From NCBI GenBank assembly GCA_037176705.1, contig JBAWUJ010000076.1, positions 310,001 through 374,000 of the forward strand: 64,000 nucleotides of DNA. The letters run 5' to 3'. Positions 1-64,000 of the stretch are shown here, piece after piece (within the stretch, counting starts at the first letter, position 1; the number at the start of each line of letters is the position of its first letter). A model generated the notes under the pieces. The model was not told where the DNA came from and searched no databases. It saw only the letters and a program-made list of their open reading frames with translations. This DNA comes from Molossus alvarezi (lineage: Eukaryota > Chordata > Mammalia > Chiroptera > Molossidae). Made by a program: the position numbers and the translations under genes.

Positions 1-31
1 AGGTGCGCAGCTGGCTGGCTGTGGGGGGACC

Positions 32-36
32 AAAAA
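32..36 (-). terminator. T5 backup Pol III terminator beyond copy 1
   Basis: The plus-strand A5 is a run of five T on the 5S strand, about 10 bp past the 5S 3' end. It recurs after every copy. In copies 1, 2, 23 and 24, where the proximal T-run is only TTT, it would be the first run long enough to stop Pol III. Confidence 0.6.
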
Positions 37-45
37 GGAGCGGCC

Positions 46-166
46 AAAGCCTACAGCACCCGGCATTCCCAGGCGGTCTCCCATCCAAGTCCTGACCGGG
101 CCCGACCCTGCTTAGCTTCCCAGATCCCACGAGATCGGGCGCGTTCAGGGTGGTATGGCCGGAGAC
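46..166 (-). rRNA. 5S rRNA-like copy 1 (reference description)
   Basis: Read on the minus strand from 166 down to 46, this aligns without gaps to the 121-nt mammalian 5S rRNA gene. The differences from recalled human 5S are A5C, C39G, T40G, C46G, T69C, T73C, T76G and A103G, shared by every copy in the window. The A box (nt 50-64) and C box (nt 80-97) are unchanged; the intermediate element has T69C. On the standard 5S fold, A5C leaves a C-U mismatch in helix I, C46G breaks a helix III pair, C39G and T40G fall in loop C, and T73C and T76G fall in loop E. T69C and A103G keep helix V paired. I infer a transcribable but probably non-ribosomal 5S variant or pseudogene. This copy also has TTTG instead of TTTT at its 3' end. 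A functional variant 5S cannot be excluded. Confidence 0.88.
70..117 (-). promoter_or_regulatory. internal control region (A box, IE, C box) of 5S copy 1
   Basis: In 5S numbering nt n lies at position 167-n. The A box (nt 50-64) is at 103-117 and the C box (nt 80-97) at 70-87; both match mammalian 5S exactly. The intermediate element (nt 67-72, 95-100) reads CCCGGT instead of CCTGGT. In animal 5S genes this region binds TFIIIA and then TFIIIC/TFIIIB. The same arrangement recurs in every copy, with a second IE change (G70A) in copies 58 and 100. Confidence 0.75.
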
Positions 167-170
167 GTTG

Positions 171-178
171 GCGGCCGC
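171..178. other. NotI palindrome next to each 5S start
   Basis: The 8-bp NotI site GCGGCCGC lies at -5 to -12 from the 5S start, inside a 10-bp palindrome (170-179). It recurs in every monomer I inspected. The site is blocked by CpG methylation, so it could report both the monomer ladder and the methylation state. Confidence 0.85.
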
Positions 179-186
179 CTCCAGGC

Positions 187-198
187 GCCCTAAGAGTC
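187..198 (-). promoter_or_regulatory. D-box-like 5S upstream element (one per monomer)
   Basis: The minus strand reads GACTCTTAGGGC at -21 to -32 from the 5S start. The mammalian 5S D box, as I remember it, is GGCTCTTGGGGC at about this distance, so there are two mismatches in 12. The element is unchanged in all monomers I inspected, always 21 bp past the right end of a 5S copy. In mammals the D box raises Pol III transcription of 5S genes. Confidence 0.6.
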
Positions 199-298
199 CA
201 GCGCCTGGGCTGGCAGCCCCCCGGGCAGCCCCCCCGGCCGCCAGGCGGAGCGCGGACCGGCCCCTCTCAGCTCTCGGGGACCCAGGCGCGCGGTCCGT

Positions 299-305
299 CC
301 CGCCC
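299..305 (-). promoter_or_regulatory. GC box in spacer (one per monomer)
   Basis: The minus strand reads GGGCGGG about 133-139 bp upstream of the 5S start. This fits an Sp1/KLF-type GC box. In so GC-rich a spacer the match could be chance, so function is uncertain. Confidence 0.4.
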
Positions 306-343
306 AGCCTCGAACCAGGTCCTCACCGCGGAGCTCGGCAGGC

Positions 344-355
344 CGCGCATGCGCA
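344..355. promoter_or_regulatory. NRF1-type palindrome (one per monomer)
   Basis: CGCGCATGCGCA matches the NRF1 consensus YGCGCAYGCGCR in full, 178 bp upstream of the 5S start. Monomers fall into three states. C-first sites like this one keep the whole consensus. A-first sites (family B and others) lose one flanking base. Family D has A first and T last, leaving only the GCGCATGCGC core. Recurrence in every monomer gives about 108 sites in the window. Confidence 0.6.
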
Positions 356-546
356 GTCCAGGGGCCACAAGGTCTGCGCCTGGGGGGCCGGGGGGCCGCC
401 CCACGGGGCTGCGCTGCCCCACCGGCGGGCGCGGGCGCCCGCGAGTTGCGGCGCCTTGCGCGGCGGCCTGCTGGTGTGCTGCTGGGGCGTGGGGGGATCC
501 CCTCTGGGCCCCAGATTCCCTCGCTCGGCCCCCGGCGTGGGCTGGG

Positions 547-561
547 GCGCGTGCGTGCGTG
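547..561. other. alternating GC/GT tract (Z-DNA-prone)
   Basis: Fifteen bases alternate purine and pyrimidine (GCGCGTGCGTGCGTG). The tract recurs in every monomer, about 80 bp beyond the 3' end of the next 5S copy. Such tracts favour left-handed DNA under negative supercoiling. No function is shown. Confidence 0.5.
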
Positions 562-636
562 GGCTGCGTGGCCCTCGGCCCGAAGCGCGGCAGGTGCGCA
601 GCTGGCTGGCTGTGGGGGGACCAAAAAGGAGCGGCC

Positions 637-757
637 AAAGCCTACAGCACCCGGCATTCCCAGGCGGTCTCCCATCCAAGTCCTGACCGGGCCCGACCCT
701 GCTTAGCTTCCCAGATCCCACGAGATCGGGCGCGTTCAGGGTGGTATGGCCGGAGAC
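637..757 (-). rRNA. 5S rRNA-like copy 2
   Basis: Array consensus inside the 121 nt. The proximal terminator is TTTG. Promoter side: family A. Confidence 0.86.
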
Positions 758-1225
758 GTTGGCGGCCGCCTCCAGGCGCCCTAAGAGTCCAGCGCCTGGG
801 CTGGCAGCCCCCCGGGCAGCCCCCCGGCCGCCAGGCGGAGCGCGGACCGGCCCCTCTCAGCTCTCGGGGACCCAGGCGCGCGGTCCGTCCCGCCCAGCCT
901 CGAACCAGGTCCTCACCGCGGAGCTCGGCAGGCCGCGCATGCGCAGTCCAGGGGCCCCAAGGTCTGCGCCTGGGGGGCCGGGGGGTCCGCCCCACGGGGC
1001 TGCGCTGCCCCACCGGCGGGCGCGGGCGCCCGCGAGTTGCGGCGCCTTGCGCGGCGGCCTGCTGGTGTGCTGCTGGGGCGTGGGGGGTCCCCTCTGGGCC
1101 CCAGATTCCCTCGCTCGGCCCCCTGCGTGGGCTGGGGCGCGTGCGTGCGTGGGCTGCGTGGCCCTCGGCCCGAAGCGCGGCAGGTGCGCAGCTGGCTGGC
1201 TGTGGGGGGACCAAAAAGGAGCGGC

Positions 1226-1229
1226 AAAA
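1226..1229 (-). terminator. TTTT terminator at the 3' end of 5S copy 3
   Basis: Four T at 5S nt 119-122 form the normal proximal terminator. It is present after all copies except 1, 2, 23 and 24, where the fourth T is G. The T5 tract follows at 1213-1217. Confidence 0.65.
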
Positions 1230-1347
1230 GCCTACAGCACCCGGCATTCCCAGGCGGTCTCCCATCCAAGTCCTGACCGGGCCCGACCCTGCTTAGCTTC
1301 CCAGATCCCACGAGATCGGGCGCGTTCAGGGTGGTATGGCCGGAGAC
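1227..1347 (-). rRNA. 5S rRNA-like copy 3
   Basis: Array consensus with TTTT. Promoter side: family B. Confidence 0.86.
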
Positions 1348-1921
1348 GTTGGCGGCCGCCTCCAGGCGCCCTAAGAGTCCAGCGCCTGGGCTGGCAGCCC
1401 CCCGGGCAGCCCCCCCGGCCGCCAGGCGGAGCGCGGACCGGCCCCTCTCAGCACTCGGGGACCCAGGCGCGCGGTCCATCCCGCCCAGCCTCGAACCAGG
1501 TCCTCACCGCGGAGCTCGGCAGGCAGCGCATGCGCAGTCCAGGGGCCCCAAGGTCTGCGCCTGGGGGGCCGGGGGTCCGCCCCTCGGGGCTGCGCTGCCC
1601 CACCGGCGGGCGCGGGCGCCCGCGAGTTGCGGCGCCTTGCTCGGCGGCCTGCTGGTGTGCGGCTGGGGCGTGCGGGGATCCCCTCTGGGCCCCAGATTCC
1701 CTCGCTCGGCCCCCGGCGTGGGCTGGGGCGCGTGCGTGCGTGGGCTGCGTGGCCCTCGGCCCGAAGCGCGGCAGGTGCGCAGCTGGCTGGCTGTGGGGGG
1801 ACCAAAAAGGAGCGGCAAAAGCCTACAGCGCCCGGCATTCCCAGGCGGTCTCCCATCCAAGTCCTGACCGGGCCCGACCCTGCTTAGCTTCCCAGATCCC
1901 ACGAGATCGGGCGCGTTCAGG
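1331..1921 (-). repeat. monomer family B (591 bp, CTCGG/CGGCTGG type)
   Basis: Marked by TTGCTCGG, GTGCGGCTGG and GCGGGGATCC. Members start at 1331, 4281, 7822, 10185, 10776, 13730, 17271, 17862, 23767, 24358, 29673, 32041, 32632, 36776, 37367, 42098, 43870, 46258, 46849, 48625, 49216, 50991, 53356, 53947, 55722, 56907, 57498 and 61642. Most run into a 5S copy with T109C. A sub-branch with CTTGCGGGG starts at 29673, 43870, 46849, 49216, 53947 and 55722. Confidence 0.75.
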
Positions 1922-1938
1922 GTGGTATGGCCGGAGAC
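1818..1938 (-). rRNA. 5S rRNA-like copy 4
   Basis: T109C at 1830. Promoter side: family C (crossover type). Confidence 0.86.
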
Positions 1939-2407
1939 GTTGGCGGCCGCCTCCAGGCGCCCTAAGAGTCCAGCGCCTGGGCTGGCAGCCCCCCGGGCAG
2001 CCCCCCGGCCGCCAGGCGGAGCGCGGACCGGCCCCTCTCAGCTCTCGGGGACCCAGGCGCGCGGTCCGTCCCGCCCAGCCTCGAACCAGGTCCTCACCGC
2101 GGAGCTCGGCAGGCCGCGCATGCGCAGTCCAGGGGCCCCAAGGTCTGCGCCTGGGGGGCCGGGGGTCCGCCCCTCGGGGCTGCGCTGCCCCACCGGCGGG
2201 CGCGGGCGCCCGCGAGTTGCGGCGCCTTGCGCGGCGGCCTGCTGGTGTGCTGCTGGGGCGTGGGGGGATCCCCTCTGGGCCCCAGATTCCCTCGCTCGGC
2301 CCCCGGCGTGGGCTGGGGCGCGTGCGTGCGTGGGCTGCGTGGCCCTCGGCCCGAAGCATGGCAGGTGCGCAGCTAGCTGGCTGTGGGGGGACCAAAAAGG
2401 AGCGGCA

Positions 2408-2528
2408 AAAGCCTACAGCACCCGGCATTCCCAGGCGGTCTCCCATCCAAGTCCTGACCGGGCCCGACCCTGCTTAGCTTCCCAGATCCCACGAGATCGG
2501 GCACGTTCAGGGTGGTATGGCCGGAGAC
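2408..2528 (-). rRNA. 5S rRNA-like copy 5
   Basis: C26T at 2503. Promoter side: 589-bp A variant. Confidence 0.86.
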
Positions 2529-2996
2529 GTTGGCGGCCGCCTCCAGGCGCCCTAAGAGTCCAGCGCCTGGGCTGGCAGCCCCCCGGGCAGCCCCCCGGCC
2601 GCCAGGCGGAGCGCGGACCGGCCCCTCTCAGCTCTCGGGGACCCAGGCGCGCGGTCCGTCCCGCCCAGCCTCGAACCAGGTCCTCACCGCGGAGCTCGGC
2701 AGGCCGCGCATGCGCAGTCCAGGGGCCCCAAGGTCTGCGCCTGGGGGGCCGGGGGTCCGCCCCACGGGGCTGCGCTGCCCCACCGGCGGGCGCGGGCGCC
2801 CGCGAGTTGCGGCGCCTTGCGCGGCGGCCTGCTGGTGTGCTGCTGGGGCGTGGGGGGTCCCCTCTGGGCCCCAGATTCCCTCGCTCGGCCCCCGGCGTGG
2901 GCTGGGGCGCGTGCGTGCGTGGGCTGCGTGGCCCTCGGCCCGAAGCGCGGCAGGTGCGCAGCTGGCTGACTATGGGGGGACCAAAAAGGAGCGGCA

Positions 2997-3117
2997 AAAG
3001 CCTACAGCACCCGGCATTCCCAGGCGGTCTCCCATCCAAGTCCTGACCGGGCCCGACCCTGCTTAGCTTCCCAGATCCCACGAGATCGGGCGCGTTCAGG
3101 GTGGTATGGCCGGAGAC
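2997..3117 (-). rRNA. 5S rRNA-like copy 6
   Basis: Array consensus. Its 3' flank has the GCTGACTATG change. Promoter side: family A. Confidence 0.86.
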
Positions 3118-3586
3118 GTTGGCGGCCGCCTCCAGGCGCCCTAAGAGTCCAGCGCCTGGGCTGGCAGCCCCCCGGGCAGCCCCCCGGCCGCCAGGCGGAG
3201 CGCGGACCGGCCCCTCTCAGCTCTCGGGGACCCAGGCGCGCGGTCCGTCCCGCCCAGCCTCGAACCAGGTCCTCACCGCGGAGCTCGGCAGGCCGCGCAT
3301 GCGCAGTCCAGGGGCCCCAAGGTCTGCGCCTGGGGGGCCGGGGGGTCCGCCCCACGGGGCTGCGCTGCCCCACCGGCGGGCGCGGGCGCCCGCGAGTTGC
3401 GGCGCCTTGCGCGGCGGCCTGCTGGTGTGCTGCTGGGGCGTGGGGGGTCCCCTCTGGGCCCCAGATTCCCTCGCTCGGCCCCCGGCGTGGGCTGGGGCGC
3501 GTGCGTGCGTGGGCTGCGTGGCCCTCGGCCCGAAGCGCGGCAGGTGCGCAGCTGGCTGGCTGTGGGGGGACCAAAAAGGAGCGGCA

Positions 3587-3707
3587 AAAGCCTACAGCGC
3601 CCGGCATTCCCAGGCGGTCTCCCATCCAAGTCCTGACCGGGCCCGACCCTGCTTAGCTTCCCAGATCCCACGAGATCGGGCGCGTTCAGGGTGGTATGGC
3701 CGGAGAC
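3587..3707 (-). rRNA. 5S rRNA-like copy 7
   Basis: T109C, here after a family A 3' flank rather than B. Promoter side: family A. Confidence 0.86.
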
Positions 3708-4280
3708 GTTGGCGGCCGCCTCCAGGCGCCCTAAGAGTCCAGCGCCTGGGCTGGCAGCCCCCCGGGCAGCCCCCCGGCCGCCAGGCGGAGCGCGGACCGG
3801 CCCCTCTCAGCTCTCGGGGACCCAGGCGCGCGGTCCGTCCCGCCCAGCCTCGAACCAGGTCCTCACCGCGGAGCTCGGCAGGCCGCGCATGCGCAGTCCA
3901 GGGGCCCCAAGGTCTGCGCCTGGGGGGCCGGGGGGTCCGCCCCACGGGGCTGCGCTGCCCCACCGGCGGGCGCGGGCGCCCGCGAGTTGCGGCGCCTTGC
4001 GCGGCGGCCTGCTGGTGTGCTGCTGGGGCGTGGGGGGTCCCCTCTGGGCCCCAGATTCCCTCGCTCGGCCCCCGGCGTGGGCTGGGGCGCGTGCGTGCGT
4101 GGGCTGCGTGGCCCTCGGCCCGAAGCGCGGCAGGTGCGCAGCTGGCTGGCTGTGGGGGGACCAAAAAGGAGCGGCAAAAGCCTACAGCACCCGGCATTCC
4201 CAGGCGGTCTCCCATCCAAGTCCTGACCGGGCCCGACCCTGCTTAGCTTCCCAGATCCCACGAGATCGGGCGCGTTCAGG
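3691..4280 (-). repeat. monomer family A (590 bp, base type)
   Basis: Marked by a G6 run before TCCGCCCCAC, CGGCGGGCG, TTGCGCGG and a GGGGGGTCCCC junction. Members start at 741, 3101, 3691, 4872, 6642, 7232, 8413, 9594, 11367, 15500, 16090, 16681, 18453, 20818, 21409, 22587, 23177, 24949, 27314, 27905, 29083, 40917, 41508, 42689 and 51582. Close variants start at 2512, 6053 and 14911 (589 bp, G5 run), 11957, 30264 and 44482. Those at 47441, 49807 and 54538 carry GGATCC and CTGCATGG. Confidence 0.75.
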
Positions 4281-4297
4281 GTGGTATGGCCGGAGAC
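4177..4297 (-). rRNA. 5S rRNA-like copy 8
   Basis: Array consensus. Promoter side: family B. Confidence 0.86.
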
Positions 4298-4767
4298 GTT
4301 GGCGGCCGCCTCCAGGCGCCCTAAGAGTCCAGCGCCTGGGCTGGCAGCCCCCCGGGCAGCCCCCCCGGCCGCCAGGCGGAGCGCGGACCGGCCCCTCTCA
4401 GCACTCGGGGACCCAGGCGCGCGGTCCATCCCGCCCAGCCTCGAACCAGGTCCTCACCGCGGAGCTCGGCAGGCAGCGCATGCGCAGTCCAGGGGCCCCA
4501 AGGTCTGCGCCTGGGGGGCCGGGGGTCCGCCCCTCGGGGCTGCGCTGCCCCACCGGCGGGCGCGGGCGCCCGCGAGTTGCGGCGCCTTGCTCGGCGGCCT
4601 GCTGGTGTGCGGCTGGGGCGTGCGGGGATCCCCTCTGGGCCCCAGATTCCCTCGCTCGGCCCCCGGCGTGGGCTGGGGCGCGTGCGTGCGTGGGCTGCGT
4701 GGCCCTCGGCCCGAAGCGCGGCAGGTGCGCAGCTGGCTGGCTGTGGGGGGACCAAAAAGGAGCGGCA

Positions 4768-4888
4768 AAAGCCTACAGCGCCCGGCATTCCCAGGCGGTC
4801 TCCCATCCAAGTCCTGACCGGGCCCGACCCTGCTTAGCTTCCCAGATCCCACGAGATCGGGCGCGTTCAGGGTGGTATGGCCGGAGAC
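4768..4888 (-). rRNA. 5S rRNA-like copy 9
   Basis: T109C. Promoter side: family A. Confidence 0.86.
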
Positions 4889-5357
4889 GTTGGCGGCCGC
4901 CTCCAGGCGCCCTAAGAGTCCAGCGCCTGGGCTGGCAGCCCCCCGGGCAGCCCCCCGGCCGCCAGGCGGAGCGCGGACCGGCCCCTCTCAGCTCTCGGGG
5001 ACCCAGGCGCGCGGTCCGTCCCGCCCAGCCTCGAACCAGGTCCTCACCGCGGAGCTCGGCAGGCCGCGCATGCGCAGTCCAGGGGCCCCAAGGTCTGCGC
5101 CTGGGGGGCCGGGGGGTCCGCCCCACGGGGCTGCGCTGCCCCACCGGCGGGCGCGGGCGCCCGCGAGTTGCGGCGCCTTGCGCGGCGGCCTGCTGGTGTG
5201 CTGCTGGGGCGTGGGGGGTCCCCTCTGGGCCCCAGATTCCCTCGCTCGGCCCCCGGCGTGGGCTGGGGCGCGTGCGTGCGTGGGCTGCGTGGCCCTCGGC
5301 CCGAAGCGCGGCAGGTGCGCAGCTGGCTGGCTGTGGGGGGACCAAAAAGGAGCGGCA

Positions 5358-5478
5358 AAAGCCTACAGCACCCGGCATTCCCAGGCGGTCTCCCATCCAA
5401 GTCCTGACCGGGCCCGACCCTGCTTAGCTTCCCAGATCCCACGAGATCGGGCGCGTTCAGGGTGGTATGGCCGGAGAC
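5358..5478 (-). rRNA. 5S rRNA-like copy 10
   Basis: Array consensus. Promoter side: family C. Confidence 0.86.
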
Positions 5479-6052
5479 GTTGGCGGCCGCCTCCAGGCGC
5501 CCTAAGAGTCCAGCGCCTGGGCTGGCAGCCCCCCGGGCAGCCCCCCCGGCCGCCAGGCGGAGCGCGGACCGGCCCCTCTCAGCTCTCGGGGACCCAGGCG
5601 CGCGGTCCGTCCCGCCCAGCCTCGAACCAGGTCCTCACCGCGGAGCTCGGCAGGCCGCGCATGCGCAGTCCAGGGGCCCCAAGGTCTGCGCCTGGGGGGC
5701 CGGGGGTCCGCCCCTCGGGGCTGCGCTGCCCCACCGGCGGGCGCGGGCGCCCGCGAGTTGCGGCGCCTTGCGCGGCGGCCTGCTGGTGTGCTGCTGGGGC
5801 GTGGGGGGATCCCCTCTGGGCCCCAGATTCCCTCGCTCGGCCCCCGGCGTGGGCTGGGGCGCGTGCGTGCGTGGGCTGCGTGGCCCTCGGCCCGAAGCAT
5901 GGCAGGTGCGCAGCTAGCTGGCTGTGGGGGGACCAAAAAGGAGCGGCAAAAGCCTACAGCACCCGGCATTCCCAGGCGGTCTCCCATCCAAGTCCTGACC
6001 GGGCCCGACCCTGCTTAGCTTCCCAGATCCCACGAGATCGGGCACGTTCAGG
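5462..6052 (-). repeat. monomer family C (590-591 bp, GCATGGCAGG type)
   Basis: Marked by CCGCCCCTCGG with TTGCGCGG, GGGGGGATCC and GAAGCATGG. Members start at 1922, 5462, 9003 and 14321. A related type without CATGG (C2) starts at 33223, 37958, 58089 and 62233. Members at 1922 and 14321 have six C instead of seven near the 5S side and look like crossover products with family A. Confidence 0.7.
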
Positions 6053-6069
6053 GTGGTATGGCCGGAGAC
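5949..6069 (-). rRNA. 5S rRNA-like copy 11
   Basis: C26T at 6044. Promoter side: 589-bp A variant. Confidence 0.86.
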
Positions 6070-6537
6070 GTTGGCGGCCGCCTCCAGGCGCCCTAAGAGT
6101 CCAGCGCCTGGGCTGGCAGCCCCCCGGGCAGCCCCCCGGCCGCCAGGCGGAGCGCGGACCGGCCCCTCTCAGCTCTCGGGGACCCAGGCGCGCGGTCCGT
6201 CCCGCCCAGCCTCGAACCAGGTCCTCACCGCGGAGCTCGGCAGGCCGCGCATGCGCAGTCCAGGGGCCCCAAGGTCTGCGCCTGGGGGGCCGGGGGTCCG
6301 CCCCACGGGGCTGCGCTGCCCCACCGGCGGGCGCGGGCGCCCGCGAGTTGCGGCGCCTTGCGCGGCGGCCTGCTGGTGTGCTGCTGGGGCGTGGGGGGTC
6401 CCCTCTGGGCCCCAGATTCCCTCGCTCGGCCCCCGGCGTGGGCTGGGGCGCGTGCGTGCGTGGGCTGCGTGGCCCTCGGCCCGAAGCGCGGCAGGTGCGC
6501 AGCTGGCTGACTATGGGGGGACCAAAAAGGAGCGGCA

Positions 6538-6658
6538 AAAGCCTACAGCACCCGGCATTCCCAGGCGGTCTCCCATCCAAGTCCTGACCGGGCCCGACCC
6601 TGCTTAGCTTCCCAGATCCCACGAGATCGGGCGCGTTCAGGGTGGTATGGCCGGAGAC
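6538..6658 (-). rRNA. 5S rRNA-like copy 12
   Basis: Array consensus, with GCTGACTATG in its 3' flank. Promoter side: family A. Confidence 0.86.
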
Positions 6659-7127
6659 GTTGGCGGCCGCCTCCAGGCGCCCTAAGAGTCCAGCGCCTGG
6701 GCTGGCAGCCCCCCGGGCAGCCCCCCGGCCGCCAGGCGGAGCGCGGACCGGCCCCTCTCAGCTCTCGGGGACCCAGGCGCGCGGTCCGTCCCGCCCAGCC
6801 TCGAACCAGGTCCTCACCGCGGAGCTCGGCAGGCCGCGCATGCGCAGTCCAGGGGCCCCAAGGTCTGCGCCTGGGGGGCCGGGGGGTCCGCCCCACGGGG
6901 CTGCGCTGCCCCACCGGCGGGCGCGGGCGCCCGCGAGTTGCGGCGCCTTGCGCGGCGGCCTGCTGGTGTGCTGCTGGGGCGTGGGGGGTCCCCTCTGGGC
7001 CCCAGATTCCCTCGCTCGGCCCCCGGCGTGGGCTGGGGCGCGTGCGTGCGTGGGCTGCGTGGCCCTCGGCCCGAAGCGCGGCAGGTGCGCAGCTGGCTGG
7101 CTGTGGGGGGACCAAAAAGGAGCGGCA

Positions 7128-7248
7128 AAAGCCTACAGCGCCCGGCATTCCCAGGCGGTCTCCCATCCAAGTCCTGACCGGGCCCGACCCTGCTTAGCTT
7201 CCCAGATCCCACGAGATCGGGCGCGTTCAGGGTGGTATGGCCGGAGAC
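7128..7248 (-). rRNA. 5S rRNA-like copy 13
   Basis: T109C. Promoter side: family A. Confidence 0.86.
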
Positions 7249-7717
7249 GTTGGCGGCCGCCTCCAGGCGCCCTAAGAGTCCAGCGCCTGGGCTGGCAGCC
7301 CCCCGGGCAGCCCCCCGGCCGCCAGGCGGAGCGCGGACCGGCCCCTCTCAGCTCTCGGGGACCCAGGCGCGCGGTCCGTCCCGCCCAGCCTCGAACCAGG
7401 TCCTCACCGCGGAGCTCGGCAGGCCGCGCATGCGCAGTCCAGGGGCCCCAAGGTCTGCGCCTGGGGGGCCGGGGGGTCCGCCCCACGGGGCTGCGCTGCC
7501 CCACCGGCGGGCGCGGGCGCCCGCGAGTTGCGGCGCCTTGCGCGGCGGCCTGCTGGTGTGCTGCTGGGGCGTGGGGGGTCCCCTCTGGGCCCCAGATTCC
7601 CTCGCTCGGCCCCCGGCGTGGGCTGGGGCGCGTGCGTGCGTGGGCTGCGTGGCCCTCGGCCCGAAGCGCGGCAGGTGCGCAGCTGGCTGGCTGTGGGGGG
7701 ACCAAAAAGGAGCGGCA

Positions 7718-7838
7718 AAAGCCTACAGCACCCGGCATTCCCAGGCGGTCTCCCATCCAAGTCCTGACCGGGCCCGACCCTGCTTAGCTTCCCAGATCCC
7801 ACGAGATCGGGCGCGTTCAGGGTGGTATGGCCGGAGAC
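7718..7838 (-). rRNA. 5S rRNA-like copy 14
   Basis: Array consensus. Promoter side: family B. Confidence 0.86.
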
Positions 7839-8308
7839 GTTGGCGGCCGCCTCCAGGCGCCCTAAGAGTCCAGCGCCTGGGCTGGCAGCCCCCCGGGCAG
7901 CCCCCCCGGCCGCCAGGCGGAGCGCGGACCGGCCCCTCTCAGCACTCGGGGACCCAGGCGCGCGGTCCATCCCGCCCAGCCTCGAACCAGGTCCTCACCG
8001 CGGAGCTCGGCAGGCAGCGCATGCGCAGTCCAGGGGCCCCAAGGTCTGCGCCTGGGGGGCCGGGGGTCCGCCCCTCGGGGCTGCGCTGCCCCACCGGCGG
8101 GCGCGGGCGCCCGCGAGTTGCGGCGCCTTGCTCGGCGGCCTGCTGGTGTGCGGCTGGGGCGTGCGGGGATCCCCTCTGGGCCCCAGATTCCCTCGCTCGG
8201 CCCCCGGCGTGGGCTGGGGCGCGTGCGTGCGTGGGCTGCGTGGCCCTCGGCCCGAAGCGCGGCAGGTGCGCAGCTGGCTGGCTGTGGGGGGACCAAAAAG
8301 GAGCGGCA

Positions 8309-8429
8309 AAAGCCTACAGCGCCCGGCATTCCCAGGCGGTCTCCCATCCAAGTCCTGACCGGGCCCGACCCTGCTTAGCTTCCCAGATCCCACGAGATCG
8401 GGCGCGTTCAGGGTGGTATGGCCGGAGAC
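8309..8429 (-). rRNA. 5S rRNA-like copy 15
   Basis: T109C. Promoter side: family A. Confidence 0.86.
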
Positions 8430-8898
8430 GTTGGCGGCCGCCTCCAGGCGCCCTAAGAGTCCAGCGCCTGGGCTGGCAGCCCCCCGGGCAGCCCCCCGGC
8501 CGCCAGGCGGAGCGCGGACCGGCCCCTCTCAGCTCTCGGGGACCCAGGCGCGCGGTCCGTCCCGCCCAGCCTCGAACCAGGTCCTCACCGCGGAGCTCGG
8601 CAGGCCGCGCATGCGCAGTCCAGGGGCCCCAAGGTCTGCGCCTGGGGGGCCGGGGGGTCCGCCCCACGGGGCTGCGCTGCCCCACCGGCGGGCGCGGGCG
8701 CCCGCGAGTTGCGGCGCCTTGCGCGGCGGCCTGCTGGTGTGCTGCTGGGGCGTGGGGGGTCCCCTCTGGGCCCCAGATTCCCTCGCTCGGCCCCCGGCGT
8801 GGGCTGGGGCGCGTGCGTGCGTGGGCTGCGTGGCCCTCGGCCCGAAGCGCGGCAGGTGCGCAGCTGGCTGGCTGTGGGGGGACCAAAAAGGAGCGGCA

Positions 8899-9019
8899 AA
8901 AGCCTACAGCACCCGGCATTCCCAGGCGGTCTCCCATCCAAGTCCTGACCGGGCCCGACCCTGCTTAGCTTCCCAGATCCCACGAGATCGGGCGCGTTCA
9001 GGGTGGTATGGCCGGAGAC
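8899..9019 (-). rRNA. 5S rRNA-like copy 16
   Basis: Array consensus. Promoter side: family C. Confidence 0.86.
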
Positions 9020-9489
9020 GTTGGCGGCCGCCTCCAGGCGCCCTAAGAGTCCAGCGCCTGGGCTGGCAGCCCCCCGGGCAGCCCCCCCGGCCGCCAGGCG
9101 GAGCGCGGACCGGCCCCTCTCAGCTCTCGGGGACCCAGGCGCGCGGTCCGTCCCGCCCAGCCTCGAACCAGGTCCTCACCGCGGAGCTCGGCAGGCCGCG
9201 CATGCGCAGTCCAGGGGCCCCAAGGTCTGCGCCTGGGGGGCCGGGGGTCCGCCCCTCGGGGCTGCGCTGCCCCACCGGCGGGCGCGGGCGCCCGCGAGTT
9301 GCGGCGCCTTGCGCGGCGGCCTGCTGGTGTGCTGCTGGGGCGTGGGGGGATCCCCTCTGGGCCCCAGATTCCCTCGCTCGGCCCCCGGCGTGGGCTGGGG
9401 CGCGTGCGTGCGTGGGCTGCGTGGCCCTCGGCCCGAAGCATGGCAGGTGCGCAGCTGGCTGGCTGTGGGGGGACCAAAAAGGAGCGGCA

Positions 9490-9610
9490 AAAGCCTACAG
9501 CGCCCGGCATTCCCAGGCGGTCTCCCATCCAAGTCCTGACCGGGCCCGACCCTGCTTAGCTTCCCAGATCCCACGAGATCGGGCACGTTCAGGGTGGTAT
9601 GGCCGGAGAC
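9490..9610 (-). rRNA. 5S rRNA-like copy 17
   Basis: Carries both C26T (9585) and T109C, the only copy with that pair. Promoter side: family A. Confidence 0.86.
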
Positions 9611-10080
9611 GTTGGCGGCCGCCTCCAGGCGCCCTAAGAGTCCAGCGCCTGGGCTGGCAGCCCCCCGGGCAGCCCCCCCGGCCGCCAGGCGGAGCGCGGA
9701 CCGGCCCCTCTCAGCTCTCGGGGACCCAGGCGCGCGGTCCGTCCCGCCCAGCCTCGAACCAGGTCCTCACCGCGGAGCTCGGCAGGCCGCGCATGCGCAG
9801 TCCAGGGGCCCCAAGGTCTGCGCCTGGGGGGCCGGGGGGTCCGCCCCACGGGGCTGCGCTGCCCCACCGGCGGGCGCGGGCGCCCGCGAGTTGCGGCGCC
9901 TTGCGCGGCGGCCTGCTGGTGTGCTGCTGGGGCGTGGGGGGTCCCCTCTGGGCCCCAGATTCCCTCGCTCGGCCCCCGGCGTGGGCTGGGGCGCGTGCGT
10001 GCGTGGGCTGCGTGGCCCTCGGCCCGAAGCGCGGCAGGTGCGCAGCTGGCTGGCTGTGGGGGGACCAAAAAGGAGCGGCA

Positions 10081-10201
10081 AAAGCCTACAGCACCCGGCA
10101 TTCCCAGGCGGTCTCCCATCCAAGTCCTGACCGGGCCCGACCCTGCTTAGCTTCCCAGATCCCACGAGATCGGGCGCGTTCAGGGTGGTATGGCCGGAGA
10201 C
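10081..10201 (-). rRNA. 5S rRNA-like copy 18
   Basis: Array consensus. Promoter side: family B with a CACCACTC change. Confidence 0.86.
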
Positions 10202-10671
10202 GTTGGCGGCCGCCTCCAGGCGCCCTAAGAGTCCAGCGCCTGGGCTGGCAGCCCCCCGGGCAGCCCCCCCGGCCGCCAGGCGGAGCGCGGACCGGCCCCT
10301 CTCACCACTCGGGGACCCAGGCGCGCGGTCCGTCCCGCCCAGCCTCGAACCAGGTCCTCACCGCGGAGCTCGGCAGGCAGCGCATGCGCAGTCCAGGGGC
10401 CCCAAGGTCTGCGCCTGGGGGGCCGGGGGTCCGCCCCTCGGGGCTGCGCTGCCCCACCGGCGGGCGCGGGCGCCCGCGAGTTGCGGCGCCTTGCTCGGCG
10501 GCCTGCTGGTGTGCGGCTGGGGCGTGCGGGGATCCCCTCTGGGCCCCAGATTCCCTCGCTCGGCCCCCGGCGTGGGCTGGGGCGCGTGCGTGCGTGGGCT
10601 GCGTGGCCCTCGGCCCGAAGCGCGGCAGGTGCGCAGCTGGCTGGCTGTGGGGGGACCAAAAAGGAGCGGCA

Positions 10672-10792
10672 AAAGCCTACAGCGCCCGGCATTCCCAGGC
10701 GGTCTCCCATCCAAGTCCTGACCGGGCCCGACCCTGCTTAGCTTCCCAGATCCCACGAGATCGGGCGCGTTCAGGGTGGTATGGCCGGAGAC
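10672..10792 (-). rRNA. 5S rRNA-like copy 19
   Basis: T109C. Promoter side: family B. Confidence 0.86.
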
Positions 10793-11262
10793 GTTGGCGG
10801 CCGCCTCCAGGCGCCCTAAGAGTCCAGCGCCTGGGCTGGCAGCCCCCCGGGCAGCCCCCCCGGCCGCCAGGCGGAGCGCGGACCGGCCCCTCTCAGCTCT
10901 CGGGGACCCAGGCGCGCGGTCCGTCCCGCCCAGCCTCGAACCAGGTCCTCACCGCGGAGCTCGGCAGGCCGCGCATGCGCAGTCCAGGGGCCCCAAGGTC
11001 TGCGCCTGGGGGGCCGGGGGTCCGCCCCTCGGGGCTGCGCTGCCCCACCGGCGGGCGCGGGCGCCCGCGAGTTGCGGCGCCTTGCTCGGCGGCCTGCTGG
11101 TGTGCGGCTGGGGCGTGCGGGGATCCCCTCTGGGCCCCAGATTCCCTCGCTCGGCCCCCGGCGTGGGCTGGGGCGCGTGCGTGCGTGGGCTGCGTGGCCC
11201 TCGGCCCGAAGCGCGGCAGGTGCGCAGCTGGCTGGCTGTGGGGGGACCAAAAAGGAGCGGCA

Positions 11263-11383
11263 AAAGCCTACAGCACCCGGCATTCCCAGGCGGTCTCCCA
11301 TCCAAGTCCTGACCGGGCCCGACCCTGCTTAGCTTCCCAGATCCCACGAGATCGGGCGCGTTCAGGGTGGTATGGCCGGAGAC
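11263..11383 (-). rRNA. 5S rRNA-like copy 20
   Basis: Array consensus inside; the base at -2 (11385) is G instead of A on the 5S strand. Promoter side: family A. Confidence 0.86.
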
Positions 11384-11852
11384 GCTGGCGGCCGCCTCCA
11401 GGCGCCCTAAGAGTCCAGCGCCTGGGCTGGCAGCCCCCCGGGCAGCCCCCCGGCCGCCAGGCGGAGCGCGGACCGGCCCCTCTCAGCTCTCGGGGACCCA
11501 GGCGCGCGGTCCGTCCCGCCCAGCCTCGAACCAGGTCCTCACCGCGGAGCTCGGCAGGCCGCGCATGCGCAGTCCAGGGGCCCCAAGGTCTGCGCCTGGG
11601 GGGCCGGGGGGTCCGCCCCACGGGGCTGCGCTGCCCCACCGGCGGGCGCGGGCGCCCGCGAGTTGCGGCGCCTTGCGCGGCGGCCTGCTGGTGTGCTGCT
11701 GGGGCGTGGGGGGTCCCCTCTGGGCCCCAGATTCCCTCGCTCGGCCCCCGGCGTGGGCTGGGGCGCGTGCGTGCGTGGGCTGCGTGGCCCTCGGCCCGAA
11801 GCGCGGCAGGTGCGCAGCTGGCTGGCTGTGGGGGGACCAAAAAGGAGCGGCA

Positions 11853-11973
11853 AAAGCCTACAGCACCCGGCATTCCCAGGCGGTCTCCCATCCAAGTCCT
11901 GACCGGGCCCGACCCTGCTTAGCTTCCCAGATCCCACGAGATCGGGCGCGTTCAGGGTGGTATGGCCGGAGAC
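11853..11973 (-). rRNA. 5S rRNA-like copy 21
   Basis: Array consensus. Promoter side: family A with CTCGG. Confidence 0.86.
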
Positions 11974-12443
11974 GTTGGCGGCCGCCTCCAGGCGCCCTAA
12001 GAGTCCAGCGCCGGGGCTGGCAGCCCCCCGGGCAGCCCCCCCGGCCGCCAGGCGGAGCGCGGACCGGCCCCTCTCAGCTCTCGGGGACCCAGGCGCGCGG
12101 TCCGTCCCGCCCAGCCTCGAACCAGGTCCTCACCGCGGAGCTCGGCAGGCCGCGCATGCGCAGTCCAGGGGCCCCAAGGTCTGCGCCTGGGGGGCCGGGG
12201 GGTCCGCCCCTCGGGGCTGCGCTGCCCCACCGGCGGGCGCGGGCGCCCGCGAGTTGCGGCGCCTTGCGCGGCGGCCTGCTGGTGTGCTGCTGGGGCGTGG
12301 GGGGTCCCCTCTGGGCCCCAGATTCCCTCGCTCGGCCCCCGGCGTGGGCTGGGGCGCGTGCGTGCGTGGGCTGCGTGGCCCTCGGCCCGAAGCGCGGCAG
12401 GTGCGCAGCTGGCTGGCTATGGGGGGACCAAAAAGGAGCGGCA

Positions 12444-12564
12444 AAAGCCTACAGCACCCGGCATTCCCAGGCGGTCTCCCATCCAAGTCCTGACCGGGCC
12501 CGACCCTGCTTAGCTTCCCAGATCCCACGAGATCGGGCGCGTTCAGGGTGGTATGGCCGGAGAC
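12444..12564 (-). rRNA. 5S rRNA-like copy 22
   Basis: Array consensus. Promoter side: the GGGGCCACAAGG variant also seen at 150 and 13139. Confidence 0.86.
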
Positions 12565-13034
12565 GTTGGCGGCCGCCTCCAGGCGCCCTAAGAGTCCAGC
12601 GCCTGGGCTGGCAGCCCCCCGGGCAGCCCCCCCGGCCGCCAGGCGGAGCGCGGACCGGCCCCTCTCAGCTCTCGGGGACCCAGGCGCGCGGTCCGTCCCG
12701 CCCAGCCTCGAACCAGGTCCTCACCGCGGAGCTCGGCAGGCCGCGCATGCGCAGTCCAGGGGCCACAAGGTCTGCGCCTGGGGGGCCGGGGGTCCGCCCC
12801 ACGGGGCTGCGCTGCCCCACCGGCGGGCGCGGGCGCCCGCGAGTTGCGGCGCCTTGCGCGGCGGCCTGCTGGTGTGCTGCTGGGGCGTGGGGGGATCCCC
12901 TCTGGGCCCCAGATTCCCTCGCTCGGCCCCCGGCGTGGGCTGGGGCGCGTGCGTGCGTGGGCTGCGTGGCCCTCGGCCCGAAGCGCGGCAGGTGCGCAGC
13001 TGGCTGGCTGTGGGGGGACCAAAAAGGAGCGGCC

Positions 13035-13155
13035 AAAGCCTACAGCACCCGGCATTCCCAGGCGGTCTCCCATCCAAGTCCTGACCGGGCCCGACCCTGC
13101 TTAGCTTCCCAGATCCCACGAGATCGGGCGCGTTCAGGGTGGTATGGCCGGAGAC
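13035..13155 (-). rRNA. 5S rRNA-like copy 23
   Basis: TTTG at the proximal terminator, as in copies 1 and 2. Promoter side: GGGGCCACAAGG variant. Confidence 0.86.
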
Positions 13156-13625
13156 GTTGGCGGCCGCCTCCAGGCGCCCTAAGAGTCCAGCGCCTGGGCT
13201 GGCAGCCCCCCGGGCAGCCCCCCCGGCCGCCAGGCGGAGCGCGGACCGGCCCCTCTCAGCTCTCGGGGACCCAGGCGCGCGGTCCGTCCCGCCCAGCCTC
13301 GAACCAGGTCCTCACCGCGGAGCTCGGCAGGCCGCGCATGCGCAGTCCAGGGGCCACAAGGTCTGCGCCTGGGGGGCCGGGGGTCCGCCCCACGGGGCTG
13401 CGCTGCCCCACCGGCGGGCGCGGGCGCCCGCGAGTTGCGGCGCCTTGCGCGGCGGCCTGCTGGTGTGCTGCTGGGGCGTGGGGGGATCCCCTCTGGGCCC
13501 CAGATTCCCTCGCTCGGCCCCCGGCGTGGGCTGGGGCGCGTGCGTGCGTGGGCTGCGTGGCCCTCGGCCCGAAGCGCGGCAGGTGCGCAGCTGGCTGGCT
13601 GTGGGGGGACCAAAAAGGAGCGGCC

Positions 13626-13746
13626 AAAGCCTACAGCACCCGGCATTCCCAGGCGGTCTCCCATCCAAGTCCTGACCGGGCCCGACCCTGCTTAGCTTCC
13701 CAGATCCCACGAGATCGGGCGCGTTCAGGGTGGTATGGCCGGAGAC
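13626..13746 (-). rRNA. 5S rRNA-like copy 24
   Basis: TTTG at the proximal terminator. Promoter side: family B. Confidence 0.86.
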
Positions 13747-14216
13747 GTTGGCGGCCGCCTCCAGGCGCCCTAAGAGTCCAGCGCCTGGGCTGGCAGCCCC
13801 CCGGGCAGCCCCCCCGGCCGCCAGGCGGAGCGCGGACCGGCCCCTCTCAGCACTCGGGGACCCAGGCGCGCGGTCCATCCCGCCCAGCCTCGAACCAGGT
13901 CCTCACCGCGGAGCTCGGCAGGCAGCGCATGCGCAGTCCAGGGGCCCCAAGGTCTGCGCCTGGGGGGCCGGGGGTCCGCCCCTCGGGGCTGCGCTGCCCC
14001 ACCGGCGGGCGCGGGCGCCCGCGAGTTGCGGCGCCTTGCTCGGCGGCCTGCTGGTGTGCGGCTGGGGCGTGCGGGGATCCCCTCTGGGCCCCAGATTCCC
14101 TCGCTCGGCCCCCGGCGTGGGCTGGGGCGCGTGCGTGCGTGGGCTGCGTGGCCCTCGGCCCGAAGCGCGGCAGGTGCGCAGCTGGCTGGCTGTGGGGGGA
14201 CCAAAAAGGAGCGGCA

Positions 14217-14337
14217 AAAGCCTACAGCGCCCGGCATTCCCAGGCGGTCTCCCATCCAAGTCCTGACCGGGCCCGACCCTGCTTAGCTTCCCAGATCCCA
14301 CGAGATCGGGCGCGTTCAGGGTGGTATGGCCGGAGAC
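14217..14337 (-). rRNA. 5S rRNA-like copy 25
   Basis: T109C. Promoter side: family C (crossover type, as at 1922). Confidence 0.86.
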
Positions 14338-14806
14338 GTTGGCGGCCGCCTCCAGGCGCCCTAAGAGTCCAGCGCCTGGGCTGGCAGCCCCCCGGGCAGC
14401 CCCCCGGCCGCCAGGCGGAGCGCGGACCGGCCCCTCTCAGCTCTCGGGGACCCAGGCGCGCGGTCCGTCCCGCCCAGCCTCGAACCAGGTCCTCACCGCG
14501 GAGCTCGGCAGGCCGCGCATGCGCAGTCCAGGGGCCCCAAGGTCTGCGCCTGGGGGGCCGGGGGTCCGCCCCTCGGGGCTGCGCTGCCCCACCGGCGGGC
14601 GCGGGCGCCCGCGAGTTGCGGCGCCTTGCGCGGCGGCCTGCTGGTGTGCTGCTGGGGCGTGGGGGGATCCCCTCTGGGCCCCAGATTCCCTCGCTCGGCC
14701 CCCGGCGTGGGCTGGGGCGCGTGCGTGCGTGGGCTGCGTGGCCCTCGGCCCGAAGCATGGCAGGTGCGCAGCTAGCTGGCTGTGGGGGGACCAAAAAGGA
14801 GCGGCA

Positions 14807-14927
14807 AAAGCCTACAGCACCCGGCATTCCCAGGCGGTCTCCCATCCAAGTCCTGACCGGGCCCGACCCTGCTTAGCTTCCCAGATCCCACGAGATCGGG
14901 CACGTTCAGGGTGGTATGGCCGGAGAC
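14807..14927 (-). rRNA. 5S rRNA-like copy 26
   Basis: C26T at 14902. Promoter side: 589-bp A variant. Confidence 0.86.
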
Positions 14928-15395
14928 GTTGGCGGCCGCCTCCAGGCGCCCTAAGAGTCCAGCGCCTGGGCTGGCAGCCCCCCGGGCAGCCCCCCGGCCG
15001 CCAGGCGGAGCGCGGACCGGCCCCTCTCAGCTCTCGGGGACCCAGGCGCGCGGTCCGTCCCGCCCAGCCTCGAACCAGGTCCTCACCGCGGAGCTCGGCA
15101 GGCCGCGCATGCGCAGTCCAGGGGCCCCAAGGTCTGCGCCTGGGGGGCCGGGGGTCCGCCCCACGGGGCTGCGCTGCCCCACCGGCGGGCGCGGGCGCCC
15201 GCGAGTTGCGGCGCCTTGCGCGGCGGCCTGCTGGTGTGCTGCTGGGGCGTGGGGGGTCCCCTCTGGGCCCCAGATTCCCTCGCTCGGCCCCCGGCGTGGG
15301 CTGGGGCGCGTGCGTGCGTGGGCTGCGTGGCCCTCGGCCCGAAGCGCGGCAGGTGCGCAGCTGGCTGACTATGGGGGGACCAAAAAGGAGCGGCA

Positions 15396-15516
15396 AAAGC
15401 CTACAGCACCCGGCATTCCCAGGCGGTCTCCCATCCAAGTCCTGACCGGGCCCGACCCTGCTTAGCTTCCCAGATCCCACGAGATCGGGCGCGTTCAGGG
15501 TGGTATGGCCGGAGAC
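15396..15516 (-). rRNA. 5S rRNA-like copy 27
   Basis: Array consensus, with GCTGACTATG in its 3' flank. Promoter side: family A. Confidence 0.86.
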
Positions 15517-15985
15517 GTTGGCGGCCGCCTCCAGGCGCCCTAAGAGTCCAGCGCCTGGGCTGGCAGCCCCCCGGGCAGCCCCCCGGCCGCCAGGCGGAGC
15601 GCGGACCGGCCCCTCTCAGCTCTCGGGGACCCAGGCGCGCGGTCCGTCCCGCCCAGCCTCGAACCAGGTCCTCACCGCGGAGCTCGGCAGGCCGCGCATG
15701 CGCAGTCCAGGGGCCCCAAGGTCTGCGCCTGGGGGGCCGGGGGGTCCGCCCCACGGGGCTGCGCTGCCCCACCGGCGGGCGCGGGCGCCCGCGAGTTGCG
15801 GCGCCTTGCGCGGCGGCCTGCTGGTGTGCTGCTGGGGCGTGGGGGGTCCCCTCTGGGCCCCAGATTCCCTCGCTCGGCCCCCGGCGTGGGCTGGGGCGCG
15901 TGCGTGCGTGGGCTGCGTGGCCCTCGGCCCGAAGCGCGGCAGGTGCGCAGCTGGCTGGCTGTGGGGGGACCAAAAAGGAGCGGCA

Positions 15986-16106
15986 AAAGCCTACAGCGCC
16001 CGGCATTCCCAGGCGGTCTCCCATCCAAGTCCTGACCGGGCCCGACCCTGCTTAGCTTCCCAGATCCCACGAGATCGGGCGCGTTCAGGGTGGTATGGCC
16101 GGAGAC
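15986..16106 (-). rRNA. 5S rRNA-like copy 28
   Basis: T109C. Promoter side: family A. Confidence 0.86.
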
Positions 16107-16576
16107 GTTGGCGGCCGCCTCCAGGCGCCCTAAGAGTCCAGCGCCTGGGCTGGCAGCCCCCCGGGCAGCCCCCCCGGCCGCCAGGCGGAGCGCGGACCGG
16201 CCCCTCTCAGCTCTCGGGGACCCAGGCGCGCGGTCCGTCCCGCCCAGCCTCGAACCAGGTCCTCACCGCGGAGCTCGGCAGGCCGCGCATGCGCAGTCCA
16301 GGGGCCCCAAGGTCTGCGCCTGGGGGGCCGGGGGGTCCGCCCCACGGGGCTGCGCTGCCCCACCGGCGGGCGCGGGCGCCCGCGAGTTGCGGCGCCTTGC
16401 GCGGCGGCCTGCTGGTGTGCTGCTGGGGCGTGGGGGGTCCCCTCTGGGCCCCAGATTCCCTCGCTCGGCCCCCGGCGTGGGCTGGGGCGCGTGCGTGCGT
16501 GGGCTGCGTGGCCCTCGGCCCGAAGCGCGGCAGGTGCGCAGCTGGCTGACTATGGGGGGACCAAAAAGGAGCGGCA

Positions 16577-16697
16577 AAAGCCTACAGCACCCGGCATTCC
16601 CAGGCGGTCTCCCATCCAAGTCCTGACCGGGCCCGACCCTGCTTAGCTTCCCAGATCCCACGAGATCGGGCGCGTTCAGGGTGGTATGGCCGGAGAC
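16577..16697 (-). rRNA. 5S rRNA-like copy 29
   Basis: Array consensus, with GCTGACTATG in its 3' flank. It sits at the left edge of the first 6496-bp block. Confidence 0.86.
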
Positions 16698-17166
16698 GTT
16701 GGCGGCCGCCTCCAGGCGCCCTAAGAGTCCAGCGCCTGGGCTGGCAGCCCCCCGGGCAGCCCCCCGGCCGCCAGGCGGAGCGCGGACCGGCCCCTCTCAG
16801 CTCTCGGGGACCCAGGCGCGCGGTCCGTCCCGCCCAGCCTCGAACCAGGTCCTCACCGCGGAGCTCGGCAGGCCGCGCATGCGCAGTCCAGGGGCCCCAA
16901 GGTCTGCGCCTGGGGGGCCGGGGGGTCCGCCCCACGGGGCTGCGCTGCCCCACCGGCGGGCGCGGGCGCCCGCGAGTTGCGGCGCCTTGCGCGGCGGCCT
17001 GCTGGTGTGCTGCTGGGGCGTGGGGGGTCCCCTCTGGGCCCCAGATTCCCTCGCTCGGCCCCCGGCGTGGGCTGGGGCGCGTGCGTGCGTGGGCTGCGTG
17101 GCCCTCGGCCCGAAGCGCGGCAGGTGCGCAGCTGGCTGGCTGTGGGGGGACCAAAAAGGAGCGGCA

Positions 17167-17287
17167 AAAGCCTACAGCACCCGGCATTCCCAGGCGGTCT
17201 CCCATCCAAGTCCTGACCGGGCCCGACCCTGCTTAGCTTCCCAGATCCCACGAGATCGGGCGCGTTCAGGGTGGTATGGCCGGAGAC
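17167..17287 (-). rRNA. 5S rRNA-like copy 30
   Basis: Array consensus. Promoter side: family B (CACCACTC). Confidence 0.86.
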
Positions 17288-17757
17288 GTTGGCGGCCGCC
17301 TCCAGGCGCCCTAAGAGTCCAGCGCCTGGGCTGGCAGCCCCCCGGGCAGCCCCCCCGGCCGCCAGGCGGAGCGCGGACCGGCCCCTCTCACCACTCGGGG
17401 ACCCAGGCGCGCGGTCCGTCCCGCCCAGCCTCGAACCAGGTCCTCACCGCGGAGCTCGGCAGGCAGCGCATGCGCAGTCCAGGGGCCCCAAGGTCTGCGC
17501 CTGGGGGGCCGGGGGTCCGCCCCTCGGGGCTGCGCTGCCCCACCGGCGGGCGCGGGCGCCCGCGAGTTGCGGCGCCTTGCTCGGCGGCCTGCTGGTGTGC
17601 GGCTGGGGCGTGCGGGGATCCCCTCTGGGCCCCAGATTCCCTCGCTCGGCCCCCGGCGTGGGCTGGGGCGCGTGCGTGCGTGGGCTGCGTGGCCCTCGGC
17701 CCGAAGCGCGGCAGGTGCGCAGCTGGCTGGCTGTGGGGGGACCAAAAAGGAGCGGCA

Positions 17758-17878
17758 AAAGCCTACAGCGCCCGGCATTCCCAGGCGGTCTCCCATCCAA
17801 GTCCTGACCGGGCCCGACCCTGCTTAGCTTCCCAGATCCCACGAGATCGGGCGCGTTCAGGGTGGTATGGCCGGAGAC
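17758..17878 (-). rRNA. 5S rRNA-like copy 31
   Basis: T109C. Promoter side: family B. Confidence 0.86.
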
Positions 17879-18348
17879 GTTGGCGGCCGCCTCCAGGCGC
17901 CCTAAGAGTCCAGCGCCTGGGCTGGCAGCCCCCCGGGCAGCCCCCCCGGCCGCCAGGCGGAGCGCGGACCGGCCCCTCTCAGCTCTCGGGGACCCAGGCG
18001 CGCGGTCCGTCCCGCCCAGCCTCGAACCAGGTCCTCACCGCGGAGCTCGGCAGGCCGCGCATGCGCAGTCCAGGGGCCCCAAGGTCTGCGCCTGGGGGGC
18101 CGGGGGTCCGCCCCTCGGGGCTGCGCTGCCCCACCGGCGGGCGCGGGCGCCCGCGAGTTGCGGCGCCTTGCTCGGCGGCCTGCTGGTGTGCGGCTGGGGC
18201 GTGCGGGGATCCCCTCTGGGCCCCAGATTCCCTCGCTCGGCCCCCGGCGTGGGCTGGGGCGCGTGCGTGCGTGGGCTGCGTGGCCCTCGGCCCGAAGCGC
18301 GGCAGGTGCGCAGCTGGCTGGCTGTGGGGGGACCAAAAAGGAGCGGCA

Positions 18349-18469
18349 AAAGCCTACAGCACCCGGCATTCCCAGGCGGTCTCCCATCCAAGTCCTGACC
18401 GGGCCCGACCCTGCTTAGCTTCCCAGATCCCACGAGATCGGGCGCGTTCAGGGTGGTATGGCCGGAGAC
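18349..18469 (-). rRNA. 5S rRNA-like copy 32
   Basis: Consensus inside, -2 change at 18471 as in copy 20. Promoter side: family A. Confidence 0.86.
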
Positions 18470-18938
18470 GCTGGCGGCCGCCTCCAGGCGCCCTAAGAGT
18501 CCAGCGCCTGGGCTGGCAGCCCCCCGGGCAGCCCCCCGGCCGCCAGGCGGAGCGCGGACCGGCCCCTCTCAGCTCTCGGGGACCCAGGCGCGCGGTCCGT
18601 CCCGCCCAGCCTCGAACCAGGTCCTCACCGCGGAGCTCGGCAGGCCGCGCATGCGCAGTCCAGGGGCCCCAAGGTCTGCGCCTGGGGGGCCGGGGGGTCC
18701 GCCCCACGGGGCTGCGCTGCCCCACCGGCGGGCGCGGGCGCCCGCGAGTTGCGGCGCCTTGCGCGGCGGCCTGCTGGTGTGCTGCTGGGGCGTGGGGGGT
18801 CCCCTCTGGGCCCCAGATTCCCTCGCTCGGCCCCCGGCGTGGGCTGGGGCGCGTGCGTGCGTGGGCTGCGTGGCCCTCGGCCCGAAGCGCGGCAGGTGCG
18901 CAGCTGGCTGGCTGTGGGGGGACCAAAAAGGAGCGGCA

Positions 18939-19059
18939 AAAGCCTACAGCACCCGGCATTCCCAGGCGGTCTCCCATCCAAGTCCTGACCGGGCCCGACC
19001 CTGCTTAGCTTCCCAGATCCCACGAGATCGGGCGCGTTCAGGGTGGTATGGCCGGAGAC
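18939..19059 (-). rRNA. 5S rRNA-like copy 33
   Basis: Array consensus. Promoter side: family D. Confidence 0.86.
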
Positions 19060-19634
19060 GTTGGCGGCCGCCTCCAGGCGCCCTAAGAGTCCAGCGCCGG
19101 GACTGGCAGCCCCCGGGCAGCCCCCCCGGCCGCCAGGCGGAGCGCGGACCGGCCCCTCTCAGCTCTCGGGGACCCAGGCGCGCGGTCCGTCCCGCCCAGC
19201 CTCGAACCAGGTCCTCACCGCGGAGCTCGGCAGGCAGCGCATGCGCTGTCCAGGGGCCACAAGGTCTGCGCCTGGGGGGCCGGGGGGTCCGCCCCACGGG
19301 GCTGCGCTGCCCCACCGGGGGGGGCGCGGGCGCCCGCGAGTTGCGGCGCCTTGCGCGGCGGCCTGCTGGTGTGCTGCTGGGGCGTGGGGGGTCCCCTCTG
19401 GGCCCCAGATTCCCTCGCTAGGCCCCCGGCGTGGGCTGGGGCGCGTGCGTGCGTGGGCTGCGTGGCCCTCGGCCCGAAGCGCGGCAGGTGCGCAGCTGGC
19501 TGGCTGTGGGGGGACCAAAAAGGAGCGGCAAAAGCCTACAGCACCCGGCATTCCCAGGCGGTCTCCCATCCAAGTCCTGACCGGGCCCGACCCTGCTTAG
19601 CTTCCCAGATCCCACGAGATCGGGCGCGTTCAGG
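19043..19634 (-). repeat. monomer family D (592 bp, GCTAGGCCC type)
   Basis: Marked by GCCGGGACTGG with a shortened C-run, GCGCTGTCC beside the NRF1-type core, a G8 run and GCTAGGCCC. Members start at 19043, 25539, 30855, 33814, 38549, 58680 and 62824. Those at 35589 and 60455 have a different 5S-side start and look recombinant. The 33814 member has a private GG to GT change in its C/G run. Confidence 0.7.
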
Positions 19635-19651
19635 GTGGTATGGCCGGAGAC
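19531..19651 (-). rRNA. 5S rRNA-like copy 34
   Basis: Array consensus. Promoter side: family F with CCGTTCAG, a GGG to GTT change. Confidence 0.86.
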
Positions 19652-20227
19652 GTTGGCGGCCGCCTCCAGGCGCCCTAAGAGTCCAGCGCCTGGGCTGGCA
19701 GCCCCCCGTTCAGCCCCCCCGGCCGCCAGGCGGAGCGCGGACCGGCCCCTCTCAGCTCTCGGGGACCCAGGCGCGCGGTCCGTCCCGCCCAGCCTCGAAC
19801 CAGGTCCTCACCGCGGAGCTCGGCAGGCAGCGCATGCGCAGTCCAGGGTCCCCAAGGTCTGCGCCTGGGGGGCCGGGGGGTCCGCCCCACGGGGCTGCGC
19901 TGCCCCACCGGGGGGGGCGCGGGCGCCCGCGAGTTGTGGCGCCTTGCGCGGCGGCCTGCTGGTGTGCTGCTGGGGCGTGGGGGGTCCCCTCTGGGCCCCA
20001 GATTCCCTCGCTCGGCCCCCGGCGTGGGCTGGGGCGCGTGCGTGCGTGGGCTGCGTGGCCCTCGGCCCGAAGCGCGGCAGGTGCGCAGCTGGCTGGCTGT
20101 GGGGGTACCAAAAAGGAGCGGCAAAAGCCTACAGCACCCGGCATTCCCAGGCGGTCTCCCATCCAAGTCCTGACCGGGCCCGACCCTGCTTAGCTTCCCA
20201 GATCCCACGAGATCGGGCGCGTTCAGG
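19635..20227 (-). repeat. monomer family F (593-594 bp, AGGGTCCCC type)
   Basis: Marked by CCAGGGTCCCCAAGG and a G8 or G9 run after CCACC. Members start at 19635, 26131, 31447, 34406, 36182, 39141, 56313, 59272, 61048 and 63416 (cut by the edge). The 594-bp members at 31447, 36182, 56313 and 61048 have G9. Several carry GGTACC in place of GGACC before the T5 tract. Confidence 0.7.
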
Positions 20228-20244
20228 GTGGTATGGCCGGAGAC
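20124..20244 (-). rRNA. 5S rRNA-like copy 35
   Basis: Array consensus, with GGTACC just beyond the T5 tract. Promoter side: family E. Confidence 0.86.
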
Positions 20245-20817
20245 GTTGGCGGCCGCCTCCAGGCGCCCTAAGAGTCCAGCGCCTGGGCTGGCAGCCCCCC
20301 GGGCAGCTCCCCCGGCCGCCAGGCGGAGCGCGGACCGGCCCCTCTCAGCTCTCGGGGACCCAGGCGCGCGGTCCGTCCCGCCCAGCCTCGAACCAGGTCC
20401 TCACCGCGGAGCTCGGCAGGCAGCGCATGCGCAGTCCAGGGGCCCCAAGGTCTGCGCCTGGGGGGCCGGGGGTCCGCCCCTCGGGGCTGCGCTGCCCCAC
20501 CTGCGGGCGCGGGCGCCCGCCAGTTGCGGCGCCTTGCGCGGCGGCCTGCTGGTGTGCTGCTGGGGCGTGCGGGGTCCCCTCTGGGCCCCAGATTCCCTCG
20601 CTCGGCCCCCGGCGTGGGCTGGGGCGCGTGCGTGCGTGGGCTGCATGGCCCTCGGCCCGAAGCGCGGCAGGTGCGCAGCTGGCTGGCTGTGGGGGGACCA
20701 AAAAGGAGCGGCAAAAGCCTACAGCACCCGGCATTCCCAGGCGGTCTCCCATCCAAGTCCTGACCGGGCCCGACCCTGCTTAGCTTCCCAGAACCCACGA
20801 GATCGGGCGCGTTCAGG
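20228..20817 (-). repeat. monomer family E (590 bp, CCACCTGCGGG type)
   Basis: Marked by GCAGCTCCCCC, CCACCTGCGGG, CGCCAGTTGCGG and usually CTGCATGG. Members start at 20228, 26724, 34999, 39734, 43280, 45073, 52173 and 59865. All but the 43280 member run into a 5S copy with A42T; that one also lacks CATGG. Confidence 0.7.
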
Positions 20818-20834
20818 GTGGTATGGCCGGAGAC
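20714..20834 (-). rRNA. 5S rRNA-like copy 36
   Basis: A42T at 20793, in loop C. Promoter side: family A with CCGGGGCTGG. Confidence 0.86.
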
Positions 20835-21304
20835 GTTGGCGGCCGCCTCCAGGCGCCCTAAGAGTCCAGCGCCGGGGCTGGCAGCCCCCCGGGCAGCCCC
20901 CCCGGCCGCCAGGCGGAGCGCGGACCGGCCCCTCTCAGCTCTCGGGGACCCAGGCGCGCGGTCCGTCCCGCCCAGCCTCGAACCAGGTCCTCACCGCGGA
21001 GCTCGGCAGGCCGCGCATGCGCAGTCCAGGGGCCCCAAGGTCTGCGCCTGGGGGGCCGGGGGGTCCGCCCCACGGGGCTGCGCTGCCCCACCGGCGGGCG
21101 CGGGCGCCCGCGAGTTGCGGCGCCTTGCGCGGCGGCCTGCTGGTGTGCTGCTGGGGCGTGGGGGGTCCCCTCTGGGCCCCAGATTCCCTCGCTCGGCCCC
21201 CGGCGTGGGCTGGGGCGCGTGCGTGCGTGGGCTGCGTGGCCCTCGGCCCGAAGCGCGGCAGGTGCGCAGCTGGCTGGCTGTGGGAGGACCAAAAAGGAGC
21301 GGCA

Positions 21305-21425
21305 AAAGCCTACAGCACCCGGCATTCCCAGGCGGTCTCCCATCCAAGTCCTGACCGGGCCCGACCCTGCTTAGCTTCCCAGATCCCACGAGATCGGGCG
21401 CGTTCAGGGTGGTATGGCCGGAGAC
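21305..21425 (-). rRNA. 5S rRNA-like copy 37
   Basis: Array consensus, with GGGAGGACC in the 3' flank. Promoter side: family A. Confidence 0.86.
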
Positions 21426-21895
21426 GTTGGCGGCCGCCTCCAGGCGCCCTAAGAGTCCAGCGCCTGGGCTGGCAGCCCCCCGGGCAGCCCCCCCGGCCGC
21501 CAGGCGGAGCGCGGACCGGCCCCTCTCAGCACTCGGGGACCCAGGCGCGCGGTCCGTCCCGCCCAGCCTCGAACCAGGTCCTCACCGCGGAGCTCGGCAG
21601 GCCGCGCATGCGCAGTCCAGGGGCCCCAAGGTCTGCGCCTGGGGGGCCGGGGGGTCCGCCCCACGGGGCTGCGCTGCCCCACCGGCGGGCGCGGGCGCCC
21701 GCGAGTTGCGGCGCCTTGCGCGGCGGCCTGCTGGTGTGCTGCTGGGGCGTGGGGGGTCCCCTCTGGGCCCCAGATTCCCTCGCTCGGCCCCCGGCGTGGG
21801 CTGGGGCGCGTGCGTGCGTGGGCTGCGTGGCCCTCGGCCCGAAGCGCGGCAGGTGCGCAGCTGGCTGGCTGTGGGGGGACCAAAAAGGAGCGGCA

Positions 21896-22016
21896 AAAGC
21901 CTACAGCACCCGGCATTCCCAGGCGGTCTCCCATCCAAGTCCTGACCGGGCCCGACCCTGCTTAGCTTCCCAGATCCCACGAGATCGGGCGCGTTCAGGG
22001 TGGTATGGCCGGAGAC
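21896..22016 (-). rRNA. 5S rRNA-like copy 38
   Basis: Array consensus. Promoter side: the 587-bp deletion monomer. Confidence 0.86.
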
Positions 22017-22482
22017 GTTGGCGGCCGCCTCCAGGCGCCCTAAGAGTCCAGCGCCTGGGCTGGCAGCCCCCCGGGCAGCCCCCCCGGCCGCCAGGCGGAG
22101 CGCGGACCGGCCCCTCTCAGCACTCGGGGACCCAGGCGCGCGGTCCGTCCCGCCCAGCCTCGAACCAGGTCCTCACCGCGGAGCTCGGCAGGCAGCGCAT
22201 GCGCAGTCCAGGGGCCCCAAGGTCTGCGCCTGGGGGGCCGGGGGTCCGCCCCTCGGGGCTGCGCTGCCCCACCGGCGGGCGCGGGCGCCCGCGAGTTGCG
22301 GCGCCTTGCGCGGCGGCCTGCTGGTGTGCTGCTGGGGCGTGGGGGGTCCCCTCTGGGCCCCAGATTCCCTCGCTCGGCCCCCGGTGTGGGCTGGGGCGCG
22401 TGCGTGCGTGGGCTGCGTGGCCCTCGGCCCGAAGCGCGGGTGCGCAGCTGGCTGACTATGGGGGGACCAAAAAGGAGCGGCA

Positions 22483-22603
22483 AAAGCCTACAGCACCCGG
22501 CATTCCCAGGCGGTCTCCCATCCAAGTCCTGACCGGGCCCGACCCTGCTTAGCTTCCCAGATCCCACGAGATCGGGCGCGTTCAGGGTGGTATGGCCGGA
22601 GAC
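22483..22603 (-). rRNA. 5S rRNA-like copy 39
   Basis: Array consensus. Its 3' flank carries the 3-bp deletion and GCTGACTATG. Promoter side: family A. Confidence 0.86.
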
Positions 22604-23072
22604 GTTGGCGGCCGCCTCCAGGCGCCCTAAGAGTCCAGCGCCTGGGCTGGCAGCCCCCCGGGCAGCCCCCCGGCCGCCAGGCGGAGCGCGGACCGGCCCC
22701 TCTCAGCTCTCGGGGACCCAGGCGCGCGGTCCGTCCCGCCCAGCCTCGAACCAGGTCCTCACCGCGGAGCTCGGCAGGCCGCGCATGCGCAGTCCAGGGG
22801 CCCCAAGGTCTGCGCCTGGGGGGCCGGGGGGTCCGCCCCACGGGGCTGCGCTGCCCCACCGGCGGGCGCGGGCGCCCGCGAGTTGCGGCGCCTTGCGCGG
22901 CGGCCTGCTGGTGTGCTGCTGGGGCGTGGGGGGTCCCCTCTGGGCCCCAGATTCCCTCGCTCGGCCCCCGGCGTGGGCTGGGGCGCGTGCGTGCGTGGGC
23001 TGCGTGGCCCTCGGCCCGAAGCGCGGCAGGTGCGCAGCTGGCTGGCTGTGGGGGGACCAAAAAGGAGCGGCA

Positions 23073-23193
23073 AAAGCCTACAGCACCCGGCATTCCCAGG
23101 CGGTCTCCCATCCAAGTCCTGACCGGGCCCGACCCTGCTTAGCTTCCCAGATCCCACGAGATCGGGCGCGTTCAGGGTGGTATGGCCGGAGAC
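23073..23193 (-). rRNA. 5S rRNA-like copy 40
   Basis: Array consensus. It marks the junction of the two 6496-bp blocks. Confidence 0.86.
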
Positions 23194-23662
23194 GTTGGCG
23201 GCCGCCTCCAGGCGCCCTAAGAGTCCAGCGCCTGGGCTGGCAGCCCCCCGGGCAGCCCCCCGGCCGCCAGGCGGAGCGCGGACCGGCCCCTCTCAGCTCT
23301 CGGGGACCCAGGCGCGCGGTCCGTCCCGCCCAGCCTCGAACCAGGTCCTCACCGCGGAGCTCGGCAGGCCGCGCATGCGCAGTCCAGGGGCCCCAAGGTC
23401 TGCGCCTGGGGGGCCGGGGGGTCCGCCCCACGGGGCTGCGCTGCCCCACCGGCGGGCGCGGGCGCCCGCGAGTTGCGGCGCCTTGCGCGGCGGCCTGCTG
23501 GTGTGCTGCTGGGGCGTGGGGGGTCCCCTCTGGGCCCCAGATTCCCTCGCTCGGCCCCCGGCGTGGGCTGGGGCGCGTGCGTGCGTGGGCTGCGTGGCCC
23601 TCGGCCCGAAGCGCGGCAGGTGCGCAGCTGGCTGGCTGTGGGGGGACCAAAAAGGAGCGGCA

Positions 23663-23783
23663 AAAGCCTACAGCACCCGGCATTCCCAGGCGGTCTCCCA
23701 TCCAAGTCCTGACCGGGCCCGACCCTGCTTAGCTTCCCAGATCCCACGAGATCGGGCGCGTTCAGGGTGGTATGGCCGGAGAC
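23663..23783 (-). rRNA. 5S rRNA-like copy 41
   Basis: Counterpart of copy 30. Consensus; promoter side: family B. Confidence 0.86.
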
Positions 23784-24253
23784 GTTGGCGGCCGCCTCCA
23801 GGCGCCCTAAGAGTCCAGCGCCTGGGCTGGCAGCCCCCCGGGCAGCCCCCCCGGCCGCCAGGCGGAGCGCGGACCGGCCCCTCTCACCACTCGGGGACCC
23901 AGGCGCGCGGTCCGTCCCGCCCAGCCTCGAACCAGGTCCTCACCGCGGAGCTCGGCAGGCAGCGCATGCGCAGTCCAGGGGCCCCAAGGTCTGCGCCTGG
24001 GGGGCCGGGGGTCCGCCCCTCGGGGCTGCGCTGCCCCACCGGCGGGCGCGGGCGCCCGCGAGTTGCGGCGCCTTGCTCGGCGGCCTGCTGGTGTGCGGCT
24101 GGGGCGTGCGGGGATCCCCTCTGGGCCCCAGATTCCCTCGCTCGGCCCCCGGCGTGGGCTGGGGCGCGTGCGTGCGTGGGCTGCGTGGCCCTCGGCCCGA
24201 AGCGCGGCAGGTGCGCAGCTGGCTGGCTGTGGGGGGACCAAAAAGGAGCGGCA

Positions 24254-24374
24254 AAAGCCTACAGCGCCCGGCATTCCCAGGCGGTCTCCCATCCAAGTCC
24301 TGACCGGGCCCGACCCTGCTTAGCTTCCCAGATCCCACGAGATCGGGCGCGTTCAGGGTGGTATGGCCGGAGAC
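24254..24374 (-). rRNA. 5S rRNA-like copy 42
   Basis: Counterpart of copy 31. T109C; promoter side: family B. Confidence 0.86.
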
Positions 24375-24844
24375 GTTGGCGGCCGCCTCCAGGCGCCCTA
24401 AGAGTCCAGCGCCTGGGCTGGCAGCCCCCCGGGCAGCCCCCCCGGCCGCCAGGCGGAGCGCGGACCGGCCCCTCTCAGCTCTCGGGGACCCAGGCGCGCG
24501 GTCCGTCCCGCCCAGCCTCGAACCAGGTCCTCACCGCGGAGCTCGGCAGGCCGCGCATGCGCAGTCCAGGGGCCCCAAGGTCTGCGCCTGGGGGGCCGGG
24601 GGTCCGCCCCTCGGGGCTGCGCTGCCCCACCGGCGGGCGCGGGCGCCCGCGAGTTGCGGCGCCTTGCTCGGCGGCCTGCTGGTGTGCGGCTGGGGCGTGC
24701 GGGGATCCCCTCTGGGCCCCAGATTCCCTCGCTCGGCCCCCGGCGTGGGCTGGGGCGCGTGCGTGCGTGGGCTGCGTGGCCCTCGGCCCGAAGCGCGGCA
24801 GGTGCGCAGCTGGCTGGCTGTGGGGGGACCAAAAAGGAGCGGCA

Positions 24845-24965
24845 AAAGCCTACAGCACCCGGCATTCCCAGGCGGTCTCCCATCCAAGTCCTGACCGGGC
24901 CCGACCCTGCTTAGCTTCCCAGATCCCACGAGATCGGGCGCGTTCAGGGTGGTATGGCCGGAGAC
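24845..24965 (-). rRNA. 5S rRNA-like copy 43
   Basis: Counterpart of copy 32. -2 change at 24967; promoter side: family A. Confidence 0.86.
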
Positions 24966-25434
24966 GCTGGCGGCCGCCTCCAGGCGCCCTAAGAGTCCAG
25001 CGCCTGGGCTGGCAGCCCCCCGGGCAGCCCCCCGGCCGCCAGGCGGAGCGCGGACCGGCCCCTCTCAGCTCTCGGGGACCCAGGCGCGCGGTCCGTCCCG
25101 CCCAGCCTCGAACCAGGTCCTCACCGCGGAGCTCGGCAGGCCGCGCATGCGCAGTCCAGGGGCCCCAAGGTCTGCGCCTGGGGGGCCGGGGGGTCCGCCC
25201 CACGGGGCTGCGCTGCCCCACCGGCGGGCGCGGGCGCCCGCGAGTTGCGGCGCCTTGCGCGGCGGCCTGCTGGTGTGCTGCTGGGGCGTGGGGGGTCCCC
25301 TCTGGGCCCCAGATTCCCTCGCTCGGCCCCCGGCGTGGGCTGGGGCGCGTGCGTGCGTGGGCTGCGTGGCCCTCGGCCCGAAGCGCGGCAGGTGCGCAGC
25401 TGGCTGGCTGTGGGGGGACCAAAAAGGAGCGGCA

Positions 25435-25555
25435 AAAGCCTACAGCACCCGGCATTCCCAGGCGGTCTCCCATCCAAGTCCTGACCGGGCCCGACCCTGC
25501 TTAGCTTCCCAGATCCCACGAGATCGGGCGCGTTCAGGGTGGTATGGCCGGAGAC
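25435..25555 (-). rRNA. 5S rRNA-like copy 44
   Basis: Counterpart of copy 33. Consensus; promoter side: family D. Confidence 0.86.
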
Positions 25556-26026
25556 GTTGGCGGCCGCCTCCAGGCGCCCTAAGAGTCCAGCGCCGGGACT
25601 GGCAGCCCCCGGGCAGCCCCCCCGGCCGCCAGGCGGAGCGCGGACCGGCCCCTCTCAGCTCTCGGGGACCCAGGCGCGCGGTCCGTCCCGCCCAGCCTCG
25701 AACCAGGTCCTCACCGCGGAGCTCGGCAGGCAGCGCATGCGCTGTCCAGGGGCCACAAGGTCTGCGCCTGGGGGGCCGGGGGGTCCGCCCCACGGGGCTG
25801 CGCTGCCCCACCGGGGGGGGCGCGGGCGCCCGCGAGTTGCGGCGCCTTGCGCGGCGGCCTGCTGGTGTGCTGCTGGGGCGTGGGGGGTCCCCTCTGGGCC
25901 CCAGATTCCCTCGCTAGGCCCCCGGCGTGGGCTGGGGCGCGTGCGTGCGTGGGCTGCGTGGCCCTCGGCCCGAAGCGCGGCAGGTGCGCAGCTGGCTGGC
26001 TGTGGGGGGACCAAAAAGGAGCGGCA

Positions 26027-26147
26027 AAAGCCTACAGCACCCGGCATTCCCAGGCGGTCTCCCATCCAAGTCCTGACCGGGCCCGACCCTGCTTAGCTTC
26101 CCAGATCCCACGAGATCGGGCGCGTTCAGGGTGGTATGGCCGGAGAC
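26027..26147 (-). rRNA. 5S rRNA-like copy 45
   Basis: Counterpart of copy 34. Consensus; promoter side: family F with CCGTTCAG. Confidence 0.86.
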
Positions 26148-26619
26148 GTTGGCGGCCGCCTCCAGGCGCCCTAAGAGTCCAGCGCCTGGGCTGGCAGCCC
26201 CCCGTTCAGCCCCCCCGGCCGCCAGGCGGAGCGCGGACCGGCCCCTCTCAGCTCTCGGGGACCCAGGCGCGCGGTCCGTCCCGCCCAGCCTCGAACCAGG
26301 TCCTCACCGCGGAGCTCGGCAGGCAGCGCATGCGCAGTCCAGGGTCCCCAAGGTCTGCGCCTGGGGGGCCGGGGGGTCCGCCCCACGGGGCTGCGCTGCC
26401 CCACCGGGGGGGGCGCGGGCGCCCGCGAGTTGTGGCGCCTTGCGCGGCGGCCTGCTGGTGTGCTGCTGGGGCGTGGGGGGTCCCCTCTGGGCCCCAGATT
26501 CCCTCGCTCGGCCCCCGGCGTGGGCTGGGGCGCGTGCGTGCGTGGGCTGCGTGGCCCTCGGCCCGAAGCGCGGCAGGTGCGCAGCTGGCTGGCTGTGGGG
26601 GTACCAAAAAGGAGCGGCA

Positions 26620-26740
26620 AAAGCCTACAGCACCCGGCATTCCCAGGCGGTCTCCCATCCAAGTCCTGACCGGGCCCGACCCTGCTTAGCTTCCCAGATC
26701 CCACGAGATCGGGCGCGTTCAGGGTGGTATGGCCGGAGAC
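26620..26740 (-). rRNA. 5S rRNA-like copy 46
   Basis: Counterpart of copy 35. Consensus; promoter side: family E. Confidence 0.86.
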
Positions 26741-27209
26741 GTTGGCGGCCGCCTCCAGGCGCCCTAAGAGTCCAGCGCCTGGGCTGGCAGCCCCCCGGGC
26801 AGCTCCCCCGGCCGCCAGGCGGAGCGCGGACCGGCCCCTCTCAGCTCTCGGGGACCCAGGCGCGCGGTCCGTCCCGCCCAGCCTCGAACCAGGTCCTCAC
26901 CGCGGAGCTCGGCAGGCAGCGCATGCGCAGTCCAGGGGCCCCAAGGTCTGCGCCTGGGGGGCCGGGGGTCCGCCCCTCGGGGCTGCGCTGCCCCACCTGC
27001 GGGCGCGGGCGCCCGCCAGTTGCGGCGCCTTGCGCGGCGGCCTGCTGGTGTGCTGCTGGGGCGTGCGGGGTCCCCTCTGGGCCCCAGATTCCCTCGCTCG
27101 GCCCCCGGCGTGGGCTGGGGCGCGTGCGTGCGTGGGCTGCATGGCCCTCGGCCCGAAGCGCGGCAGGTGCGCAGCTGGCTGGCTGTGGGGGGACCAAAAA
27201 GGAGCGGCA

Positions 27210-27330
27210 AAAGCCTACAGCACCCGGCATTCCCAGGCGGTCTCCCATCCAAGTCCTGACCGGGCCCGACCCTGCTTAGCTTCCCAGAACCCACGAGATC
27301 GGGCGCGTTCAGGGTGGTATGGCCGGAGAC
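27210..27330 (-). rRNA. 5S rRNA-like copy 47
   Basis: Counterpart of copy 36. A42T at 27289; promoter side: family A. Confidence 0.86.
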
Positions 27331-27800
27331 GTTGGCGGCCGCCTCCAGGCGCCCTAAGAGTCCAGCGCCGGGGCTGGCAGCCCCCCGGGCAGCCCCCCCG
27401 GCCGCCAGGCGGAGCGCGGACCGGCCCCTCTCAGCTCTCGGGGACCCAGGCGCGCGGTCCGTCCCGCCCAGCCTCGAACCAGGTCCTCACCGCGGAGCTC
27501 GGCAGGCCGCGCATGCGCAGTCCAGGGGCCCCAAGGTCTGCGCCTGGGGGGCCGGGGGGTCCGCCCCACGGGGCTGCGCTGCCCCACCGGCGGGCGCGGG
27601 CGCCCGCGAGTTGCGGCGCCTTGCGCGGCGGCCTGCTGGTGTGCTGCTGGGGCGTGGGGGGTCCCCTCTGGGCCCCAGATTCCCTCGCTCGGCCCCCGGC
27701 GTGGGCTGGGGCGCGTGCGTGCGTGGGCTGCGTGGCCCTCGGCCCGAAGCGCGGCAGGTGCGCAGCTGGCTGGCTGTGGGAGGACCAAAAAGGAGCGGCA

Positions 27801-27921
27801 AAAGCCTACAGCACCCGGCATTCCCAGGCGGTCTCCCATCCAAGTCCTGACCGGGCCCGACCCTGCTTAGCTTCCCAGATCCCACGAGATCGGGCGCGTT
27901 CAGGGTGGTATGGCCGGAGAC
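27801..27921 (-). rRNA. 5S rRNA-like copy 48
   Basis: Counterpart of copy 37. Consensus; promoter side: family A. Confidence 0.86.
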
Positions 27922-28391
27922 GTTGGCGGCCGCCTCCAGGCGCCCTAAGAGTCCAGCGCCTGGGCTGGCAGCCCCCCGGGCAGCCCCCCCGGCCGCCAGG
28001 CGGAGCGCGGACCGGCCCCTCTCAGCACTCGGGGACCCAGGCGCGCGGTCCGTCCCGCCCAGCCTCGAACCAGGTCCTCACCGCGGAGCTCGGCAGGCCG
28101 CGCATGCGCAGTCCAGGGGCCCCAAGGTCTGCGCCTGGGGGGCCGGGGGGTCCGCCCCACGGGGCTGCGCTGCCCCACCGGCGGGCGCGGGCGCCCGCGA
28201 GTTGCGGCGCCTTGCGCGGCGGCCTGCTGGTGTGCTGCTGGGGCGTGGGGGGTCCCCTCTGGGCCCCAGATTCCCTCGCTCGGCCCCCGGCGTGGGCTGG
28301 GGCGCGTGCGTGCGTGGGCTGCGTGGCCCTCGGCCCGAAGCGCGGCAGGTGCGCAGCTGGCTGGCTGTGGGGGGACCAAAAAGGAGCGGCA

Positions 28392-28512
28392 AAAGCCTAC
28401 AGCACCCGGCATTCCCAGGCGGTCTCCCATCCAAGTCCTGACCGGGCCCGACCCTGCTTAGCTTCCCAGATCCCACGAGATCGGGCGCGTTCAGGGTGGT
28501 ATGGCCGGAGAC
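28392..28512 (-). rRNA. 5S rRNA-like copy 49
   Basis: Counterpart of copy 38. Consensus; promoter side: 587-bp deletion monomer. Confidence 0.86.
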
Positions 28513-28978
28513 GTTGGCGGCCGCCTCCAGGCGCCCTAAGAGTCCAGCGCCTGGGCTGGCAGCCCCCCGGGCAGCCCCCCCGGCCGCCAGGCGGAGCGCG
28601 GACCGGCCCCTCTCAGCACTCGGGGACCCAGGCGCGCGGTCCGTCCCGCCCAGCCTCGAACCAGGTCCTCACCGCGGAGCTCGGCAGGCAGCGCATGCGC
28701 AGTCCAGGGGCCCCAAGGTCTGCGCCTGGGGGGCCGGGGGTCCGCCCCTCGGGGCTGCGCTGCCCCACCGGCGGGCGCGGGCGCCCGCGAGTTGCGGCGC
28801 CTTGCGCGGCGGCCTGCTGGTGTGCTGCTGGGGCGTGGGGGGTCCCCTCTGGGCCCCAGATTCCCTCGCTCGGCCCCCGGTGTGGGCTGGGGCGCGTGCG
28901 TGCGTGGGCTGCGTGGCCCTCGGCCCGAAGCGCGGGTGCGCAGCTGGCTGACTATGGGGGGACCAAAAAGGAGCGGCA

Positions 28979-29099
28979 AAAGCCTACAGCACCCGGCATT
29001 CCCAGGCGGTCTCCCATCCAAGTCCTGACCGGGCCCGACCCTGCTTAGCTTCCCAGATCCCACGAGATCGGGCGCGTTCAGGGTGGTATGGCCGGAGAC
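28979..29099 (-). rRNA. 5S rRNA-like copy 50
   Basis: Counterpart of copy 39. Consensus, 3' flank with the 3-bp deletion; promoter side: family A. Confidence 0.86.
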
Positions 29100-29568
29100 G
29101 TTGGCGGCCGCCTCCAGGCGCCCTAAGAGTCCAGCGCCTGGGCTGGCAGCCCCCCGGGCAGCCCCCCGGCCGCCAGGCGGAGCGCGGACCGGCCCCTCTC
29201 AGCTCTCGGGGACCCAGGCGCGCGGTCCGTCCCGCCCAGCCTCGAACCAGGTCCTCACCGCGGAGCTCGGCAGGCCGCGCATGCGCAGTCCAGGGGCCCC
29301 AAGGTCTGCGCCTGGGGGGCCGGGGGGTCCGCCCCACGGGGCTGCGCTGCCCCACCGGCGGGCGCGGGCGCCCGCGAGTTGCGGCGCCTTGCGCGGCGGC
29401 CTGCTGGTGTGCTGCTGGGGCGTGGGGGGTCCCCTCTGGGCCCCAGATTCCCTCGCTCGGCCCCCGGCGTGGGCTGGGGCGCGTGCGTGCGTGGGCTGCG
29501 TGGCCCTCGGCCCGAAGCGCGGCAGGTGCGCAGCTGGCTGGCTGTGGGGGGACCAAAAAGGAGCGGCA

Positions 29569-29689
29569 AAAGCCTACAGCACCCGGCATTCCCAGGCGGT
29601 CTCCCATCCAAGTCCTGACCGGGCCCGACCCTGCTTAGCTTCCCAGATCCCACGAGATCGGGCGCGTTCAGGGTGGTATGGCCGGAGAC
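29569..29689 (-). rRNA. 5S rRNA-like copy 51
   Basis: Array consensus. It lies where the second 6496-bp block ends; promoter side: family B, CTTGCGGGG branch. Confidence 0.86.
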
Positions 29690-30159
29690 GTTGGCGGCCG
29701 CCTCCAGGCGCCCTAAGAGTCCAGCGCCTGGGCTGGCAGCCCCCCGGGCAGCCCCCCCGGCCGCCAGGCGGAGCGCGGACCGGCCCCTCTCAGCACTCGG
29801 GGACCCAGGCGCGCGGTCCATCCCGCCCAGCCTCGAACCAGGTCCTCACCGCGGAGCTCGGCAGGCAGCGCATGCGCAGTCCAGGGGCCCCAAGGTCTGC
29901 GCCTGGGGGGCCGGGGGTCCGCCCCTCGGGGCTGCGCTGCCCCACCGGCGGGCGCGGGCGCCCGCGAGTTGCGGCGCCTTGCTCGGCGGCCTGCTGGTGT
30001 GCGGCTGGGGCTTGCGGGGATCCCCTCTGGGCCCCAGATTCCCTCGCTCGGCCCCCGGCGTGGGCTGGGGCGCGTGCGTGCGTGGGCTGCGTGGCCCTCG
30101 GCCCGAAGCGCGGCAGGTGCGCAGCTGGCTGGCTGTGGGGGGACCAAAAAGGAGCGGCA

Positions 30160-30280
30160 AAAGCCTACAGCGCCCGGCATTCCCAGGCGGTCTCCCATCC
30201 AAGTCCTGACCGGGCCCGACCCTGCTTAGCTTCCCAGATCCCACGAGATCGGGCGCGTTCAGGGTGGTATGGCCGGAGAC
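30160..30280 (-). rRNA. 5S rRNA-like copy 52
   Basis: T109C. Promoter side: A variant with GGGGGGATCC. Confidence 0.86.
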
Positions 30281-30750
30281 GTTGGCGGCCGCCTCCAGGC
30301 GCCCTAAGAGTCCAGCGCCTGGGCTGGCAGCCCCCCGGGCAGCCCCCCGGCCGCCAGGCGGAGCGCGGACCGGCCCCTCTCAGCTCTCGGGGACCCAGGC
30401 GCGCGGTCCGTCCCGCCCAGCCTCGAACCAGGTCCTCACCGCGGAGCTCGGCAGGCCGCGCATGCGCAGTCCAGGGGCCCCAAGGTCTGCGCCTGGGGGG
30501 CCGGGGGGTCCGCCCCACGGGGCTGCGCTGCCCCACCGGCGGGCGCGGGCGCCCGCGAGTTGCGGCGCCTTGCGCGGCGGCCTGCTGGTGTGCTGCTGGG
30601 GCGTGGGGGGATCCCCTCTGGGCCCCAGATTCCCTCGCTCGGCCCCCGGCGTGGGCTGGGGCGCGTGCGTGCGTGGGCTGCGTGGCCCTCGGCCCGAAGC
30701 GCGGCAGGTGCGCAGCTGGCTGGCTGTGGGGGGACCAAAAAGGAGCGGCA

Positions 30751-30871
30751 AAAGCCTACAGCACCCGGCATTCCCAGGCGGTCTCCCATCCAAGTCCTGA
30801 CCGGGCCCGACCCTGCTTAGCTTCCCAGATCCCACGAGATCGGGCGCGTTCAGGGTGGTATGGCCGGAGAC
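30751..30871 (-). rRNA. 5S rRNA-like copy 53
   Basis: Array consensus. Promoter side: family D. Confidence 0.86.
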
Positions 30872-31342
30872 GTTGGCGGCCGCCTCCAGGCGCCCTAAGA
30901 GTCCAGCGCCGGGACTGGCAGCCCCCGGGCAGCCCCCCCGGCCGCCAGGCGGAGCGCGGACCGGCCCCTCTCAGCTCTCGGGGACCCAGGCGCGCGGTCC
31001 GTCCCGCCCAGCCTCGAACCAGGTCCTCACCGCGGAGCTCGGCAGGCAGCGCATGCGCTGTCCAGGGGCCACAAGGTCTGCGCCTGGGGGGCCGGGGGGT
31101 CCGCCCCACGGGGCTGCGCTGCCCCACCGGGGGGGGCGCGGGCGCCCGCGAGTTGCGGCGCCTTGCGCGGCGGCCTGCTGGTGTGCTGCTGGGGCGTGGG
31201 GGGTCCCCTCTGGGCCCCAGATTCCCTCGCTAGGCCCCCGGCGTGGGCTGGGGCGCGTGCGTGCGTGGGCTGCGTGGCCCTCGGCCCGAAGCGCGGCAGG
31301 TGCGCAGCTGGCTGGCTGTGGGGGGACCAAAAAGGAGCGGCA

Positions 31343-31463
31343 AAAGCCTACAGCACCCGGCATTCCCAGGCGGTCTCCCATCCAAGTCCTGACCGGGCCC
31401 GACCCTGCTTAGCTTCCCAGATCCCACGAGATCGGGCGCGTTCAGGGTGGTATGGCCGGAGAC
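31343..31463 (-). rRNA. 5S rRNA-like copy 54
   Basis: Array consensus. Promoter side: family F with G9 (31722-31730). Confidence 0.86.
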
Positions 31464-31936
31464 GTTGGCGGCCGCCTCCAGGCGCCCTAAGAGTCCAGCG
31501 CCTGGGCTGGCAGCCCCCCGGGCAGCCCCCCCGGCCGCCAGGCGGAGCGCGGACCGGCCCCTCTCAGCTCTCGGGGACCCAGGCGCGCGGTCCGTCCCGC
31601 CCAGCCTCGAACCAGGTCCTCACCGCGGAGCTCGGCAGGCAGCGCATGCGCAGTCCAGGGTCCCCAAGGTCTGCGCCTGGGGGGCCGGGGGGTCCGCCCC
31701 ACGGGGCTGCGCTGCCCCACCGGGGGGGGGCGCGGGCGCCCGCGAGTTGCGGCGCCTTGCGCGGCGGCCTGCTGGTGTGCTGCTGGGGCGTGGGGGGTCC
31801 CCTCTGGGCCCCAGATTCCCTCGCTCGGCCCCCGGCGTGGGCTGGGGCGCGTGCGTGCGTGGGCTGCGTGGCCCTCGGCCCGAAGCGCGGCAGGTGCGCA
31901 GCTGGCTGGCTGTGGGGGTACCAAAAAGGAGCGGCA

Positions 31937-32057
31937 AAAGCCTACAGCACCCGGCATTCCCAGGCGGTCTCCCATCCAAGTCCTGACCGGGCCCGACCCT
32001 GCTTAGCTTCCCAGATCCCACGAGATCGGGCGCGTTCAGGGTGGTATGGCCGGAGAC
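31937..32057 (-). rRNA. 5S rRNA-like copy 55
   Basis: Array consensus, GGTACC in 3' flank. Promoter side: family B. Confidence 0.86.
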
Positions 32058-32527
32058 GTTGGCGGCCGCCTCCAGGCGCCCTAAGAGTCCAGCGCCTGGG
32101 CTGGCAGCCCCCCGGGCAGCCCCCCCGGCCGCCAGGCGGAGCGCGGACCGGCCCCTCTCAGCACTCGGGGACCCAGGCGCGCGGTCCGTCCCGCCCAGCC
32201 TCGAACCAGGTCCTCACCGCGGAGCTCGGCAGGCAGCGCATGCGCAGTCCAGGGGCCCCAAGGTCTGCGCCTGGGGGGCCGGGGGTCCGCCCCTCGGGGC
32301 TGCGCTGCCCCACCGGCGGGCGCGGGCGCCCGCGAGTTGCGGCGCCTTGCTCGGCGGCCTGCTGGTGTGCGGCTGGGGCGTGCGGGGATCCCCTCTGGGC
32401 CCCAGATTCCCTCGCTCGGCCCCCGGCGTGGGCTGGGGCGCGTGCGTGCGTGGGCTGCGTGGCCCTCGGCCCGAAGCGCGGCAGGTGCGCAGCTGGCTGG
32501 CTGTGGGGGGACCAAAAAGGAGCGGCA

Positions 32528-32648
32528 AAAGCCTACAGCGCCCGGCATTCCCAGGCGGTCTCCCATCCAAGTCCTGACCGGGCCCGACCCTGCTTAGCTT
32601 CCCAGATCCCACGAGATCGGGCGCGTTCAGGGTGGTATGGCCGGAGAC
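32528..32648 (-). rRNA. 5S rRNA-like copy 56
   Basis: T109C. Promoter side: family B. Confidence 0.86.
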
Positions 32649-33118
32649 GTTGGCGGCCGCCTCCAGGCGCCCTAAGAGTCCAGCGCCTGGGCTGGCAGCC
32701 CCCCGGGCAGCCCCCCCGGCCGCCAGGCGGAGCGCGGACCGGCCCCTCTCAGCACTCGGGGACCCAGGCGCGCGGTCCATCCCGCCCAGCCTCGAACCAG
32801 GTCCTCACCGCGGAGCTCGGCAGGCAGCGCATGCGCAGTCCAGGGGCCCCAAGGTCTGCGCCTGGGGGGCCGGGGGTCCGCCCCTCGGGGCTGCGCTGCC
32901 CCACCGGCGGGCGCGGGCGCCCGCGAGTTGCGGCGCCTTGCTCGGCGGCCTGCTGGTGTGCGGCTGGGGCGTGCGGGGATCCCCTCTGGGCCCCAGATTC
33001 CCTCGCTCGGCCCCCGGCGTGGGCTGGGGCGCGTGCGTGCGTGGGCTGCGTGGCCCTCGGCCCGAAGCGCGGCAGGTGCGCAGCTGGCTGGCTGTGGGGG
33101 GACCAAAAAGGAGCGGCA

Positions 33119-33239
33119 AAAGCCTACAGCGCCCGGCATTCCCAGGCGGTCTCCCATCCAAGTCCTGACCGGGCCCGACCCTGCTTAGCTTCCCAGATCC
33201 CACGAGATCGGGCGCGTTCAGGGTGGTATGGCCGGAGAC
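33119..33239 (-). rRNA. 5S rRNA-like copy 57
   Basis: T109C. Promoter side: family C2. Confidence 0.86.
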
Positions 33240-33709
33240 GTTGGCGGCCGCCTCCAGGCGCCCTAAGAGTCCAGCGCCTGGGCTGGCAGCCCCCCGGGCA
33301 GCCCCCCCGGCCGCCAGGCGGAGCGCGGACCGGCCCCTCTCAGCTCTCGGGGACCCAGGCGCGCGGTCCGTCCCGCCCAGCCTCGAACCAGGTCCTCACC
33401 GCGGAGCTCGGCAGGCCGCGCATGCGCAGTCCAGGGGCCCCAAGGTCTGCGCCTGGGGGGCCGGGGGTCCGCCCCTCGGGGCTGCGCTGCCCCACCGGCG
33501 GGCGCGGGCGCCCGCGAGTTGCGGCGCCTTGCGCGGCGGCCTGCTGGTGTGCTGCTGGGGCGTGGGGGGATCCCCTCTGGGCCCCAGATTCCCTCGCTCG
33601 GCCCCCGGCGTGGGCTGGGGCGCGTGCGTGCGTGGGCTGCGTGGCCCTCGGCCCGAAGCGCGGCAGGTGCGCAGCTGGCTGGCTGTGGGGGGACCAAAAA
33701 GGAGCGGCA

Positions 33710-33830
33710 AAAGCCTACAGCACCCGGCATTCCCAGGCGGTCTCCCATCCAAGTCCTGACTGGGCCCGACCCTGCTTAGCTTCCCAGATCCCACGAGATC
33801 GGGCGCGTTCAGGGTGGTATGGCCGGAGAC
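33710..33830 (-). rRNA. 5S rRNA-like copy 58
   Basis: G70A at 33761, in the intermediate element. Promoter side: family D. Confidence 0.86.
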
Positions 33831-34301
33831 GTTGGCGGCCGCCTCCAGGCGCCCTAAGAGTCCAGCGCCGGGACTGGCAGCCCCCGGTCAGCCCCCCCGG
33901 CCGCCAGGCGGAGCGCGGACCGGCCCCTCTCAGCTCTCGGGGACCCAGGCGCGCGGTCCGTCCCGCCCAGCCTCGAACCAGGTCCTCACCGCGGAGCTCG
34001 GCAGGCAGCGCATGCGCTGTCCAGGGGCCACAAGGTCTGCGCCTGGGGGGCCGGGGGGTCCGCCCCACGGGGCTGCGCTGCCCCACCGGGGGGGGCGCGG
34101 GCGCCCGCGAGTTGCGGCGCCTTGCGCGGCGGCCTGCTGGTGTGCTGCTGGGGCGTGGGGGGTCCCCTCTGGGCCCCAGATTCCCTCGCTAGGCCCCCGG
34201 CGTGGGCTGGGGCGCGTGCGTGCGTGGGCTGCGTGGCCCTCGGCCCGAAGCGCGGCAGGTGCGCAGCTGGCTGGCTGTGGGGGGACCAAAAAGGAGCGGC
34301 A

Positions 34302-34422
34302 AAAGCCTACAGCACCCGGCATTCCCAGGCGGTCTCCCATCCAAGTCCTGACCGGGCCCGACCCTGCTTAGCTTCCCAGATCCCACGAGATCGGGCGCGT
34401 TCAGGGTGGTATGGCCGGAGAC
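34302..34422 (-). rRNA. 5S rRNA-like copy 59
   Basis: Array consensus. Promoter side: family F with G8. Confidence 0.86.
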
Positions 34423-34894
34423 GTTGGCGGCCGCCTCCAGGCGCCCTAAGAGTCCAGCGCCTGGGCTGGCAGCCCCCCGGGCAGCCCCCCCGGCCGCCAG
34501 GCGGAGCGCGGACCGGCCCCTCTCAGCTCTCGGGGACCCAGGCGCGCGGTCCGTCCCGCCCAGCCTCGAACCAGGTCCTCACCGCGGAGCTCGGCAGGCA
34601 GCGCATGCGCAGTCCAGGGTCCCCAAGGTCTGCGCCTGGGGGGCCGGGGGGTCCGCCCCACGGGGCTGCGCTGCCCCACCGGGGGGGGCGCGGGCGCCCG
34701 CGAGTTGCGGCGCCTTGCGCGGCGGCCTGCTGGTGTGCTGCTGGGGCGTGGGGGGTCCCCTCTGGGCCCCAGATTCCCTCGCTCGGCCCCCGGCGTGGGC
34801 TGGGGCGCGTGCGTGCGTGGGCTGCGTGGCCCTCGGCCCGAAGCGCGGCAGGTGCGCAGCTGGCTGGCTGTGGGGGGACCAAAAAGGAGCGGCA

Positions 34895-35015
34895 AAAGCC
34901 TACAGCACCCGGCATTCCCAGGCGGTCTCCCATCCAAGTCCTGACCGGGCCCGACCCTGCTTAGCTTCCCAGATCCCACGAGATCGGGCGCGTTCAGGGT
35001 GGTATGGCCGGAGAC
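34895..35015 (-). rRNA. 5S rRNA-like copy 60
   Basis: Array consensus. Promoter side: family E. Confidence 0.86.
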
Positions 35016-35484
35016 GTTGGCGGCCGCCTCCAGGCGCCCTAAGAGTCCAGCGCCTGGGCTGGCAGCCCCCCGGGCAGCTCCCCCGGCCGCCAGGCGGAGC
35101 GCGGACCGGCCCCTCTCAGCTCTCGGGGACCCAGGCGCGCGGTCCGTCCCGCCCAGCCTCGAACCAGGTCCTCACCGCGGAGCTCGGCAGGCAGCGCATG
35201 CGCAGTCCAGGGGCCCCAAGGTCTGCGCCTGGGGGGCCGGGGGTCCGCCCCTCGGGGCTGCGCTGCCCCACCTGCGGGCGCGGGCGCCCGCCAGTTGCGG
35301 CGCCTTGCGCGGCGGCCTGCTGGTGTGCTGCTGGGGCGTGCGGGGTCCCCTCTGGGCCCCAGATTCCCTCGCTCGGCCCCCGGCGTGGGCTGGGGCGCGT
35401 GCGTGCGTGGGCTGCATGGCCCTCGGCCCGAAGCGCGGCAGGTGCGCAGCTGGCTGGCTGTGGGGGGACCAAAAAGGAGCGGCA

Positions 35485-35605
35485 AAAGCCTACAGCACCC
35501 GGCATTCCCAGGCGGTCTCCCATCCAAGTCCTGACCGGGCCCGACCCTGCTTAGCTTCCCAGAACCCACGAGATCGGGCGCGTTCAGGGTGGTATGGCCG
35601 GAGAC
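35485..35605 (-). rRNA. 5S rRNA-like copy 61
   Basis: A42T at 35564. Promoter side: recombinant family D. Confidence 0.86.
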
Positions 35606-36077
35606 GTTGGCGGCCGCCTCCAGGCGCCCTAAGAGTCCAGCGCCGGGGCTGGCAGCCCCCCGGGCAGCCCCCCCGGCCGCCAGGCGGAGCGCGGACCGGC
35701 CCCTCTCAGCTCTCGGGGACCCAGGCGCGCGGTCCGTCCCGCCCAGCCTCGAACCAGGTCCTCACCGCGGAGCTCGGCAGGCAGCGCATGCGCTGTCCAG
35801 GGGCCACAAGGTCTGCGCCTGGGGGGCCGGGGGGTCCGCCCCACGGGGCTGCGCTGCCCCACCGGGGGGGGCGCGGGCGCCCGCGAGTTGCGGCGCCTTG
35901 CGCGGCGGCCTGCTGGTGTGCTGCTGGGGCGTGGGGGGTCCCCTCTGGGCCCCAGATTCCCTCGCTAGGCCCCCGGCGTGGGCTGGGGCGCGTGCGTGCG
36001 TGGGCTGCGTGGCCCTCGGCCCGAAGCGCGGCAGGTGCGCAGCTGGCTGGCTGTGGGGGGACCAAAAAGGAGCGGCA

Positions 36078-36198
36078 AAAGCCTACAGCACCCGGCATTC
36101 CCAGGCGGTCTCCCATCCAAGTCCTGACCGGGCCCGACCCTGCTTAGCTTCCCAGATCCCACGAGATCGGGCGCGTTCAGGGTGGTATGGCCGGAGAC
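36078..36198 (-). rRNA. 5S rRNA-like copy 62
   Basis: Array consensus. Promoter side: family F with G9. Confidence 0.86.
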
Positions 36199-36671
36199 GT
36201 TGGCGGCCGCCTCCAGGCGCCCTAAGAGTCCAGCGCCTGGGCTGGCAGCCCCCCGGGCAGCCCCCCCGGCCGCCAGGCGGAGCGCGGACCGGCCCCTCTC
36301 AGCTCTCGGGGACCCAGGCGCGCGGTCCGTCCCGCCCAGCCTCGAACCAGGTCCTCACCGCGGAGCTCGGCAGGCAGCGCATGCGCAGTCCAGGGTCCCC
36401 AAGGTCTGCGCCTGGGGGGCCGGGGGGTCCGCCCCACGGGGCTGCGCTGCCCCACCGGGGGGGGGCGCGGGCGCCCGCGAGTTGCGGCGCCTTGCGCGGC
36501 GGCCTGCTGGTGTGCTGCTGGGGCGTGGGGGGTCCCCTCTGGGCCCCAGATTCCCTCGCTCGGCCCCCGGCGTGGGCTGGGGCGCGTGCGTGCGTGGGCT
36601 GCGTGGCCCTCGGCCCGAAGCGCGGCAGGTGCGCAGCTGGCTGGCTGTGGGGGTACCAAAAAGGAGCGGCA

Positions 36672-36792
36672 AAAGCCTACAGCACCCGGCATTCCCAGGC
36701 GGTCTCCCATCCAAGTCCTGACCGGGCCCGACCCTGCTTAGCTTCCCAGATCCCACGAGATCGGGCGCGTTCAGGGTGGTATGGCCGGAGAC
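36672..36792 (-). rRNA. 5S rRNA-like copy 63
   Basis: Array consensus, GGTACC in 3' flank. Promoter side: family B. Confidence 0.86.
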
Positions 36793-37262
36793 GTTGGCGG
36801 CCGCCTCCAGGCGCCCTAAGAGTCCAGCGCCTGGGCTGGCAGCCCCCCGGGCAGCCCCCCCGGCCGCCAGGCGGAGCGCGGACCGGCCCCTCTCAGCACT
36901 CGGGGACCCAGGCGCGCGGTCCGTCCCGCCCAGCCTCGAACCAGGTCCTCACCGCGGAGCTCGGCAGGCAGCGCATGCGCAGTCCAGGGGCCCCAAGGTC
37001 TGCGCCTGGGGGGCCGGGGGTCCGCCCCTCGGGGCTGCGCTGCCCCACCGGCGGGCGCGGGCGCCCGCGAGTTGCGGCGCCTTGCTCGGCGGCCTGCTGG
37101 TGTGCGGCTGGGGCGTGCGGGGATCCCCTCTGGGCCCCAGATTCCCTCGCTCGGCCCCCGGCGTGGGCTGGGGCGCGTGCGTGCGTGGGCTGCGTGGCCC
37201 TCGGCCCGAAGCGCGGCAGGTGCGCAGCTGGCTGGCTGTGGGGGGACCAAAAAGGAGCGGCA

Positions 37263-37383
37263 AAAGCCTACAGCGCCCGGCATTCCCAGGCGGTCTCCCA
37301 TCCAAGTCCTGACCGGGCCCGACCCTGCTTAGCTTCCCAGATCCCACGAGATCGGGCGCGTTCAGGGTGGTATGGCCGGAGAC
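37263..37383 (-). rRNA. 5S rRNA-like copy 64
   Basis: T109C. Promoter side: family B. Confidence 0.86.
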
Positions 37384-37853
37384 GTTGGCGGCCGCCTCCA
37401 GGCGCCCTAAGAGTCCAGCGCCTGGGCTGGCAGCCCCCCGGGCAGCCCCCCCGGCCGCCAGGCGGAGCGCGGACCGGCCCCTCTCAGCACTCGGGGACCC
37501 AGGCGCGCGGTCCATCCCGCCCAGCCTCGAACCAGGTCCTCACCGCGGAGCTCGGCAGGCAGCGCATGCGCAGTCCAGGGGCCCCAAGGTCTGCGCCTGG
37601 GGGGCCGGGGGTCCGCCCCTCGGGGCTGCGCTGCCCCACCGGCGGGCGCGGGCGCCCGCGAGTTGCGGCGCCTTGCTCGGCGGCCTGCTGGTGTGCGGCT
37701 GGGGCGTGCGGGGATCCCCTCTGGGCCCCAGATTCCCTCGCTCGGCCCCCGGCGTGGGCTGGGGCGCGTGCGTGCGTGGGCTGCGTGGCCCTCGGCCCGA
37801 AGCGCGGCAGGTGCGCAGCTGGCTGGCTGTGGGGGGACCAAAAAGGAGCGGCA

Positions 37854-37974
37854 AAAGCCTACAGCGCCCGGCATTCCCAGGCGGTCTCCCATCCAAGTCC
37901 TGACCGGGCCCGACCCTGCTTAGCTTCCCAGATCCCACGAGATCGGGCGCGTTCAGGGTGGTATGGCCGGAGAC
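37854..37974 (-). rRNA. 5S rRNA-like copy 65
   Basis: T109C. Promoter side: family C2. Confidence 0.86.
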
Positions 37975-38444
37975 GTTGGCGGCCGCCTCCAGGCGCCCTA
38001 AGAGTCCAGCGCCTGGGCTGGCAGCCCCCCGGGCAGCCCCCCCGGCCGCCAGGCGGAGCGCGGACCGGCCCCTCTCAGCTCTCGGGGACCCAGGCGCGCG
38101 GTCCGTCCCGCCCAGCCTCGAACCAGGTCCTCACCGCGGAGCTCGGCAGGCCGCGCATGCGCAGTCCAGGGGCCCCAAGGTCTGCGCCTGGGGGGCCGGG
38201 GGTCCGCCCCTCGGGGCTGCGCTGCCCCACCGGCGGGCGCGGGCGCCCGCGAGTTGCGGCGCCTTGCGCGGCGGCCTGCTGGTGTGCTGCTGGGGCGTGG
38301 GGGGATCCCCTCTGGGCCCCAGATTCCCTCGCTCGGCCCCCGGCGTGGGCTGGGGCGCGTGCGTGCGTGGGCTGCGTGGCCCTCGGCCCGAAGCGCGGCA
38401 GGTGCGCAGCTGGCTGGCTGTGGGGGGACCAAAAAGGAGCGGCA

Positions 38445-38565
38445 AAAGCCTACAGCACCCGGCATTCCCAGGCGGTCTCCCATCCAAGTCCTGACCGGGC
38501 CCGACCCTGCTTAGCTTCCCAGATCCCACGAGATCGGGCGCGTTCAGGGTGGTATGGCCGGAGAC
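38445..38565 (-). rRNA. 5S rRNA-like copy 66
   Basis: Array consensus; lacks the G70A of its counterparts, copies 58 and 100. Promoter side: family D. Confidence 0.86.
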
Positions 38566-39036
38566 GTTGGCGGCCGCCTCCAGGCGCCCTAAGAGTCCAG
38601 CGCCGGGACTGGCAGCCCCCGGGCAGCCCCCCCGGCCGCCAGGCGGAGCGCGGACCGGCCCCTCTCAGCTCTCGGGGACCCAGGCGCGCGGTCCGTCCCG
38701 CCCAGCCTCGAACCAGGTCCTCACCGCGGAGCTCGGCAGGCAGCGCATGCGCTGTCCAGGGGCCACAAGGTCTGCGCCTGGGGGGCCGGGGGGTCCGCCC
38801 CACGGGGCTGCGCTGCCCCACCGGGGGGGGCGCGGGCGCCCGCGAGTTGCGGCGCCTTGCGCGGCGGCCTGCTGGTGTGCTGCTGGGGCGTGGGGGGTCC
38901 CCTCTGGGCCCCAGATTCCCTCGCTAGGCCCCCGGCGTGGGCTGGGGCGCGTGCGTGCGTGGGCTGCGTGGCCCTCGGCCCGAAGCGCGGCAGGTGCGCA
39001 GCTGGCTGGCTGTGGGGGGACCAAAAAGGAGCGGCA

Positions 39037-39157
39037 AAAGCCTACAGCACCCGGCATTCCCAGGCGGTCTCCCATCCAAGTCCTGACCGGGCCCGACCCT
39101 GCTTAGCTTCCCAGATCCCACGAGATCGGGCGCGTTCAGGGTGGTATGGCCGGAGAC
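39037..39157 (-). rRNA. 5S rRNA-like copy 67
   Basis: Array consensus. Promoter side: family F with G8. Confidence 0.86.
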
Positions 39158-39629
39158 GTTGGCGGCCGCCTCCAGGCGCCCTAAGAGTCCAGCGCCTGGG
39201 CTGGCAGCCCCCCGGGCAGCCCCCCCGGCCGCCAGGCGGAGCGCGGACCGGCCCCTCTCAGCTCTCGGGGACCCAGGCGCGCGGTCCGTCCCGCCCAGCC
39301 TCGAACCAGGTCCTCACCGCGGAGCTCGGCAGGCAGCGCATGCGCAGTCCAGGGTCCCCAAGGTCTGCGCCTGGGGGGCCGGGGGGTCCGCCCCACGGGG
39401 CTGCGCTGCCCCACCGGGGGGGGCGCGGGCGCCCGCGAGTTGCGGCGCCTTGCGCGGCGGCCTGCTGGTGTGCTGCTGGGGCGTGGGGGGTCCCCTCTGG
39501 GCCCCAGATTCCCTCGCTCGGCCCCCGGCGTGGGCTGGGGCGCGTGCGTGCGTGGGCTGCGTGGCCCTCGGCCCGAAGCGCGGCAGGTGCGCAGCTGGCT
39601 GGCTGTGGGGGGACCAAAAAGGAGCGGCA

Positions 39630-39750
39630 AAAGCCTACAGCACCCGGCATTCCCAGGCGGTCTCCCATCCAAGTCCTGACCGGGCCCGACCCTGCTTAGC
39701 TTCCCAGATCCCACGAGATCGGGCGCGTTCAGGGTGGTATGGCCGGAGAC
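39630..39750 (-). rRNA. 5S rRNA-like copy 68
   Basis: Array consensus. Promoter side: family E. Confidence 0.86.
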
Positions 39751-40219
39751 GTTGGCGGCCGCCTCCAGGCGCCCTAAGAGTCCAGCGCCTGGGCTGGCAG
39801 CCCCCCGGGCAGCTCCCCCGGCCGCCAGGCGGAGCGCGGACCGGCCCCTCTCAGCTCTCGGGGACCCAGGCGCGCGGTCCGTCCCGCCCAGCCTCGAACC
39901 AGGTCCTCACCGCGGAGCTCGGCAGGCAGCGCATGCGCAGTCCAGGGGCCCCAAGGTCTGCGCCTGGGGGGCCGGGGGTCCGCCCCTCGGGGCTGCGCTG
40001 CCCCACCTGCGGGCGCGGGCGCCCGCCAGTTGCGGCGCCTTGCGCGGCGGCCTGCTGGTGTGCTGCTGGGGCGTGCGGGGTCCCCTCTGGGCCCCAGATT
40101 CCCTCGCTCGGCCCCCGGCGTGGGCTGGGGCGCGTGCGTGCGTGGGCTGCATGGCCCTCGGCCCGAAGCGCGGCAGGTGCGCAGCTGGCTGGCTGTGGGG
40201 GGACCAAAAAGGAGCGGCA

Positions 40220-40340
40220 AAAGCCTACAGCACCCGGCATTCCCAGGCGGTCTCCCATCCAAGTCCTGACCGGGCCCGACCCTGCTTAGCTTCCCAGAAC
40301 CCACGAGATCGGGCGCGTTCAGGGTGGTATGGCCGGAGAC
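40220..40340 (-). rRNA. 5S rRNA-like copy 69
   Basis: A42T at 40299. Promoter side: family G. Confidence 0.86.
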
Positions 40341-40812
40341 GTTGGCGGCCGCCTCCAGGCGCCCTAAGAGTCCAGCGCCGGGGCTGGCAGCCCCCCGGGC
40401 AGCCCCCCCGGCCGCCAGGCGGAGCGCGGACCGGCCCCTCTCAGCTCTCGGGGACCCAGGCGCGCGGTCCGTCCCGCCCAGCCTCGAACCAGGTCCTCAC
40501 CGCGGAGCTCGGCAGGCCGCGCATGCGCAGTCCAGGGGCCCCAAGGTCTGCGCCTGGGGGGCCGGGGGTCCGCCCCTCGGGGCTGCGCTGCCCCACCGGG
40601 GGGGGCGCGGGCGCCCGCGAGTTGCGGCGCCTTGCTCGGCGGCCTGCTGGTGTGCGGCTGGGGCGTGCGGGGATCCCCTCTGGGCCCCAGATTCCCTCGC
40701 TCGGCCCCCGGCGTGGGCTGGGGCGCGTGCGTGCGTGGGCTGCGTGGCCCTCGGCCCGAAGCGCGGCAGGTGCGCAGCTGGCTGGCTGTGGGGGGACCAA
40801 AAAGGAGCGGCA

Positions 40813-40933
40813 AAAGCCTACAGCACCCGGCATTCCCAGGCGGTCTCCCATCCAAGTCCTGACCGGGCCCGACCCTGCTTAGCTTCCCAGATCCCACGAG
40901 ATCGGGCGCGTTCAGGGTGGTATGGCCGGAGAC
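40813..40933 (-). rRNA. 5S rRNA-like copy 70
   Basis: Array consensus. Promoter side: family A with CCGGGGCTGG. Confidence 0.86.
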
Positions 40934-41403
40934 GTTGGCGGCCGCCTCCAGGCGCCCTAAGAGTCCAGCGCCGGGGCTGGCAGCCCCCCGGGCAGCCCCC
41001 CCGGCCGCCAGGCGGAGCGCGGACCGGCCCCTCTCAGCTCTCGGGGACCCAGGCGCGCGGTCCGTCCCGCCCAGCCTCGAACCAGGTCCTCACCGCGGAG
41101 CTCGGCAGGCCGCGCATGCGCAGTCCAGGGGCCCCAAGGTCTGCGCCTGGGGGGCCGGGGGGTCCGCCCCACGGGGCTGCGCTGCCCCACCGGCGGGCGC
41201 GGGCGCCCGCGAGTTGCGGCGCCTTGCGCGGCGGCCTGCTGGTGTGCTGCTGGGGCGTGGGGGGTCCCCTCTGGGCCCCAGATTCCCTCGCTCGGCCCCC
41301 GGCGTGGGCTGGGGCGCGTGCGTGCGTGGGCTGCGTGGCCCTCGGCCCGAAGCGCGGCAGGTGCGCAGCTGGCTGACTATGGGGGGACCAAAAAGGAGCG
41401 GCA

Positions 41404-41524
41404 AAAGCCTACAGCACCCGGCATTCCCAGGCGGTCTCCCATCCAAGTCCTGACCGGGCCCGACCCTGCTTAGCTTCCCAGATCCCACGAGATCGGGCGC
41501 GTTCAGGGTGGTATGGCCGGAGAC
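41404..41524 (-). rRNA. 5S rRNA-like copy 71
   Basis: Array consensus, GCTGACTATG in 3' flank. Promoter side: family A. Confidence 0.86.
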
Positions 41525-41993
41525 GTTGGCGGCCGCCTCCAGGCGCCCTAAGAGTCCAGCGCCTGGGCTGGCAGCCCCCCGGGCAGCCCCCCGGCCGCCA
41601 GGCGGAGCGCGGACCGGCCCCTCTCAGCTCTCGGGGACCCAGGCGCGCGGTCCGTCCCGCCCAGCCTCGAACCAGGTCCTCACCGCGGAGCTCGGCAGGC
41701 CGCGCATGCGCAGTCCAGGGGCCCCAAGGTCTGCGCCTGGGGGGCCGGGGGGTCCGCCCCACGGGGCTGCGCTGCCCCACCGGCGGGCGCGGGCGCCCGC
41801 GAGTTGCGGCGCCTTGCGCGGCGGCCTGCTGGTGTGCTGCTGGGGCGTGGGGGGTCCCCTCTGGGCCCCAGATTCCCTCGCTCGGCCCCCGGCGTGGGCT
41901 GGGGCGCGTGCGTGCGTGGGCTGCGTGGCCCTCGGCCCGAAGCGCGGCAGGTGCGCAGCTGGCTGGCTGTGGGGGGACCAAAAAGGAGCGGCA

Positions 41994-42114
41994 AAAGCCT
42001 ACAGCACCCGGCATTCCCAGGCGGTCTCCCATCCAAGTCCTGACCGGGCCCGACCCTGCTTAGCTTCCCAGATCCCACGAGATCGGGCGCGTTCAGGGTG
42101 GTATGGCCGGAGAC
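41994..42114 (-). rRNA. 5S rRNA-like copy 72
   Basis: Array consensus. Promoter side: family B. Confidence 0.86.
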
Positions 42115-42584
42115 GTTGGCGGCCGCCTCCAGGCGCCCTAAGAGTCCAGCGCCTGGGCTGGCAGCCCCCCGGGCAGCCCCCCCGGCCGCCAGGCGGAGCG
42201 CGGACCGGCCCCTCTCAGCACTCGGGGACCCAGGCGCGCGGTCCGTCCCGCCCAGCCTCGAACCAGGTCCTCACCGCGGAGCTCGGCAGGCAGCGCATGC
42301 GCAGTCCAGGGGCCCCAAGGTCTGCGCCTGGGGGGCCGGGGGTCCGCCCCTCGGGGCTGCGCTGCCCCACCGGCGGGCGCGGGCGCCCGCGAGTTGCGGC
42401 GCCTTGCTCGGCGGCCTGCTGGTGTGCGGCTGGGGCGTGCGGGGATCCCCTCTGGGCCCCAGATTCCCTCGCTCGGCCCCCGGCGTGGGCTGGGGCGCGT
42501 GCGTGCGTGGGCTGCGTGGCCCTCGGCCCGAAGCGCGGCAGGTGCGCAGCTGGCTGGCTGTGGGGGGACCAAAAAGGAGCGGCA

Positions 42585-42705
42585 AAAGCCTACAGCGCCC
42601 GGCATTCCCAGGCGGTCTCCCATCCAAGTCCTGACCGGGCCCGACCCTGCTTAGCTTCCCAGATCCCACGAGATCGGGCGCGTTCAGGGTGGTATGGCCG
42701 GAGAC
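42585..42705 (-). rRNA. 5S rRNA-like copy 73
   Basis: T109C. Promoter side: family A. Confidence 0.86.
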
Positions 42706-43175
42706 GTTGGCGGCCGCCTCCAGGCGCCCTAAGAGTCCAGCGCCTGGGCTGGCAGCCCCCCGGGCAGCCCCCCCGGCCGCCAGGCGGAGCGCGGACCGGC
42801 CCCTCTCAGCTCTCGGGGACCCAGGCGCGCGGTCCGTCCCGCCCAGCCTCGAACCAGGTCCTCACCGCGGAGCTCGGCAGGCCGCGCATGCGCAGTCCAG
42901 GGGCCCCAAGGTCTGCGCCTGGGGGGCCGGGGGGTCCGCCCCACGGGGCTGCGCTGCCCCACCGGCGGGCGCGGGCGCCCGCGAGTTGCGGCGCCTTGCG
43001 CGGCGGCCTGCTGGTGTGCTGCTGGGGCGTGGGGGGTCCCCTCTGGGCCCCAGATTCCCTCGCTCGGCCCCCGGCGTGGGCTGGGGCGCGTGCGTGCGTG
43101 GGCTGCGTGGCCCTCGGCCCGAAGCGCGGCAGGTGCGCAGCTGGCTGGCTGTGGGGGGACCAAAAAGGAGCGGCA

Positions 43176-43296
43176 AAAGCCTACAGCACCCGGCATTCCC
43201 AGGCGGTCTCCCATCCAAGTCCTGACCGGGCCCGACCCTGCTTAGCTTCCCAGATCCCACGAGATCGGGCGCGTTCAGGGTGGTATGGCCGGAGAC
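43176..43296 (-). rRNA. 5S rRNA-like copy 74
   Basis: Array consensus. Promoter side: family E lacking CATGG. Confidence 0.86.
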
Positions 43297-43765
43297 GTTG
43301 GCGGCCGCCTCCAGGCGCCCTAAGAGTCCAGCGCCTGGGCTGGCAGCCCCCCGGGCAGCTCCCCCGGCCGCCAGGCGGAGCGCGGACCGGCCCCTCTCAG
43401 CTCTCGGGGACCCAGGCGCGCGGTCCGTCCCGCCCAGCCTCGAACCAGGTCCTCACCGCGGAGCTCGGCAGGCAGCGCATGCGCAGTCCAGGGGCCCCAA
43501 GGTCTGCGCCTGGGGGGCCGGGGGTCCGCCCCTCGGGGCTGCGCTGCCCCACCTGCGGGCGCGGGCGCCCGCCAGTTGCGGCGCCTTGCGCGGCGGCCTG
43601 CTGGTGTGCTGCTGGGGCGTGCGGGGTCCCCTCTGGGCCCCAGATTCCCTCGCTCGGCCCCCGGCGTGGGCTGGGGCGCGTGCGTGCGTGGGCTGCGTGG
43701 CCCTCGGCCCGAAGCGCGGCAGGTGCGCAGCTGGCTGGCTGTGGGGGGACCAAAAAGGAGCGGCA

Positions 43766-43886
43766 AAAGCCTACAGCACCCGGCATTCCCAGGCGGTCTC
43801 CCATCCAAGTCCTGACCGGGCCCGACCCTGCTTAGCTTCCCAGATCCCACGAGATCGGGCGCGTTCAGGGTGGTATGGCCGGAGAC
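43766..43886 (-). rRNA. 5S rRNA-like copy 75
   Basis: Array consensus; no A42T although it follows a family E flank. Promoter side: the 612-bp family B monomer. Confidence 0.86.
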
Positions 43887-44311
43887 GTTGGCGGCCGCCT
43901 CCAGGCGCCCTAAGAGTCCAGCGCCTGGGCTGGCAGCCCCCCGGGCAGCCCCCCCGGCCGCCAGGCGGAGCGCGGACCGGCCCCTCTCAGCACTCGGGGA
44001 CCCAGGCGCGCGGTCCATCCCGCCCAGCCTCGAACCAGGTCCTCACCGCGGAGCTCGGCAGGCAGCGCATGCGCAGTCCAGGGGCCCCAAGGTCTGCGCC
44101 TGGGGGGCCGGGGGTCCGCCCCTCGGGGCTGCGCTGCCCCACCGGCGGGCGCGGGCGCCCGCGAGTTGCGGCGCCTTGCTCGGCGGCCTGCTGGTGTGCG
44201 GCTGGGGCTTGCGGGGATCCCCTCTGGGCCCCAGATTCCCTCGCTCGGCCCCCGGCGTGGGCTGGGGCGCGTGCGTGCGTGGGCTGCGTGGCCCTCGGCC
44301 CGAAGCGCGGC

Positions 44312-44353
44312 AGGTGCGCAGCTGGCTGGCTGAGGTGCGCAGCTGGCTGGCTG
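44312..44353. repeat. private 21-bp perfect tandem duplication
   Basis: Two identical 21-bp units (44312-44332 and 44333-44353), AGGTGCGC...GGCTG, lie in the spacer 24 bp beyond the 3' end of 5S copy 76. All other monomers have one unit. It makes this monomer 612 bp instead of 591 bp. Confidence 0.95.
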
Positions 44354-44377
44354 TGGGGGGACCAAAAAGGAGCGGCA

Positions 44378-44498
44378 AAAGCCTACAGCGCCCGGCATTC
44401 CCAGGCGGTCTCCCATCCAAGTCCTGACCGGGCCCGACCCTGCTTAGCTTCCCAGATCCCACGAGATCGGGCGCGTTCAGGGTGGTATGGCCGGAGAC
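44378..44498 (-). rRNA. 5S rRNA-like copy 76
   Basis: T109C. The 21-bp duplication lies in its 3' flank. Promoter side: family A with a G7 run (44721-44727). Confidence 0.86.
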
Positions 44499-44968
44499 GT
44501 TGGCGGCCGCCTCCAGGCGCCCTAAGAGTCCAGCGCCTGGGCTGGCAGCCCCCCGGGCAGCCCCCCGGCCGCCAGGCGGAGCGCGGACCGGCCCCTCTCA
44601 GCTCTCGGGGACCCAGGCGCGCGGTCCGTCCCGCCCAGCCTCGAACCAGGTCCTCACCGCGGAGCTCGGCAGGCCGCGCATGCGCAGTCCAGGGGCCCCA
44701 AGGTCTGCGCCTGGGGGGCCGGGGGGGTCCGCCCCACGGGGCTGCGCTGCCCCACCGGCGGGCGCGGGCGCCCGCGAGTTGCGGCGCCTTGCGCGGCGGC
44801 CTGCTGGTGTGCTGCTGGGGCGTGGGGGGTCCCCTCTGGGCCCCAGATTCCCTCGCTCGGCCCCCGGCGTGGGCTGGGGCGCGTGCGTGCGTGGGCTGCG
44901 TGGCCCTCGGCCCGAAGCGCGGCAGGTGCGCAGCTGGCTGACTATGGGGGGACCAAAAAGGAGCGGCA

Positions 44969-45089
44969 AAAGCCTACAGCACCCGGCATTCCCAGGCGGT
45001 CTCCCATCCAAGTCCTGACCGGGCCCGACCCTGCTTAGCTTCCCAGATCCCACGAGATCGGGCGCGTTCAGGGTGGTATGGCCGGAGAC
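44969..45089 (-). rRNA. 5S rRNA-like copy 77
   Basis: Array consensus, GCTGACTATG in 3' flank. Promoter side: family E with one extra C (45140-45146). Confidence 0.86.
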
Positions 45090-45559
45090 GTTGGCGGCCG
45101 CCTCCAGGCGCCCTAAGAGTCCAGCGCCTGGGCTGGCAGCCCCCCCGGGCAGCTCCCCCGGCCGCCAGGCGGAGCGCGGACCGGCCCCTCTCAGCTCTCG
45201 GGGACCCAGGCGCGCGGTCCGTCCCGCCCAGCCTCGAACCAGGTCCTCACCGCGGAGCTCGGCAGGCAGCGCATGCGCAGTCCAGGGGCCCCAAGGTCTG
45301 CGCCTGGGGGGCCGGGGGTCCGCCCCTCGGGGCTGCGCTGCCCCACCTGCGGGCGCGGGCGCCCGCCAGTTGCGGCGCCTTGCGCGGCGGCCTGCTGGTG
45401 TGCTGCTGGGGCGTGCGGGGTCCCCTCTGGGCCCCAGATTCCCTCGCTCGGCCCCCGGCGTGGGCTGGGGCGCGTGCGTGCGTGGGCTGCATGGCCCTCG
45501 GCCCGAAGCGCGGCAGGTGCGCAGCTGGCTGGCTGTGGGGGGACCAAAAAGGAGCGGCA

Positions 45560-45680
45560 AAAGCCTACAGCACCCGGCATTCCCAGGCGGTCTCCCATCC
45601 AAGTCCTGACCGGGCCCGACCCTGCTTAGCTTCCCAGAACCCACGAGATCGGGCGCGTTCAGGGTGGTATGGCCGGAGAC
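45560..45680 (-). rRNA. 5S rRNA-like copy 78
   Basis: A42T at 45639. Promoter side: family G with C8 (45743-45750). Confidence 0.86.
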
Positions 45681-46153
45681 GTTGGCGGCCGCCTCCAGGC
45701 GCCCTAAGAGTCCAGCGCCGGGGCTGGCAGCCCCCCGGGCAGCCCCCCCCGGCCGCCAGGCGGAGCGCGGACCGGCCCCTCTCAGCTCTCGGGGACCCAG
45801 GCGCGCGGTCCGTCCCGCCCAGCCTCGAACCAGGTCCTCACCGCGGAGCTCGGCAGGCCGCGCATGCGCAGTCCAGGGGCCCCAAGGTCTGCGCCTGGGG
45901 GGCCGGGGGTCCGCCCCTCGGGGCTGCGCTGCCCCACCGGGGGGGGCGCGGGCGCCCGCGAGTTGCGGCGCCTTGCTCGGCGGCCTGCTGGTGTGCGGCT
46001 GGGGCGTGCGGGGATCCCCTCTGGGCCCCAGATTCCCTCGCTCGGCCCCCGGCGTGGGCTGGGGCGCGTGCGTGCGTGGGCTGCGTGGCCCTCGGCCCGA
46101 AGCGCGGCAGGTGCGCAGCTGGCTGGCTGTGGGGGGACCAAAAAGGAGCGGCA

Positions 46154-46274
46154 AAAGCCTACAGCACCCGGCATTCCCAGGCGGTCTCCCATCCAAGTCC
46201 TGACCGGGCCCGACCCTGCTTAGCTTCCCAGATCCCACGAGATCGGGCGCGTTCAGGGTGGTATGGCCGGAGAC
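46154..46274 (-). rRNA. 5S rRNA-like copy 79
   Basis: Array consensus. Promoter side: family B. Confidence 0.86.
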
Positions 46275-46744
46275 GTTGGCGGCCGCCTCCAGGCGCCCTA
46301 AGAGTCCAGCGCCTGGGCTGGCAGCCCCCCGGGCAGCCCCCCCGGCCGCCAGGCGGAGCGCGGACCGGCCCCTCTCAGCACTCGGGGACCCAGGCGCGCG
46401 GTCCGTCCCGCCCAGCCTCGAACCAGGTCCTCACCGCGGAGCTCGGCAGGCAGCGCATGCGCAGTCCAGGGGCCCCAAGGTCTGCGCCTGGGGGGCCGGG
46501 GGTCCGCCCCTCGGGGCTGCGCTGCCCCACCGGCGGGCGCGGGCGCCCGCGAGTTGCGGCGCCTTGCTCGGCGGCCTGCTGGTGTGCGGCTGGGGCGTGC
46601 GGGGATCCCCTCTGGGCCCCAGATTCCCTCGCTCGGCCCCCGGCGTGGGCTGGGGCGCGTGCGTGCGTGGGCTGCGTGGCCCTCGGCCCGAAGCGCGGCA
46701 GGTGCGCAGCTGGCTGGCTGTGGGGGGACCAAAAAGGAGCGGCA

Positions 46745-46865
46745 AAAGCCTACAGCACCCGGCATTCCCAGGCGGTCTCCCATCCAAGTCCTGACCGGGC
46801 CCGACCCTGCTTAGCTTCCCAGATCCCACGAGATCGGGCGCGTTCAGGGTGGTATGGCCGGAGAC
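46745..46865 (-). rRNA. 5S rRNA-like copy 80
   Basis: Array consensus. Promoter side: family B with an extra C near 46994. Confidence 0.86.
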
Positions 46866-47336
46866 GTTGGCGGCCGCCTCCAGGCGCCCTAAGAGTCCAG
46901 CGCCTGGGCTGGCAGCCCCCCGGGCAGCCCCCCCGGCCGCCAGGCGGAGCGCGGACCGGCCCCTCTCAGCACTCGGGGACCCAGGCGCGCGGTCCCATCC
47001 CGCCCAGCCTCGAACCAGGTCCTCACCGCGGAGCTCGGCAGGCAGCGCATGCGCAGTCCAGGGGCCCCAAGGTCTGCGCCTGGGGGGCCGGGGGTCCGCC
47101 CCTCGGGGCTGCGCTGCCCCACCGGCGGGCGCGGGCGCCCGCGAGTTGCGGCGCCTTGCTCGGCGGCCTGCTGGTGTGCGGCTGGGGCTTGCGGGGATCC
47201 CCTCTGGGCCCCAGATTCCCTCGCTCGGCCCCCGGCGTGGGCTGGGGCGCGTGCGTGCGTGGGCTGCGTGGCCCTCGGCCCGAAGCGCGGCAGGTGCGCA
47301 GCTGGCTGGCTGTGGGGGGACCAAAAAGGAGCGGCA

Positions 47337-47457
47337 AAAGCCTACAGCGCCCGGCATTCCCAGGCGGTCTCCCATCCAAGTCCTGACCGGGCCCGACCCT
47401 GCTTAGCTTCCCAGATCCCACGAGATCGGGCGCGTTCAGGGTGGTATGGCCGGAGAC
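47337..47457 (-). rRNA. 5S rRNA-like copy 81
   Basis: T109C. Promoter side: A variant with GGATCC and CTGCATGG. Confidence 0.86.
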
Positions 47458-47927
47458 GTTGGCGGCCGCCTCCAGGCGCCCTAAGAGTCCAGCGCCTGGG
47501 CTGGCAGCCCCCCGGGCAGCCCCCCGGCCGCCAGGCGGAGCGCGGACCGGCCCCTCTCAGCTCTCGGGGACCCAGGCGCGCGGTCCGTCCCGCCCAGCCT
47601 CGAACCAGGTCCTCACCGCGGAGCTCGGCAGGCCGCGCATGCGCAGTCCAGGGGCCCCAAGGTCTGCGCCTGGGGGGCCGGGGGGTCCGCCCCACGGGGC
47701 TGCGCTGCCCCACCGGCGGGCGCGGGCGCCCGCGAGTTGCGGCGCCTTGCGCGGCGGCCTGCTGGTGTGCTGCTGGGGCGTGGGGGGATCCCCTCTGGGC
47801 CCCAGATTCCCTCGCTCGGCCCCCGGCGTGGGCTGGGGCGCGTGCGTGCGTGGGCTGCATGGCCCTCGGCCCGAAGCGCGGCAGGTGCGCAGCTGGCTGG
47901 CTGTGGGGGGACCAAAAAGGAGCGGCA

Positions 47928-48048
47928 AAAGCCTACAGCACCCGGCATTCCCAGGCGGTCTCCCATCCAAGTCCTGACCGGGCCCGACCCTGCTTAGCTT
48001 CCCAGAACCCACGAGATCGGGCGCGTTCAGGGTGGTATGGCCGGAGAC
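47928..48048 (-). rRNA. 5S rRNA-like copy 82
   Basis: A42T at 48007. Promoter side: family G. Confidence 0.86.
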
Positions 48049-48624
48049 GTTGGCGGCCGCCTCCAGGCGCCCTAAGAGTCCAGCGCCGGGGCTGGCAGCC
48101 CCCCGGGCAGCCCCCCCGGCCGCCAGGCGGAGCGCGGACCGGCCCCTCTCAGCTCTCGGGGACCCAGGCGCGCGGTCCGTCCCGCCCAGCCTCGAACCAG
48201 GTCCTCACCGCGGAGCTCGGCAGGCCGCGCATGCGCAGTCCAGGGGCCCCAAGGTCTGCGCCTGGGGGGCCGGGGGTCCGCCCCTCGGGGCTGCGCTGCC
48301 CCACCGGGGGGGGCGCGGGCGCCCGCGAGTTGCGGCGCCTTGCTCGGCGGCCTGCTGGTGTGCGGCTGGGGCGTGCGGGGATCCCCTCTGGGCCCCAGAT
48401 TCCCTCGCTCGGCCCCCGGCGTGGGCTGGGGCGCGTGCGTGCGTGGGCTGCGTGGCCCTCGGCCCGAAGCGCGGCAGGTGCGCAGCTGGCTGGCTGTGGG
48501 GGGACCAAAAAGGAGCGGCAAAAGCCTACAGCACCCGGCATTCCCAGGCGGTCTCCCATCCAAGTCCTGACCGGGCCCGACCCTGCTTAGCTTCCCAGAT
48601 CCCACGAGATCGGGCGCGTTCAGG
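48032..48624 (-). repeat. monomer family G (593 bp, recombinant type)
   Basis: The 5S-side half has CCGGGGCTGG and the C-first NRF1-type site; the distal half has the G8 run followed by family B markers. Members start at 40324, 45664 (one extra C), 48032, 50398, 52763 and 55129. The mix suggests exchange between an A-like and a B-like monomer carrying a G8 run. Confidence 0.65.
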
Positions 48625-48641
48625 GTGGTATGGCCGGAGAC
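48521..48641 (-). rRNA. 5S rRNA-like copy 83
   Basis: Array consensus. Promoter side: family B. Confidence 0.86.
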
Positions 48642-49111
48642 GTTGGCGGCCGCCTCCAGGCGCCCTAAGAGTCCAGCGCCTGGGCTGGCAGCCCCCCGGG
48701 CAGCCCCCCCGGCCGCCAGGCGGAGCGCGGACCGGCCCCTCTCAGCACTCGGGGACCCAGGCGCGCGGTCCGTCCCGCCCAGCCTCGAACCAGGTCCTCA
48801 CCGCGGAGCTCGGCAGGCAGCGCATGCGCAGTCCAGGGGCCCCAAGGTCTGCGCCTGGGGGGCCGGGGGTCCGCCCCTCGGGGCTGCGCTGCCCCACCGG
48901 CGGGCGCGGGCGCCCGCGAGTTGCGGCGCCTTGCTCGGCGGCCTGCTGGTGTGCGGCTGGGGCGTGCGGGGATCCCCTCTGGGCCCCAGATTCCCTCGCT
49001 CGGCCCCCGGCGTGGGCTGGGGCGCGTGCGTGCGTGGGCTGCGTGGCCCTCGGCCCGAAGCGCGGCAGGTGCGCAGCTGGCTGGCTGTGGGGGGACCAAA
49101 AAGGAGCGGCA

Positions 49112-49232
49112 AAAGCCTACAGCACCCGGCATTCCCAGGCGGTCTCCCATCCAAGTCCTGACCGGGCCCGACCCTGCTTAGCTTCCCAGATCCCACGAGA
49201 TCGGGCGCGTTCAGGGTGGTATGGCCGGAGAC
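49112..49232 (-). rRNA. 5S rRNA-like copy 84
   Basis: Array consensus. Promoter side: family B, CTTGCGGGG branch. Confidence 0.86.
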
Positions 49233-49702
49233 GTTGGCGGCCGCCTCCAGGCGCCCTAAGAGTCCAGCGCCTGGGCTGGCAGCCCCCCGGGCAGCCCCCC
49301 CGGCCGCCAGGCGGAGCGCGGACCGGCCCCTCTCAGCACTCGGGGACCCAGGCGCGCGGTCCATCCCGCCCAGCCTCGAACCAGGTCCTCACCGCGGAGC
49401 TCGGCAGGCAGCGCATGCGCAGTCCAGGGGCCCCAAGGTCTGCGCCTGGGGGGCCGGGGGTCCGCCCCTCGGGGCTGCGCTGCCCCACCGGCGGGCGCGG
49501 GCGCCCGCGAGTTGCGGCGCCTTGCTCGGCGGCCTGCTGGTGTGCGGCTGGGGCTTGCGGGGATCCCCTCTGGGCCCCAGATTCCCTCGCTCGGCCCCCG
49601 GCGTGGGCTGGGGCGCGTGCGTGCGTGGGCTGCGTGGCCCTCGGCCCGAAGCGCGGCAGGTGCGCAGCTGGCTGGCTGTGGGGGGACCAAAAAGGAGCGG
49701 CA

Positions 49703-49823
49703 AAAGCCTACAGCGCCCGGCATTCCCAGGCGGTCTCCCATCCAAGTCCTGACCGGGCCCGACCCTGCTTAGCTTCCCAGATCCCACGAGATCGGGCGCG
49801 TTCAGGGTGGTATGGCCGGAGAC
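49703..49823 (-). rRNA. 5S rRNA-like copy 85
   Basis: T109C. Promoter side: A variant with GGATCC and CTGCATGG. Confidence 0.86.
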
Positions 49824-50293
49824 GTTGGCGGCCGCCTCCAGGCGCCCTAAGAGTCCAGCGCCTGGGCTGGCAGCCCCCCGGGCAGCCCCCCGGCCGCCAG
49901 GCGGAGCGCGGACCGGCCCCTCTCAGCTCTCGGGGACCCAGGCGCGCGGTCCGTCCCGCCCAGCCTCGAACCAGGTCCTCACCGCGGAGCTCGGCAGGCC
50001 GCGCATGCGCAGTCCAGGGGCCCCAAGGTCTGCGCCTGGGGGGCCGGGGGGTCCGCCCCACGGGGCTGCGCTGCCCCACCGGCGGGCGCGGGCGCCCGCG
50101 AGTTGCGGCGCCTTGCGCGGCGGCCTGCTGGTGTGCTGCTGGGGCGTGGGGGGATCCCCTCTGGGCCCCAGATTCCCTCGCTCGGCCCCCGGCGTGGGCT
50201 GGGGCGCGTGCGTGCGTGGGCTGCATGGCCCTCGGCCCGAAGCGCGGCAGGTGCGCAGCTGGCTGGCTGTGGGGGGACCAAAAAGGAGCGGCA

Positions 50294-50414
50294 AAAGCCT
50301 ACAGCACCCGGCATTCCCAGGCGGTCTCCCATCCAAGTCCTGACCGGGCCCGACCCTGCTTAGCTTCCCAGAACCCACGAGATCGGGCGCGTTCAGGGTG
50401 GTATGGCCGGAGAC
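50294..50414 (-). rRNA. 5S rRNA-like copy 86
   Basis: A42T at 50373. Promoter side: family G. Confidence 0.86.
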
Positions 50415-50886
50415 GTTGGCGGCCGCCTCCAGGCGCCCTAAGAGTCCAGCGCCGGGGCTGGCAGCCCCCCGGGCAGCCCCCCCGGCCGCCAGGCGGAGCG
50501 CGGACCGGCCCCTCTCAGCTCTCGGGGACCCAGGCGCGCGGTCCGTCCCGCCCAGCCTCGAACCAGGTCCTCACCGCGGAGCTCGGCAGGCCGCGCATGC
50601 GCAGTCCAGGGGCCCCAAGGTCTGCGCCTGGGGGGCCGGGGGTCCGCCCCTCGGGGCTGCGCTGCCCCACCGGGGGGGGCGCGGGCGCCCGCGAGTTGCG
50701 GCGCCTTGCTCGGCGGCCTGCTGGTGTGCGGCTGGGGCGTGCGGGGATCCCCTCTGGGCCCCAGATTCCCTCGCTCGGCCCCCGGCGTGGGCTGGGGCGC
50801 GTGCGTGCGTGGGCTGCGTGGCCCTCGGCCCGAAGCGCGGCAGGTGCGCAGCTGGCTGGCTGTGGGGGGACCAAAAAGGAGCGGCA

Positions 50887-51007
50887 AAAGCCTACAGCAC
50901 CCGGCATTCCCAGGCGGTCTCCCATCCAAGTCCTGACCGGGCCCGACCCTGCTTAGCTTCCCAGATCCCACGAGATCGGGCGCGTTCAGGGTGGTATGGC
51001 CGGAGAC
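50887..51007 (-). rRNA. 5S rRNA-like copy 87
   Basis: Array consensus. Promoter side: family B. Confidence 0.86.
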
Positions 51008-51477
51008 GTTGGCGGCCGCCTCCAGGCGCCCTAAGAGTCCAGCGCCTGGGCTGGCAGCCCCCCGGGCAGCCCCCCCGGCCGCCAGGCGGAGCGCGGACCG
51101 GCCCCTCTCAGCACTCGGGGACCCAGGCGCGCGGTCCGTCCCGCCCAGCCTCGAACCAGGTCCTCACCGCGGAGCTCGGCAGGCAGCGCATGCGCAGTCC
51201 AGGGGCCCCAAGGTCTGCGCCTGGGGGGCCGGGGGTCCGCCCCTCGGGGCTGCGCTGCCCCACCGGCGGGCGCGGGCGCCCGCGAGTTGCGGCGCCTTGC
51301 TCGGCGGCCTGCTGGTGTGCGGCTGGGGCGTGCGGGGATCCCCTCTGGGCCCCAGATTCCCTCGCTCGGCCCCCGGCGTGGGCTGGGGCGCGTGCGTGCG
51401 TGGGCTGCGTGGCCCTCGGCCCGAAGCGCGGCAGGTGCGCAGCTGGCTGGCTGTGGGGGGACCAAAAAGGAGCGGCA

Positions 51478-51598
51478 AAAGCCTACAGCGCCCGGCATTC
51501 CCAGGCGGTCTCCCATCCAAGTCCTGACCGGGCCCGACCCTGCTTAGCTTCCCAGATCCCACGAGATCGGGCGCGTTCAGGGTGGTATGGCCGGAGAC
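51478..51598 (-). rRNA. 5S rRNA-like copy 88
   Basis: T109C. Promoter side: family A. Confidence 0.86.
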
Positions 51599-52068
51599 GT
51601 TGGCGGCCGCCTCCAGGCGCCCTAAGAGTCCAGCGCCTGGGCTGGCAGCCCCCCGGGCAGCCCCCCCGGCCGCCAGGCGGAGCGCGGACCGGCCCCTCTC
51701 AGCTCTCGGGGACCCAGGCGCGCGGTCCGTCCCGCCCAGCCTCGAACCAGGTCCTCACCGCGGAGCTCGGCAGGCCGCGCATGCGCAGTCCAGGGGCCCC
51801 AAGGTCTGCGCCTGGGGGGCCGGGGGGTCCGCCCCACGGGGCTGCGCTGCCCCACCGGCGGGCGCGGGCGCCCGCGAGTTGCGGCGCCTTGCGCGGCGGC
51901 CTGCTGGTGTGCTGCTGGGGCGTGGGGGGTCCCCTCTGGGCCCCAGATTCCCTCGCTCGGCCCCCGGCGTGGGCTGGGGCGCGTGCGTGCGTGGGCTGCG
52001 TGGCCCTCGGCCCGAAGCGCGGCAGGTGCGCAGCTGGCTGGCTGTGCGGGGACCAAAAAGGAGCGGCA

Positions 52069-52189
52069 AAAGCCTACAGCACCCGGCATTCCCAGGCGGT
52101 CTCCCATCCAAGTCCTGACCGGGCCCGACCCTGCTTAGCTTCCCAGATCCCACGAGATCGGGCGCGTTCAGGGTGGTATGGCCGGAGAC
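52069..52189 (-). rRNA. 5S rRNA-like copy 89
   Basis: Array consensus, GTGCGGGGACC in the 3' flank (private). Promoter side: family E. Confidence 0.86.
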
Positions 52190-52658
52190 GTTGGCGGCCG
52201 CCTCCAGGCGCCCTAAGAGTCCAGCGCCTGGGCTGGCAGCCCCCCGGGCAGCTCCCCCGGCCGCCAGGCGGAGCGCGGACCGGCCCCTCTCAGCTCTCGG
52301 GGACCCAGGCGCGCGGTCCGTCCCGCCCAGCCTCGAACCAGGTCCTCACCGCGGAGCTCGGCAGGCAGCGCATGCGCAGTCCAGGGGCCCCAAGGTCTGC
52401 GCCTGGGGGGCCGGGGGTCCGCCCCTCGGGGCTGCGCTGCCCCACCTGCGGGCGCGGGCGCCCGCCAGTTGCGGCGCCTTGCGCGGCGGCCTGCTGGTGT
52501 GCTGCTGGGGCGTGCGGGGTCCCCTCTGGGCCCCAGATTCCCTCGCTCGGCCCCCGGCGTGGGCTGGGGCGCGTGCGTGCGTGGGCTGCATGGCCCTCGG
52601 CCCGAAGCGCGGCAGGTGCGCAGCTGGCTGGCTGTGGGGGGACCAAAAAGGAGCGGCA

Positions 52659-52779
52659 AAAGCCTACAGCACCCGGCATTCCCAGGCGGTCTCCCATCCA
52701 AGTCCTGACCGGGCCCGACCCTGCTTAGCTTCCCAGAACCCACGAGATCGGGCGCGTTCAGGGTGGTATGGCCGGAGAC
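52659..52779 (-). rRNA. 5S rRNA-like copy 90
   Basis: A42T at 52738. Promoter side: family G. Confidence 0.86.
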
Positions 52780-53251
52780 GTTGGCGGCCGCCTCCAGGCG
52801 CCCTAAGAGTCCAGCGCCGGGGCTGGCAGCCCCCCGGGCAGCCCCCCCGGCCGCCAGGCGGAGCGCGGACCGGCCCCTCTCAGCTCTCGGGGACCCAGGC
52901 GCGCGGTCCGTCCCGCCCAGCCTCGAACCAGGTCCTCACCGCGGAGCTCGGCAGGCCGCGCATGCGCAGTCCAGGGGCCCCAAGGTCTGCGCCTGGGGGG
53001 CCGGGGGTCCGCCCCTCGGGGCTGCGCTGCCCCACCGGGGGGGGCGCGGGCGCCCGCGAGTTGCGGCGCCTTGCTCGGCGGCCTGCTGGTGTGCGGCTGG
53101 GGCGTGCGGGGATCCCCTCTGGGCCCCAGATTCCCTCGCTCGGCCCCCGGCGTGGGCTGGGGCGCGTGCGTGCGTGGGCTGCGTGGCCCTCGGCCCGAAG
53201 CGCGGCAGGTGCGCAGCTGGCTGGCTGTGGGGGGACCAAAAAGGAGCGGCA

Positions 53252-53372
53252 AAAGCCTACAGCACCCGGCATTCCCAGGCGGTCTCCCATCCAAGTCCTG
53301 ACCGGGCCCGACCCTGCTTAGCTTCCCAGATCCCACGAGATCGGGCGCGTTCAGGGTGGTATGGCCGGAGAC
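53252..53372 (-). rRNA. 5S rRNA-like copy 91
   Basis: Array consensus. Promoter side: family B. Confidence 0.86.
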
Positions 53373-53842
53373 GTTGGCGGCCGCCTCCAGGCGCCCTAAG
53401 AGTCCAGCGCCTGGGCTGGCAGCCCCCCGGGCAGCCCCCCCGGCCGCCAGGCGGAGCGCGGACCGGCCCCTCTCAGCACTCGGGGACCCAGGCGCGCGGT
53501 CCGTCCCGCCCAGCCTCGAACCAGGTCCTCACCGCGGAGCTCGGCAGGCAGCGCATGCGCAGTCCAGGGGCCCCAAGGTCTGCGCCTGGGGGGCCGGGGG
53601 TCCGCCCCTCGGGGCTGCGCTGCCCCACCGGCGGGCGCGGGCGCCCGCGAGTTGCGGCGCCTTGCTCGGCGGCCTGCTGGTGTGCGGCTGGGGCGTGCGG
53701 GGATCCCCTCTGGGCCCCAGATTCCCTCGCTCGGCCCCCGGCGTGGGCTGGGGCGCGTGCGTGCGTGGGCTGCGTGGCCCTCGGCCCGAAGCGCGGCAGG
53801 TGCGCAGCTGGCTGGCTGTGGGGGGACCAAAAAGGAGCGGCA

Positions 53843-53963
53843 AAAGCCTACAGCACCCGGCATTCCCAGGCGGTCTCCCATCCAAGTCCTGACCGGGCCC
53901 GACCCTGCTTAGCTTCCCAGATCCCACGAGATCGGGCGCGTTCAGGGTGGTATGGCCGGAGAC
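53843..53963 (-). rRNA. 5S rRNA-like copy 92
   Basis: Array consensus. Promoter side: family B, CTTGCGGGG branch. Confidence 0.86.
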
Positions 53964-54433
53964 GTTGGCGGCCGCCTCCAGGCGCCCTAAGAGTCCAGCG
54001 CCTGGGCTGGCAGCCCCCCGGGCAGCCCCCCCGGCCGCCAGGCGGAGCGCGGACCGGCCCCTCTCAGCACTCGGGGACCCAGGCGCGCGGTCCATCCCGC
54101 CCAGCCTCGAACCAGGTCCTCACCGCGGAGCTCGGCAGGCAGCGCATGCGCAGTCCAGGGGCCCCAAGGTCTGCGCCTGGGGGGCCGGGGGTCCGCCCCT
54201 CGGGGCTGCGCTGCCCCACCGGCGGGCGCGGGCGCCCGCGAGTTGCGGCGCCTTGCTCGGCGGCCTGCTGGTGTGCGGCTGGGGCTTGCGGGGATCCCCT
54301 CTGGGCCCCAGATTCCCTCGCTCGGCCCCCGGCGTGGGCTGGGGCGCGTGCGTGCGTGGGCTGCGTGGCCCTCGGCCCGAAGCGCGGCAGGTGCGCAGCT
54401 GGCTGGCTGTGGGGGGACCAAAAAGGAGCGGCA

Positions 54434-54554
54434 AAAGCCTACAGCGCCCGGCATTCCCAGGCGGTCTCCCATCCAAGTCCTGACCGGGCCCGACCCTGCT
54501 TAGCTTCCCAGATCCCACGAGATCGGGCGCGTTCAGGGTGGTATGGCCGGAGAC
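54434..54554 (-). rRNA. 5S rRNA-like copy 93
   Basis: T109C. Promoter side: A variant with GGATCC and CTGCATGG. Confidence 0.86.
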
Positions 54555-55024
54555 GTTGGCGGCCGCCTCCAGGCGCCCTAAGAGTCCAGCGCCTGGGCTG
54601 GCAGCCCCCCGGGCAGCCCCCCGGCCGCCAGGCGGAGCGCGGACCGGCCCCTCTCAGCTCTCGGGGACCCAGGCGCGCGGTCCGTCCCGCCCAGCCTCGA
54701 ACCAGGTCCTCACCGCGGAGCTCGGCAGGCCGCGCATGCGCAGTCCAGGGGCCCCAAGGTCTGCGCCTGGGGGGCCGGGGGGTCCGCCCCACGGGGCTGC
54801 GCTGCCCCACCGGCGGGCGCGGGCGCCCGCGAGTTGCGGCGCCTTGCGCGGCGGCCTGCTGGTGTGCTGCTGGGGCGTGGGGGGATCCCCTCTGGGCCCC
54901 AGATTCCCTCGCTCGGCCCCCGGCGTGGGCTGGGGCGCGTGCGTGCGTGGGCTGCATGGCCCTCGGCCCGAAGCGCGGCAGGTGCGCAGCTGGCTGGCTG
55001 TGGGGGGACCAAAAAGGAGCGGCA

Positions 55025-55145
55025 AAAGCCTACAGCACCCGGCATTCCCAGGCGGTCTCCCATCCAAGTCCTGACCGGGCCCGACCCTGCTTAGCTTCCC
55101 AGAACCCACGAGATCGGGCGCGTTCAGGGTGGTATGGCCGGAGAC
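55025..55145 (-). rRNA. 5S rRNA-like copy 94
   Basis: A42T at 55104. Promoter side: family G. Confidence 0.86.
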
Positions 55146-55617
55146 GTTGGCGGCCGCCTCCAGGCGCCCTAAGAGTCCAGCGCCGGGGCTGGCAGCCCCC
55201 CGGGCAGCCCCCCCGGCCGCCAGGCGGAGCGCGGACCGGCCCCTCTCAGCTCTCGGGGACCCAGGCGCGCGGTCCGTCCCGCCCAGCCTCGAACCAGGTC
55301 CTCACCGCGGAGCTCGGCAGGCCGCGCATGCGCAGTCCAGGGGCCCCAAGGTCTGCGCCTGGGGGGCCGGGGGTCCGCCCCTCGGGGCTGCGCTGCCCCA
55401 CCGGGGGGGGCGCGGGCGCCCGCGAGTTGCGGCGCCTTGCTCGGCGGCCTGCTGGTGTGCGGCTGGGGCGTGCGGGGATCCCCTCTGGGCCCCAGATTCC
55501 CTCGCTCGGCCCCCGGCGTGGGCTGGGGCGCGTGCGTGCGTGGGCTGCGTGGCCCTCGGCCCGAAGCGCGGCAGGTGCGCAGCTGGCTGGCTGTGGGGGG
55601 ACCAAAAAGGAGCGGCA

Positions 55618-55738
55618 AAAGCCTACAGCGCCCGGCATTCCCAGGCGGTCTCCCATCCAAGTCCTGACCGGGCCCGACCCTGCTTAGCTTCCCAGATCCC
55701 ACGAGATCGGGCGCGTTCAGGGTGGTATGGCCGGAGAC
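55618..55738 (-). rRNA. 5S rRNA-like copy 95
   Basis: T109C. Promoter side: family B, CTTGCGGGG branch. Confidence 0.86.
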
Positions 55739-56208
55739 GTTGGCGGCCGCCTCCAGGCGCCCTAAGAGTCCAGCGCCTGGGCTGGCAGCCCCCCGGGCAG
55801 CCCCCCCGGCCGCCAGGCGGAGCGCGGACCGGCCCCTCTCAGCACTCGGGGACCCAGGCGCGCGGTCCATCCCGCCCAGCCTCGAACCAGGTCCTCACCG
55901 CGGAGCTCGGCAGGCAGCGCATGCGCAGTCCAGGGGCCCCAAGGTCTGCGCCTGGGGGGCCGGGGGTCCGCCCCTCGGGGCTGCGCTGCCCCACCGGCGG
56001 GCGCGGGCGCCCGCGAGTTGCGGCGCCTTGCTCGGCGGCCTGCTGGTGTGCGGCTGGGGCTTGCGGGGATCCCCTCTGGGCCCCAGATTCCCTCGCTCGG
56101 CCCCCGGCGTGGGCTGGGGCGCGTGCGTGCGTGGGCTGCGTGGCCCTCGGCCCGAAGCGCGGCAGGTGCGCAGCTGGCTGGCTGTGGGGGGACCAAAAAG
56201 GAGCGGCA

Positions 56209-56329
56209 AAAGCCTACAGCGCCCGGCATTCCCAGGCGGTCTCCCATCCAAGTCCTGACCGGGCCCGACCCTGCTTAGCTTCCCAGATCCCACGAGATCG
56301 GGCGCGTTCAGGGTGGTATGGCCGGAGAC
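56209..56329 (-). rRNA. 5S rRNA-like copy 96
   Basis: T109C. Promoter side: family F with G9. Confidence 0.86.
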
Positions 56330-56802
56330 GTTGGCGGCCGCCTCCAGGCGCCCTAAGAGTCCAGCGCCTGGGCTGGCAGCCCCCCGGGCAGCCCCCCCGG
56401 CCGCCAGGCGGAGCGCGGACCGGCCCCTCTCAGCTCTCGGGGACCCAGGCGCGCGGTCCGTCCCGCCCAGCCTCGAACCAGGTCCTCACCGCGGAGCTCG
56501 GCAGGCAGCGCATGCGCAGTCCAGGGTCCCCAAGGTCTGCGCCTGGGGGGCCGGGGGGTCCGCCCCACGGGGCTGCGCTGCCCCACCGGGGGGGGGCGCG
56601 GGCGCCCGCGAGTTGCGGCGCCTTGCGCGGCGGCCTGCTGGTGTGCTGCTGGGGCGTGGGGGGTCCCCTCTGGGCCCCAGATTCCCTCGCTCGGCCCCCG
56701 GCGTGGGCTGGGGCGCGTGCGTGCGTGGGCTGCATGGCCCTCGGCCCGAAGCGCGGCAGGTGCGCAGCTGGCTGGCTGTGGGGGTACCAAAAAGGAGCGG
56801 CA

Positions 56803-56923
56803 AAAGCCTACAGCACCCGGCATTCCCAGGCGGTCTCCCATCCAAGTCCTGACCGGGCCCGACCCTGCTTAGCTTCCCAGATCCCACGAGATCGGGCGCG
56901 TTCAGGGTGGTATGGCCGGAGAC
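56803..56923 (-). rRNA. 5S rRNA-like copy 97
   Basis: Array consensus; flank has CTGCATGG yet no A42T. Promoter side: family B. Confidence 0.86.
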
Positions 56924-57393
56924 GTTGGCGGCCGCCTCCAGGCGCCCTAAGAGTCCAGCGCCTGGGCTGGCAGCCCCCCGGGCAGCCCCCCCGGCCGCCA
57001 GGCGGAGCGCGGACCGGCCCCTCTCAGCACTCGGGGACCCAGGCGCGCGGTCCGTCCCGCCCAGCCTCGAACCAGGTCCTCACCGCGGAGCTCGGCAGGC
57101 AGCGCATGCGCAGTCCAGGGGCCCCAAGGTCTGCGCCTGGGGGGCCGGGGGTCCGCCCCTCGGGGCTGCGCTGCCCCACCGGCGGGCGCGGGCGCCCGCG
57201 AGTTGCGGCGCCTTGCTCGGCGGCCTGCTGGTGTGCGGCTGGGGCGTGCGGGGATCCCCTCTGGGCCCCAGATTCCCTCGCTCGGCCCCCGGCGTGGGCT
57301 GGGGCGCGTGCGTGCGTGGGCTGCGTGGCCCTCGGCCCGAAGCGCGGCAGGTGCGCAGCTGGCTGGCTGTGGGGGGACCAAAAAGGAGCGGCA

Positions 57394-57514
57394 AAAGCCT
57401 ACAGCGCCCGGCATTCCCAGGCGGTCTCCCATCCAAGTCCTGACCGGGCCCGACCCTGCTTAGCTTCCCAGATCCCACGAGATCGGGCGCGTTCAGGGTG
57501 GTATGGCCGGAGAC
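57394..57514 (-). rRNA. 5S rRNA-like copy 98
   Basis: T109C. Promoter side: family B. Confidence 0.86.
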
Positions 57515-57984
57515 GTTGGCGGCCGCCTCCAGGCGCCCTAAGAGTCCAGCGCCTGGGCTGGCAGCCCCCCGGGCAGCCCCCCCGGCCGCCAGGCGGAGCG
57601 CGGACCGGCCCCTCTCAGCACTCGGGGACCCAGGCGCGCGGTCCATCCCGCCCAGCCTCGAACCAGGTCCTCACCGCGGAGCTCGGCAGGCAGCGCATGC
57701 GCAGTCCAGGGGCCCCAAGGTCTGCGCCTGGGGGGCCGGGGGTCCGCCCCTCGGGGCTGCGCTGCCCCACCGGCGGGCGCGGGCGCCCGCGAGTTGCGGC
57801 GCCTTGCTCGGCGGCCTGCTGGTGTGCGGCTGGGGCGTGCGGGGATCCCCTCTGGGCCCCAGATTCCCTCGCTCGGCCCCCGGCGTGGGCTGGGGCGCGT
57901 GCGTGCGTGGGCTGCGTGGCCCTCGGCCCGAAGCGCGGCAGGTGCGCAGCTGGCTGGCTGTGGGGGGACCAAAAAGGAGCGGCA

Positions 57985-58105
57985 AAAGCCTACAGCGCCC
58001 GGCATTCCCAGGCGGTCTCCCATCCAAGTCCTGACCGGGCCCGACCCTGCTTAGCTTCCCAGATCCCACGAGATCGGGCGCGTTCAGGGTGGTATGGCCG
58101 GAGAC
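57985..58105 (-). rRNA. 5S rRNA-like copy 99
   Basis: T109C. Promoter side: family C2. Confidence 0.86.
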
Positions 58106-58575
58106 GTTGGCGGCCGCCTCCAGGCGCCCTAAGAGTCCAGCGCCTGGGCTGGCAGCCCCCCGGGCAGCCCCCCCGGCCGCCAGGCGGAGCGCGGACCGGC
58201 CCCTCTCAGCTCTCGGGGACCCAGGCGCGCGGTCCGTCCCGCCCAGCCTCGAACCAGGTCCTCACCGCGGAGCTCGGCAGGCCGCGCATGCGCAGTCCAG
58301 GGGCCCCAAGGTCTGCGCCTGGGGGGCCGGGGGTCCGCCCCTCGGGGCTGCGCTGCCCCACCGGCGGGCGCGGGCGCCCGCGAGTTGCGGCGCCTTGCGC
58401 GGCGGCCTGCTGGTGTGCTGCTGGGGCGTGGGGGGATCCCCTCTGGGCCCCAGATTCCCTCGCTCGGCCCCCGGCGTGGGCTGGGGCGCGTGCGTGCGTG
58501 GGCTGCGTGGCCCTCGGCCCGAAGCGCGGCAGGTGCGCAGCTGGCTGGCTGTGGGGGGACCAAAAAGGAGCGGCA

Positions 58576-58696
58576 AAAGCCTACAGCACCCGGCATTCCC
58601 AGGCGGTCTCCCATCCAAGTCCTGACTGGGCCCGACCCTGCTTAGCTTCCCAGATCCCACGAGATCGGGCGCGTTCAGGGTGGTATGGCCGGAGAC
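58576..58696 (-). rRNA. 5S rRNA-like copy 100
   Basis: G70A at 58627, shared only with copy 58. Promoter side: family D. Confidence 0.86.
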
Positions 58697-59167
58697 GTTG
58701 GCGGCCGCCTCCAGGCGCCCTAAGAGTCCAGCGCCGGGACTGGCAGCCCCCGGGCAGCCCCCCCGGCCGCCAGGCGGAGCGCGGACCGGCCCCTCTCAGC
58801 TCTCGGGGACCCAGGCGCGCGGTCCGTCCCGCCCAGCCTCGAACCAGGTCCTCACCGCGGAGCTCGGCAGGCAGCGCATGCGCTGTCCAGGGGCCACAAG
58901 GTCTGCGCCTGGGGGGCCGGGGGGTCCGCCCCACGGGGCTGCGCTGCCCCACCGGGGGGGGCGCGGGCGCCCGCGAGTTGCGGCGCCTTGCGCGGCGGCC
59001 TGCTGGTGTGCTGCTGGGGCGTGGGGGGTCCCCTCTGGGCCCCAGATTCCCTCGCTAGGCCCCCGGCGTGGGCTGGGGCGCGTGCGTGCGTGGGCTGCGT
59101 GGCCCTCGGCCCGAAGCGCGGCAGGTGCGCAGCTGGCTGGCTGTGGGGGGACCAAAAAGGAGCGGCA

Positions 59168-59288
59168 AAAGCCTACAGCACCCGGCATTCCCAGGCGGTC
59201 TCCCATCCAAGTCCTGACCGGGCCCGACCCTGCTTAGCTTCCCAGATCCCACGAGATCGGGCGCGTTCAGGGTGGTATGGCCGGAGAC
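59168..59288 (-). rRNA. 5S rRNA-like copy 101
   Basis: Array consensus. Promoter side: family F with G8. Confidence 0.86.
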
Positions 59289-59760
59289 GTTGGCGGCCGC
59301 CTCCAGGCGCCCTAAGAGTCCAGCGCCTGGGCTGGCAGCCCCCCGGGCAGCCCCCCCGGCCGCCAGGCGGAGCGCGGACCGGCCCCTCTCAGCTCTCGGG
59401 GACCCAGGCGCGCGGTCCGTCCCGCCCAGCCTCGAACCAGGTCCTCACCGCGGAGCTCGGCAGGCAGCGCATGCGCAGTCCAGGGTCCCCAAGGTCTGCG
59501 CCTGGGGGGCCGGGGGGTCCGCCCCACGGGGCTGCGCTGCCCCACCGGGGGGGGCGCGGGCGCCCGCGAGTTGCGGCGCCTTGCGCGGCGGCCTGCTGGT
59601 GTGCTGCTGGGGCGTGGGGGGTCCCCTCTGGGCCCCAGATTCCCTCGCTCGGCCCCCGGCGTGGGCTGGGGCGCGTGCGTGCGTGGGCTGCGTGGCCCTC
59701 GGCCCGAAGCGCGGCAGGTGCGCAGCTGGCTGGCTGTGGGGGGACCAAAAAGGAGCGGCA

Positions 59761-59881
59761 AAAGCCTACAGCACCCGGCATTCCCAGGCGGTCTCCCATC
59801 CAAGTCCTGACCGGGCCCGACCCTGCTTAGCTTCCCAGATCCCACGAGATCGGGCGCGTTCAGGGTGGTATGGCCGGAGAC
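59761..59881 (-). rRNA. 5S rRNA-like copy 102
   Basis: Array consensus. Promoter side: family E. Confidence 0.86.
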
Positions 59882-60350
59882 GTTGGCGGCCGCCTCCAGG
59901 CGCCCTAAGAGTCCAGCGCCTGGGCTGGCAGCCCCCCGGGCAGCTCCCCCGGCCGCCAGGCGGAGCGCGGACCGGCCCCTCTCAGCTCTCGGGGACCCAG
60001 GCGCGCGGTCCGTCCCGCCCAGCCTCGAACCAGGTCCTCACCGCGGAGCTCGGCAGGCAGCGCATGCGCAGTCCAGGGGCCCCAAGGTCTGCGCCTGGGG
60101 GGCCGGGGGTCCGCCCCTCGGGGCTGCGCTGCCCCACCTGCGGGCGCGGGCGCCCGCCAGTTGCGGCGCCTTGCGCGGCGGCCTGCTGGTGTGCTGCTGG
60201 GGCGTGCGGGGTCCCCTCTGGGCCCCAGATTCCCTCGCTCGGCCCCCGGCGTGGGCTGGGGCGCGTGCGTGCGTGGGCTGCATGGCCCTCGGCCCGAAGC
60301 GCGGCAGGTGCGCAGCTGGCTGGCTGTGGGGGGACCAAAAAGGAGCGGCA

Positions 60351-60471
60351 AAAGCCTACAGCACCCGGCATTCCCAGGCGGTCTCCCATCCAAGTCCTGA
60401 CCGGGCCCGACCCTGCTTAGCTTCCCAGAACCCACGAGATCGGGCGCGTTCAGGGTGGTATGGCCGGAGAC
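60351..60471 (-). rRNA. 5S rRNA-like copy 103
   Basis: A42T at 60430. Promoter side: recombinant family D. Confidence 0.86.
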
Positions 60472-60943
60472 GTTGGCGGCCGCCTCCAGGCGCCCTAAGA
60501 GTCCAGCGCCGGGGCTGGCAGCCCCCCGGGCAGCCCCCCCGGCCGCCAGGCGGAGCGCGGACCGGCCCCTCTCAGCTCTCGGGGACCCAGGCGCGCGGTC
60601 CGTCCCGCCCAGCCTCGAACCAGGTCCTCACCGCGGAGCTCGGCAGGCAGCGCATGCGCTGTCCAGGGGCCACAAGGTCTGCGCCTGGGGGGCCGGGGGG
60701 TCCGCCCCACGGGGCTGCGCTGCCCCACCGGGGGGGGCGCGGGCGCCCGCGAGTTGCGGCGCCTTGCGCGGCGGCCTGCTGGTGTGCTGCTGGGGCGTGG
60801 GGGGTCCCCTCTGGGCCCCAGATTCCCTCGCTAGGCCCCCGGCGTGGGCTGGGGCGCGTGCGTGCGTGGGCTGCGTGGCCCTCGGCCCGAAGCGCGGCAG
60901 GTGCGCAGCTGGCTGGCTGTGGGGGGACCAAAAAGGAGCGGCA

Positions 60944-61064
60944 AAAGCCTACAGCACCCGGCATTCCCAGGCGGTCTCCCATCCAAGTCCTGACCGGGCC
61001 CGACCCTGCTTAGCTTCCCAGATCCCACGAGATCGGGCGCGTTCAGGGTGGTATGGCCGGAGAC
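60944..61064 (-). rRNA. 5S rRNA-like copy 104
   Basis: Array consensus. Promoter side: family F with G9. Confidence 0.86.
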
Positions 61065-61537
61065 GTTGGCGGCCGCCTCCAGGCGCCCTAAGAGTCCAGC
61101 GCCTGGGCTGGCAGCCCCCCGGGCAGCCCCCCCGGCCGCCAGGCGGAGCGCGGACCGGCCCCTCTCAGCTCTCGGGGACCCAGGCGCGCGGTCCGTCCCG
61201 CCCAGCCTCGAACCAGGTCCTCACCGCGGAGCTCGGCAGGCAGCGCATGCGCAGTCCAGGGTCCCCAAGGTCTGCGCCTGGGGGGCCGGGGGGTCCGCCC
61301 CACGGGGCTGCGCTGCCCCACCGGGGGGGGGCGCGGGCGCCCGCGAGTTGCGGCGCCTTGCGCGGCGGCCTGCTGGTGTGCTGCTGGGGCGTGGGGGGTC
61401 CCCTCTGGGCCCCAGATTCCCTCGCTCGGCCCCCGGCGTGGGCTGGGGCGCGTGCGTGCGTGGGCTGCGTGGCCCTCGGCCCGAAGCGCGGCAGGTGCGC
61501 AGCTGGCTGGCTGTGGGGGTACCAAAAAGGAGCGGCA

Positions 61538-61658
61538 AAAGCCTACAGCACCCGGCATTCCCAGGCGGTCTCCCATCCAAGTCCTGACCGGGCCCGACCC
61601 TGCTTAGCTTCCCAGATCCCACGAGATCGGGCGCGTTCAGGGTGGTATGGCCGGAGAC
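61538..61658 (-). rRNA. 5S rRNA-like copy 105
   Basis: Array consensus, GGTACC in 3' flank. Promoter side: family B. Confidence 0.86.
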
Positions 61659-62128
61659 GTTGGCGGCCGCCTCCAGGCGCCCTAAGAGTCCAGCGCCTGG
61701 GCTGGCAGCCCCCCGGGCAGCCCCCCCGGCCGCCAGGCGGAGCGCGGACCGGCCCCTCTCAGCACTCGGGGACCCAGGCGCGCGGTCCGTCCCGCCCAGC
61801 CTCGAACCAGGTCCTCACCGCGGAGCTCGGCAGGCAGCGCATGCGCAGTCCAGGGGCCCCAAGGTCTGCGCCTGGGGGGCCGGGGGTCCGCCCCTCGGGG
61901 CTGCGCTGCCCCACCGGCGGGCGCGGGCGCCCGCGAGTTGCGGCGCCTTGCTCGGCGGCCTGCTGGTGTGCGGCTGGGGCGTGCGGGGATCCCCTCTGGG
62001 CCCCAGATTCCCTCGCTCGGCCCCCGGCGTGGGCTGGGGCGCGTGCGTGCGTGGGCTGCGTGGCCCTCGGCCCGAAGCGCGGCAGGTGCGCAGCTGGCTG
62101 GCTGTGGGGGGACCAAAAAGGAGCGGCA

Positions 62129-62249
62129 AAAGCCTACAGCGCCCGGCATTCCCAGGCGGTCTCCCATCCAAGTCCTGACCGGGCCCGACCCTGCTTAGCT
62201 TCCCAGATCCCACGAGATCGGGCGCGTTCAGGGTGGTATGGCCGGAGAC
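62129..62249 (-). rRNA. 5S rRNA-like copy 106
   Basis: T109C. Promoter side: family C2. Confidence 0.86.
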
Positions 62250-62719
62250 GTTGGCGGCCGCCTCCAGGCGCCCTAAGAGTCCAGCGCCTGGGCTGGCAGC
62301 CCCCCGGGCAGCCCCCCCGGCCGCCAGGCGGAGCGCGGACCGGCCCCTCTCAGCTCTCGGGGACCCAGGCGCGCGGTCCGTCCCGCCCAGCCTCGAACCA
62401 GGTCCTCACCGCGGAGCTCGGCAGGCCGCGCATGCGCAGTCCAGGGGCCCCAAGGTCTGCGCCTGGGGGGCCGGGGGTCCGCCCCTCGGGGCTGCGCTGC
62501 CCCACCGGCGGGCGCGGGCGCCCGCGAGTTGCGGCGCCTTGCGCGGCGGCCTGCTGGTGTGCTGCTGGGGCGTGGGGGGATCCCCTCTGGGCCCCAGATT
62601 CCCTCGCTCGGCCCCCGGCGTGGGCTGGGGCGCGTGCGTGCGTGGGCTGCGTGGCCCTCGGCCCGAAGCGCGGCAGGTGCGCAGCTGGCTGGCTGTGGGG
62701 GGACCAAAAAGGAGCGGCA

Positions 62720-62840
62720 AAAGCCTACAGCACCCGGCATTCCCAGGCGGTCTCCCATCCAAGTCCTGACCGGGCCCGACCCTGCTTAGCTTCCCAGATC
62801 CCACGAGATCGGGCGCGTTCAGGGTGGTATGGCCGGAGAC
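62720..62840 (-). rRNA. 5S rRNA-like copy 107
   Basis: Array consensus. Promoter side: family D. Confidence 0.86.
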
Positions 62841-63311
62841 GTTGGCGGCCGCCTCCAGGCGCCCTAAGAGTCCAGCGCCGGGACTGGCAGCCCCCGGGCA
62901 GCCCCCCCGGCCGCCAGGCGGAGCGCGGACCGGCCCCTCTCAGCTCTCGGGGACCCAGGCGCGCGGTCCGTCCCGCCCAGCCTCGAACCAGGTCCTCACC
63001 GCGGAGCTCGGCAGGCAGCGCATGCGCTGTCCAGGGGCCACAAGGTCTGCGCCTGGGGGGCCGGGGGGTCCGCCCCACGGGGCTGCGCTGCCCCACCGGG
63101 GGGGGCGCGGGCGCCCGCGAGTTGCGGCGCCTTGCGCGGCGGCCTGCTGGTGTGCTGCTGGGGCGTGGGGGGTCCCCTCTGGGCCCCAGATTCCCTCGCT
63201 AGGCCCCCGGCGTGGGCTGGGGCGCGTGCGTGCGTGGGCTGCGTGGCCCTCGGCCCGAAGCGCGGCAGGTGCGCAGCTGGCTGGCTGTGGGGGGACCAAA
63301 AAGGAGCGGCA

Positions 63312-63432
63312 AAAGCCTACAGCACCCGGCATTCCCAGGCGGTCTCCCATCCAAGTCCTGACCGGGCCCGACCCTGCTTAGCTTCCCAGATCCCACGAGA
63401 TCGGGCGCGTTCAGGGTGGTATGGCCGGAGAC
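63312..63432 (-). rRNA. 5S rRNA-like copy 108
   Basis: Array consensus. Promoter side: family F with G8, the last spacer in the window. Confidence 0.86.
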
Positions 63433-63904
63433 GTTGGCGGCCGCCTCCAGGCGCCCTAAGAGTCCAGCGCCTGGGCTGGCAGCCCCCCGGGCAGCCCCCC
63501 CGGCCGCCAGGCGGAGCGCGGACCGGCCCCTCTCAGCTCTCGGGGACCCAGGCGCGCGGTCCGTCCCGCCCAGCCTCGAACCAGGTCCTCACCGCGGAGC
63601 TCGGCAGGCAGCGCATGCGCAGTCCAGGGTCCCCAAGGTCTGCGCCTGGGGGGCCGGGGGGTCCGCCCCACGGGGCTGCGCTGCCCCACCGGGGGGGGCG
63701 CGGGCGCCCGCGAGTTGCGGCGCCTTGCGCGGCGGCCTGCTGGTGTGCTGCTGGGGCGTGGGGGGTCCCCTCTGGGCCCCAGATTCCCTCGCTCGGCCCC
63801 CGGCGTGGGCTGGGGCGCGTGCGTGCGTGGGCTGCGTGGCCCTCGGCCCGAAGCGCGGCAGGTGCGCAGCTGGCTGGCTGTGGGGGGACCAAAAAGGAGC
63901 GGCA

Positions 63905-64000
63905 AAAGCCTACAGCACCCGGCATTCCCAGGCGGTCTCCCATCCAAGTCCTGACCGGGCCCGACCCTGCTTAGCTTCCCAGATCCCACGAGATCGGGCG
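63905..64000 (-). rRNA. 5S rRNA-like copy 109 (partial, window edge)
   Basis: Only nt 26-121 are inside the window; the 5' 25 nt and the promoter side lie beyond base 64000. The visible part is array consensus. Confidence 0.84.

What the first reader, a model, noticed from the sequence alone, without database searches (positions are those of the whole stretch)
46..64000. Array-wide variant 5S RNA with eight fixed substitutions
All 109 copies share the same eight differences from recalled mammalian 5S rRNA. They must predate the spread of the array or have been fixed by homogenization. A5C, C39G, T40G, C46G, T73C and T76G should disturb helix I, helix III, loop C and loop E, while T69C and A103G keep helix V paired. 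The cluster thus looks like a 5S-derived satellite whose transcript, if made, would be a distinct 5S-like RNA and not ordinary ribosomal 5S.
Basis: partly seen in the sequence, partly recalled or inferred. Interest (0 to 1): 0.75.

Follow-up and report, generated by a model that had tools for sequence, protein, structure and literature searches.

The report
Drifted 5S array, promoter mostly kept
A long, nearly uniform row of altered 5S ribosomal RNA gene copies, probably from a mammal, seems to have lost the RNA's normal shape while keeping most of the DNA switches that turn such genes on, so it is most likely a pseudogene-type array rather than a working ribosome gene cluster.

Summary
The window is one unbroken minus-strand array of 109 5S-like copies (108 complete, one cut by the window end), unit about 590 bp. 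The eight stated differences from mammalian 5S (recalled) are fixed in every copy read. Such divergence alone would not disqualify a 5S: recalled frog and chicken 5S, 7-11 changes from mammal, still favour the 5S fold (mean probability of canonical pairs 0.64-0.82), whereas this variant does not (0.03), and it keeps that fold no better than random substitutions. A-box, C-box and a D-box-like element at -32 to -21 are identical in 108 of 108 complete copies and a T4 terminator follows 104 of 108; the intermediate element carries T69C. All eight derived bases are G or C, and none of nine CpGs was lost by deamination, suggesting GC-biased homogenization. Best reading: a non-ribosomal, pseudogene-type 5S array that may still bind TFIIIA/TFIIIC. 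Rat has a 5S pseudogene repeat (title only); this may even be it. Species, ordinary 5S cluster and transcripts could not be examined, so a specialised second 5S-like RNA is not excluded.

The parts
46..64000 (-). Tandem array of 109 5S-like units (108 complete genes, one cut by the window end), unit about 590 bp
46..166 (-). First 5S-like gene copy (example), 121 nt, eight fixed differences from recalled mammalian 5S
103..117 (-). A-box (gene positions 50-64) of the first copy; identical to canonical in 108 of 108 complete copies
   Evidence: box limits recalled
95..100 (-). Intermediate element (67-72) of the first copy; carries fixed T69C
   Evidence: box limits recalled
70..87 (-). C-box (80-97) of the first copy; identical to canonical in 108 of 108 complete copies
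   Evidence: box limits recalled
187..198 (-). D-box-like element GACTCTTAGGGC at -32 to -21 of the first copy; 10 of 12 match to the recalled human D-box; same letters in 108 of 108 complete copies
45..48 (-). Terminator position after the first gene: TTTG here, TTTT in 104 of 108 complete copies
32..36 (-). Back-up T5 run downstream of the first gene; seen after 108 of 108 complete copies
167..636 (-). One GC-rich spacer (consensus unit GC 76%, CpG observed/expected 0.77)

Best explanation
This is a homogenized tandem array of a 5S-derived, non-ribosomal (pseudogene-type) gene in a mammalian-type genome. A whole 5S unit with its D-box, internal promoter and terminator was amplified away from ribosomal selection (inferred). 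Unequal exchange and gene conversion then spread eight substitutions, all ending in G or C, through every copy (fixation shown, process inferred). The RNA no longer favours the 5S fold (predicted), while the D-box-like element, A-box and C-box are uniform in every complete copy (shown). The array therefore probably still binds TFIIIA/TFIIIC and may be transcribed into a short-lived 5S-like RNA, or act as a nucleolus-associated DNA element as described for some mouse 5S pseudogenes (inferred).
For: 109 of 109 copies share the changes (108 for position 5). Mean probability of canonical pairs: variant 0.03; mammal 0.83; frog somatic 0.82 and oocyte 0.65; chicken 0.64 (all references recalled; chicken the least certain and itself lacking one of 37 pairs). 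Against 600 random eight-change mutants of the same base changes the variant is not better preserved: 2 of 37 pairs broken vs mean 3.1, P=0.29; fold probability 0.028 vs mean 0.318, 92% of mutants as good or better. On the purely Rfam-derived list it breaks 3 of 34. A- and C-box perfect and D-box-like element unchanged in 108 of 108; 0 of 12 variable gene sites (8 fixed, 4 polymorphic) in A- or C-box (P=0.018) and 0 of 40 polymorphic unit sites in A+C+D (P=0.037). D-box match 10 of 12 at the expected place; mononucleotide shuffles give P 5e-5 for that exact place, 0.0095 anywhere in 60 bp (motif recalled). Six AT-to-GC and no GC-to-AT fixed changes, against 6 and 25 among polymorphisms (P=4e-4); 8 of 9 CpGs kept. 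Many mouse 5S pseudogenes keep A/C boxes without 5S structure and a subset associates with the nucleolus (PMC3261910, passages and part 2 of Results).
Against: Gene and spacer polymorphism do not differ significantly (4 of 121 vs 36 of 469 sites, P=0.10). Including the intermediate element, avoidance of promoter boxes is not significant (2 of 12, P=0.19); for the eight fixed changes alone A/C avoidance is P=0.07, and P=0.20 with the intermediate element. The D-box match leads other places in the unit by one base only (9 of 12 at four other listed places). The fold loss leans on two changes: reverting T76G alone restores 0.69, reverting A5C 0.44; position 76 is in loop E, whose non-standard pairs the program ignores. 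Five of the eight changes are unpaired or keep pairing. Promoter tests were chosen after seeing the sequence. [quoted passage not shown]
Confidence: 0.62

Rival explanations
1. Inert 5S-derived satellite: promoter boxes persist only because the family is young or because homogenization keeps all sites alike, with no factor binding or transcript.
For: Gene and spacer polymorphism do not differ significantly; box-avoidance P values are modest or not significant; CpG transitions among polymorphisms are enriched about threefold; a 5S-derived satellite is known in Hoplias malabaricus (PMC5437419 passages).
Against: 8 of 9 gene CpGs are kept and the ninth went by transversion; unit CpG observed/expected is 0.77, unlike long-methylated repeats; the D-box-like element outside the gene is uniform in 108 of 108.
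Confidence: 0.2
2. A second, specialised 5S rRNA type (germline or stage specific), as in zebrafish and (recalled) Xenopus, that does enter ribosomes or storage particles.
For: Near-complete upstream and internal promoter, TTTT after 104 of 108 copies; separate maternal and somatic 5S genes are real in zebrafish (PMC11075544 passages).
Against: Recalled frog oocyte 5S, 11 changes from mammal, keeps the 5S fold in the same calculation, this one does not; pairs 5-114 and 31-46 and U76 of loop E are lost.
Confidence: 0.1
3. The ordinary ribosomal 5S cluster of an unusual species.
For: Large, homogeneous array with most promoter parts; RF00001 scores well above gathering.
Against: All eight positions are alike in recalled mammal, frog and chicken 5S; predicted fold lost.
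Confidence: 0.05

Closest known systems
Rat 5S rRNA pseudogene repeat at 12q12 (Frederiksen et al. 1997)
   Same: A mammalian 5S pseudogene repeat at a locus apart from the bona fide 5S repeat (only the title was seen, in a reference list)
   Different: Its sequence and unit length were not available here; the window could be this very array or an independent one
Dispersed mouse 5S pseudogenes with intact A/C boxes (PMC3261910, passages and part 2 of Results)
   Same: RNA structure lost, internal promoter boxes kept in many
   Different: Annotated outside the 5S array, not described there as a homogenized array with D-box and terminator
5S-derived satellite of Hoplias malabaricus (PMC5437419 passages)
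   Same: 5S-derived satellite with a changed predicted fold
   Different: That satellite was reported as much less stable than functional 5S (about 28 vs 50 kcal/mol); here stability is as high as canonical (-52.5 vs -50.5)
Maternal/somatic 5S genes of zebrafish (PMC11075544 passages)
   Same: A separate locus of a sequence-variant 5S
   Different: No expression evidence here, and the predicted fold is lost

Membership tests
5S rRNA gene (RF00001) | Covariance-model score above gathering | tested here: met
   109 matches, 51.1-85.6 bits vs 38
5S rRNA gene (RF00001) | Transcript favours the 5S fold | tested here: not met
   Mean canonical-pair probability 0.03 vs 0.64-0.83 in recalled references; prediction only, loop E not modelled, 0.69 if T76G alone is reverted
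5S rRNA gene (RF00001) | Incorporated in the ribosome | not testable with these tools
   No RNA data, species unknown
Pol III type 1 promoter | A-box and C-box intact | tested here: met
   108 of 108 complete copies; limits recalled
Pol III type 1 promoter | Intermediate element intact | tested here: not met
   T69C in 109 of 109; G70A in 2 of 108
Mammalian 5S upstream promoter | D-box at -32 to -21 | tested here: inconclusive
   10 of 12 bases to a recalled motif at the recalled place; same letters in 108 of 108 copies
5S pseudogene repeat / 5S-derived satellite | Tandem, homogenized, 5S-derived, fixed changes that disrupt the predicted 5S fold | tested here: met
5S pseudogene repeat / 5S-derived satellite | Separate functional 5S cluster in the same genome | not testable with these tools
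   No genome held
Rat 12q12 pseudogene repeat | Sequence identity with that repeat | not tested
   Reference sequence not available; title only

The most novel reading that the evidence does not exclude
A mammal maintains a second 5S array with nearly complete promoter whose product is a distinct, non-ribosomal 5S-like RNA with an alternative fold, made in particular cells and kept uniform by GC-biased homogenization of weakly methylated DNA.
Probability: 0.12. Interest if true: 0.8.

Novelty: new member of a known kind. Interest (0 to 1): 0.38.

Why it matters
It would be a clean natural experiment: over a hundred near-identical units in which the predicted 5S RNA structure has drifted while A-, C- and D-boxes have not. 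That lets one ask whether Pol III factor binding alone is enough to maintain an array and to place it at the nucleolus, and it warns that 5S annotation and copy-number counts can mix such arrays with ribosomal 5S.

Tried and rejected
Species identification: no whole genome is held. These collections hold viruses and prokaryotes, so the empty results say little. Ten paper searches gave no listed paper that I could match to this unit; I did not open most of the listed papers. The variant 5' end was searched as a string: 0 occurrences in the 24 papers listed of 25 found; all 24 hold the canonical string. A goat T2T paper (PMC11579321 passages) places 5S only on CHI28 and gives no unit sequence. 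PMC13215694 (passages) says that most of the human 1q42 5S copies may be pseudogenes. A chicken 5S-beta idea was dropped because the gene matches the mammalian type better (8 vs 15 differences, recalled sequences). A fuzzy search returned only the 66 identical copies and was superseded by the anchor search. Thermodynamic stability is no argument: 51% of 1000 random mutants are as stable or more.

Weak or failed tests: gene vs spacer diversity (P=0.10); promoter avoidance with the intermediate element (P=0.19; P=0.20 for fixed changes alone); CpG transitions among polymorphisms are enriched about threefold (8 of 134 vs 6 of 315, P=0.035), so methylation-type change is not absent. Polymorphism counts use 107 gene-to-gene units, base changes at consensus positions only; insertions, deletions and the cut copy were left out. 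The pair list was edited by hand from the Rfam list: 76-101 dropped, 69-106, 72-103, 81-96 and 82-95 added (84-94 was added but is not a standard pair in the reference and was not scored).

Full report
Observation. Rfam finds RF00001 at 109 places, all on the minus strand, across the whole window. Copies are 587-612 bp apart, 101 of 107 complete units being 590-594 bp. The consensus unit is 590 bp, 76% GC, CpG observed/expected 0.77. Eight differences from the mammalian 5S (recalled) are present in every copy: seven positions in 109 of 109, position 5 in the 108 that reach it. Within the array the gene varies at four sites, T109C, A42T, C26T and G70A; 66 of 108 complete genes are identical. 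Of 107 gene-to-gene units 44 are distinct, with a mean of 9.7 differing alignment columns. The Rfam consensus supports the canonical base at 39, 46, 73, 76 and 103 and is uninformative at 5, 40 and 69.

Structure. On the Rfam-derived pairing (mapped) the variant breaks 3 of 34 pairs: 5-114, 31-46 and 76-101. On a hand-edited list of 37 pairs (76-101 dropped, four recalled pairs added) it breaks 2, and T69C and A103G keep pairing. The variant has a mean probability of 0.028 for these pairs, the mammalian reference 0.833. Recalled functional 5S with similar divergence still favour the 5S fold: frog somatic 8 differences from mammal, 0.815; frog oocyte 11, 0.653; chicken 7, 0.637, the last with one broken pair and the least certain recall. 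All eight changed positions are alike in these four references. Against 600 random mutants with the same base changes the variant is not better preserved: 2 broken pairs vs a mean of 3.1 (P=0.29), fold probability 0.028 vs a mean of 0.318, 92% of mutants as good or better. So no sign of selection for the ribosomal fold was found. Against this: the loss leans on T76G and A5C. Reverting T76G alone gives 0.69, reverting A5C alone 0.44; singly on the canonical background, T76G gives 0.26, A5C 0.43, T73C 0.51, and the other five stay at 0.78 or more. The program does not model the non-standard pairs of loop E, where 73 and 76 lie.

Promoter. A-box and C-box are identical to canonical in 108 of 108 complete copies, and GACTCTTAGGGC sits at -32 to -21 in 108 of 108. 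It is the best D-box match of the unit, 10 of 12 to the motif as I recall it, with four other places at 9 of 12 among the five listed. That mammals have an enhancing D-box for 5S is stated in PMC3464664 (passages); its letters and place are recalled. TTTT follows the gene in 104 of 108 copies and a T5 run stands downstream in 108 of 108. None of the 12 variable gene sites falls in the A- or C-box (P=0.018) and none of 40 polymorphic unit sites in A+C+D (P=0.037). But the intermediate element carries T69C in every copy; with it included the test fails (P=0.19), the eight fixed changes alone give P=0.07 (0.20 with the intermediate element), and gene and spacer do not differ significantly in polymorphic sites (4 of 121 vs 36 of 469, P=0.10). 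These tests were chosen after seeing the data.

Base direction. All eight derived bases are G or C (P=0.002 under uniform change). Six are AT-to-GC and none GC-to-AT; per site P=0.004. Polymorphisms run 6 to 25 the other way (fixed vs polymorphic P=4e-4), though per available site their rates are similar (6 of 141 and 25 of 449). Eight of nine canonical CpGs are kept and the ninth is lost by a transversion. I infer GC-biased gene conversion in DNA that is not heavily methylated in the germline; a threefold enrichment of CpG transitions among polymorphisms (P=0.035) shows that this is not absolute.

What it is. The gene is nearer to the mammalian 5S than to recalled chicken or frog (8 vs 15-19 differences), so the source is probably a mammal; the species stays unknown. 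Best reading: a pseudogene-type 5S array, released from ribosomal selection, homogenized, still holding most of its promoter. In mouse, more than 110 annotated 5S copies outside the array lack 5S structure, a high proportion keep A/C boxes, a subset associates with the nucleolus, and 5S transgenes lower neighbouring transcription; TFIIIC enrichment did not track localization well (PMC3261910, passages and Results part 2). 5S pseudogene transcripts can be expressed and activate RIG-I (PMC10498592 passages). Whether this array binds factors or is transcribed is inference.

Precedent. The rat has a bona fide 5S repeat and a separate pseudogene repeat at 12q12 (title of Frederiksen et al. 1997 in the reference list of PMC7806164; the paper itself was not seen). 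The window may be that array or an independent case. Hence new member of a known kind, with moderate interest. The bold reading, a second mammalian 5S-like RNA with its own fold, is not excluded and is directly testable by reads with the diagnostic bases.

Noticed in passing
44312-44353: A 21-bp tandem duplication in one spacer makes the single 612-bp unit.
   Followed up: partly
46, 637, 13035, 13626 (gene low ends): Four of 108 complete copies have TTTG instead of TTTT after the gene; the downstream T5 remains.
   Followed up: partly
344-355 in the first unit (unit position 402): An NRF1-like palindrome TGCGCATGCGCG (motif recalled) lies in the spacer, starting at -189 from the next gene; its first base is T in 98 and A in 9 of 107 units.
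   Followed up: no
whole array: Units 8, 11 or 21 apart are identical more often (11 of 99, 13 of 96, 8 of 86) than at the other lags from 1 to 24 (0 to 5 identical pairs each), which suggests multi-unit block duplications.
   Followed up: partly
unit positions 414-472: The least variable spacer bin of those tabulated, 1 polymorphic site in 59; not tested for significance.
   Followed up: no
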